Source of the DNA: a virus
IMG/VR virus record: IMGVR_UViG_3300046837_000186
Location: 1-36,058 of that record
Strand: one strand, 5' to 3'
Length of the DNA: 36,058 nucleotides
Below are positions 1-36,058 of the stretch, piece by piece (the first letter of the stretch is position 1; each line of letters opens with the position of its first letter). The position numbers and the translations under genes are program-made. The notes below the pieces were generated by a model. That model was not told the DNA's origin and searched no databases. It saw nothing but the letters and a program-made list of their open reading frames with translations.

Positions 1-214
1 CGGGGGCGATCGTCGCCAACTCGACGCGGTGCAGACGGATCGTCTCCGACATCCACGGCAGGAGTTTGGTGCCGCTGGCCGTCAGGTCGCCCGCGTCGAT
101 GATGAGGTCGGGCTGCTCCTGCTCGGCGAGGTCGAGAATCTGCGCAAGCGCGTGCGTTGTGTTCTCGCGCGTGCGGTCGTAGAGGTGCGTGTCTCCGAAG
201 TGCAGGATCTTCAC
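1..214 (-). CDS. SbcD/Mre11-like metallophosphoesterase nuclease, N-terminal fragment
   Basis: Reading leftwards from a GTG at 214, 71 codons run off the window edge. The translation begins MKILHFGDTHLYDR and continues with PDLIIDAGDLT, which are phosphoesterase motifs I (GDxH) and II (GDxxD-like) of the SbcD/Mre11 family. Enzymes of this family bind two metal ions and cut DNA ends, usually with an SbcC/Rad50-type ATPase partner; here a role in phage recombination or host DNA degradation is inferred. The GTG overlaps the TGA of the gene before it (GTGA), giving translational coupling. It sits downstream of the putative annealing protein under the promoter at 1811-1839. Motifs III-V and any partner gene lie outside the window, so the exact subfamily is unproven. 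Confidence 0.75.
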   Translation of the reverse strand, partial: MKILHFGDTHLYDRTRENTTHALAQILDLAEQEQPDLIIDAGDLTASGTKLLPWMSETIRLHRVELATIAP

Positions 215-384
215 GACGCACCCCCTTCATCGCACATCTCGTCCACCGTCTGCCCGACGCGGAACCAGAACTCGATCTCGCCGTCCGAGCGCTTGCGCAG
301 CGTCGCCTCGGTGAACATGCGGCGCGCGCTGTACTCGGAGGCGCGCACGAGCGTGTCGTCGGCGTCTTTCCAAGGGCTACGCAT
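211..384 (-). CDS. Small hypothetical protein (57 aa)
   Basis: The product is a 57-residue protein starting MRSPWKDADDTLVRASEY. It is charged and has no membrane segment or motif I recognise. The ATG at 384 overlaps the end of the 70-aa gene by 8 bases, and its TGA overlaps the GTG of the SbcD-like gene by 4. It is therefore the third gene of a coupled four-gene unit led by the putative annealing protein. A role in recombination or replication is inferred from position only. Confidence 0.6.
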   Translation of the reverse strand: MRSPWKDADDTLVRASEYSARRMFTEATLRKRSDGEIEFWFRVGQTVDEMCDEGGAS

Positions 385-589
385 CGGCGGCCTCCTGGCG
401 CGCGACTTCGCGCAGGAGCGACTCGACGCGGTGAGCGAAGCGCATGGCCTCGCGCGCCTTGGCGACCGCCGCATCGTCGACCAGCTCGACCGTTGCGATC
501 GTGGGGCGGCCGTAGCAGCCGGGCGCCGAGACGAACTCCAAGGACCGCGTGCCGGGGATCCAGCGCCAGAACGTGCGGGCGCGGCTCAT
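377..589 (-). CDS. Small hypothetical protein (70 aa)
   Basis: The ATG at 589 overlaps the upstream TGA as ATGA, giving a 70-aa protein starting MSRARTFWRWIPGTRSLEF. The first half looks like a short beta-rich domain and the second half like a charged helix. I do not recognise the family. It belongs to the recombination-type unit between the annealing-protein candidate and the SbcD-like nuclease. Longer readings upstream of 589 only duplicate the neighbouring gene in another frame. Confidence 0.6.
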   Translation of the reverse strand: MSRARTFWRWIPGTRSLEFVSAPGCYGRPTIATVELVDDAAVAKAREAMRFAHRVESLLREVARQEAADA

Positions 590-1752
590 CGCGCGCCCCG
601 CTCGTTCAGCGCCTTGCACATCGCCTTGAAGTCGCCGCCGTGCTCGCGCGCCAGGGCGTTCGCCTCGTCGCTGCTGATCCCAATCTGCGCGCGCATCTCG
701 ACGAAGCGGGAGATCCAGTCGGGTTCGTTGTTCACGTCCTCGACGGGCGCGTTGCCGAGCTGGAGCGGCTCCTGTTCGAAGCCCTCGTCCTCCGGCTCGT
801 CCTCCGTCACGTCGCGCACGTCTGCGCCCACGGTCGGAGCCGTGGGGCCGAATAGCGCGGTGGTCGCGGCGTAGCCCTTCTCCAGAAGGAACCGCTGCAC
901 GACCGGGTCGCCCTGCGGGTCGGGGTTGAACTCGACGCGCGCGAGCACCTTGGGGCGGTTGACCTGCGCGGCGGTGAGCCCGCTCTTGATCGCCATGAGC
1001 GAGCGCATGACCGCGAGCATCGCGCCCGTCTCGGTGCGTCGGACGATGTGCTTCTTGAACGCCATCATTTCGGCTTGGACGTTCTTGCGCGCGGTCGCCT
1101 CATCCTCGTTCCGCAGCTTCATGCGGTTACGGAACGCCTCGTCCGCGACGTCCTGCATGTCGAACGCCTTGGTGGCCGTGCGAACGATCTCCTGTCCGCC
1201 CGAGCCCTTCATCGCGCCGAGCGCCTGGAACTCGCAATAGTCGCGGTTCTGGCGGTTGTCCATGCGCGCCGTCTTGATGTTGATGCCGGCGGCCTCGGCG
1301 AGCTTCTCGAGCGCCGGCTTCGCGTATGCGAATACCGTCTGGCCTTCGCGGCTGCCGACCTGGAAGACCTCGCGCTCGTTCGGGTCCGCGCTCAACTGGA
1401 CGATGGACACCGCGACGCGACAGCCGTAGCCGAGCTGCGCGTTGACCGGGATCGACGGGAGCAGCAACTCGAACGCGGGGTTGTTCGCGTACTGCGCGAG
1501 CGGCTCCGCGAGCCACTGCGGCAGCGAGGCGAGGCTGACGAGCGCATTCGTCGCCCGCGGCTGCTCGCTGAGGTAGGACGCGGCCGAGGTGTTCGGTGCC
1601 GGCGTCAGTCCGGCGCTCTGAACGGTGACGTTCTCGACGTAGTCGCAGAACTGCGGCTTGCCGTCTACGTCGCCGACCTTCGCGGTGCACTTGAGTTGCG
1701 TGCCGTGCGCCCACTCTTTCAGCGCGCGATTCGGATGCTTCGGGCATGGCAT
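586..1752 (-). CDS. Possible single-strand annealing protein (Rad52/RecT/Erf-type fold suspected)
   Basis: A 388-aa soluble protein. I chose the ATG at 1752 because AAAGGAG lies just upstream and a strong promoter lies at 1811-1839. The N-terminus carries a Cys/His cluster (CPKH, then LKC and FCDY, about residues 3-40) like a small zinc ribbon. The middle part (about 70-290) contains FAYAKPALEKLAEAAGI, then IVRTATKAFD and HIVRRTETGAMLAVMRSL. That layout of a 'leader' helix followed by conserved R-x-x-x-x-A segments recalls phage annealing proteins such as Erf and RecT. The C-terminus (about 320-360) is acidic, as is common for proteins that bind SSB. Proximity to an SbcD-like nuclease fits a phage exonuclease/annealing pair. 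The similarity is a pattern judgement, not an alignment; another DNA-metabolism role is possible. Confidence 0.45.
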   Translation of the reverse strand: MPCPKHPNRALKEWAHGTQLKCTAKVGDVDGKPQFCDYVENVTVQSAGLTPAPNTSAASYLSEQPRATNALVSLASLPQWLAEPLAQYANNPAFELLLPSIPVNAQLGYGCRVAVSIVQLSADPNEREVFQVGSREGQTVFAYAKPALEKLAEAAGINIKTARMDNRQNRDYCEFQALGAMKGSGGQEIVRTATKAFDMQDVADEAFRNRMKLRNEDEATARKNVQAEMMAFKKHIVRRTETGAMLAVMRSLMAIKSGLTAAQVNRPKVLARVEFNPDPQGDPVVQRFLLEKGYAATTALFGPTAPTVGADVRDVTEDEPEDEGFEQEPLQLGNAPVEDVNNEPDWISRFVEMRAQIGISSDEANALAREHGGDFKAMCKALNERGAR

Positions 1753-1810
1753 TTGGCGGGCTCCTTTGTTGGGTGACGATTCCGGGGCCGTCTCTCTGGC
1801 CCACGCGCGA

Positions 1811-1839
1811 AGTATCGGCAGGCTTCTGCTTATCGTCAA
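1811..1839 (-). promoter_or_regulatory. Strong sigma70-like promoter for the recombination unit
   Basis: Read on the minus strand, TTGACG (1839-1834) and GATACT (1816-1811) are separated by exactly 17 bases. Transcription would start near 1804, about 50 bases before the ATG at 1752. The TGA of the preceding small gene is embedded in the -35 box. The -35 box also lies in an inverted repeat (CTGCTT / AAGCAG), so a repressor could block it. Confidence 0.7.
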
Positions 1840-1843
1840 GCAG
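1826..1843. promoter_or_regulatory. Inverted repeat over the -35 box (candidate operator)
   Basis: CTGCTT at 1826-1831 pairs with AAGCAG at 1838-1843 across 6 bases that include most of the -35 box. On the plus strand five T residues follow at 1844-1848, so it could also be a short intrinsic terminator for leftover plus-strand transcripts. I prefer the operator reading because it coincides with the promoter and no plus-strand gene lies nearby. Confidence 0.4.
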
Positions 1844-2036
1844 TTTTTCTAGGCTTTCTCTTTTTCTTTGTGGCCCAACGCTTTGCGGCGCCCTTTTTGG
1901 CGATCTCGCTGCGTTGCTCGGGGGTGAGGGCGCGGTTTCTCGCCGGCCCTCCAGCCTTCCCCATGATGCGCGCGGCCTCGCTGCGCAGCGCGCTCCCGCC
2001 GTCGTCGCCTTCCTTCTCTGCGATCATGCGGCGCAT
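1836..2036 (-). CDS. Small basic protein with 'AAKRWATKK' type tail
   Basis: A 66-aa strongly basic protein if the ATG at 2036 is used (AAAGG lies about 10 bases upstream). TTG at 2054 or ATG at 2027 are alternatives. It contains SEAARIMGKAGGPARNRA followed by LTPEQRSEIAKKGAAKRWA. That repeated pattern of small residues and a terminal KRWA motif is common in short bacterial and phage proteins thought to bind nucleic acid. It is the first gene behind the promoter at 2093-2121, and its stop codon lies in the -35 box of the next promoter. An autoregulatory or early regulator role is inference. Confidence 0.6.
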   Translation of the reverse strand: MRRMIAEKEGDDGGSALRSEAARIMGKAGGPARNRALTPEQRSEIAKKGAAKRWATKKKRKPRKTA

Positions 2037-2092
2037 GATGCGCAGCCTTTGCAATCGACGTCAAGCATCAAGAAGGATGCGGTGCGCGCGAG

Positions 2093-2121
2093 AAGGTAGC
2101 GCCCTGTTCATGTTCTGTCAA
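2093..2121 (-). promoter_or_regulatory. Sigma70-like promoter with consensus -35
   Basis: On the minus strand TTGACA (2121-2116) is a perfect -35 box, followed after 17 bases by TACCTT (2098-2093). The predicted start near 2086 gives a leader of about 50 bases before the ATG at 2036. It lies just after the TGA of the membrane-protein gene, in one of the few real intergenic gaps. Confidence 0.65.
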
Positions 2122-2133
2122 GCCGTCAGAACA
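2111..2133. promoter_or_regulatory. 7-bp inverted repeat over the -35 box (candidate operator)
   Basis: TGTTCTG at 2111-2117 and CAGAACA at 2127-2133 form a perfect 7-bp dyad around 9 bases containing most of the -35 box. It includes the stop codon of the upstream gene. No T-tract follows on the minus strand, so a repressor site is more likely than a terminator. The arms resemble an SOS-type box only loosely. Confidence 0.45.
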
Positions 2134-2773
2134 CCAGCCACGCGGCCAACTCCATGCGCCACGTCGGTTCCTTCTCGAAGGCGCGGTCAAAGCGGAGCCT
2201 GAGCGCCACGCGATCGGAGAACCCGTAGCCCGGCTGGAGGGCGGCGAATCCGACCAGCGGCGCGCCGTCCGCCAGGTCGCGCCGGAGCCCACCGCCGGCC
2301 GAGAACGTCAGCCGCGAGAGTGCGAACGGGCTCACCTTCGGCTCATCCGCGCGGGCCGTCCCCGCGAGGCCCACGAGCCCCACCAGCGCCAGCAGGACAG
2401 CCGCCCCGCGCGCCTTCTTCAAGCCCGCCGCGGTGGCCGCCGTCAGCGACTCCCCGGCCCGCAGCGCCCCGTCGCCCAGCAGGCCCAGCAGCGCACCCCA
2501 CGGGTTGCCGCCCGCCACGAGGATCCCGAGCCCGGCCGCCAGCAGCGGGTTCAGGGCGTCCCGGTGAGCGGTCCACCAGGCGCCGACATGCTGCACGGCC
2601 TGCGCCTCGCCCTTCTCGACCGCCGCATGGCCCTGCTTGGCCATCGAGCGGACGAGGTTCACGATCAGGCCGACCGCCATGCTTACCAGGAGCGCCGCGA
2701 CCTTGGGGTCGAGCCCCGGGAGGATCCTGCCGACCGCCTGCTGCACCGCTGCCACCACCACGAGCGAATCCAT
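2126..2773 (-). CDS. Membrane protein with holin-like N-terminus and beta-barrel-like C-terminus
   Basis: A 215-aa protein starting at ATG 2773, with GGGGAGG upstream. Hydrophobic segments lie at about 22-42, 73-100 and 120-138. The third ends in GLVGLAGTARADEP, which looks like an internal signal-peptide cleavage site (A-x-A). The remaining 75 residues alternate polar and hydrophobic positions (LSRLTFSAGGGL, GFAALQPGYGF, VALRLRFDRAF) and end in Phe, as outer-membrane beta strands do. A holin or other lysis role fits the neighbourhood, but no family is recognised. Alternatives are a fused exported protein or a membrane-anchored exclusion factor. Confidence 0.6.
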   Translation of the reverse strand: MDSLVVVAAVQQAVGRILPGLDPKVAALLVSMAVGLIVNLVRSMAKQGHAAVEKGEAQAVQHVGAWWTAHRDALNPLLAAGLGILVAGGNPWGALLGLLGDGALRAGESLTAATAAGLKKARGAAVLLALVGLVGLAGTARADEPKVSPFALSRLTFSAGGGLRRDLADGAPLVGFAALQPGYGFSDRVALRLRFDRAFEKEPTWRMELAAWLVF

Positions 2774-2776
2774 CCC

Positions 2777-3052
2777 CTACCTCCCCTTGATCGCCCGGCC
2801 CCCGTGGCCGGCGCGGTGTGCCGTCATGCGATAGACCGGAACCTTCTTCGTTCGGCCGTTAATCGCGATGCCGCCCTTGGAGCCAGCATGCTCGACCTCG
2901 CCCGCGTCGATCCAGGCCCGCACGCACATGTAGGCCCAGCGGTCGGCCCATCCGGTGAGCTTGCGCAACTCCGCTACCGTGAAACCTTCGGCGATGCTCG
3001 CATGCTCGCGCTTCAAGTCCGTGAGCACTTCGCCCCAATCAATCCGCGTCAC
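2777..3052 (-). CDS. Small winged-helix-like DNA-binding candidate
   Basis: The GTG at 3052 overlaps the phosphoesterase stop as GTGA and gives a 91-aa protein. FTVAELRKLTGWADRWAYM resembles a helix-turn-helix (about residues 24-42). It is followed by ARAWIDAGEVEHAG-type sequence and a short hairpin, the order seen in winged helices. It ends basic. It could regulate late genes or bind phage DNA; no named family is assigned. Confidence 0.5.
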   Translation of the reverse strand: MTRIDWGEVLTDLKREHASIAEGFTVAELRKLTGWADRWAYMCVRAWIDAGEVEHAGSKGGIAINGRTKKVPVYRMTAHRAGHGGRAIKGR

Positions 3053-3882
3053 AGGACGAATTCCGCGGGAGGATCTGGGCGCCGCACCCACGATCGCGTA
3101 AATAGCTCGTTGTCGGCGAGCCGGATTACGATGCCCCCGATCTCCGGCTGCCCCATCTGGAGTCCGTCGCGGCTGTGTACATATGGCGTCTTCAACTGCC
3201 AGGCCGGGAGCGTGACGACCGTCACCTTGCCGTGCGCGGCCTGCTCGACGACCTCTGAGTTCTGGTGCCGGTGTGAGCGCACGAGCATGGAGTAGGGCGG
3301 ATCGCCGCGCCGGCCAGCCTCCACGTAGGAATTGGTTGCGAGGCGTTGCAGGGCGGTCGCCCGCGCGTAGGGGCTCGCGGTGGTGCTGATGTGGTGCGCG
3401 AAGTGGATCAGGCGGTCCCCGAGCCGAGCACGCACTTCTTGGTGCGAGAACTGACCGCTCCGCTGCACGGCCCCGAGTTGCTCGGCAATCGCTTCCTCGT
3501 CGCGCCCCGACTCGCCGACATGAACCTGCGTCCCTCGCACGACGTACAAGCGGCCCTCGCAGGCGTCGCGGACCGGCTCATAGATCTTCACGGCGTTGCG
3601 AACGTGGTCCTTGATGTTGCGCGTGAACTGCGTGCTTGATCCGTGATGGTCGCCGTCGATCAGATCGCCGTTAGCGACGACGGCGAAGGGCTCGCCGCGG
3701 GTGGCGTGTGGAACGAACTCTCCCCAAAACTCCTGCCACCATTCCCACAGCCCGAGTTGATGGATCGACGGGGGGACGACGTGCGACTCGTCGAGTACGA
3801 AGCCGTCGCTGTGACAGAGCCCGAACTTGCAGCCGATGTGCGTGTCACTGACGGCAACGATGTTCGGAACGCGATCACTCAC
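3049..3882 (-). CDS. Calcineurin-like metallophosphoesterase
   Basis: A 277-aa protein beginning at a GTG that overlaps the preceding TGA (GTGA). Metal-binding motifs are visible in order: SDTHIG (12-17), NGDLIDGDHH (71-80), RGTQVHVG (116-123) in place of the usual GNHE, FAHH (161-164) and RSHRHQ (202-207) in place of GHTH. Such enzymes hydrolyse phosphodiesters or phosphomonoesters with two metal ions. The Asn of motif III is replaced by Thr or Gln, which may alter activity or substrate. It is distinct from the SbcD-like gene at the left edge. In a phage it may act on nucleic acids or on cyclic-nucleotide defence signals; both are speculation. Confidence 0.75.
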   Translation of the reverse strand: MSDRVPNIVAVSDTHIGCKFGLCHSDGFVLDESHVVPPSIHQLGLWEWWQEFWGEFVPHATRGEPFAVVANGDLIDGDHHGSSTQFTRNIKDHVRNAVKIYEPVRDACEGRLYVVRGTQVHVGESGRDEEAIAEQLGAVQRSGQFSHQEVRARLGDRLIHFAHHISTTASPYARATALQRLATNSYVEAGRRGDPPYSMLVRSHRHQNSEVVEQAAHGKVTVVTLPAWQLKTPYVHSRDGLQMGQPEIGGIVIRLADNELFTRSWVRRPDPPAEFVL

Positions 3883-4283
3883 TCATCCCCCTGCGGGTCG
3901 AGGTGTGGGACTTTCGCGCTCCACGTCTCGCGCCACCACTGACGGCGTCGCTGGGAGCGGTTGATGTAGCGGTTGAGCAAGTCCTCGGCGACCATGACGA
4001 CCGGCTCCTCCATCTGCCCCCACGCAGCCAGCTCACGGCGCCGCGAGTGGTGCACGATCTCGTGGATCAAGGTCGGCTGGATGCAGGCGTAGGGGTCGAT
4101 GCGAATGACTCGGCGCGGACCGTCGAACGTGATGCTCCCCATGCCGAGCGGGAGCTCGCACGGAATGACGTCGGTGCGGGGGTCCACGAGCACCGCACGC
4201 GCCTGCGCTTCCAGGTCGGCAATCGTCAGCGCCGAGCCGCGGACCCGCAGGCAGTCGCCGAGCAGCGAGTAGTCGCGCGCCAT
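3879..4283 (-). CDS. HExxH-containing putative metallopeptidase
   Basis: A 134-aa protein starting at ATG 4283, whose A is shared with the stop of the tiny gene before it (TGATG). LIHEIVHHSRRREL (about 73-86) carries the HExxH zinc-protease signature. EEPVVMVAEDLLNRY (about 92-106) supplies downstream Glu residues that could be the third ligand, as in gluzincins. The N-terminal half is a beta-rich segment containing ITFDGPRRVIRIDPYA, typical of minimal zincin domains. Only the motif and its setting support the call; no family is named. A role in lysis or in processing host proteins is possible. Confidence 0.5.
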   Translation of the reverse strand: MARDYSLLGDCLRVRGSALTIADLEAQARAVLVDPRTDVIPCELPLGMGSITFDGPRRVIRIDPYACIQPTLIHEIVHHSRRRELAAWGQMEEPVVMVAEDLLNRYINRSQRRRQWWRETWSAKVPHLDPQGDE

Positions 4284-4378
4284 CAGCGCATCAGCAGGTA
4301 AACGACGAGCGCCACGATCAGGCCGATCGCGCCGAGATTCGTGGCGCGCATGACCTGCGTTCCCTTCTCCGGCGTCAT
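4283..4378 (-). CDS. Tiny single-span membrane protein (31 aa)
   Basis: ATG at 4378 overlaps the stop of the 75-aa gene (ATGA), and its own stop overlaps the next start (TGATG). The product is a short charged head followed by a hydrophobic stretch, GAIGLIVALVVYLLMR, and nothing else. Precise coupling on both sides argues that it is real. Position among lysis genes suggests a holin/antiholin or spanin accessory. It has no lipobox Cys, so it is not an Rz1-type lipoprotein. Confidence 0.55.
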   Translation of the reverse strand: MTPEKGTQVMRATNLGAIGLIVALVVYLLMR

Positions 4379-4602
4379 GCGTCCCTATCCTCCCTGCGGC
4401 CGTCCTCGCGGTCGGTCCACCGTTCGAGATCACGCACGCGCGCTGCGAGCCGCTCGCGCTCGAGCTTCTCCTCGGCGATGTCCTCGCGTGCGTTCTCGAT
4501 GGCGTCCTTCGTCACAGCCTTGCTCACGCCGGCGTTGACGAGGATGGTGCCGATGGTGACGACCGCCAGAACCAGCGAGACATGCAGCGGCGTGATGACC
4601 AC
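4375..4602 (-). CDS. N-terminal TM plus coiled-coil protein (holin or i-spanin candidate)
   Basis: I prefer the GTG at 4602, preceded by AGGGGGT, giving 75 aa. A GTG at 4638 would add 12 polar residues and lacks a clear ribosome site. Residues about 5-25 (LHVSLVLAVVTIGTILVNAG) form one membrane span. From about 30 to the end the chain is highly charged and heptad-like (AEEKLERERLAARVRDLERW). This topology matches Rz-type inner-membrane spanins and some small holins. The endolysin lies four genes upstream. Confidence 0.55.
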   Translation of the reverse strand: MVITPLHVSLVLAVVTIGTILVNAGVSKAVTKDAIENAREDIAEEKLERERLAARVRDLERWTDREDGRREDRDA

Positions 4603-4638
4603 GGTGCTACCCCCTACCTGTGTTCCGTTGATGACCAC

Positions 4639-5238
4639 TCAGCGAATGACCACGAAGCGCAGGAGCCGGCGCTCGCCGCTCGACTGGAGCCGCAGGATGT
4701 AGACGCCGGGCGACAACTCGGCGACGCCGAACAGCGAAAGATGAGGGCCTGCGGCGAGCGTGGCTCGGATGATGGTGGCGATCCTTCGCCCCCCGAGATC
4801 GAATAGCTCCAACTCCGCAGGCCCAGAAACGGGCAGGGTGAACTGGACGGTGGCGCGGCGCTGCGCCGGCTGGGGAATCACCGGGCCGAGAGAGAGCCGA
4901 TCGGACGCGCCCGGCACGCCGGTCGATGCCATGTTCAGGCGCTTCTCGTTGCCGTGGCATGCGGGCGGGCCGCCGTCTCGAAAGGTGATCGCCCAGCACG
5001 TCCACTCGAGCCCGCGATCATCGAACGCCGCGGAGAGTTGCTGGCCTTCCTTGCCGCGCGCGGCGACCAGCGCGAGCGTCTCGGGAGCAGCAGCATTGCG
5101 CGCCCAGCCGATCACCGCGCAGCGGGAGGCATCGCGCAGCGGAACGATCGTCGGGGGTCCGCACTCGACCGTGTCCGAGAGGAACGCCGGCACGGTCCAG
5201 TGGAGCGTCACCACCGTGAGCACCACGAGCGGAATCAC
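4639..5238 (-). CDS. Secreted protein with FlgD/Por-type C-terminal sorting domain
   Basis: A 199-aa protein from the GTG at 5238 (GTGA overlap). A hydrophobic N-terminus (IPLVVLTVVTLHWTVPAFL) resembles a signal peptide. The middle has several Cys residues (about 26, 40, 81 and 94) that could form disulfides after export. Residues about 115-199 match the bacterial C-terminal sorting/FlgD-Ig pattern: a Pro-rich entry (PVIPQPAQRRA), VQFTLP, AELELFDLGGRRIATI, LSPGVYILRLQ and a final FVVIR. In Bacteroidota and relatives this domain sends proteins through the type IX system to the cell surface. In a phage it implies that the host export route is used, and it hints at host phylum. No catalytic motif is seen in the short middle part. 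Confidence 0.65.
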   Translation of the reverse strand: MIPLVVLTVVTLHWTVPAFLSDTVECGPPTIVPLRDASRCAVIGWARNAAAPETLALVAARGKEGQQLSAAFDDRGLEWTCWAITFRDGGPPACHGNEKRLNMASTGVPGASDRLSLGPVIPQPAQRRATVQFTLPVSGPAELELFDLGGRRIATIIRATLAAGPHLSLFGVAELSPGVYILRLQSSGERRLLRFVVIR

Positions 5239-5573
5239 CGGAGCCTCAGCACGGTGATCGTATCGGGCCCGTCGTCCGGCATGACGTAGTGCTTGCCGCT
5301 CAAGTCGAACTCGGCCCACACCTCGAACTTGATCTCCTGGTGTACACCGGGGTCCATCCCTGAGATCGCGCCGGGCGTGAAGGTGATGGTGCCGAGGACG
5401 CCGCCCATCGTCGGAACGGTGCTGCTCGCGGTCCCGCCCGCCTGCCGGAAGTAGACCAGCGGCGTGGTCGCGGCGGTCAGGTCCACGAGCGCGCCTGAGT
5501 CCCGGTCCTTGATCTGCCACGCCAGCGTTTTGAAGGTGTCGCCGTAGACGAAGTCCGCGATCCATCCGGTCAT
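5235..5573 (-). CDS. Baseplate/tail beta-sandwich protein (BppU-N-like)
   Basis: A 112-aa protein with start ATG 5573 (ATGA overlap). The sequence follows the Ig-like N-terminal domain found in siphovirus upper-baseplate proteins: VYGDTFKTLAWQIKD, GALVDLTAATTPLVYF, a Gly-rich turn, GTITFTPG, then a final strand set ending PDDGPDTITVL. It probably attaches another receptor-binding or baseplate component. It sits in the late region among tail-associated genes. Confidence 0.55.
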   Translation of the reverse strand: MTGWIADFVYGDTFKTLAWQIKDRDSGALVDLTAATTPLVYFRQAGGTASSTVPTMGGVLGTITFTPGAISGMDPGVHQEIKFEVWAEFDLSGKHYVMPDDGPDTITVLRLR

Positions 5574-6214
5574 GTCGATTCCTCCCCCAGCCATCGCGCC
5601 ACCGTCACCGCACCCGTTGAGCGCGCCACAACCTCATGCCCCGTCAGCCGGGGTGTCAGCTCGCGCCCGGTCTGGCGCACCACGTCCACGGCGCCCACTC
5701 TGCGGAACACCGCGGTGTCGACGGTGCGCTCGCCCAGCACCACGACCTCGAGCTCCATAATGTCGAGCGAGATCTCGCCGAACGCAGTACCCGACCACGT
5801 GACGCGATCCCACACGGACAGCGCGTTGACCGCAGTGGCCGTCCACGCGGCACCGCTGGGTGCCGTCCAGATGGTCGACGTCTCGATCCAGTCGGGCGTC
5901 GTCGTGTCTTTTGGCAGCGCCGTCAGAGGTTGGCGCTGGCCCTGGTCGGCGCCGACGCTCCACTTGATGCGCCCGCCGCTCGTGATCCACGTGACCGTGC
6001 CGCCGTCCACAGTCGCGCGGCCGCGCACCCTCAACACCACGCCAGATACCTGCGTGTCGACCGGCAGCGTGCCGTTCAATGGCTGCGGCTGCTGCTCGGC
6101 GAACGCCTGCGCGGCGGGCGCCGCGGTCTGATCGAAGGTCGCGTCATCGTCGTCGGCCAGGTCGCCGCCCGATGGACGCATGCGCGTGACTTCAACGATG
6201 GCGGCGACGCTCAC
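5570..6214 (-). CDS. Tail-associated beta-rich structural protein
   Basis: A 214-aa protein from the GTG at 6214 (GTGA overlap with the endolysin stop). It is rich in Val, Thr and Trp, with strand-like stretches such as DTQVSGVVLRVRGRATV and AFGEISLDIMELEVVVL separated by turns. Many tail-tip or fibre-associated jelly-roll proteins look like this. The last 50 residues repeat R-x-x-G-A-V/T-x-V patterns (VFRRVGAVDVV, VARSTGAVTVARWLG). No family assigned; the position after tail genes supports a virion role. Confidence 0.5.
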   Translation of the reverse strand: MSVAAIVEVTRMRPSGGDLADDDDATFDQTAAPAAQAFAEQQPQPLNGTLPVDTQVSGVVLRVRGRATVDGGTVTWITSGGRIKWSVGADQGQRQPLTALPKDTTTPDWIETSTIWTAPSGAAWTATAVNALSVWDRVTWSGTAFGEISLDIMELEVVVLGERTVDTAVFRRVGAVDVVRQTGRELTPRLTGHEVVARSTGAVTVARWLGEEST

Positions 6215-6729
6215 GTGATCCCCACGCGCGCACGCCACTGCGCCAGCGAGAGCCCGGCGCGGTTTTCAAAATGCGGGCGGTCGGGGAACTTCCAGTTGCC
6301 ACCCCACTCGAGCCCGAACTCCTCGCCGGTCACGCCGACCGTTTCCCACGGCCCGTCGAACACGTCTTTCGGCGTGGTGTCGCCGTCGAAGGTGACGATG
6401 CAGACGTCGAAGGCGCGGCCGAAGTTGTGGAACGAGTAGCCGGGCCGCGCGTTGGTGACGGTCACGCCGAGCGGATGCTCGGCGCACGTCCCGACGTCCC
6501 GGTGCGCGCGCTCGCCCTTGTGCCAGCACGGTTCACCGGGCGCCGTGCGGCCCTTCTGCCAGAGCTGCATTTGTTCGGTCACGGAGCGGAGCCCCTGCGT
6601 CACCCGCAGGAGGATCCCATGCCGCACGAGATTCGCCTCGCCCATGCTGATCGCCTGGACGGCGACCAGCGGGTCGAGCGGATAGAGCAGCCCGCGCGGG
6701 TCGAAGGCGTTGCGATCGAAGGCGCTCAA
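6211..6729 (-). CDS. Endolysin, M15 (VanY/Ply500-like) L,D- or D,D-peptidase
   Basis: A 172-aa peptidoglycan hydrolase that cuts stem-peptide cross-links. The start is a TTG at 6729 overlapping the preceding TGA as TTGA; the first internal ATG (6642) would remove 29 residues. The zinc site is intact: SFHNFGRAFDV (His101, Asp108) and DRPHFEN (His153), with GLEWGGNWKF just before the last ligand and Asp150 as the probable general base. LLRVTQGLRSVTEQMQLW is the usual family N-terminal helix. There is no signal peptide or cell-wall-binding domain, so it needs a holin to reach the wall. Confidence 0.88.
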   Translation of the reverse strand: MSAFDRNAFDPRGLLYPLDPLVAVQAISMGEANLVRHGILLRVTQGLRSVTEQMQLWQKGRTAPGEPCWHKGERAHRDVGTCAEHPLGVTVTNARPGYSFHNFGRAFDVCIVTFDGDTTPKDVFDGPWETVGVTGEEFGLEWGGNWKFPDRPHFENRAGLSLAQWRARVGIT

Positions 6730-8672
6730 TGGAGCCCGCCCGGATTCTGCGTAGCGACGTTCTCGGCCCAGTCCCACTTCCACAGCGCGCGGCCGGCGAA
6801 GCGGTTGGCCGTCTGCGACTCGATGATCAACTGACGCACCGCCCACCAGTCCGTGCGGTACGGCACGGTCCCCTGACCTGCGCCGCCGAGCCCGTTCAGG
6901 TGGGCGTAGTAGAGATGGAGCCCGGTATAGAAGTTGTGCGTGTTCTGCGGGAATGGCCCATTGCTGCCGATGTACCACGGCTGCACGACGCGGCCCCATG
7001 AATACTCGCTGCCGATGTCGTGGCCGCCGTCCCGGTAGTAGATGGACGAGGACTGAGAGCGCGCCCGCATACCGATGAGCGGGAGAGTGCCGATCGGCTG
7101 TTTCGTCGTCCCGCTCCCACCGTTGGCGTAGACCGGGATCACCGTCTCATTGTAGAACGCGCTGCTCCAGGGACCGGCGCCGCTAGGGTTGAGCGCGATC
7201 TCAGGATAGAACGACACCGCGCGCGCGCCGGCCGCCCAGAACGCCCACGCGAGCGAGTCGAGCGTGCGCCCGTTCGCGCGCGTGATCGACTTCGCCCATG
7301 CCCAGTTCGGCGCGAATACGGTATGATCGACGCGCCCCGGGTAGATCGAGTCGGATTTCGCATAGACCGACTTCATCAGGCAGAAGATGGACGAGTCGTC
7401 GTTTGCGCAGGTCGTCGGCAATGTCGTCGCGCTTGGCGGCAGGATGCGGCGCAGGCGCGCCGTGGTCGAGTTCTCGCCGAAGATGTCGACCGGGAGATTG
7501 CGCGACGCCAGCCCGGACGCATCTCCGCCCGTCGTTCCGCGCCAGACCTGCGGAGCGAAATGCACCTTGCTCCCGCCGAACAGCTCGAGATATGGCTTCT
7601 GCCACGCGAGCGCCGCGGCCGAGTCCGGCTGAAAGAGCATCGTCACGCGCTCGCCGAGGGCCGCGAACTCCTGCGCGGTCGTCCGAACGTTCGCGCTGTC
7701 ACACGAGTCGGAGCGGCAGAAGATCCCCGACTTAGCGATCGTCGACACGCGATAGTCACCGTACGAGTAGCCGGTCCCGATCACGATGCCGCCCGTCATC
7801 GGGAGCATCGCCGGGTTGTCGAACACCTTCCGCCCTGATAGCGAGTCGAGCCGTGCGAGCCCCTGCAACACCTCGAACGAATCGAAGCTCCCGGGAGCAA
7901 TCCCAGCGTCGAAGAACAGGATGTGAGCGTTCGGGTTGAAGTGCCCGGTCGGCGGGCATCGCTCCCAGGCGCACACCGTGTCCGGGTTGGCCAAGGCATT
8001 CGTCGGCGTGTCGGCGTTCTGCACTGCGGACGGGACCGCCCCGCTGTAAGCGGTCCCCTGTACCTGCGCCGTGCTCATGCCGATCAGCGGGCGCCAGCAC
8101 GTTCCCGGATGCGTCGGGAGCGTCGAGTTTTTCGAATAGTGCATCGCACCTTGGTTGAACCAGCCGAGCCCGGTTTTCACGTCATACCGACGCCACACCG
8201 CGACGCCGCCCGTGGGCGAGCCGCCCGCCGTGGCAGCCGTCCCGGTGGTGTCGCCGTTGCCGCCGCCGTCGCTCCACTTGTTCGGCCCCGATAGCTCGTT
8301 CTGTCCGAGAACGAGCATCGGCCCGGCCGCCCATCCTGCGGTGCGCCACGCGCGCTGAGGATCGAACTTGGCGCTGGTCGTGAACGTCGCGTTCCAGATC
8401 ACCACGAAGGCGTCATACTGCTTGCCCGTGTGCGTGAGGGTGTCGCGGACGTAGAACGTGCGATAGGCGGTCGTATCCACCAGCGACCACGGCAGGACGT
8501 CGACCGTCGCGCCGGCCTGATCGAACCAGCCCTTGACGCAGGCTTCTGGGTTGCTGATGGCTACCGCATTGGAGCCGCCGAGGTTCTGCGCGTCCACGAT
8601 CGCCGTGAGCGCGAAGGCGGGGCCGGCCGAAAGCGCGAGCGCGGCGAATGCCGCGAGAATCACGCGACGCAT
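6726..8672 (-). CDS. Large secreted protein of unknown function (648 aa)
   Basis: ATG at 8672 shares a base with the preceding stop (TAATG). A clear signal peptide is present (MRRVILAAFAALALSAG, then PAFA, cleavage near 22). The mature chain is rich in Ser, Thr, Gly, Trp and Tyr with several Cys pairs (about 236-242, 320-325 and 415-425), fitting an exported protein. Blocks such as YDAFVVIWNATF, GPMLVLGQNELSG and GERVTMLFQPDSAAALAW suggest an alpha/beta hydrolase-like core. The C-terminal half contains HNFYTGLHLYYAHLNG. I recognise no catalytic signature. It is the largest member of the signal-peptide set, between the 267-aa protein and the endolysin. Confidence 0.6.
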   Translation of the reverse strand: MRRVILAAFAALALSAGPAFALTAIVDAQNLGGSNAVAISNPEACVKGWFDQAGATVDVLPWSLVDTTAYRTFYVRDTLTHTGKQYDAFVVIWNATFTTSAKFDPQRAWRTAGWAAGPMLVLGQNELSGPNKWSDGGGNGDTTGTAATAGGSPTGGVAVWRRYDVKTGLGWFNQGAMHYSKNSTLPTHPGTCWRPLIGMSTAQVQGTAYSGAVPSAVQNADTPTNALANPDTVCAWERCPPTGHFNPNAHILFFDAGIAPGSFDSFEVLQGLARLDSLSGRKVFDNPAMLPMTGGIVIGTGYSYGDYRVSTIAKSGIFCRSDSCDSANVRTTAQEFAALGERVTMLFQPDSAAALAWQKPYLELFGGSKVHFAPQVWRGTTGGDASGLASRNLPVDIFGENSTTARLRRILPPSATTLPTTCANDDSSIFCLMKSVYAKSDSIYPGRVDHTVFAPNWAWAKSITRANGRTLDSLAWAFWAAGARAVSFYPEIALNPSGAGPWSSAFYNETVIPVYANGGSGTTKQPIGTLPLIGMRARSQSSSIYYRDGGHDIGSEYSWGRVVQPWYIGSNGPFPQNTHNFYTGLHLYYAHLNGLGGAGQGTVPYRTDWWAVRQLIIESQTANRFAGRALWKWDWAENVATQNPGGLH

Positions 8673-9475
8673 TACCGTCCTCCGATCAGGTCGGCGCGCA
8701 TCGGAGTCGTGATCGGCGTGACCGCGTTAAGCCCCGTCCGGTAGTAGAGATTTCCGCCCGTGGTGTAGACGACGTATGGGCCGTATCGGATGCGGAGCGA
8801 GGCGTACTGCTCGCCACAGCGCTGCGGCAGATCGACGTAGAAATATCGCTTGCTGCCCATCTTGTCATAGGGCGGGATCAGGACCGCGATCTCCCCGACC
8901 TCGGCGCGCAGGATGTTGTTCGCCACCGCCTGGCCCTGGTATGTCGTTCCCGCCTCCATGACCGACAGCAACGAGTCGGCCGGAAGGAACAGGTTTGCGC
9001 TGATCTGATCGAGGCGCGGAGCCTGTCCGGGGATCGCCGACGCTGAATCGTTCGCCGTCCCGAACCCGAAGCGGATCGAGACGTATACGATCTGCCCGCG
9101 CACCGCGCTGGCCGAGTCGGACACGGTCGGATAGAGGATCGCGCGCAGGAAGTTCGCGCCGTTGAGCGGCTGCATCGCCGACGAGTCCGCGGAGCCAACG
9201 GCGGTCGCGGACTGATAGTTGTTGATGATGTTCGCGGCGCGTAGGTAGAAATTGCGATCCTTCGCGACCTCCTCAACGCTCATGGAGCCGGCCGTCGATC
9301 CTTGGCGCACGCTGACGCCGAGCGGAGTCGTTACATCCGTGACGACGGAAATCTTGGTCCCGGTCGCCTGAGTGCTCTGCCCGTTCCCCACCGTCTGCGC
9401 GCTCGCCACCGATCCCCACACGAGCGCCATTGCCACCAGAGGCCCGACGTAACGGGCCGGCGTTCTTCCCCTCAT
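8672..9475 (-). CDS. Secreted beta-rich protein (267 aa) with capsid-type translation start
   Basis: ATG at 9475 with an N-terminal signal peptide (basic head, then VGPLVAMALVWGSVASA, cleavage after residue 27). The mature part alternates beta strands and Ser/Asp/Ala turns: QIVYVSIRFGFG, VGEIAVLIPPY, SKRYFYVDLPQR and YGPYVVYTTGGNLYY. The PTVSDSASAVRG segment echoes DESDSDFVV in the 197-aa protein at 29441, so they may be distant relatives. Its leader carries the hairpin plus GGGAGGGGTGGGGGATGAG start shared with the major capsid gene, implying heavy expression. Function unknown: a virion surface protein, or an exported protein acting on the host envelope. Confidence 0.6.
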   Translation of the reverse strand: MRGRTPARYVGPLVAMALVWGSVASAQTVGNGQSTQATGTKISVVTDVTTPLGVSVRQGSTAGSMSVEEVAKDRNFYLRAANIINNYQSATAVGSADSSAMQPLNGANFLRAILYPTVSDSASAVRGQIVYVSIRFGFGTANDSASAIPGQAPRLDQISANLFLPADSLLSVMEAGTTYQGQAVANNILRAEVGEIAVLIPPYDKMGSKRYFYVDLPQRCGEQYASLRIRYGPYVVYTTGGNLYYRTGLNAVTPITTPMRADLIGGR

Positions 9476-9491
9476 CCCCCACCCCTCCCCT

Positions 9492-9507
9492 CGCCGGCCC
9501 TCCGGCG
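9492..9507 (-). promoter_or_regulatory. Leader hairpin with AGGG tetraloop, copy 4
   Basis: On the minus strand CGCCGG-AGGG-CCGGCG is a perfect 6-bp stem with a four-base loop. It ends 16 bases before the ATG of the 267-aa secreted protein. It is followed by a G-rich ribosome site identical over 19 bases to that of the capsid gene. Confidence 0.7.
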
Positions 9508-9508
9508 T

Positions 9509-12500
9509 TTACGATACCGACGATGCGCCGAGCAGCCCCGTGTAGGTGTTCTGCGCATCCGCCAGCGTCTTGTCGTCGCCCATCACTTCGAATGCCACGA
9601 TCTCCTGATTCCAGTTGGGCGCCCCGGCCTGGAACACCTCCAGCGCCATGAACAACTTCCCGCCCCACGATCCATCGCTGCCGTACCGGCCGTAAGCGTC
9701 CCAGTCGTCGAGCCCCGCCTCGGTCGCGAACACGTCGCCGCGTCGCATGTCGGGGCACTCGCCGAACGTGGTGAACGTCACCGGGTAGGGCGGCTCCCGC
9801 ATCATGTCGAACGTGCGGTTGCGGTACATCAGCGCGACCGCTTCCTTGCGGATGTAGGACGACGGCAGCACCAGGTCCTCGCTGTCGCCCCACGTGTCGG
9901 CGCTCGCCAGCGCCAGCAGTTCGCGCTGAGAGCGCTCGAAAACGGCGACGTAATCCGGGATCGGCGTCCCGCTCGAGCGCGTCGGGTAGTCGAGCTGATC
10001 GAACCCGAGCACCTTCCATGCGCCGTTCGCACTGTTGGCGCCCGAGCTGAACCGGAAGCCCTGGTAATAGGACGCGCTGCCGACGTTGAACCAGAAGCGC
10101 TCTCTGTAGCGCGGCCAAGCACTCGTCTCGCTCGTCACCGCCACCGCCGACTGCAACCCCACCGACCACCAGGCGCCGTCCGTATAGTTCTGGATGATGT
10201 CGAACGTGCCGCCCGTCGCTGAGAGCGTGAACAGGTTGGTGCTGTAGTCGTAGGAGCAGGAGAACGTGCGGCCGAGCGCCAGCGCGTTCAGCGCGTCCGC
10301 GATGGCGCGGCAGAATCCATCCGGCGTGTAATCGCCCGCGTCCATCGTGGCGGTATGAAGCGCCCCCCCGGTCGGCACCCGGACATCGAGCTTGTCGTTA
10401 TATCCGGCCTTGACCGAGAAGCCCCACCCCACGAACTGATCGGGGTTCTGCGCGCGCATCAGGCCCGCGACGTGCGCCGCGAGGTCGATCGCGATGTACT
10501 CGCCATTGGTCAGGGTGCTCGTGTAGTTCGTCTCGCTGGTGTTGCCCGTCCAGTCGAGCTTGTTGTTGCTGTTGTCCACGACCAGCCGCTGGTCGCGCAG
10601 GTCGGACTGCGAGAAGCCGCGCGTGCTGCTGGTCGGCCCCACCACCGTCTCGAACAGGCTGCGACCCTTGAAGTGGTCGAAATAGAACGGCACCCGCACG
10701 GTCTGACGCGCACCGATCAGCGACGCACCGCCCTGCTCAGGGATTCTGGCGAGCGACAGCTTGCCGATCGGGTAGTCGTAGGTCTGCGCCTGGTTGCGGT
10801 CCCAGCAGACCCACTTCCATTTACTGTCGAGCCGATCCAAGTAGAGCAGCGAACAGGACTGCTGGGCGATCGACTGCAGCACCGCCTGCACATAGGTCTG
10901 CTGGTTGAGGAAGCAGGCGAGGTCCCAGTCGTCGGCATAGCCGCCGCGCAGTAGCGTGCGCGCAGCGACCAGCGAGCCGAACTCCGTGGCACCCGTCTCG
11001 ATCGCCCCGTCGCTGACCCCGGCTCGCACGACGAGCAGGTGGCGCGCGATGTCGGGCGCGCGCTCGATCAGCGCCGAAGGGGTGCCGGTGTAGGTGCCAT
11101 CGGCGTCGTCCTGGTAGCCCTCGAGGTGAGCGAAGAACTGAGCGTCAATCTGGAACAGCGGCTCACGAATCACGGACGCGCGGAACGAGGACGGCGCGGC
11201 GGCGAGCCATTGCGACGCTTCGCTGCGGATGACCGAGCCGTGCCAGCCGTAGAAATAGAACTTGCCCTCGCCGGGCAGTGCCAGCGTGCGCGAGGGGCGG
11301 TAATGGATCTTGATCGCGGCCCAGTAGATGCGCGCCTTATTGGTGGTACCGCCCGCGAAGTTGAACGCGATCCCGTAGGTGGCCGCGTTGCCGTCGCCCG
11401 CGACGTTCCACTGCGACTTGATCGTGCCACCGAAGTCCGAATAGGACGCCACCGCCGGGACCGCGCTGGTCGCTGCGATCGAGTGGACCGTGCCGACCGT
11501 CAGCGCGAACGGGTCGTAGCTGAACGCCTGCAGGTTGTTCGCATTCGCCGGGTCGCCCGAGTAGGCGAACTCGAAGTGGAAGTCAACCGCCATGCCGAAC
11601 GCGGCCGGGTTGGGCAGCGCCAGGAACAGCAGGTTCTGTCCGAGGGTCTGATCGAGCACCGCGTAGGAAGTCTCATCCGCCACGTTCATCGCGTTACGCG
11701 CGCTGCCCGCCGTGTTGGGCGTGGCGGTCGTGGCGGCGGTGTAGATGTCATTCGGCGGCACGCCGAAGTAGGCGGTCAGGTTGTCGTCGTCGATCTCGGT
11801 GTAACTGTCGCCGGTCCTGAACCCGTTGAGGCCCGTCGCATCAAGCGGCGCCAGCCGATCGCCGGCCACGACGAAATGCGAGAAGCCGGTCGAGCGGTCG
11901 AAGATCGTTTTAATCCCATGGTCGGACCACGTGATGCGCAGCTTGTTGCCGCCGTAGCCGGGGTCCGTGACGATGCCCGGCACGCCGCCGAAGCACGCGC
12001 CGGCGTTCTCCTGGCTCGCCTTGTCGCTGTAGGGCAGCGGCCACGGGGCGCGCATGTTGAGCGCGCGGAACTGCCCGTAGACGACCGGGACCGGAGCCGA
12101 CGCGCCGACGTCTGGAGCGTTCGGATACGTCAGCTTGTTGACGATCTTGTTGGGGATCTGCCCGCGCACCGTGCCCTGCATGCAGGCCAGCTCGACGCCG
12201 CTCTCGGTTGTCCGAATGCTGTTGATCCGCCCGTCGAAGATCTGCGCCCGGTCGTCCGGGTCGCTCAACGACTTCTCCCACAGCCACAGCGTGATCCGCG
12301 CGCCGTGCCAAACGTGGTCGGCGAGCGAGTCGATAGCGCTGGCGCCGAGCGCCGAGACGACCTGCCGCTTGAGCGTGATCGAGGTCGTGACGTAATCGGG
12401 CCCCGGCGAGAGCAGCGGCGAGGACGCGCGCACGCCCGGCCAGTCCGCGATCGCCGACTGCCAGAGCACCGTGTTGACGTAGATTTCCTCGCTCGCAAGA

Positions 12501-12610
12501 TTGAGCGTCACGGCGTCGGGCAGGGTGATGATGATCTGGCACAGCAGTACCGGCTGGCGGTGCTTCGAGCGCCACGCCCGGGTGAATGCCGGGGTATGCG
12601 GGCTGCTCAT
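9509..12610 (-). CDS. Tail-tip/baseplate hub protein
   Basis: A 1033-aa protein from ATG 12610 (ATGA overlap). The N-terminal 200 residues (FTRAWRSKHRQPVLLCQI, then DYVTTSITLKRQVV and ARITLWLWEKSL) look like the hub entry domain of siphovirus tail-tip proteins. The long central part is a chain of beta domains. Residues about 560-720 contain AVLQSIAQQSCSLLYLDR, which resembles the core of phage Tal/gp27-type hubs. The C-terminus describes a variable beta region. It follows tape measure and Dit-like genes, the canonical place for the hub. No peptidase motif is obvious. Confidence 0.65.
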   Translation of the reverse strand: MSSPHTPAFTRAWRSKHRQPVLLCQIIITLPDAVTLNLASEEIYVNTVLWQSAIADWPGVRASSPLLSPGPDYVTTSITLKRQVVSALGASAIDSLADHVWHGARITLWLWEKSLSDPDDRAQIFDGRINSIRTTESGVELACMQGTVRGQIPNKIVNKLTYPNAPDVGASAPVPVVYGQFRALNMRAPWPLPYSDKASQENAGACFGGVPGIVTDPGYGGNKLRITWSDHGIKTIFDRSTGFSHFVVAGDRLAPLDATGLNGFRTGDSYTEIDDDNLTAYFGVPPNDIYTAATTATPNTAGSARNAMNVADETSYAVLDQTLGQNLLFLALPNPAAFGMAVDFHFEFAYSGDPANANNLQAFSYDPFALTVGTVHSIAATSAVPAVASYSDFGGTIKSQWNVAGDGNAATYGIAFNFAGGTTNKARIYWAAIKIHYRPSRTLALPGEGKFYFYGWHGSVIRSEASQWLAAAPSSFRASVIREPLFQIDAQFFAHLEGYQDDADGTYTGTPSALIERAPDIARHLLVVRAGVSDGAIETGATEFGSLVAARTLLRGGYADDWDLACFLNQQTYVQAVLQSIAQQSCSLLYLDRLDSKWKWVCWDRNQAQTYDYPIGKLSLARIPEQGGASLIGARQTVRVPFYFDHFKGRSLFETVVGPTSSTRGFSQSDLRDQRLVVDNSNNKLDWTGNTSETNYTSTLTNGEYIAIDLAAHVAGLMRAQNPDQFVGWGFSVKAGYNDKLDVRVPTGGALHTATMDAGDYTPDGFCRAIADALNALALGRTFSCSYDYSTNLFTLSATGGTFDIIQNYTDGAWWSVGLQSAVAVTSETSAWPRYRERFWFNVGSASYYQGFRFSSGANSANGAWKVLGFDQLDYPTRSSGTPIPDYVAVFERSQRELLALASADTWGDSEDLVLPSSYIRKEAVALMYRNRTFDMMREPPYPVTFTTFGECPDMRRGDVFATEAGLDDWDAYGRYGSDGSWGGKLFMALEVFQAGAPNWNQEIVAFEVMGDDKTLADAQNTYTGLLGASSVS

Positions 12611-13386
12611 GGCAGCCTCTTCAAGGGCACGCTGACGTTCCACACGTCCGTGAACACGCGCTCGCACGCGACGCCCGACGCCCCGGCCAGCATCACCTCG
12701 AATAGAAGGTCGTTCTCATCGAGCAGGCTGAACGGGTAAGCCTCACCGCCCAACTGATCGAGCACGTCCTTGGCGGCGGTCGTGATCTGCGTGAAGCGCA
12801 TGTCCCACAGGTTGCCCTGGTCGCCGACGTCGTTGATCGCCGGCTGGCCGCTCGGCCCCTCGATCACCGTCTGGTAGCGGAACGGCGTCTCGGTCGAGCC
12901 CGGCGAGTAGATGCCGCCCGCGTCGAGCGTGGGTGTGATCGCCACCAGGAGCTTCCCGACCGAGAAGATGGCCGAGGTATGCGCGAACGACAGTCGGATG
13001 TAACGCGCGCTGCTCGGCCCGGCGATCACCACTACGTCGCGGTTCGCGGTCAGCGTGGCGCCGGAGATGGTTCCCCAGCTCGTGCCCGGGGCGTAGCTCG
13101 TGCCATAGGTGATGGTGAGCGTCCCCATGCTCCCTGAGTGGAGCCGGAAGCCATGCAGCCCGATCGCGTTCACCGAGAGGCTCGAGCCCAGGTCGATGTC
13201 GAACTGGATTGGCGTGGCGGCGCCGGAGGGCGTGAGCCACGGCGTGTAGCGGTCGCTCTGGAGCGCGTTGGTCATCGGGTAGGCGCTGTCTTCGACCGTC
13301 GAAGGAGCGCCGCCGCCCGTGCCATTCTTGAGCGTCGCCGTGAGCGCCAGGTTCTGGCTGTTCTTGATGAACCGCGTGTTGCTCAT
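12607..13386 (-). CDS. Distal-tail-like protein with discoidin-like domain
   Basis: A 259-aa protein with ATGA overlap at 13386. Residues about 35-150 (YPMTNALQSDRYTPWL, IDLGSSLSVNAIGLHGFR, ARYIRLSFAH) follow the F5/8 type C (discoidin) beta-sandwich pattern often used for sugar binding. The C-terminal half includes RFTQITTAAKDVLDQL and LLDENDLLFEVML. Its location between tape measure and hub is the usual place of the Dit adaptor, which in several phages carries carbohydrate-binding modules. A receptor-binding role is plausible. Confidence 0.6.
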   Translation of the reverse strand: MSNTRFIKNSQNLALTATLKNGTGGGAPSTVEDSAYPMTNALQSDRYTPWLTPSGAATPIQFDIDLGSSLSVNAIGLHGFRLHSGSMGTLTITYGTSYAPGTSWGTISGATLTANRDVVVIAGPSSARYIRLSFAHTSAIFSVGKLLVAITPTLDAGGIYSPGSTETPFRYQTVIEGPSGQPAINDVGDQGNLWDMRFTQITTAAKDVLDQLGGEAYPFSLLDENDLLFEVMLAGASGVACERVFTDVWNVSVPLKRLP

Positions 13387-16300
13387 GCCACCGCCGCGAT
13401 CTCAGCGATGCGGTCATTGGCGCGCCGCAGATTCCCGGAGGGGGCGAGCAGGTCGAGCGTCACGCTGCGCGCGTCAAGCGCGTTGATCTGGTAGGTGTTG
13501 CCGCCGCCCGCGGCCGCGAACAGCCGCTGGTCGCGCAGCATCTTGTTCTGTTCGCGCAGCAGCCCGGCCAGCTCGGCGGTGTCGGTGCGGCCGGCCGCGA
13601 AGCCGGCGACCGGGCGCGCCGCAGCGAGCGCGAACGCCGGGGCGGCTGCCAGGCGCGCGGCGGCGAACGTCGGCGGCGTCAGGGCGCGCGAGGCGCCGGC
13701 CAGCGACGCCCGGAGCCCCGCCAGCCCGCCCGCGAGCGCGCCCGCGAGGCTCGAGATATTGAGCGCCGGCAGGGCCGGGAGCTTGAGCTCCGGCACGCTG
13801 ACCGCCACGGCGGGCCGCGGGATGGACGGCGCCGCCACAGAGACGGCCGGAGCCGCAACCGCGAGGCTGACGGCCGGCGATGCAGCGGGCGCGACGTTGA
13901 CCACGGGCGCGGCGGCGGCGGCCACCGAGACGGCGGGCGCCACCAGCGACAGATTGACGGCCGGAGCCGCGACACGCACCGCAGGGGGCGCCGGCAGGAC
14001 CACCGAAACGCGCGGCGCTGGCACTGAGATGGCGGGCGCCGGAGGAATCACCAACGAGACGGCCGGGGGCGCCACGCGCAGGGCGGGCGGCGCCGGCACC
14101 GCCACGTGCACGGCGGGCGGGGCGACCGAAACGTCAGGAGCGGCCAGCGAGAGGTTCACGGCCGGCGCAGCGACGCGGACGGCGGGCGCGGGCGCCAGCG
14201 TGATCGAGACGGCCGGGGATGGCACTGAGACGGCCGCCGGCGGCGGCACGGAGACGCGCACGACGGGCGGCGGCGGCGCAGCCACGGCCGCGCGCACGGG
14301 CGCCGGAGGCGGCACGTTCACCGTGACGTCCGCCGGCGGCGGGACGGCCACGCGCACGACCGGGGGCGGCGTCGCAGCGACCGACACCGAGACGGCGGCG
14401 GTCGGCGGAGCGGCCACCGTGACGGCGGGCGCGGCAACTGAGACGACCGGCGCGGCCGGAGCGGCCACCGAGACGTTCACCGCGGGCGCCGCCACCACGA
14501 CTGTCTGGGCTGCGGCCGGGGCCGCTGAGCTGAGCCCGGCACCACCGCCCGTGACACCGGAGTCAACCAGGCTGATCGCCGCCCCCGCAGGGCCGCCGCC
14601 GAGGAATCCGATGAGGAACTTGAACACCGCGGCGCCAGCGAGGCGCGCCAGTTCGGCCAGCACCTCGTTCACCAGCGACTTGAAGATCGTGACCATGGCC
14701 GACTTCAGCGTCTGCCCGGTCGTGAGGAGCTGGGACGCCACCGTCTGGAATCCAGACTGGAGGCCGTTATAGAGCGCGCTGAACGCCGCGTTCGCGATCG
14801 CCGTCTGCGTCAGCATGTCCTCAACGGCCGACTTCCAGCCCTCGGCGACCGATGCGAACGCCGCGCGCAGCTTGGGCGCCTGCGCGATCAGGTCCTGCTG
14901 TGCCTTCCGTGCCTTGTCGAAGTCGAACGGGATGGGCTGCGAGATGGGCGGCAGCGGCGGCGGGGTGGAGCGCGCCACGATGCCCTTCGGCTGCAGGGTG
15001 GCGCCCTCCTGCTCATCCCGCACCGCCTTGACCACGACCTTGAGCTGCGCGGCAGTGAGCTTCACGCCGAAGGCGAGCAGCACGGCGTTCAGCGAGTCGA
15101 AATCGCCCGCGGCGCGCAGGATCGCATGCAACTGTGCGGTGTTCGCCTTGACGCCATATTCCTTGAGCGCCGCGTCGAGCGCGGGGATGTCGGACTCCGC
15201 GCCGATGCTGACCTTGATGCCCTTCTTCTCGAGTCGCGCCTGCGCGTCGGCGAGGTTCCGGTCGAGCTGCTCCTTGTCGAAATCAACGCCAACCTTGATG
15301 AGCGCGTCGCGGATCTGCAGGCGCTTGGTGGAGTCGTCCACTTTGTGGATCTCGGCCTGGAGATCTCTCGCGCGCGCGGCGTTGTCCTCGAACAGGCGCT
15401 CAAGTTCCGCGAGTTCCTTCTGTGCGGGCGTGAGATCGACCTTCGCCAACTCCTTGAGCTTCTGGGCGAGGTTGGGATCTTCCTGCACGGTGACGTGCGG
15501 CTTGACGACCACGTCGACCTGCTGTGGCGTCAGGTGGACGCCGAGCGCGCCGAGAGCCGACGAGATTGCCGCCGCGGCGGGCACGAGCTTGATGCTTTCG
15601 ATCTCGTGCCGGAGCGCCTTGATGCGCTCCGTGAGCAGCTCGACGTTCTTCGCGTCGGACAGGCCGGGACCGAACAGAGGGCCCTGCGTCAGATTCGGAA
15701 TCGCGCCGGGCGCGGGGTTCTTGAGCTTGGCGAGCCTCTCCTCGGCATCGGCCAGTTGTTTGTTCAGCACATCGAGCGCGTTTACCTCGACGTGCTTGCC
15801 GGAGATCTCCGCAATGATGTCGCGCAACTCCTTGAACGCGGCAACCATTGCCAGCGCGACCGGGATGGTGTTGGCCTTCCATCCGTTCGTTAGGCCGACC
15901 CACTGGCGGTTTAGTTCGTCCGTCTGCTTGTCGAGCGCGCGCGCGCCCTCGAGCGTCTTGTCGCTCATCACGACGCCGAGCTTTTCCATTTCGCTGCGGG
16001 CGTTCGGGAGCTGCTGCGCGAGCTGGTCGATCTTCCCGAGCAGCACGGCCGATCCGCGGCCGAGCAACTGGTATGCGACTTCGACGCGCGCGGCGTGGTC
16101 CTTGCTGGCGGCGAGGATCTGAACAAGCTGGTTGAACGCCTGCCAGGTGTCCTTGGTCGTGATGCCGAGCTTTTTAAGCAGCGGGTCCTGCGTGGCGATC
16201 GCGCGATTGAGGAAGTTGAACGCGATGTTCGCATCTTCGGCGCTGCCCCCCGCTTCGCGGAGGATCTGCTGCATCGTTTGCAGATTGCCGACCGAGACGC

Positions 16301-16541
16301 CCGTCTGCTTGGACAGGTTGTCGAGCCGCTCGACTTCATCCGCGAGCGAGTGCGCGGCCTTGCCGGCCGCTGCGGCGCCGGCCCCAATGATCGCAAGCAC
16401 AGCGCCCAGCGGGCCGAGCCCGGATGCCACCCTGCCGACCAGCGCCGAGAAGCCGCCCAGCGAGCTGGAAACCTGCTGAAGCTGTGCGGTCGCCTCGTCG
16501 CGCGCGCGAATCAGGATCTCGATGGTGTTCGGACCAGCCAC
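13383..16541 (-). CDS. Tail tape measure protein with long Pro-Ala-Val repeat
   Basis: A 1052-aa protein that sets tail length and may guide DNA through the envelope. I chose the GTG at 16541, 11 bases after the chaperone stop; a GTG at 16598 would add 19 residues but has no well-placed ribosome site. The N-terminus is typical (IEILIRARDEATAQLQQVS, then a Gly/Ala hydrophobic segment about 43-63). The middle is helical and charged, with internal repeats of a GVxLTxxQxxVVVK unit. A hydrophobic stretch (about 640-665) precedes roughly 250 residues (about 676-929) of Pro-Ala-Val-Ser repeats such as PAVSVAAP and PPVVRVAV. The last 120 residues return to ordinary sequence. Confidence 0.85.
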   Translation of the reverse strand: MAGPNTIEILIRARDEATAQLQQVSSSLGGFSALVGRVASGLGPLGAVLAIIGAGAAAAGKAAHSLADEVERLDNLSKQTGVSVGNLQTMQQILREAGGSAEDANIAFNFLNRAIATQDPLLKKLGITTKDTWQAFNQLVQILAASKDHAARVEVAYQLLGRGSAVLLGKIDQLAQQLPNARSEMEKLGVVMSDKTLEGARALDKQTDELNRQWVGLTNGWKANTIPVALAMVAAFKELRDIIAEISGKHVEVNALDVLNKQLADAEERLAKLKNPAPGAIPNLTQGPLFGPGLSDAKNVELLTERIKALRHEIESIKLVPAAAAISSALGALGVHLTPQQVDVVVKPHVTVQEDPNLAQKLKELAKVDLTPAQKELAELERLFEDNAARARDLQAEIHKVDDSTKRLQIRDALIKVGVDFDKEQLDRNLADAQARLEKKGIKVSIGAESDIPALDAALKEYGVKANTAQLHAILRAAGDFDSLNAVLLAFGVKLTAAQLKVVVKAVRDEQEGATLQPKGIVARSTPPPLPPISQPIPFDFDKARKAQQDLIAQAPKLRAAFASVAEGWKSAVEDMLTQTAIANAAFSALYNGLQSGFQTVASQLLTTGQTLKSAMVTIFKSLVNEVLAELARLAGAAVFKFLIGFLGGGPAGAAISLVDSGVTGGGAGLSSAAPAAAQTVVVAAPAVNVSVAAPAAPVVSVAAPAVTVAAPPTAAVSVSVAATPPPVVRVAVPPPADVTVNVPPPAPVRAAVAAPPPPVVRVSVPPPAAVSVPSPAVSITLAPAPAVRVAAPAVNLSLAAPDVSVAPPAVHVAVPAPPALRVAPPAVSLVIPPAPAISVPAPRVSVVLPAPPAVRVAAPAVNLSLVAPAVSVAAAAAPVVNVAPAASPAVSLAVAAPAVSVAAPSIPRPAVAVSVPELKLPALPALNISSLAGALAGGLAGLRASLAGASRALTPPTFAAARLAAAPAFALAAARPVAGFAAGRTDTAELAGLLREQNKMLRDQRLFAAAGGGNTYQINALDARSVTLDLLAPSGNLRRANDRIAEIAAVA
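13755..14515 (-). repeat. Degenerate repeats encoding PAVxVxxP units in the tape measure gene
   Basis: About 760 bases encode some 30 short units of the form (P)PAVxVAAP, with Val-rich strands of 3-5 residues between Pro/Ala linkers. The DNA repeats are diverged in length and sequence, so slipped-strand expansion followed by drift is a reasonable inference. The frame is kept throughout. Confidence 0.8.
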
Positions 16542-16552
16542 CCCGCCCCCCG

Positions 16553-16858
16553 CTACTTCATCCGCGCCGTAGACGGTGGGCCGCGGAAGGATCCGCACTC
16601 ACCGATGCCGCCGCTGCTCTCCTGAGACTTCTCAATCTCTGCCAGCTCGTGCGCGCTCGACTGAACGAGCACGAGCCAATCGAACATCAGGTGCCCGATG
16701 TCCGTGTCGCGCCGGTGGAGCACGTCACGGCTGGGGCTCCTCGGCAGCTTCGCCAGCTCGCACAGCGCCCTCGCCAGCGGCAGCCCCTCCGGGCTCCCCA
16801 GGAAATCGTTCGGTGGTTCCGGCCCCCGTCGCCGGTGCGAGCCCCGACAGTTCCGCAA
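16553..16858 (-). CDS. Tail assembly chaperone, frameshifted C-terminal extension (GT-like)
   Basis: This open frame overlaps the 3' end of the 155-aa chaperone gene and has no credible start of its own. It lies in the +1 frame relative to that gene and ends 11 bases before the tape measure start. A +1 slip at TTT-C (codon 130, bases 16805-16802) would let tRNA-Phe re-pair with TTC and continue with LGSPEGLPLARALCELAK for 82 more residues, giving a fusion of about 212 aa. HLMFDWLVLVQSSAHELAEI in the extension looks like the T-domain of such chaperones. A second possible site is GGG-G at 16827-16822. Confidence 0.6.
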   Translation of the reverse strand: MRNCRGSHRRRGPEPPNDFLGSPEGLPLARALCELAKLPRSPSRDVLHRRDTDIGHLMFDWLVLVQSSAHELAEIEKSQESSGGIGECGSFRGPPSTARMK

Positions 16859-17192
16859 TGGCCGCGGTGATCGCCGCGCGGTTCGCCATCTTCAGCGCCC
16901 GCCAGTCCGCTTTGCCTTCGGCGGGGCCGTCGAACGAGAACTCCGGCGCCGCGATGCCCTCGCGCGCGATCGCCCGCATGAGCTTGGATTCGGCCTCGAG
17001 ATCCCGTGCGGCATCCCCGGTCAGGAGCGCCGGAGCCGGGATGCCCCGGAACGCCACGATCAGCAGCTCGGGATCGATCGCACGCACCCGCACGCTGACC
17101 CGGCGCCCGTTCTGGAGTTCCGGCAGGTCGATCGTGCGCTCCTCGATCTGGAAGTCGTCCGCGCCCGCCAGCGGCGCCGTTGCCTCTTGCAT
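16725..17192 (-). CDS. Tail assembly chaperone (G-like)
   Basis: A 155-aa acidic protein between tail tube and tape measure, the invariant position of the lambda G-type chaperone that coats the tape measure during tail building. ATG at 17192. The N-terminal part is beta (FQIEERTIDLPELQNGRR, then VSVRVRAIDPELLIVAF), followed by a helical domain (AARDLEAESKLMRAIAREG). The tail after residue 130 is low complexity (Gly, Ala, Glu), as expected for an unshifted product. The frameshift fusion is listed separately. Confidence 0.7.
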   Translation of the reverse strand: MQEATAPLAGADDFQIEERTIDLPELQNGRRVSVRVRAIDPELLIVAFRGIPAPALLTGDAARDLEAESKLMRAIAREGIAAPEFSFDGPAEGKADWRALKMANRAAITAAIAELSGLAPATGAGTTERFPGEPGGAAAGEGAVRAGEAAEEPQP

Positions 17193-17215
17193 CCGTCCTC
17201 CGCGTTGGTAGGCTT
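17186..17215 (+). promoter_or_regulatory. Weak sigma70-like promoter candidate for the inverted gene
   Basis: TTGCAT followed about 16 bases later by TAGGCT lies roughly 30 bases before the ribosome site of the plus-strand gene, in the divergent gap and the first codons of the chaperone gene. Each box matches consensus at only about half its positions. It is the best match in that gap but not strong. Confidence 0.25.
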
Positions 17216-17241
17216 ATGGCGTCACCCTTGGGAGGTCGCCA

Positions 17242-17502
17242 ATGTCTTTCCTTTTCGTCCTCGCCGTGCTCTGGGCCTACGTTGCTGCTTCATTTCTTGC
17301 GGGCTGGGTTGCGGCCACGAAGGGCCGCAACCCGTTCAACTGGATCGTTCTGTCTCTGTTCCTCAACCCGCTATTCGTGCTCGTTGCCTTGGCCGCCGTG
17401 CCAGAGATAGACCGCTCGGCACCGACCGAGGAGGAAGCGCTCCGTTCCTTCCGGCCCGATCTCACGGAGCAGCACCGGATGGACGCCGAGCGCCGCTCCT
17501 AG
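17242..17502 (+). CDS. Inverted small two-span membrane protein (moron candidate)
   Basis: The only plus-strand gene I accept. ATG at 17242 follows GGGAGG at ideal distance (6 bases). The 86-aa product has two hydrophobic spans (about 3-22, FLFVLAVLWAYVAASFLAGW, and 33-53, NWIVLSLFLNPLFVLVALAA) joined by a basic loop (KGRNPF), then a charged tail. The KGRNPF-W-LSLFLNPL pattern is common in short bacterial membrane proteins. It fills the whole gap between two tail genes and meets the tail tube gene with both stop codons inside one CTAG. Superinfection exclusion or another host-altering role is inferred. Confidence 0.7.
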   Translation: MSFLFVLAVLWAYVAASFLAGWVAATKGRNPFNWIVLSLFLNPLFVLVALAAVPEIDRSAPTEEEALRSFRPDLTEQHRMDAERRS

Positions 17503-18566
17503 CCCTGAGTGATCGGGCAGTTCGCTCCGCACGCGACGGCCACCGAGAACGCCGAACCGTTGGCGTCCTTGAACGGCCGCCACTTCACCGTCTGACGCAC
17601 CGGCGCGCCCTGCGTGACCTCGTGCGCGTGGCCGCTCATCTTCGCCTTGCCGCTCGCGGTGCTGAGGGTGTAGGCGGTGCCGGTCCCGCTCGGGCTCGGC
17701 TTGGTGAACGCTGCGGTGATCGCCGCCGCGCTCGCCGACTGGTTGATGAAGCTGGTGATGGCCGTCATGGAGTCGTAGTCGCCCTCGAACTCCCACTCAG
17801 CATCGAGGTTCGAGAGGCGAATCGGCTCGGTGATGTAGCCCGAGAGGCTCGAGAACCCCTCCTGATACACGTTGTTCTTGCACGTCAGCTTGGCCTTGAA
17901 GTAGCCCGTCGTCGCGGGCGAGACGAGGCCATCGGCGAACGTGCAGTGGGTCGAGACGAGCCCGTCGTAGGTCTGCTGCGCCAGCGCCGGGGTCGGCGTG
18001 GCCGAGGGCGTCACCAGCTTGCCGACCACCGTCACGCGCAGGGTCGGGATGTTCTCCTTGCCGTCGTAGCTCCAGCCCCACGACCAGACCGCCTCGTCGA
18101 CCTTGCAGCCGGTGAGCAGCAGACACACGTTCGAGCCGCCCGGCTTTCCGTCGACGAACTCCATCGTGGCCGAGTTGAGCGTGTTCTTGTTTTGGAACGT
18201 GTGGATGTAGGGCGGTGCGCCTCCGGTGGTCGATGCGACCTGGTAGGTGCCATAAGTCGTGGCGCCCATGATGAGGTCGTGCAACATCAGGATGCCGGTC
18301 GGGTCGGTGGTGCCGGTGCCGCCGTCGTCGATGTCGATATACTGCAGATCGGTTTCGAAGGTCGCTTTGACGCGCGTGCCGCCCTTGGCGATGCCGGCCA
18401 CGACCGGCGAACTCCCGGTGAACAGATCCGACGAGATGGCGCCGACGCCGATGTCGAAACTCATCAGCCGCACCGGCATCTGCTTCGTCGCCGTGGGGTT
18501 CGTGGCCCACGTCGCCTCACGCTTGAACTGGAGTAGCGCGTCAACTGGTGATGCTGGTCTTGCCAT
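17499..18566 (-). CDS. Major tail tube protein
   Basis: A 355-aa beta-rich protein starting at ATG 18566. Blocks such as VKATFETDLQYIDIDDGG, LNSATMEFVDGKPGG and EPIRLSNLDAEWEFEGDY fit the tube-protein fold plus an added surface domain; the length is above the roughly 150-250 aa usual for the family. It contains several Cys residues (e.g. CLLLTGC). It lies directly before the tail-assembly chaperone genes, interrupted only by the inverted gene. The leader carries the AGGG hairpin and G-rich ribosome site shared with the capsid gene, consistent with a protein needed in many copies. Confidence 0.75.
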   Translation of the reverse strand: MARPASPVDALLQFKREATWATNPTATKQMPVRLMSFDIGVGAISSDLFTGSSPVVAGIAKGGTRVKATFETDLQYIDIDDGGTGTTDPTGILMLHDLIMGATTYGTYQVASTTGGAPPYIHTFQNKNTLNSATMEFVDGKPGGSNVCLLLTGCKVDEAVWSWGWSYDGKENIPTLRVTVVGKLVTPSATPTPALAQQTYDGLVSTHCTFADGLVSPATTGYFKAKLTCKNNVYQEGFSSLSGYITEPIRLSNLDAEWEFEGDYDSMTAITSFINQSASAAAITAAFTKPSPSGTGTAYTLSTASGKAKMSGHAHEVTQGAPVRQTVKWRPFKDANGSAFSVAVACGANCPITQG

Positions 18567-18584
18567 TTCCCCACCCCCCTACCC

Positions 18585-18600
18585 CGCGGCCCCTGCCGCG
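18585..18600 (-). promoter_or_regulatory. Leader hairpin with AGGG tetraloop, copy 3
   Basis: On the minus strand CGCGGC-AGGG-GCCGCG forms a perfect 6-bp stem. It ends 18 bases before the tail tube ATG and is followed by GGGGGGTGGGGAA. Confidence 0.7.
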
Positions 18601-18615
18601 CGGTGCTCTTTGACC

Positions 18616-19089
18616 TTACGGATTCAATGCGTCCGTTCGGATTCGGATACTCCCCGGCACCACGGCCGCCGCTTTCCCTGCCCCAGCCGCGTTCGGGTCC
18701 AATACAGGCAGGTACCCGAGCGCCCAGAACTGCTGACCCAATAGCGTCCCGTCGCGATCCGCGAGGCTCCCGCCCTGTGCGCGCACCACGCGCTTGAAGT
18801 CGGCCACCGCGTTCCGAAGCGCGCGCCCCGGCGCGGCGACATCTTCGGTCGCGATGACGAAGCGCAGCGGCACCGTTTCCTCGTAGGCCGGCCCGCTCAC
18901 CTGGTCCTCGCCCGACTCGCCGACCTCGATAAACAGCCCGGGCAATGGCTTGTCGAGATCGGCAGCGCCGAGAAACTCCTCGACCGTCTGGAATGCCGTC
19001 TTGTACTTGCTCGCGTCGCCGTCGATGGCCGTGAACAACTCGATCAGCCGGTCCATGACGAGGTTCATCCGCGCCTCAAGCACCGCCAT
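18616..19089 (-). CDS. Tail terminator / tail completion candidate
   Basis: A 157-aa protein with ATG 19089 and GAGGG 7 bases upstream; it overlaps the preceding gene by 14 bases. The order of an N-terminal helix (NLVMDRLIELFTAIDG), a central beta part (PGLFIEVGESGEDQVSG, VPLRFVIATED) and a helix (GRALRNAVADFKRVV) matches siphovirus tail-terminator proteins of the gpU/gp17 type. It sits just upstream of tail tube, the expected slot. These cap the finished tail and contact the head. Confidence 0.6.
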   Translation of the reverse strand: MAVLEARMNLVMDRLIELFTAIDGDASKYKTAFQTVEEFLGAADLDKPLPGLFIEVGESGEDQVSGPAYEETVPLRFVIATEDVAAPGRALRNAVADFKRVVRAQGGSLADRDGTLLGQQFWALGYLPVLDPNAAGAGKAAAVVPGSIRIRTDALNP

Positions 19090-19747
19090 TGGCGACCCTC
19101 ACGATCTGCGTCACGACCTGCTGCCCCGCGAGCGCCCTTACCTCGGCGTCGGCGTCGTGCTCGGCACCCGCGAACACATGGCGACCGCGCACGCGCACCT
19201 GCTTCACGAGCTGATAGAGGAACTCCATCCGCGAGCGACCACCGCCGCCCGCCTTGCCGCCCTGCTCGCGCACGATGAACAGACGCCCGCCATGCGAGCG
19301 GATGAGGAACGCGCCGGGGATCGAGCGGGCGCTTTGTCCGGCCCAGCGATCGACACCCTGCGGCGTCTGTGCGGCCGCCAGCGGAATGCGCAGCAGCTTG
19401 CCGCCCGTGATGGTTCCACCGTTCTCGAGGAACCGCACGTGCTTGTCGGGCGAGCCCGCACCGGCCGTCATGACGCCGCCGGCCTGATGGGCGCGGGTCA
19501 GGACCAGGCGCGCGCGCGAGCCGCCCGAACGTGCGGCCAGCGTGTCGCCACGCCCGCCCGTGCGACCGAAGAACGGATTGTGCCCGCCCGCGTCCGACAT
19601 GCGATGCTTCAAGGCCGCGAGCACGCGCGCCGCGGCCGCGTTGAGCCCTCGCTCCTGCGTGGCCTTAGCGCCCTGCGCGGCGCGCGTCATCCGGGTCGCG
19701 GCTTCCGCGGCGCCCGTGACGGTCAGCCCGATCAGGCTCGCGCTCAT
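19076..19747 (-). CDS. HK97 gp10-like neck/head-tail joining protein
   Basis: A 223-aa basic protein, ATGA overlap at 19747. It opens with a helical segment (GAAEAATRMTRAAQGAKATQ) followed by RVLAALKHRM and a Gly/Arg-rich region, then a beta part (LLRIPLAAAQT, GAFLIRSHGGRLFIVRE). This layout is that of gp10-family minor tail or neck proteins. Position between connector and tail terminator agrees. The Gly/Arg-rich insert is longer than usual. Confidence 0.55.
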   Translation of the reverse strand: MSASLIGLTVTGAAEAATRMTRAAQGAKATQERGLNAAAARVLAALKHRMSDAGGHNPFFGRTGGRGDTLAARSGGSRARLVLTRAHQAGGVMTAGAGSPDKHVRFLENGGTITGGKLLRIPLAAAQTPQGVDRWAGQSARSIPGAFLIRSHGGRLFIVREQGGKAGGGGRSRMEFLYQLVKQVRVRGRHVFAGAEHDADAEVRALAGQQVVTQIVRVANGGA

Positions 19748-20604
19748 CCGACTCTCGAGAACAGCACGATGCCGCGCAGGACGTCGGCCGGCCAGTTGAA
19801 GTCGCTCACATACTCGGAGGCGTTGAGCATTTGGACGTTGCCGGTCCGCCCGCGCGCCTGCCGGAAGTCGTCCCATAGCACCTTGACCATGCGCTGCGAC
19901 AACTGCTGGAGCTGCTGCCAGCCGTCGAAGCCGCGCGCATTGACGCCCGCGAGCGGCGGCAGGTAGCCGGCCACGCACTCGACCTCCACGTTCTGGCTGC
20001 CGACCGTCCACGCGCCATAGGGCAGGATCACCTTCGACATTCCGGGAATGGTTTCCGAGACGATGCGCATGCCCGTCAGGCTGACCGCGGTCAGGTTGTT
20101 GTTGATGTCGCGGAAGTTGATCGCCGACACCGAGACGAGCGGCGACTCCTCGACGTAGAGCACTGGATAGCCTTCGTCCGACCGCTCATCGCCGCCATCG
20201 ATCACGAGCGGGCCGGAGCCGAAGGTCAGGCTGGTCGCACCCGCCGCCGTCGCCGGCTTGGAAAGCACGAGCGCGGTGCTGCTGGTGATCGACTCGACGA
20301 GCGTCCCCGCCGCGGTCCCCGTCGCCGCGACCTCATCGCGCTCCCGGAGCCCCGACGTCGCGCCGGCGGTCGCGTTCGCGCTTCCGGTCGTCAGTGTGAA
20401 CGTGGCAGTGACGGGCGTGCGATAGCTCCGCGCCGCGAGGCGCCGGCCGGTCGAGAACTCCAGATCGTCTGTGATCGCGTTGATGAAACTGACCACCGAC
20501 TCCGGGACGTCGATGCCCTTGTCGGTGCCCTCGTTCCGGCGCAAATAGGACATCGCGCGGTCGAGCGTCAGGAAGGCGTAGGGGTGCAGATCAGGATGGT
20601 TCAT
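19744..20604 (-). CDS. Head-tail connector (gp6-like) with inserted beta domain
   Basis: A 286-aa protein, ATGA overlap at 20604. The N-terminal helices (YAFLTLDRAMSYLRR, VVSFINAITDDLEFSTGRR) match the gp6/gp15-type connector that sits under the portal. A Thr/Ala/Ser-rich stretch (about 60-125, e.g. TAGATSGLRERDEVAATG) looks like an inserted beta domain. The C-terminus returns to the connector pattern with YLPPLAGVNARGF and RMVKVLWDDFRQARG. It is longer than the approximately 100-200 aa typical of the family because of the insert. Confidence 0.65.
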   Translation of the reverse strand: MNHPDLHPYAFLTLDRAMSYLRRNEGTDKGIDVPESVVSFINAITDDLEFSTGRRLAARSYRTPVTATFTLTTGSANATAGATSGLRERDEVAATGTAAGTLVESITSSTALVLSKPATAAGATSLTFGSGPLVIDGGDERSDEGYPVLYVEESPLVSVSAINFRDINNNLTAVSLTGMRIVSETIPGMSKVILPYGAWTVGSQNVEVECVAGYLPPLAGVNARGFDGWQQLQQLSQRMVKVLWDDFRQARGRTGNVQMLNASEYVSDFNWPADVLRGIVLFSRVG

Positions 20605-21806
20605 CGGGCGGTGAAGGTCACTTTTTGCCAGTTCGCGCCGTTGTAGAAACAGAACACGGTGGCGGCCGTGTCCCACATGAATTCGCCGGTCTGCGGGTCC
20701 GGGATCGACGCGAACCCGCTGCCCGTCCACGAGTCGCGGCCCATCTGATTGCGGCCGTTGTCAGACATGCGGGTCAGCTTGGCGCGATTGGTTCCGGTGG
20801 TGCTGAGGCCGTGGGACGTGGCGTTCGACAGGTCGTAGACCTTGTTCCCGGAGAGCAGCACCTCGTCCTGGCCCGAGCCGCCCATGTTGATGTCGTCGGT
20901 ATAGGGGCCGCCGCCGTTCTCCTGAATGATGTTGTCCCTGAACACGATTCCGATCGACGCGCCGCCCGTCATCACCGACTTGAGCGGCCGCGGTGCCTTG
21001 TTCGCGATCGGGCGCACCATGTTGCAGCCCTGAATCACGAGCCCGTCGACCTGCCCGGAGCCCGAGAGCTCAACCATCGCCGCAGTCGCGGTCGTGTCGT
21101 GAAACTCCATCCACGCGCCCGTGACCTTGTTCGCGCGCGGATAGGTGCTGCCGTTCACCGACACGCGCAGGCCCACGACGTTCGACCCGTTCGGCGGCTC
21201 GATGGTCCCGCCCGTCAGGTGCGTTTGGCTGCAGCCGTCGAACTGCACGACCGCGGTCGTGCTCGAGGCTGCGCCCTCCCAGTTGCACTGGCGCACGTTC
21301 GCCGCGAACGAGAACGGCCCGAGATAGCACGAGCCGTTCGAGGAGCAGTTGGAGACGTGAACGCGGACGATCTCCGGCAGCACCACGTCGGCGCCGGCAT
21401 CACCCACGACCACCGCCCAGCTCGGCGTGCCGTCGATCACCACGTCGGCGACCAACTGCCCGCGGATCACGCCCGCCGTGTCAGCGATATGCACTCCGTA
21501 GCCGGAGCCCGAGGAGCCCTGCCCCTGGATCTTGATGTTCTGGAGGCTCGCATTCTCGCCGGTGATGCTGACCGCCGTGATCGAGGTCGACTGCCCGGTG
21601 AGGTCCAAGATCGTCGCGCCGTGACCTGCTCCCCGCACATGCACGCTGTCCGGGATCGACACGCCCGTGAACGCCGGCACACTCGTCGCGCTGTAGGTGC
21701 CCGCGGGAATGAACACGGATCCCCCAGTGCTCGCCACCGCATCGACCGCAGCCTGGATCGTTGCGTATGCCTTGGCGTTGATGAGTCCGACGATCGGCGT
21801 GGCCAC
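20601..21806 (-). CDS. Right-handed beta-helix (pectate-lyase-like) protein in the head cassette
   Basis: A 401-aa protein from a GTG at 21806, directly after the TAG of the 56-aa gene. The start matches the pectate-lyase superfamily entry of phage tailspikes: AYATIQAAVDAVASTGG, VFIPAGTYSATS and VHVRGAGHGATILDL. Repeating turns follow (ITGENASLQNIKIQGQ, GLVIQGCNMV, IVFRDNIIQENGGG). The C-terminus has a small domain ending in FCFYNGANWQKVTF. Such folds bind or cleave polysaccharides. No catalytic residues can be assigned by eye. Its place between capsid and connector genes is unusual and suggests a capsid-bound fibre or spike. Confidence 0.7.
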   Translation of the reverse strand: MATPIVGLINAKAYATIQAAVDAVASTGGSVFIPAGTYSATSVPAFTGVSIPDSVHVRGAGHGATILDLTGQSTSITAVSITGENASLQNIKIQGQGSSGSGYGVHIADTAGVIRGQLVADVVIDGTPSWAVVVGDAGADVVLPEIVRVHVSNCSSNGSCYLGPFSFAANVRQCNWEGAASSTTAVVQFDGCSQTHLTGGTIEPPNGSNVVGLRVSVNGSTYPRANKVTGAWMEFHDTTATAAMVELSGSGQVDGLVIQGCNMVRPIANKAPRPLKSVMTGGASIGIVFRDNIIQENGGGPYTDDINMGGSGQDEVLLSGNKVYDLSNATSHGLSTTGTNRAKLTRMSDNGRNQMGRDSWTGSGFASIPDPQTGEFMWDTAATVFCFYNGANWQKVTFTAR

Positions 21807-21977
21807 CTAGTTCCCCTCGTGCTCCGGCTCGTGCACCGGCTCATCGGCAGCGACGAAGAACTCGCCGAAGTTCGCGAGCGCCTCAGCCGCCTGGGCCGCT
21901 TCCATCTCGCAGACGTCGCCCGGATTGAACGACTGTCCGAAGCCGACGAACGCCCGCACACAACGCAGTTGTGCCAT
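21807..21977 (-). CDS. Small acidic protein (56 aa)
   Basis: ATG at 21977 overlaps the stop of the 80-aa gene (TGATG), and its TAG is followed immediately by the GTG of the beta-helix gene. The 56-aa product begins MAQLRCVRAFVGFGQSFNPG and is acidic near the end (DEPVHEPEHEG). The motif FNPGDVCEMEAAQAAEA resembles short phage head proteins with an SH3-like strand pair. Function unknown; tight coupling on both sides supports it. Confidence 0.6.
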   Translation of the reverse strand: MAQLRCVRAFVGFGQSFNPGDVCEMEAAQAAEALANFGEFFVAADEPVHEPEHEGN

Positions 21978-22219
21978 CAGTCCTCCACGATCTCGAAGGG
22001 CCCGCGCCCGTAGGCGTCGGCCTTGAAGTGCTCGAGCATGAACGCAGCCTCATCGGCAGGCACGGCAACGGCTGCGCCCGGAGCGATGTACACCGAGCCG
22101 ACGTAGACGCGCGTTCCGGTGTTCCGAAGCATGACCGTCGTCGGCTGCTCGGCGGGCGGCTCCAGAATCGGATTCACCATCGCCACCGGCTGCGGGTCGC
22201 TTCGCTTGCTTCGTGCCAT
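21977..22219 (-). CDS. Small head-region protein (80 aa)
   Basis: ATG at 22219. Residues about 25-65 (TTVMLRNTGTRVYVGSVY, IAPGAAVAVPADEAAFM) form a compact beta pattern, and the end is FEIVED. Small proteins directly after the capsid gene are often decoration or head-completion proteins, which is the best guess here. It has weak ribosome-site bases that overlap a hairpin in the gap after the capsid gene. Confidence 0.55.
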   Translation of the reverse strand: MARSKRSDPQPVAMVNPILEPPAEQPTTVMLRNTGTRVYVGSVYIAPGAAVAVPADEAAFMLEHFKADAYGRGPFEIVED

Positions 22220-22226
22220 TGGTTCT

Positions 22227-22255
22227 CCGTCAGGAGTGGGGCGAGGGCCTGACGG
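22227..22255 (-). promoter_or_regulatory. 8-bp hairpin before the 80-aa gene
   Basis: CCGTCAGG and CCTGACGG pair perfectly around 13 bases, ending 7 bases before the ATG at 22219. The 3' arm contains the start of the only ribosome site (GGAG), so it could lower translation after the capsid gene. There is no T-tract, so simple intrinsic termination is unlikely. Confidence 0.5.
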
Positions 22256-22281
22256 CTGCCCCCGCCCCCTCCCCGGTTGGT

Positions 22282-23904
22282 CTACGACACGCGCGGCAGG
22301 CTGAATCCGGCGTTGATGGTCGGCTCCGTCGCCACGTCGTATCCGTGCTTGAAGCTCGAGCGACGAACGAACTTGAATACGTCCTGATGGTTCAGGAATC
22401 GGTAGTCGCTCGACATCCGCGCGACCACGCCACCGCGGCGGCCGATCTTGATGGCCGGCCGGTAGACGTGGAACAGCGACGTCAGCGCGCCGCCGTTGCC
22501 CTCGAGGCCCGACGCATCCGCCGCCTCCGACACTTCATCGGACACGACCAGCGGACGCCCCCACAGGCTCGCCAGCGTGCCGGTCGCCACCGTTCCGGGT
22601 CCGCCCATGACCTCGTACGTCTGAACCAGGCGCTCGCCGGTCTTGGTCTTGAGCAGCAGGGCCCACGTCATTCCCATGTTGCTCGTGAGCCAGAGCGAGT
22701 CCTTGATCTTGTGGGCGTAGCGACCCTGCGAACCGAAGATCAGGGCCGAGTTGTCGCCCGTCAGCGCGGGCGCCAGGTTGACCGGCGCCACGATGCCGGC
22801 CGTCACCATCGCGGCATGCCAGTAGCGGATGCCGTCGCCGCAGTTGCGGATGTCGTTGGTCGCGAACGCCGCACCGCCGTCGATCTGCGCCGTCGACTGA
22901 CCATTGACGAGCCAGCGCTCGTCGCCACGGTTCAGCGAGTAGGCGCCCTCGCGCATGATGAAGTCGCCGCCGTTGACGACCGCGTCCTCCTCCCAGAACG
23001 GGGTCGCCACGACCGCCGTGCCGTAGCCGACTGCCGAGAACTGGAACCGCTTCGTGGTCCAGTTCTGCGGGGTCAGCGTCGCGTCGGTCGTGTTGCCGGC
23101 GTCCGCCGTGTTCTCCGGCAGCTTGTTCGGGTAGAGCTGCGATCCGAGCACGCCCATCGTGTAGGTCGGGTTCGGCATCGGCACTTCCTCGAAGTAGCCG
23201 AGGAGCACGCGCTCCGTCTCGACGTAGTCGAGAATGCGGCTGGACATCGCATCGGACGGCACCCAGAAGCCACCCGTCGAGGTCACGCCGTCCGACATCG
23301 CGAGCTGCACGGCCGGCTGGATGCGCGCGGCCAGCTTCTCGAACTCGTCGGCACCCTTGAGCGTCTTCCACGCCCCGGACGCCACCATCGCCGGCCACGA
23401 GTTGCCGATCTTGGCGAGCTGGAGCGCCAGCACGTCCGACACCTCGCGGAACCGCTTCAGCAGGCGCTTGGTCGAGGCGTCGTCGATGCCGAGCGATGCG
23501 TCCGAACGGCACACGACGTTGTACTGGCCGACGTCCATCTTCGACAGCGAGTGCGCCACCGGGTCGTTCTGCGGGTTGTCGCCGGGGGCGAGCGTCGACT
23601 CCCAGCGCGTGACGCCAGAGAGGTCGAGCTTGTCCTTGTCGTGCGGAGCGTCGGGGACGTTGCGGAGCGCCTTCTTGTAGTCGGAGAGCGTCTCCTTGTA
23701 ACCGTCCATCGTGTCCGACACGTCCTTGTGCATCTTCTCGACGACCGACAGCTTCTCGCCGAGCGTCCGGTTCTCGAGGCGCAGCGACTGCGCTTCGCCC
23801 TGGATCGCGGAGAGGAACTCGGCGGCGATCTCGTTCGCCTCCGTCTCGCTCTTCGCCCCGGCGAGCTGCGCCTTGATGTCCTTGTTGAGATCCACCTTGC
23901 TCAT
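22282..23904 (-). CDS. HK97-fold major capsid protein with N-terminal delta/scaffold segment
   Basis: A 540-aa protein from ATG 23904, with GGGAGGGGTGGGGG immediately upstream. Residues 1-130 are helical and charged (e.g. NEIAAEFLSAIQGEAQS, VVEKMHKDVSDTMDGYKE), as in the HK97 delta domain removed by the prohead protease. From about 200 on the capsid fold is recognisable: GFWVPSDAMSSRILDY, VLLGYFEEVPMPN, then FWEEDAVVNGGDFIMREG, GRPLVVSDEV and a final VFKFVRRSSFKHGYDVA. The protease is the preceding gene. Length fits capsids with an attached scaffold. Confidence 0.85.
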   Translation of the reverse strand: MSKVDLNKDIKAQLAGAKSETEANEIAAEFLSAIQGEAQSLRLENRTLGEKLSVVEKMHKDVSDTMDGYKETLSDYKKALRNVPDAPHDKDKLDLSGVTRWESTLAPGDNPQNDPVAHSLSKMDVGQYNVVCRSDASLGIDDASTKRLLKRFREVSDVLALQLAKIGNSWPAMVASGAWKTLKGADEFEKLAARIQPAVQLAMSDGVTSTGGFWVPSDAMSSRILDYVETERVLLGYFEEVPMPNPTYTMGVLGSQLYPNKLPENTADAGNTTDATLTPQNWTTKRFQFSAVGYGTAVVATPFWEEDAVVNGGDFIMREGAYSLNRGDERWLVNGQSTAQIDGGAAFATNDIRNCGDGIRYWHAAMVTAGIVAPVNLAPALTGDNSALIFGSQGRYAHKIKDSLWLTSNMGMTWALLLKTKTGERLVQTYEVMGGPGTVATGTLASLWGRPLVVSDEVSEAADASGLEGNGGALTSLFHVYRPAIKIGRRGGVVARMSSDYRFLNHQDVFKFVRRSSFKHGYDVATEPTINAGFSLPRVS

Positions 23905-23924
23905 CCCCCACCCCTCCCAGGTTC

Positions 23925-23940
23925 GCCGGCCCCTGCCGGC
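23925..23940 (-). promoter_or_regulatory. Leader hairpin with AGGG tetraloop, copy 2 (capsid)
   Basis: On the minus strand GCCGGC-AGGG-GCCGGC forms a perfect 6-bp stem, ending 20 bases before the capsid ATG. It lies in the 87-base gap after the protease gene. Confidence 0.7.
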
Positions 23941-23991
23941 CCCTTATTGCTGCACCCATTTGCCCGACTGAGGTGCGGGCGAACCAGACAG

Positions 23992-24849
23992 TTACGACGC
24001 CTGTTTGAATCCTCCGCGGATGCGCGCGAGCGATCCGGCGATCCACTGCCGACGCTCGGCCTCGCGCTTCTTCTCCTGCTCGGCCATGCGCGCGAACAGC
24101 CCGCGCGGGGCGCGCGCGAGTACCCGAGCCTCGACCTCATCCGGATCGAGCGCCCCGTCGTGCTGCTCGGAGGCCGCGATCTTGAAATAGCGGGTTCCGC
24201 TGATCGCTCCCGACATCACGGCCGAGAACTCTTCGACCTCGGAGATTCCGTCATAGACGTATACACACTTGCCGCCGTCCTGCCCGTAGTCCATGCCGGC
24301 GACGTGCTCGCAGTCGCCAGCCTGCTCGCCACAGATCGAACAGGCGAACGAATCGCAGTACATGCCGATCGAGGCTTCCGTGACCTGGCCGCCCGAGATG
24401 GCCGCCGAGAGGCCGCGCCCGTTGACGAACGGCTGCTCGTTGAGGACGTAGAGGAGCGGGCCCGCCCACTTGGCTCCGTTCGCGTCGAGCGACGAAAGCC
24501 CGCGGAACGCGGTCCCCACCGGCAGCACGCGCGGGTCGCCGGGATAGACGGCGTGATTCACCATGTAGGGCGTGCCGGGCATCATGCGGGCGATCGAGTC
24601 GACCGCATCGGTCGCGATCGCGCGCCGTCCGTCCTTGAACGGCATGTCATTGACGAGCCACAGGCCGAACACAGACAGGTCATCGGCCGTGAGCGTGGAG
24701 AGCACGCCCGGCAGGGCGTTGATCTCAGCCAGGCACTCGTCCATCGAGGGCATCTGCGGGCCGGCCGGCGCCTCGGGGGCTGGCGCCGTACCGGCGAGCC
24801 GCACGCCGGGAATCGTGAACGTCTCGCGCACTCGATAGACCCTGCTCAT
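23992..24849 (-). CDS. Prohead serine protease with Cys/His-rich insert
   Basis: A 285-aa protein, ATGA overlap at 24849. Residues 92-106 (GTPYMVNHAVYPGDP) hold the probable catalytic His99, and TEASIGMYCDSFACS holds Ser160, the two key residues of caudoviral prohead proteases. EVEEFSAVMSGAI (about 204-216) matches the family's third motif. An insert, SICGEQAGDCEHVAG (about 171-185), with Cys170, Cys173, Cys180 and His182 looks like a zinc knuckle. The C-terminal 60 residues are basic and helical (LFARMAEQEKKREAERRQ). It lies immediately upstream of the capsid gene, whose N-terminus it would remove. Confidence 0.7.
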   Translation of the reverse strand: MSRVYRVRETFTIPGVRLAGTAPAPEAPAGPQMPSMDECLAEINALPGVLSTLTADDLSVFGLWLVNDMPFKDGRRAIATDAVDSIARMMPGTPYMVNHAVYPGDPRVLPVGTAFRGLSSLDANGAKWAGPLLYVLNEQPFVNGRGLSAAISGGQVTEASIGMYCDSFACSICGEQAGDCEHVAGMDYGQDGGKCVYVYDGISEVEEFSAVMSGAISGTRYFKIAASEQHDGALDPDEVEARVLARAPRGLFARMAEQEKKREAERRQWIAGSLARIRGGFKQAS

Positions 24850-25106
24850 CCCGTTGCCTTCTTTCGCTTCTGAGATCCCACCGCATGGCGCGTCAGCCGC
24901 GTCGCCTGCGCCTCAGTCGATGCGCTGCTCGCGCGCACGCGCACCCCGCGCCCGATCTCGGGCTTCAACGCCCCGCACCAGAAACACACGTCCGAGACGC
25001 CGCACACTTCCTCGACGTTGTGCGCCGCGCATGTCTCGCAGCGCCAGAATCGTTCCCGCAGGCCTTCGCGGCCGGTGAAGGGCCGGTCCATCTCGGGGCG
25101 CTTCAT
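24846..25106 (-). CDS. Small zinc-ribbon protein
   Basis: An 86-aa protein, ATGA overlaps at both ends. The motif WRCETCAAHNVEEVCGVSD followed by CFWCG has the W-x-C-x2-C-x3-N spacing of RanBP2-type zinc fingers, with a final Cys pair. The tail is basic (TRLTRHAVGSQKRKK). It lies between portal-MuF and protease genes, where no canonical gene is required. Nucleic-acid or protein binding is likely. Confidence 0.55.
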   Translation of the reverse strand: MKRPEMDRPFTGREGLRERFWRCETCAAHNVEEVCGVSDVCFWCGALKPEIGRGVRVRASSASTEAQATRLTRHAVGSQKRKKATG

Positions 25107-27505
25107 CGGCGCCCTACCAGGATTCGGGCGATCCGGTTGGTGGGCGCTGCGCCGGAATCGTCGGCGGACTGTGAGAGCGCCTTCCGGAGCCGGATCGCCT
25201 CAATCCGATTGGCGAGCAATGCCTGATTGACCACCGGGGCGGTGGTGCATACGCAGTTGCACGTCTCGCCCGGAGGTGCGCCCGGATCGCCGGGGAACTG
25301 CATCTCCGTGCCGCCGACGTCGAACGTGTCTCCGATCGCGCGCACCTGGCCGTCGAGCCCCTGGCCGCCGTCCGAAGCGCCATAGATGCCGTTCGGATCC
25401 TCGGAATGCCGCCCACCCAGGCCGCTGCGGCTCGTGAGCCATTCCATTTGATCGACGACACCCGACTGCTGATAGGCTTCCTGCGCTGCAAAGTTGTAGG
25501 CCGACAGGCTCTCGGTGCGGGCGATCGTGAGCGCCTGGTTGCGGCGCGCGTCGAAGGTGTCGTGAACGGCCGCGATCATCTGCTCGAGCGAGCCGCCCGC
25601 CTCGACCGCTGCGGCGAGATTCTTCTGCAACATCTCGCGCGTCGTCTGGTCGGGGATCGAAAGCGCACGCGCCGCCTGATCGGTCAGGAACCGCGCCGCG
25701 CGGGCATTGTTGGCATCGAACCCGACCTCAAGCGCCACGTTCGCGATCGCCTCGACATCAGCGAGCGCCTCGACGCCGCGCTCCCGCACGATCCGTTCGA
25801 GCGCCTTCTTGAACCGCGCCTCATCCTCCGGGTCGGATTCCGGAACCAGCGAGTTCATGTCGAGCGCGTCGAGTGCCACCTTCCGCGCGCCATTCTTCGC
25901 CGCTGCGACGCCGCTGCGCTTAACCCACGCCTTGACCTCGCGCAGCGCGTAGGCCCGCTGGCCAGCCAGCCGCTCGACGCACAGCGCGAGCAGGCTGTCC
26001 GACATGGCGGCGAGTCCCTTCGCCGACTTCTTCCTGCGCCCGAGTTGCTCGGCATTCCGCGTGACGAGTGAGAGCCGCGACGAGTTCTTGGTCGGCGGCT
26101 TGACGTCGGGCGCATTGGGGATCGCTCCAGAATCCGCCCCCACGGCGGGGAATGTCGGCTTGGGAGCGTCGTAGAGCTGGTCATCTTCCGGCCGCTGGGT
26201 CGTCTCGCGGCCCATCTCCTCGCGTGCTTCGTTGCGGGTGATGATCGCGACCCCACCGGCCAGGATCGACAGCGACTTCGCCTGGTTGAGCCGCGCATCG
26301 GCGATCGCCAGCACGTGGTCGTAAGACAGCTCGACCTCGAGCTGCTTGCCGAACAGCGGCGCGAGGCGCTCGGTCAGGATGTCGTCGATCCACTCGGCCA
26401 TCGGCACCACGCCCGACAGCCAGTAGTTCGACAGATCGGTTGAGGCGCCCGCATCCGAGAGGCCGCCGCCCTTCTTGATCCCCATCATCACGGGCGGAAT
26501 GCCGAGCGCGCGGATGATCTTCGCCTCGATGATCGCGAGCTGCTCCTCGAGCTTCATCTCGTTGAGCGTCATGCCCGCGGCCAGGAACTTGAGGCCCTGG
26601 ACGATGACCGGCATCCAGCGCCCGGCCTTGGGCCCATGGAGTCGCGCGATTGATTCCTGCAGCTCGCGGATCTTCGCCGGGCTCATGGCCGGGCCCACCG
26701 GCAATCCGTCCTTGCCGCCCAGGTCGGTCGTCCACACGCCCGGCAGCACCGCGCCGTTCTTGAAGAAATCACGCTGCCACTGGAGCGCGTAGTACTCGCC
26801 GAGGTACGCCTCGCGCACCGCGGTCAGCGGCGAGAGCCCGACCGGCTCATCCTTGGGGTTGTAGCGCGGGAACTGGATCACGTTGCGAACGTCGACCGGC
26901 TCCCACGCCGAGAGGCCCGCCCGGCGATGCATGAAGCCGCGCATGGTGCGGTTCTCGCCTGGCACCGGACGCATGTCCTGCCCCGGCAGGCTCCGATATT
27001 CGACCGGAGACTTTCCGCTGCCGAAGAACTGGAGGAACCAGTAGGCGTTGCCGTTCAGGAGCAGCGATCCGACCGTGTCGGCGAGCTCCTGGCGGCCCGT
27101 CCGTTCCTCGTTCGCGTAGCACAGCAGGTCGAGCAGGTTGCCGCCCTCGTCGACCCGCTTGAACGTGCGCTCCAGCTTCCGCCGCGACTTGCCGGTCCCC
27201 TGCCACACGATCCACTTGCCCTGGCCGATGTCGCGCTGGAGCTGCTCGACGCCCGCGGCCACGGTGGGCGTCTTGAGGAACGCCTCGAGCGGGTCGAGAT
27301 CGTTCTGCGCGAGGTAGAACATCTGATTCATCCACTGCGCCGGCCAGTCGGGCATGTCCCGCGATGCCTTGCCGACCACCGGCCAGCCCATGACCGTCAA
27401 CGCCGCGCGCACGCGATCGCCGAACGACAGGTCTGACAGCATCTCCACGCGCGGGGAGGTGTCGCCCTCGTTCTTCCCGACCAGCACCAGCGAGCGCCCC
27501 TTCAT
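25103..27505 (-). CDS. Portal protein fused to MuF-like head morphogenesis domain
   Basis: An 800-aa protein with ATG 27505 overlapping the terminase stop (ATGA). Residues about 50-440 are an HK97-family portal: MFYLAQNDLDPLEAFLK, LLLNGNAYWFLQFFG, NVIQFPRYNPKDEPVGLSPL and KIIRALGIPPVMMG. Residues about 661-755 are the MuF domain: IARTESLSAYNFAAQEAY, then FPGDPGAPPGETCNCVC where most relatives have NCRC. Separate portal and MuF genes are more usual; here no stop lies between them. The portal forms the packaging channel, and MuF-type proteins are minor head proteins injected or needed for assembly. Confidence 0.82.
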   Translation of the reverse strand: MKGRSLVLVGKNEGDTSPRVEMLSDLSFGDRVRAALTVMGWPVVGKASRDMPDWPAQWMNQMFYLAQNDLDPLEAFLKTPTVAAGVEQLQRDIGQGKWIVWQGTGKSRRKLERTFKRVDEGGNLLDLLCYANEERTGRQELADTVGSLLLNGNAYWFLQFFGSGKSPVEYRSLPGQDMRPVPGENRTMRGFMHRRAGLSAWEPVDVRNVIQFPRYNPKDEPVGLSPLTAVREAYLGEYYALQWQRDFFKNGAVLPGVWTTDLGGKDGLPVGPAMSPAKIRELQESIARLHGPKAGRWMPVIVQGLKFLAAGMTLNEMKLEEQLAIIEAKIIRALGIPPVMMGIKKGGGLSDAGASTDLSNYWLSGVVPMAEWIDDILTERLAPLFGKQLEVELSYDHVLAIADARLNQAKSLSILAGGVAIITRNEAREEMGRETTQRPEDDQLYDAPKPTFPAVGADSGAIPNAPDVKPPTKNSSRLSLVTRNAEQLGRRKKSAKGLAAMSDSLLALCVERLAGQRAYALREVKAWVKRSGVAAAKNGARKVALDALDMNSLVPESDPEDEARFKKALERIVRERGVEALADVEAIANVALEVGFDANNARAARFLTDQAARALSIPDQTTREMLQKNLAAAVEAGGSLEQMIAAVHDTFDARRNQALTIARTESLSAYNFAAQEAYQQSGVVDQMEWLTSRSGLGGRHSEDPNGIYGASDGGQGLDGQVRAIGDTFDVGGTEMQFPGDPGAPPGETCNCVCTTAPVVNQALLANRIEAIRLRKALSQSADDSGAAPTNRIARILVGRR

Positions 27506-29007
27506 GCCGCCCACACCTCCGCGCGGCTGAAATGCCCACGGCAGACGTAGCCGAAGCAGTCGAGCCCGTGGTTATCGCGGTCGACCGGCTGGTCGGTGCG
27601 CTTGTCACTCGCCTCGCTCGAGGCCGGACGCGCGCCCGGCCAGCGGTAGCGGCCGAACTCGCGCAGGACCGAGGTCGGCATCTTGTCGGCGGCCAGCCCC
27701 TGATCCTCGTAGACGAGCATGTCGCGCACGAAGTAGACGCGCCGCTCGTTCAGGGCCGCCGATGCGGCGAGCAGCATGGCCGTGATGTCCTTCATGGCCG
27801 GCGCGGTCCAGACGCCCGCCTTCGCGAGCTCGCTGCGCCATCCCAGCTCGTGATCGCTCCAACTCTCGGTCAGCGAGAACTCGGACAGCGCCGGCCACAG
27901 GGCGCGCGCCTCGTCCTCATCGGCGAGGCAGTCGCGCATCGCGCGCAACTCCTTCGCCTCCTCGGCGAGCACCGTTGCCGCCCAATCACTCGGCGCCCGG
28001 CCCCGGCCGTAGAGCTCGCGATAACAGACGATCACCCCGTCCGGGCGCTCGGCGTACCACTGGCAGACGAACGGATGGTTGACGCCGAAGTCGAAGCCGC
28101 GGATGCGCGGCCAACTCGGCGGCGGGAAACCGCCCCAGCGCTTCCAGTCGTCGGGGCGGTCGATGATGTGGACCGCAGGGTCGAACGTGCGGCCATAGAC
28201 CAGCCCCTCGCCGCGCACCCACCGGCCGAGCACCAGACGCTCGTATTCGACCGTGCCCTTCAGGCTCGCGCGGCGGCGCCGATAGTCGTCGGTCAGGTTC
28301 TCTTCGTTGTCGTCGGGCTGGGAAAGGATGACCTCGTAGGTCGCCCCCGTTTCGGGCATCACGTCCTGCCGCATGCCCTTCTCTTCGACCTGGTAATCCG
28401 CGTTGATCCAGTGCTCGGGGTCGTCGGCGTTGCAGATCAGGACCAACTGCCGCGGGTTCATGCCGAGCCGCTTCGCGAGGGCCTCGAGGTAGGGCTCGGT
28501 GAAGTTCAGGCGCGTGCCGGCGAACACCATGTGCGAGCGCTCGAACTGCTCGGCCTGGTCCCAGATCATCAGGCCCCATTCGGTCGACAGGTTGCGGCCC
28601 GGATCCTTCCAGCCGAAGGCGCCGATATAGCTCTGGCGCGTCAGCCCGTCCGGACATGTGACGGGCGGGAAATAGAACCGGCTTTCGCCGTCCTTCCAGC
28701 ACTGCCGCCACACGTCAACGCCGACGATCTTGCGGAACGTCTCGAGCGTCGAGCCGTCCATGCTCACGCGCTCATACCGGCACAGCGCAATCGGCAGCCC
28801 CGGAAGCTGGCTGCCGTAGATGAGCGCCTTCATGATCGCGGAGAACGACTTCCCCTTGCGGACGCGGCTCGAGAAGATGACCGTCTCGGCGGTCGACAAG
28901 ATGCATCGTTCCTGGGCGTAGGAGTTGGGGGCGAGCGAGACGCGCACGGCCGGAGCCGAGGCCCCGGCGTTACCCATCGTCATCGCCGCAACCAGCAGGA
29001 ACCACAC
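27502..29007 (-). CDS. Terminase large subunit
   Basis: A 501-aa packaging motor. The GTG at 29007 has GGGAGG 8 bases upstream; ATGs at 28983 and 28977 are less supported. Walker A is SSRVRKGKS (46-54), with Ser in place of the first Gly. Walker B is WGLMIWDQAEQF (about 144-155), having Asp-Gln rather than the more common Asp-Glu. VLICNADDPEHW (about 189-200) is the coupling motif. The nuclease domain has RGFDFGVNHP (Asp306) and NHGLDCFGYV (Asp483). It follows the small-terminase candidate and precedes the portal. Confidence 0.88.
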   Translation of the reverse strand: MWFLLVAAMTMGNAGASAPAVRVSLAPNSYAQERCILSTAETVIFSSRVRKGKSFSAIMKALIYGSQLPGLPIALCRYERVSMDGSTLETFRKIVGVDVWRQCWKDGESRFYFPPVTCPDGLTRQSYIGAFGWKDPGRNLSTEWGLMIWDQAEQFERSHMVFAGTRLNFTEPYLEALAKRLGMNPRQLVLICNADDPEHWINADYQVEEKGMRQDVMPETGATYEVILSQPDDNEENLTDDYRRRRASLKGTVEYERLVLGRWVRGEGLVYGRTFDPAVHIIDRPDDWKRWGGFPPPSWPRIRGFDFGVNHPFVCQWYAERPDGVIVCYRELYGRGRAPSDWAATVLAEEAKELRAMRDCLADEDEARALWPALSEFSLTESWSDHELGWRSELAKAGVWTAPAMKDITAMLLAASAALNERRVYFVRDMLVYEDQGLAADKMPTSVLREFGRYRWPGARPASSEASDKRTDQPVDRDNHGLDCFGYVCRGHFSRAEVWAA

Positions 29008-29023
29008 CGCGCCCGCCTCCCTG

Positions 29024-29368
29024 CTACTGCCCTGCCGCCCCTGGCTTCGGGAAGTTCTTCAGCTCGACTGAGAACACCGGCCGCGCTGCCTCGTCCAGCC
29101 TCATCGTCTGTTCGCTGCGCTTGGGCTGCCCGTACCGATCCATCCACTCGCCCGTCGCCTTGATCCGATCGGACCACCGCGCCCGCTTGTCGCGCGCGCA
29201 TTCGGCGAAGATCTCCCTGGCTTCCGCCTCGCAGAACTCCCGGTCAATCTTTCTTGCGAGTGCTTGGTTGGCGGCTAGCCGCGAGTTTGCGCGATTGGCC
29301 GCGAGCTGCCGCTCGGACATCCGCTTGCGTTTGACGGGCGTCCCGTCCTTGCGTCGTGCGCGCTTCAT
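29024..29368 (-). CDS. Small terminase subunit candidate
   Basis: A 114-aa basic, helical protein directly upstream of the large terminase. KRKRMSERQLAANRANSR (about 13-30) and DREFCEAEAREIFAECAR (about 42-59) are charged helices, followed by ARWSDRIKATGEWMDRYG. ATG at 29368. This fits the DNA-binding small subunit by position, size and composition, but no named helix-turn-helix is clear. Confidence 0.55.
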   Translation of the reverse strand: MKRARRKDGTPVKRKRMSERQLAANRANSRLAANQALARKIDREFCEAEAREIFAECARDKRARWSDRIKATGEWMDRYGQPKRSEQTMRLDEAARPVFSVELKNFPKPGAAGQ

Positions 29369-29381
29369 CGTTCAGTTCTGG

Positions 29382-29437
29382 TGGGGCGGCCGCCCTTTGC
29401 TTCCCCGTCAACCCGACCGCCCCACCGGCCGCCCCCT
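29382..29437 (-). promoter_or_regulatory. Long GC hairpin before the small terminase gene
   Basis: GGTGGGGCGG and CCGCCCCACC pair over 10 bases within the 72-base gap between the secreted-protein and small-terminase genes. No T-tract follows on the minus strand. It could be a processing or Rho-dependent pause site. Confidence 0.45.
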
Positions 29438-29440
29438 CGA

Positions 29441-30034
29441 TCAGTACAGGCGCTTCGGGTACCGAATGAAGCACCGCACGCCCGATAGCTTCGGAGTCGT
29501 TCCGCCCTGGTCGCCCTGCACGCGCAGTCGAATCAGCCCGGCGCCATAGCAGTTGATCGCGGTCGGGAGCGCATCGGCGTCAGCGAGCAGGACGCCCGAA
29601 TATCGGACGTTGGACGTCCCCCCGAAGCCCTGGTCGACCACGGCGACATTGCCGGCCGCCGAGGTCGGCCCGGCCGGCCAGTTCTCCCAGATCGTGATCG
29701 GGATGCCCGCCGCCGTGTAGGTCGGCACGCCGCGCTGGACGACGTAGTAGATCGAATCGCCTGCAGCGTTCGACGTCTGGGCGGTGAAAGTCACGAACGC
29801 CTGGACGTAGGGAAGGATTCCGGACGCCGGATTCGCGGCCGGCCAGTCCCAGTCGGCCGTGTTGATGACCACGAAGTCGGAATCGCTCTCGTCCGTGACG
29901 AACGTCGTATCGAGGCCGGTCGTCCAGAACGGGTGAATCTCGTTCCACTCGATGGCGTGCGCCGGAGTGGAGATGGCGAGCGTGGCGCCCACCAGAACCG
30001 CGAGGAAAGCCGAGAAACCGAGAACACGCTTCAT
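29441..30034 (-). CDS. Secreted beta-rich protein (197 aa) upstream of terminase
   Basis: ATG at 30034, with GGAGG about 10 bases upstream; a GTG at 30043 would add three residues. A textbook signal peptide runs to residue 27 (RVLGFSAFLAVLVGATLAIS, then TPAHA). The mature chain is acidic and beta-rich (FVVINTADWDWPAANP, YVQAFVTFTAQTS, GDSIYYVVQRGVPTY), with two Cys near the C-terminus (INCYGAG, VRCFIRY). Its leader bears the AGGG hairpin. A signal-peptide gene at the head of the packaging cassette is unusual. It could be a virion protein that matures outside the cytoplasm, or an abundant exported factor. Confidence 0.6.
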   Translation of the reverse strand: MKRVLGFSAFLAVLVGATLAISTPAHAIEWNEIHPFWTTGLDTTFVTDESDSDFVVINTADWDWPAANPASGILPYVQAFVTFTAQTSNAAGDSIYYVVQRGVPTYTAAGIPITIWENWPAGPTSAAGNVAVVDQGFGGTSNVRYSGVLLADADALPTAINCYGAGLIRLRVQGDQGGTTPKLSGVRCFIRYPKRLY

Positions 30035-30057
30035 AACCGCCACCCCTCCCCGTCCCT

Positions 30058-30073
30058 GGCCGCCCCTGCGGCC
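30058..30073 (-). promoter_or_regulatory. Leader hairpin with AGGG tetraloop, copy 1
   Basis: On the minus strand GGCCGC-AGGG-GCGGCC forms a perfect 6-bp stem ending 23 bases before ATG 30034, followed by GGGGAGGGG. Confidence 0.7.
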
Positions 30074-30089
30074 CCAATAGCGCGACGCT

Positions 30090-30108
30090 CATGCGTCCGG
30101 TGCGCATG
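30090..30108. promoter_or_regulatory. 6-bp dyad in the gap before the secreted-protein gene
   Basis: CATGCG and CGCATG flank 7 bases. It lies downstream of a weak promoter-like TTGAGC-N18-TTACAT on the minus strand. It could be an operator or stem of a leader RNA; evidence is limited to the dyad. Confidence 0.3.
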
Positions 30109-30140
30109 TAACAACGGGAAAGGGATTCGGCTCAAGAATC

Positions 30141-30590
30141 CTAATCGCGCAGCAAGGTCGGCGCGCGCGCTGGCAACTCAGGAGCCGGGGTTCGCACAAC
30201 CGTGGGGTTCCAGTCCCGACTGAGCATCAACCCAATGACCAGCCGCTTATGTTCGAATATGGCGACGTCCTCAGCGTCGGCGCTGGCAAACGCGAGCGCT
30301 TCCTCGCGCGCCGCCCGCCGGGCCCGCCGCCGCTCCTGTTCGGCCAGCAGCCCGCCCTTGACGATGCGCTCGGCGACCATCTCGTCATGCTTCTTTCGCT
30401 GGCCGCGTCGGCACTCAAGACATCGCGTCGCGCCGCTCCCGCCCGCCATTAGCTCGGGCTTCATAAAGCGATCGCCGTGGTGAGCGAATGCCGTGCAGAG
30501 GCGCAGACCTTTCGCGTGGGCGTCAGCGTGACAGTGCGAGCAGGCACCATGCTTCACGATTGCGTGGCGGCACTGGATACACGGGGGCAT
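30141..30590 (-). CDS. Zinc-ribbon protein with charged helix
   Basis: A 149-aa protein with ATG 30590 and AAGGAGG well placed upstream. The N-terminus carries Cys/His pairs (CIQCRHAIVKHGACSHCH), and a second CLEC lies near residue 57-60, enough for two zinc sites. A long charged helix follows (AEQERRRARRAAREEALAFA). Phage proteins of this type often bind nucleic acid. No HNH nuclease motif is seen. Confidence 0.6.
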   Translation of the reverse strand: MPPCIQCRHAIVKHGACSHCHADAHAKGLRLCTAFAHHGDRFMKPELMAGGSGATRCLECRRGQRKKHDEMVAERIVKGGLLAEQERRRARRAAREEALAFASADAEDVAIFEHKRLVIGLMLSRDWNPTVVRTPAPELPARAPTLLRD

Positions 30591-30610
30591 TCGGTCGGCC
30601 TCCTTGCCGG

Positions 30611-31711
30611 TTAGCGCTCAAACCTCGCCGTGCGGTGGAACGTGTCCACCGTCACCTGGCCGTACTTGAACGCGCGGTGCCACACGCCGGGCGCGGTCTG
30701 CGTCGCGGCGCCCAGCGGCACGCCCAGATAGCCGTTCGCCATCGGCGCCGGTGCCCAACTCGAGCGGTCGCGCGCGTAGTCGTCGAGCCACCACGAGGCA
30801 TAGGGAATCGTCGAGCGGAAGTCGGACGGCCCGACGATCAGCGCGCCACCGCCCAGGCACGAGGAGCCGAGCGCGAACCGCATGCCCGCTTCGTCGACCA
30901 CGTCGCGCGCGAGGCAAATCGGCGATAGCGCCGGCTGGGCGGTGTAGAACGCATCGTCCGAGATCAGCCCCCATGACGGGTCGCCGATGTTCGAGTCCCA
31001 CGTGCCGCCGTTCTGCTGCGGCCAGTTCTCGCGGCACCAGCCGTTGAAGATCGGCGAGGGACCGCGCGAGCCGCCGTTGCCCACCAGGATGGCGTGCGGG
31101 TACTTCGCGCGAAGGATCGTCGCGATCAGACGCTTACCCTGACGCATCGCTCCCGCCCACATCGCACACACCTGCTCGCGAGTCTGCGTTGGGTTCGTGC
31201 GCCATGGCTCGAGGTCGAGCGTCGGGTTCGTGTACCACATCCACGAGTCGTCAGCCGTGAAGCGCTCGAGGAACAGGCCATCGAAACAACCGGAGTCCAT
31301 CAGCTCGATGCATGCGCGCGTGATCGCGTCCTGCACTTCCGGGAGGTCCAGGCGCGCGTAGTTCTCCCACACGCCTCCGGGGGCCGCGCAGAAGCGCCCC
31401 GCGATCGCCTGGTATAGCCGCCCGGTCCAGCCGGTGCCGCTCGACGGCCAGATGCACGGCGCGAGCACGTGGGCCAGGATCTTGAGCTCGGGGTTGAGCG
31501 CCCGCAGCCGTGCGAACGCCTCGCGGTGCCCGTCGTAGACATCGATCGGCGAGACACTCCAGATCGAGAAGCGCGCGATCTGCGCGAGCATCGCCTGATC
31601 GATCACGCCGTTGACGATCAGCGGAGCACCGCGGCCGTCGATGCTTTCGTGCAGCCAGATCCGCGGGTACTTCTCCAGCATCGGCGTCAGCTTGTCGTTC
31701 GGCCAGCTCAT
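30611..31711 (-). CDS. Glycoside-hydrolase-like TIM-barrel protein (GHL15-like)
   Basis: A 366-aa protein, ATGA overlap at 31711. Strand motifs of a (beta/alpha)8 barrel occur in order: RIWLHESIDG, IARFSIWSVSPIDVYDG, LKILAHVLAPCIWPSSG, YARLDLPEVQDAITRAC, GCFDGLFLERFTADDSW and AKYPHAILVGNGG. This set resembles the 'hypothetical glycosyl hydrolase' families of extracellular bacterial proteins. Asp/Glu in GLFLERF and nearby DD are candidate catalytic residues. No signal peptide is present. It may degrade capsule or surface glycan as a virion enzyme, but lies outside the tail genes. Confidence 0.6.
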   Translation of the reverse strand: MSWPNDKLTPMLEKYPRIWLHESIDGRGAPLIVNGVIDQAMLAQIARFSIWSVSPIDVYDGHREAFARLRALNPELKILAHVLAPCIWPSSGTGWTGRLYQAIAGRFCAAPGGVWENYARLDLPEVQDAITRACIELMDSGCFDGLFLERFTADDSWMWYTNPTLDLEPWRTNPTQTREQVCAMWAGAMRQGKRLIATILRAKYPHAILVGNGGSRGPSPIFNGWCRENWPQQNGGTWDSNIGDPSWGLISDDAFYTAQPALSPICLARDVVDEAGMRFALGSSCLGGGALIVGPSDFRSTIPYASWWLDDYARDRSSWAPAPMANGYLGVPLGAATQTAPGVWHRAFKYGQVTVDTFHRTARFER

Positions 31712-31962
31712 GGCGTTCCTTTCCGGGCGGCGATGGCGTCCATGATTGCGAACGCGACCGAGCTGTCCGTTTCGCGCGCGTGCTCGAATGCGATCTGCTC
31801 GCACGCGGCGCGCTCGGCTTCCCGCTCGGCGAGGATCGCGGAGGCGATGCGGTCGATGAGCGTTTCGGTGTCGGCGCCTTCGATGTCCACGGTGCTCATC
31901 ACGAGGTGGTGCGCCGTCTCTCTCGCCTTCGCCAGCGCGGCGGCCTGCGGGTCGGTGGTCAT
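31708..31962 (-). CDS. Small helical protein (84 aa)
   Basis: ATGA overlap at 31962; begins MTTDPQAAALAKARETAHHL. Two amphipathic helices (TLIDRIASAILAEREAERAA and SSVAFAIMDAIAARK) suggest a small helical bundle. Member of the coupled accessory block; function unknown. Confidence 0.55.
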   Translation of the reverse strand: MTTDPQAAALAKARETAHHLVMSTVDIEGADTETLIDRIASAILAEREAERAACEQIAFEHARETDSSVAFAIMDAIAARKGTP

Positions 31963-32189
31963 GGCTTGCCGAACCATGCTGCGAGAGCGCGCCCGCGCTT
32001 GTCGTAGTAATCGAGGCTGCCTTCCTTGCATCCCGCGCCGCAGTTGTCGCACAGGATTTCGACCATGAACGCGGTCGGGTGATCGTGCTCCGGGTGGCGC
32101 GGCATGTTCGATTGCTTCCGCCCGCAGCCGGGGCACCGCAAGTGAATCCGGCCCGGCCGCAGCGGCTTGAATCCTGAATGGCGGATCAT
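31959..32189 (-). CDS. Small zinc-ribbon protein (76 aa)
   Basis: ATGA overlap at 32189. The 76-aa product has CPGCGRKQSN near residue 18-27 and CDNCGAGC near 46-53, the paired CxxC knuckles of a zinc ribbon, with HPEHDHP between. This pattern occurs in phage proteins similar to the Lar restriction-alleviation type, but that assignment is only a possibility. Confidence 0.6.
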   Translation of the reverse strand: MIRHSGFKPLRPGRIHLRCPGCGRKQSNMPRHPEHDHPTAFMVEILCDNCGAGCKEGSLDYYDKRGRALAAWFGKP

Positions 32190-32431
32190 TTCTCCCCCCT
32201 CAGCGCCTTCTCGATGGCCGCGAGCGCCCGCTTCGCTTGCCCCTTCGGTGTGCCGTCGTTGATGTAGTCGCCGCGCACGATCTTTTCGAACGCGGGCACC
32301 GCCACCCGCAGCGCAGCGACGAGGCGGGCGCGCTCGCGGGAGCATTCGGTTTCGGGATCGTTCTCGACATCCTCCAGCGGGCAGATGTCCAGCCCGCCGT
32401 CCAGCAACTCGCGGATGCGTTCGGCGCTCAT
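32186..32431 (-). CDS. Small acidic hypothetical protein (81 aa)
   Basis: ATGA overlap at 32431. The product starts MSAERIRELLDGGLDICPLE and ends with a helix (GTPKGQAKRALAAIEKALRG). Not recognised. Part of the coupled accessory block. Confidence 0.5.
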   Translation of the reverse strand: MSAERIRELLDGGLDICPLEDVENDPETECSRERARLVAALRVAVPAFEKIVRGDYINDGTPKGQAKRALAAIEKALRGEK

Positions 32432-32628
32432 GAGCGCAGCCCTTTCGCCATCTCGGAGAACAACTGATCCAGCACCGTCACGTATGCGCCGAAGTCGGAC
32501 GCTTCGACCTTGTGCATTGGATAGGCGTCGCCCCTGATTTCCACCTGCCCATCCACGAGCGTTGCGGACCACCTACCATGCTCGGACCTGATGATGTCGG
32601 TTCGTTTCGTGCGAGTCGGTGCGCTCAT
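32428..32628 (-). CDS. Small hypothetical protein (66 aa)
   Basis: ATGA overlap at 32628. Begins MSAPTRTKRTDIIRSEHGRW; the centre is beta (WSATLVDGQVEIRGDAY). Unknown function. Confidence 0.5.
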   Translation of the reverse strand: MSAPTRTKRTDIIRSEHGRWSATLVDGQVEIRGDAYPMHKVEASDFGAYVTVLDQLFSEMAKGLRS

Positions 32629-33362
32629 TCCGGCTGCCCTCCCTGCGGGGGCGTCGGCTCCCCGCTCGCTGCCTCGCGCTCCATCGCGGCGAGCAGGATG
32701 CGAACCTTTTCGGTGGCCTCCTGTGCGTTCTTCAACGCCTGCGGATGGCACGACTCGTCCGCGTGCATGCGGCCACAAAGCGCGGCCATCCACATGTGCG
32801 CGTCCTTCAGTACCTCCCCGACCTGCCGTCGCAGCGATGCCAGCGCCTGCTCGGCGTCGAAGCATCGCCCCGCGATGATGCGATCCTCGGCTTTAAGGCT
32901 CGCGTGCTCGGCCCGCAGCGCGTCGTGCTGCTGCTGGATTTCCCCGATCTGCTGGTCGGCGTTGTCGTACTTCATTTTCCAGTACGCCCGCTGTTCATCC
33001 AGCGCCCACTCCCGCTGCTGCGACTCCGCGAGATCATCTTCGAGCTGGTTGCGCTGCTCGCGCATGATCGTGAGCGCAGCGAGTGCGGTGTCGTATTTCG
33101 ACTGCGACTCCGCGAGGGCGGCGCGGCAGTCGTCGAAGTCGAGTAGCAGGCCGAGGATTTCCGTGTCGCGCCACTTGTGGTGCGTGGCGGCGCTGCCGCC
33201 GATGTTTAGGTGCGCTTGCTGCTCCATTTGCGTTCGACGATGGACTCCGACCCGCTGCTCGTGCTCGCTGCTCGGCTGCACGCGAGCCATCAGTGGCTTT
33301 CCATCAGGCCAACGCATCACGACTTCGTGCTCTCTCGGGTGCTCGCTGCTCGGCTGGCTCAT
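32625..33362 (-). CDS. Coiled-coil protein (245 aa)
   Basis: ATGA overlap at 33362. From about residue 75 onward the chain is a long charged heptad-like helix (LAESQSKYDTALAALTIM, NQLEDDLAESQQREWAL, QQHDALRAEHASLKAEDR). A Cys/His-containing patch, AALCGRMHADESCH, occurs near the end of the helix. Two near-repeats near the N-terminus (SQPSSEHPREHEVV and VQPSSEHEQRVGVH) suggest a short internal duplication. Role unknown; possible oligomerising accessory factor. Confidence 0.55.
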   Translation of the reverse strand: MSQPSSEHPREHEVVMRWPDGKPLMARVQPSSEHEQRVGVHRRTQMEQQAHLNIGGSAATHHKWRDTEILGLLLDFDDCRAALAESQSKYDTALAALTIMREQRNQLEDDLAESQQREWALDEQRAYWKMKYDNADQQIGEIQQQHDALRAEHASLKAEDRIIAGRCFDAEQALASLRRQVGEVLKDAHMWMAALCGRMHADESCHPQALKNAQEATEKVRILLAAMEREAASGEPTPPQGGQPE

Positions 33363-33547
33363 GGGGCGGACTCCCACTTCGGGATCTGCAACCCCGCGAG
33401 CAGGCAGGCCGCAGCGACGGCATTCTGGCGATCCATGCCTCCGGTGTGGGGACTGCGCCAGAGGCGGCGGATGGCGATGTGAATCTCCACGGCTGCGCGA
33501 CTCAACGCTGCTTCGTGCAGGTCACGCCTGGTCGGTTTGCGGCTCAC
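33359..33547 (-). CDS. Small basic protein (62 aa)
   Basis: GTGA overlap at 33547. MSRKPTRRDLHEAALSRAAV is a basic amphipathic start; the end has NAVAAACLLAGLQIP, mildly hydrophobic. Not recognised. Confidence 0.5.
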   Translation of the reverse strand: MSRKPTRRDLHEAALSRAAVEIHIAIRRLWRSPHTGGMDRQNAVAAACLLAGLQIPKWESAP

Positions 33548-33855
33548 TGTCCAGCCTCCTTCCCCTTCGCATACGCACGGGCGTCCGCCTCGGCGGTGGG
33601 ACCGTAGAACTTGACGCGCAGTTCTCCTTCAACGCCAGCGCACCATGCCAGACCTGGTTCGCTAGCTGATCGCCACACTCCCCACTTCGGCCGCCGCGCC
33701 GCGCGCAGGGCGTCCACGACCACGCACAGATTTACATGAGCGTCGTTGTGCTCCCACGGAAGACAATCGTGCGGACGCCCCATCGCTTTGCGGAGCCGTT
33801 CTGCCGCTGCGACCACCGCATCCTTGAGCCGTTCGATTTCTGCGCTGTCGCTCAT
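33544..33855 (-). CDS. Small hypothetical protein (103 aa)
   Basis: ATGA overlap at 33855. An N-terminal helix (SAEIERLKDAVVAAAERLRK) is followed by GRPHDCLPWEHNDAHVNLC, a His/Cys-containing segment, and a beta part (GELRVKFYGPTAEADARAY). Unknown function. Confidence 0.5.
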   Translation of the reverse strand: MSDSAEIERLKDAVVAAAERLRKAMGRPHDCLPWEHNDAHVNLCVVVDALRAARRPKWGVWRSASEPGLAWCAGVEGELRVKFYGPTAEADARAYAKGKEAGQ

Positions 33856-34274
33856 GGCAGGCTCTCCGCTTTGGTTACGGTTCCAGACTCCCCAACGCAT
33901 ACGAGCGTCTCTCGCTGCGTTTCGGCCCGCCCCCGCGATCCCCTACCCATGTCCAACGCGCGGCACAGGCTCTCGACCAATCGCGCGACATCCTCGGGAT
34001 CCGCGAGCTCGGGTTCCTGGTGCGCGAGCCAGGCGAGGTCCGAGCGAAACGCGGCAACGCCCTGGCGGATGGCTTCCTCCTCGGACACCCCACCGGCTCG
34101 GCTGTAGCGCCATGCCGCGGCGTACTGATCGCGGAGCATCTTGCGCGCCTCGGGCGTCAGCCGGCTCGAATACTCGGCCCAGCCGCGCACGCCGTCCGAG
34201 ACGACCTCACCGCCGATCAGGAGCGCGCAGAATCGGCGCACGAACATGACCTGGGAGTAATCTGATCCGTTCAC
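33852..34274 (-). CDS. Helical accessory protein (140 aa)
   Basis: GTGA overlap at 34274. Mostly helical (GWAEYSSRLTPEARKMLRDQ, then YAAAWRYSRAG and VARLVESLCRALDMG). Lies directly behind the DUF1376-like gene, so a replication-associated role is possible. Confidence 0.5.
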   Translation of the reverse strand: MNGSDYSQVMFVRRFCALLIGGEVVSDGVRGWAEYSSRLTPEARKMLRDQYAAAWRYSRAGGVSEEEAIRQGVAAFRSDLAWLAHQEPELADPEDVARLVESLCRALDMGRGSRGRAETQRETLVCVGESGTVTKAESLP

Positions 34275-35122
34275 CGGGGCAGCTCCTTTCCGCACGCGAT
34301 GCAGCGCGGCTCGTTGGCGTACTCGGCTAGCACCATGCCGCAGGCAGGGCACTTCGGCTCGGGGTTTGGGGTGCGTGTCGGGGTGGCGCCGTTCGTGGCC
34401 TCTGACGCGGTCCTCAGCGCTTGGCGTTCCGTCCACCGAAGCAGGGCACCCTTCGCGGACTTGAGGCCGCGGGCGTCGAACTCGACGAGGATCTTCTCGG
34501 CCAGGCCGTTGACCGTCTCGAGCGGGAGGCCGAAGCGTGCGGCGAGTTGGGCCGGGTAGCCGTCAGGAATCAGCCGATCAGGGTGGCCGCGACGACGGGC
34601 CGGCGTAGCCGGCGCTGTGCCCTCTCCCCCCGGACCCCCTACACCACCGACGTTCGAATCATTCTCTGAACTACCTACACCTAGAGTCAGAGGAAGAGAG
34701 GACTGAGGGAGTCCGATTCGGAGTCCGTCCGGGATCCGATTCGGAGTCCGAACCGGAGACATTTCGTTGCCATGCCATCGGATACGGTTAGCTCTTTTCG
34801 ATGCTTCCTGCGACCTCTTATAGCTCCTTGTCTGCCGGTCGTATTCCTTGGCCTGGCCGTGCTGGTAGAGGTGCCCGGCGCGCTCTTTCATGGCGGTCTG
34901 GATCCACGGCCACGCTGCCGACCATTCGGCATCAGGGACCGCAGCGAGCCGCTGGAGGGCGTCGGGGTTGCTCGAATACCAGCCGGGCCGGTCGAGGTCG
35001 CGCCAGCCGTTGAGAAGGAGTCGCACGTACACACCCACGGCCGTAGACGGCCACTCGCGGGTGTCGCGCAGGAAGTCGTGCACGCGCAGGTTGAAGTCGT
35101 CGCAGCGTTCGGAGCGGCTCAC
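34271..35122 (-). CDS. DUF1376/YdaU-like replication-accessory protein with zinc ribbon
   Basis: A 283-aa protein, GTGA overlap at 35122. The N-terminus (VHDFLRDTREWPSTAVGVYV, then WRDLDRPGWY and LQRLAAVPDAEW) follows the DUF1376 domain of phage YdaU-type proteins that often precede or replace replication initiators. A long basic, Ser/Gly-rich linker follows. CPACGMVLAEYANEPRCIAC at the C-terminus is a zinc ribbon. It probably binds DNA or primes replication with host proteins; no helicase or primase motif is seen. Confidence 0.6.
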   Translation of the reverse strand: MSRSERCDDFNLRVHDFLRDTREWPSTAVGVYVRLLLNGWRDLDRPGWYSSNPDALQRLAAVPDAEWSAAWPWIQTAMKERAGHLYQHGQAKEYDRQTRSYKRSQEASKRANRIRWHGNEMSPVRTPNRIPDGLRIGLPQSSLPLTLGVGSSENDSNVGGVGGPGGEGTAPATPARRRGHPDRLIPDGYPAQLAARFGLPLETVNGLAEKILVEFDARGLKSAKGALLRWTERQALRTASEATNGATPTRTPNPEPKCPACGMVLAEYANEPRCIACGKELPR

Positions 35123-36058
35123 GGCTGCCCCGTCACGCTGGAGTCACGTTCTGCGGGCTGATTGAGCAGCGGCGCGTCCCCTACGATCCGGCGCCGTGCG
35201 ATCTCGGCGTACTCCGGGGACAGCTCGACGCCGACGAACCGGCAGGACTCCCGGAGCGCCGCGATGCCGGTGGTCCCGGAGCCCATGAACGGGTCGAGCA
35301 CGAGCGCGCCAGGGCGTGCGACGAGGCGCACGAGCCACTGCATGAGCGCGGCCGGCTTGACGGTGGGGTGGTGGTTGCGCGCGGCGTCGAGCCCGACGTT
35401 GCGCTCCGCGCCGTCCGCCTTCGCGCAATAGAAAAAGCGCGAGGCGCCGCCAGACTCCGCGCCGCGCGGTGCTTCGCATTCCTCCTGCCCTATATAGGGG
35501 CTGAATATGTCGGAATCTGTCGCGCCTCTGCGCGACGGATTGGCGCCGCTCGTCAGCTCGCCCGCCTGCTCGTCGAGCATCCGCGCCGCTTCCTCGTCGA
35601 GCACTACATTCGCGGGCCAGCGGCCTACGGTCGCGGTCGCGGTCGCGGTCGCTCCGTAGCCGCCGTAAGAGTTCTCCGGCGCTCCCATCGGCTCGTTGAC
35701 GCGCTCCTCGGTGCCGATCCGGCACCCGTCCACGTTGAGCGCGCCCACGCCATGCGCCAGCACGTTCTGCGCGACCGTCCCCGCGAGCGGCTTACGCGCG
35801 AGGATGACCGGCTCCCACGCGGGTTTTAAGGCGGTGCCCCAGCCTTGCCACGATTGGGCGGCGCCGGTGACGGGGTCGCCCTTGTCGATCGCCTTGCTCA
35901 CGTCCAGCGACTTCGGGAACCCCTCCCCGTAGAGCCACGAGAGGCAGTCTCGGATCTCCCAGCCCGCGTCCTCGATCGCGCACGTCAGCCGGTGAAAGGT
36001 CCGCGTGCCACCGAACGCCACGAGATGCGCTCCTGGCTTCGCCACGCGCAGCGCCTCG
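35119..36058 (-). CDS. DNA methyltransferase (beta-class), C-terminal part; 5' end outside window
   Basis: The frame is open to the right edge (EALRVAKPGAHLVAFGG), so the start and the catalytic DPPY-type motif are not in view. Recognisable parts: FHRLTCAIEDAGWEIRD, WLYGEGFPKSLDVSKA, HPTVKPAALMQWLVRLV and the AdoMet-binding LDPFMGSGTTGIAALRE, ending in ELSPEYAEIARRRI. This order (catalytic motif before the FxGxG motif) is the beta class of N6-adenine or N4-cytosine enzymes. A six-base repeat (CGGTCG x4, 35628-35651) encodes GATATATATV in a variable region. Its likely role is protection from host restriction. Confidence 0.8.
   Translation of the reverse strand, partial: EALRVAKPGAHLVAFGGTRTFHRLTCAIEDAGWEIRDCLSWLYGEGFPKSLDVSKAIDKGDPVTGAAQSWQGWGTALKPAWEPVILARKPLAGTVAQNVLAHGVGALNVDGCRIGTEERVNEPMGAPENSYGGYGATATATATVGRWPANVVLDEEAARMLDEQAGELTSGANPSRRGATDSDIFSPYIGQEECEAPRGAESGGASRFFYCAKADGAERNVGLDAARNHHPTVKPAALMQWLVRLVARPGALVLDPFMGSGTTGIAALRESCRFVGVELSPEYAEIARRRIVGDAPLLNQPAERDSSVTGQP

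What the first reader, a model, noticed from the sequence alone, without database searches (positions are those of the whole stretch)
9492..30073. Recurring covarying hairpin (6-bp stem, AGGG tetraloop) in leaders of four selected genes
Four leaders share one layout: 6-bp perfect GC stem, invariant AGGG loop, 16-23 bases to the ATG and a G-rich ribosome site. The stems are GGCCGC/GCGGCC (30058-30073), GCCGGC/GCCGGC (23925-23940), CGCGGC/GCCGCG (18585-18600) and CGCCGG/CCGGCG (9492-9507). Their sequences differ while pairing is kept, which is covariation. The genes are capsid, tail tube and two secreted proteins. The element could bind a phage protein, stabilise mRNA ends or present a standby ribosome site. 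Its meaning is inference; the repeats themselves are plain.
Basis: seen in the sequence. Interest (0 to 1): 0.85.

Follow-up and report, generated by a model that had tools for sequence, protein, structure and literature searches.

The report
AGGG hairpin leader of phage genes
Several little-known soil-type phages place the same small RNA hairpin, with a fixed AGGG loop but freely changing paired stem, just in front of a very strong ribosome-binding site of their coat, tail-tube and other genes; it is real and apparently undescribed, most likely an "express this strongly" signal, but its effect has not been tested.

Summary
Four perfect 6-bp stems with AGGG loops lie at the stated coordinates, on the minus (coding) strand, 16-23 nt before an ATG and next to the four strongest Shine-Dalgarno (SD) tracts among the 24 gene starts scored. 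Shuffled windows give 0.19 such hairpins; shuffled leaders give one with probability 0.00015-0.0005 each. I add a weaker fifth copy (2795-2811).

A sequence-pattern scan of viral contigs that did not require pairing of the outer stem recovered other phages with the element before orthologous genes: capsid leaders at 41% (L095) and 27% (L045) protein identity; a G-rich-SD scan gave L004 (capsid 28%, AGGT loop). It also recovered a phage without detectable protein homology (L125/L108), with AGGG hairpins before capsid, portal and a small gene. Across nine distinct hairpins, 98% of pair cells are paired and all six pairs show changes on both sides. In 81 other GC-rich viral contigs, none of 17 leader-positioned hairpins has an AGGG loop; 33 bacterial-genome matches to the same pattern have no stem of 5 bp or more. 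Rfam has no match.

Best reading: a translation-initiation leader for abundant virion proteins, acting through an RNA hairpin at the ribosome's upstream edge. Structure is shown; function is inferred.

The parts
30058..30073 (-). AGGG hairpin GGCCGC-AGGG-GCGGCC, leader of the 197-aa signal-peptide-like gene
   Evidence: model R1 E 1e-8
30035..30057 (-). 23-nt G-rich SD spacer AGGGACGGGGAGGGGTGGCGGTT up to the ATG
   Evidence: predicted SD duplex -15.2 kcal/mol
29441..30034 (-). 197-aa gene with signal-peptide-like N-terminus, no family match, upstream of the terminase
23925..23940 (-). AGGG hairpin GCCGGC-AGGG-GCCGGC, leader of the major capsid gene
   Evidence: model R1 E 8.5e-11
23905..23924 (-). 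20-nt spacer and SD GAACCTGGGAGGGGTGGGGG up to the ATG
   Evidence: SD duplex -14.5
23962..23980 (-). second, upstream conserved hairpin of the capsid leader: GCCCG-CACCTCAGT-CGGGC
   Evidence: kept in L095, L045 and L004 (GCCAG/CTGGC in L004, a compensatory change)
22282..23904 (-). major capsid gene
   Evidence: PF05065 E 6.6e-6; PHROG major head protein
18585..18600 (-). AGGG hairpin CGCGGC-AGGG-GCCGCG, leader of the tail-tube gene
   Evidence: model R1 E 3.3e-8
18567..18584 (-). 18-nt G-rich SD spacer GGGTAGGGGGGTGGGGAA up to the ATG
   Evidence: SD duplex -15.7
17499..18566 (-). tail-tube (major tail) gene
   Evidence: homologous to L004 4053-5033, which is PF18906; sits before the tape-measure gene
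9492..9507 (-). AGGG hairpin CGCCGG-AGGG-CCGGCG, leader of the 267-aa gene
   Evidence: model R1 E 2.5e-7
9476..9491 (-). 16-nt G-rich SD spacer AGGGGAGGGGTGGGGG up to the ATG
   Evidence: SD duplex -16.6
8672..9475 (-). 267-aa gene with signal-peptide-like N-terminus, no family match, between tail genes
2795..2811 (-). probable fifth copy, CCGGCC-ACGGG-GGCCGG (5-nt loop), 21 nt before the ATG of 2126-2773; overlaps the 3' end of an upstream reading frame
   Evidence: model R1 E 0.0011; SD duplex -12.9
2126..2773 (-). 215-aa gene downstream of the fifth copy, no family match

Best explanation
It is a bipartite translation-initiation leader: a 5-10 bp RNA hairpin with an AGGG (AGNN-type) tetraloop, then a 15-28 nt mostly unstructured, G-rich linker containing an unusually strong SD, then the ATG. 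Shown here: the hairpin (by sequence and covariation), its link to start codons, the strong SD, and its recurrence in front of capsid genes of diverged phages. Inferred: on the polycistronic late mRNA the hairpin folds by itself, keeps the G-rich SD from pairing with C-rich upstream RNA, and sits against the upstream edge of a 30S subunit bound at the SD, so that initiation on capsid, tail-tube and a few other genes is high and independent of the upstream gene. The fixed AGG of the loop suggests that something also reads the loop, either the ribosome's anti-SD (AGG is the SD core) or a protein; this step is speculative.
For: The distance to the ATG is tightly held (15-28 nt over 12 copies, most 16-23), whereas the distance from the upstream stop ranges from 1 to 69 nt where measured and one copy overlaps the upstream frame. 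The four AGGG genes have the four strongest predicted SD duplexes of the 24 gene starts scored (-14.5 to -16.6 kcal/mol; the fifth copy -12.9; others -2 to -12.3). Each AGGG or AGGT hairpin folds locally with the SD and ATG outside it. Genes served include capsid in five phages, tail tube and portal. Stem covariation with a kept loop: 98.1% of cells paired against 60.8% in shuffles, 18 double-change cells against 6.0, all six pairs affected. 9 of 11 leader-positioned tetraloop hairpins in these phages are AGGG and one is AGGT, against 0 AGGG of 17 in 81 other GC-rich viral contigs.
Against: No expression data and no known host. Translation gain from a single upstream hairpin is not automatic: in one E. 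coli and in vitro study a hairpin alone gave no gain and helped only together with an upstream G-quadruplex (PMC11087576). Unpairedness of the SD/start region in longer folds is not clearly higher for these genes than for others (0.31-0.61). The terminase, tape-measure and, in the window, portal genes lack the element, so it is not a general late-gene signal.
Confidence: 0.55

Rival explanations
1. Binding site for an RNA-binding protein (phage or host) that recognises the AGGG loop on any stem and switches translation of these genes on or off, as coat-protein operators or an AGNN-tetraloop reader would.
For: The loop, not the stem, is conserved: A-G-G is invariant while every stem pair varies. 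AGGG and AGGT both fit the AGNN class read by yeast Rnt1p (AGNN rule from general knowledge). The element occurs in a phage with no shared proteins, so a host factor would be needed.
Against: No shared candidate protein between window and L125 (best blastp E 0.003, short segments). The fifth copy has a 5-nt loop and the L004 tail-tube hairpin has loop CTAGC. The link to the strongest SD sites is not explained by this alone.
Confidence: 0.22
2. 5'-end or processing stabiliser: the hairpin caps or blocks decay of a processed or separately started late mRNA.
For: Hairpins at mRNA 5' ends commonly protect transcripts (general knowledge). It would suit abundant mRNAs and also depends on the stem alone.
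Against: No consistent promoter-like or A+T-rich block precedes the hairpins. Most stems are 5-6 bp, too short for RNase III processing by established knowledge. The fixed spacing to the ATG and the invariant loop are not required for end protection.
Confidence: 0.13
3. DNA-level palindrome: operator or late promoter bound by a protein.
For: Nearly all pairs are Watson-Crick, so a DNA cruciform or dyad is not formally excluded.
Against: The sequence of the dyad is not conserved, only its symmetry. The loop is AGGG on the coding strand at every leader copy. Position is set by the ATG, not by upstream sequence. No promoter-like motif.
Confidence: 0.04
4. Terminator or 3'-end hairpin of the upstream gene.
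For: Copies lie just after upstream stop codons at 9492 and 18585. Annotated phages such as Andrew and TP1604 have strong hairpins before the capsid gene that look terminator-like.
Against: No U-run follows; a G-rich SD does. Distance to the upstream stop is not held (1-69 nt) and one copy overlaps the upstream frame.
Confidence: 0.03
5. Chance hairpins in a GC-rich genome.
For: GC-rich sequence makes many hairpins: 18 perfect 6-bp ones in the window, as expected from shuffles.
Against: Loop identity, strand, spacing and recurrence in other phages.
Confidence: 0.01

Closest known systems
SAS/ESAS (start-associated sequences) of cluster K mycobacteriophages (PMC3203893)
   Same: Repeated phage element next to translation starts of a chosen subset of genes; an SD-containing motif with, in about half the sites, an inverted repeat just upstream.
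   Different: There the 13-bp SAS sequence is fixed, the repeats are 17 bp with mostly 4-13 bp spacers, the sites lie in the non-structural half of the genome, and the authors find little support for RNA pairing. Here the stem covaries, the loop is fixed, and structural genes are served.
Structured standby sites and upstream 5'-UTR hairpins in bacteria (PMC3936740; PMC11087576)
   Same: Structure upstream of the SD can set the initiation rate; a hairpin next to a G-rich element raised translation in a reporter.
   Different: Those are mostly synthetic or single-gene cases, with the G-quadruplex placed 46 bp upstream of the SD. Here the G-rich tract is the SD itself and the hairpin is a repeated natural element with a fixed loop.
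Phage T4 UUCG-tetraloop hairpins between genes (general knowledge, not looked up)
   Same: A phage reusing hairpins with one tetraloop in intergenic regions.
   Different: T4 hairpins use UUCG loops; whether they hold a fixed distance to start codons was not checked here.
AGNN-tetraloop hairpins of yeast RNase III (Rnt1p)
   Same: AGGG and AGGT fit the AGNN rule with stem sequence free.
   Different: Eukaryotic processing signals; no evidence of an Rnt1-like reader or of cleavage here.

Membership tests
SAS/ESAS of cluster K mycobacteriophages | 13-bp GGGATAGGAGCCC-type sequence 3-7 bp before the start | tested here: not met
   Leaders carry GGGAGGGGTGG-type tracts; no GGGATAGGAGCCC in them (definition)
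SAS/ESAS of cluster K mycobacteriophages | 17-bp imperfect inverted repeats with variable spacer, pairing not supported | tested here: not met
   5-10 bp perfect stems, 4-nt loop, strong covariation
Intrinsic terminator | GC-rich hairpin followed by a U-run | tested here: not met
   A G-rich tract and ATG follow
Known Rfam RNA families | Match to a covariance model | tested here: not met
   No match up to E = 1 in the whole window, both strands
Translation-initiation leader (works like) | Fixed position relative to SD and start codon | tested here: met
   15-28 nt to ATG in 12 copies; anchored to the ATG, not to the upstream stop
Translation-initiation leader (works like) | Changes protein output per mRNA | not testable with these tools
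   Needs reporter assays
AGNN-tetraloop protein-binding hairpin | A-G-N-N loop, stem sequence free | tested here: met
   A, G, G invariant at loop positions 1-3 in 10 aligned hairpins; exceptions left out of that alignment are the fifth copy (ACGGG) and the L004 tail-tube leader (CTAGC)
AGNN-tetraloop protein-binding hairpin | A protein that binds it | not testable with these tools
   No shared candidate protein found
RNA G-quadruplex 5' UTR | Four G-runs forming a quadruplex | tested here: inconclusive
   With the quadruplex option most but not all leaders are predicted to form one; 9492 strongly, L045 not

The most novel reading that the evidence does not exclude
A previously undescribed cis-acting RNA code, an AGGG-loop hairpin plus extreme SD, is used by unrelated phages of one uncultured host lineage to mark capsid, tail and portal genes for high translation through a shared host factor that reads the loop.
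Probability: 0.25. Interest if true: 0.8.

Novelty: new variant of a known kind. Interest (0 to 1): 0.6.

Why it matters
Phages must make hundreds of capsid and tail-tube subunits from late mRNA that also encodes a dozen portal subunits, and how output is tuned gene by gene is often unknown. Here a compact, portable element marks such genes in at least two phage lineages with no detectable shared proteins, and it can be tested directly in a reporter. If it works as inferred, it is both a new regulatory signal and a usable expression part for GC-rich bacteria.

Tried and rejected
Close relatives: only near-identical contigs (L001-L003, at least 99.6% identical) carry the same genes, so they say nothing about covariation. 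Tape-measure and terminase searches, and an MCP tblastn search of phage records, found nothing. Searching bacterial and archaeal genomes for the pattern gave 33 hits, none with a stem of 5 bp or more. The looser viral pattern GGCAGGGGCC..GGGAGG..ATG added no convincing new members. Whole-genome model searches of eight genomes were empty, with a limited first look. Fold predictions of the 197-aa and tail-tube proteins were too poor to use (mean pLDDT 43 and 28). Promoter-like blocks upstream of the hairpins: none consistent. The capsid leader has no blastn match among phage records. Ten capsid, tail or neighbouring leaders of six annotated phages show hairpins in some but no AGGG element. The host could not be identified.
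Full report
WHAT IS THERE. The window is a 36,058-bp linear virus record with a leftward siphovirus-type late region on the minus strand: terminase (27502-29007), portal (25103-27514), capsid (22282-23904), tail tube (17499-18566), tape measure (13383-16598) and further tail genes.

CHANCE. GC-rich sequence makes many hairpins: 18 perfect 6-bp/4-nt hairpins in the window, as many as in shuffles (20.2). The AGGG loop is what is unusual: 4 against 0.19 expected, all on the coding strand. Shuffling each 60-nt leader itself, G-rich as it is, gives an AGGG hairpin in 0.015-0.05% of trials. Counting stems of 5 bp or more, 4 of 4 AGGG hairpins in the window are leader-positioned, against 1 of 142 hairpins with other loops.

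RELATIVES. A scan of viral contigs for GCAGGGGC...GGGGTGG...ATG fixed the inner two pairs but not the outer stem. It gave 130 matches in the loci held afterwards, many of them copies of the same sites, with a split distribution of stem length: 16 with a full 6-bp stem, one with 5, the rest 2-4. The long-stem contigs were the window and its copies plus L095, L045 and L108/L125. Only then were proteins compared: L095 encodes a capsid 41% identical and a portal 49% identical to the window's, L045 a capsid 27% and a terminase 37% identical, and in both the hairpin is in the capsid leader. L004 was found by its G-rich SD alone. It has a capsid (28%) with leader GCCAGC-AGGT-GCTGGC and a tail tube (25%; PF18906) with leader ACGCC-CTAGC-GGCGT. 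L125/L108 share no detectable protein with the window and have a different portal family, yet carry three AGGG hairpins: before capsid (GGCGC/GCGCC), portal (a 10-bp stem, ACCGGCGATC-AGGG-GATCGCCGGT) and a 139-aa gene (CGCAGC/GCTGCG). Their tetranucleotide usage is close to the window's, which fits, but does not prove, a common host lineage.

CONTROLS. A stricter pattern in bacterial and archaeal genomes gave 33 matches with stems of at most 4 bp, while the corresponding scan of viral contigs gave only these phages with 5-6 bp and the others with at most 2. In 81 unrelated viral contigs above 60% GC, 17 leader-positioned hairpins (stem 6 bp or more) contain no AGGG loop; in the five phage groups 9 of 11 (stem 5 bp or more) are AGGG and one is AGGT. 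L095, L045 and one L125 copy were selected for the GCAGGGGC core, so they are not independent evidence for the loop or inner pairs; the window's four and the other two L125 copies are.

COVARIATION. Nine distinct hairpins: 98.1% of cells paired (60.8% when 3' letters are shuffled), all six pairs with changes on both sides, 18 double-change cells against 6.0; sliding the register destroys it. Pair types include A-U and U-A, so this is not only GC symmetry. Some rows were chosen because they formed hairpins, which inflates the paired percentage. A covariance model of hairpin plus SD plus ATG finds the nine founding sites at E < 1e-5 over 0.93 Mb, with a clear gap to the next matches, and a fifth window copy at 2795-2811 (ACGGG loop, E = 0.0011), which overlaps an upstream reading frame and is less certain. 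The 10-bp portal hairpin and the L004 tail-tube hairpin were not used in the model.

HOW IT PROBABLY WORKS. The spacing to the ATG is held at 15-28 nt (mostly 16-23), the spacing from the upstream stop is not (1-69 nt where measured, or overlap). The four AGGG genes carry the four strongest predicted SD duplexes of the 24 gene starts scored (-14.5 to -16.6 kcal/mol) and the fifth copy the next (-12.9); the others lie between -2 and -12.3 (canonical 16S tail assumed, host unknown; start codons of the other genes were chosen by hand). The genes served include capsid and tail tube, needed in hundreds of copies. I therefore infer a translation-initiation leader: the stem insulates the SD and sits at the upstream edge of the bound 30S; the conserved AGG of the loop may add contact with the anti-SD or a protein. 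None of these functional steps is shown. Protein binding is the main rival.

COMPARISON. The nearest described thing is the SAS/ESAS set of cluster K mycobacteriophages, start-associated repeats with upstream inverted repeats; their authors argued against RNA pairing, and the sites lie in the non-structural part of the genome. Upstream hairpins and G-rich 5' UTR elements are known to change translation in reporters (PMC3936740, PMC11087576). Rfam has no match. Literature searches found no description of this element, but only open-access papers are held. I class it as a new variant of a known kind: a phage start-associated leader element, built as a covarying RNA hairpin.

LIMITS.

Noticed in passing
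window 23962-23980 (-); L095, L045 and L004 capsid leaders: A second conserved hairpin about 21 nt 5' of the AGGG hairpin in the window's capsid leader: GCCCG-CACCTCAGT-CGGGC, in L004 GCCAG-CACCATGAGC-CTGGC (one compensatory pair change, loop starts CACC in three of four). It lies outside coding sequence in the window and overlaps the stop codon in L045.
   Followed up: partly
window about 29380-29425 (-): A 10-bp inverted repeat GGTGGGGCGG...CCGCCCCACC just upstream of gene 29024-29368, ending about 14 nt before its ATG.
   Followed up: no
window about 22220-22276 (-): After the capsid gene: a G-rich tract CCGGGGAGGGGGCGGGGG followed by an 8-bp hairpin CCGTCAGG/CCTGACGG before the small gene 21977-22219.
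   Followed up: no
window 13700-14600: GC-rich (72% in 12001-15000) repeat region inside the tape-measure gene, with many 20-40 nt imperfect direct repeats.
   Followed up: no
window 2126-2773 (-): 215-aa protein with a membrane-like N-terminal half, an internal signal-peptide-like stretch and a C-terminus ending in LAAWLVF, reminiscent of outer-membrane strands; possibly lysis- or envelope-related.
   Followed up: no
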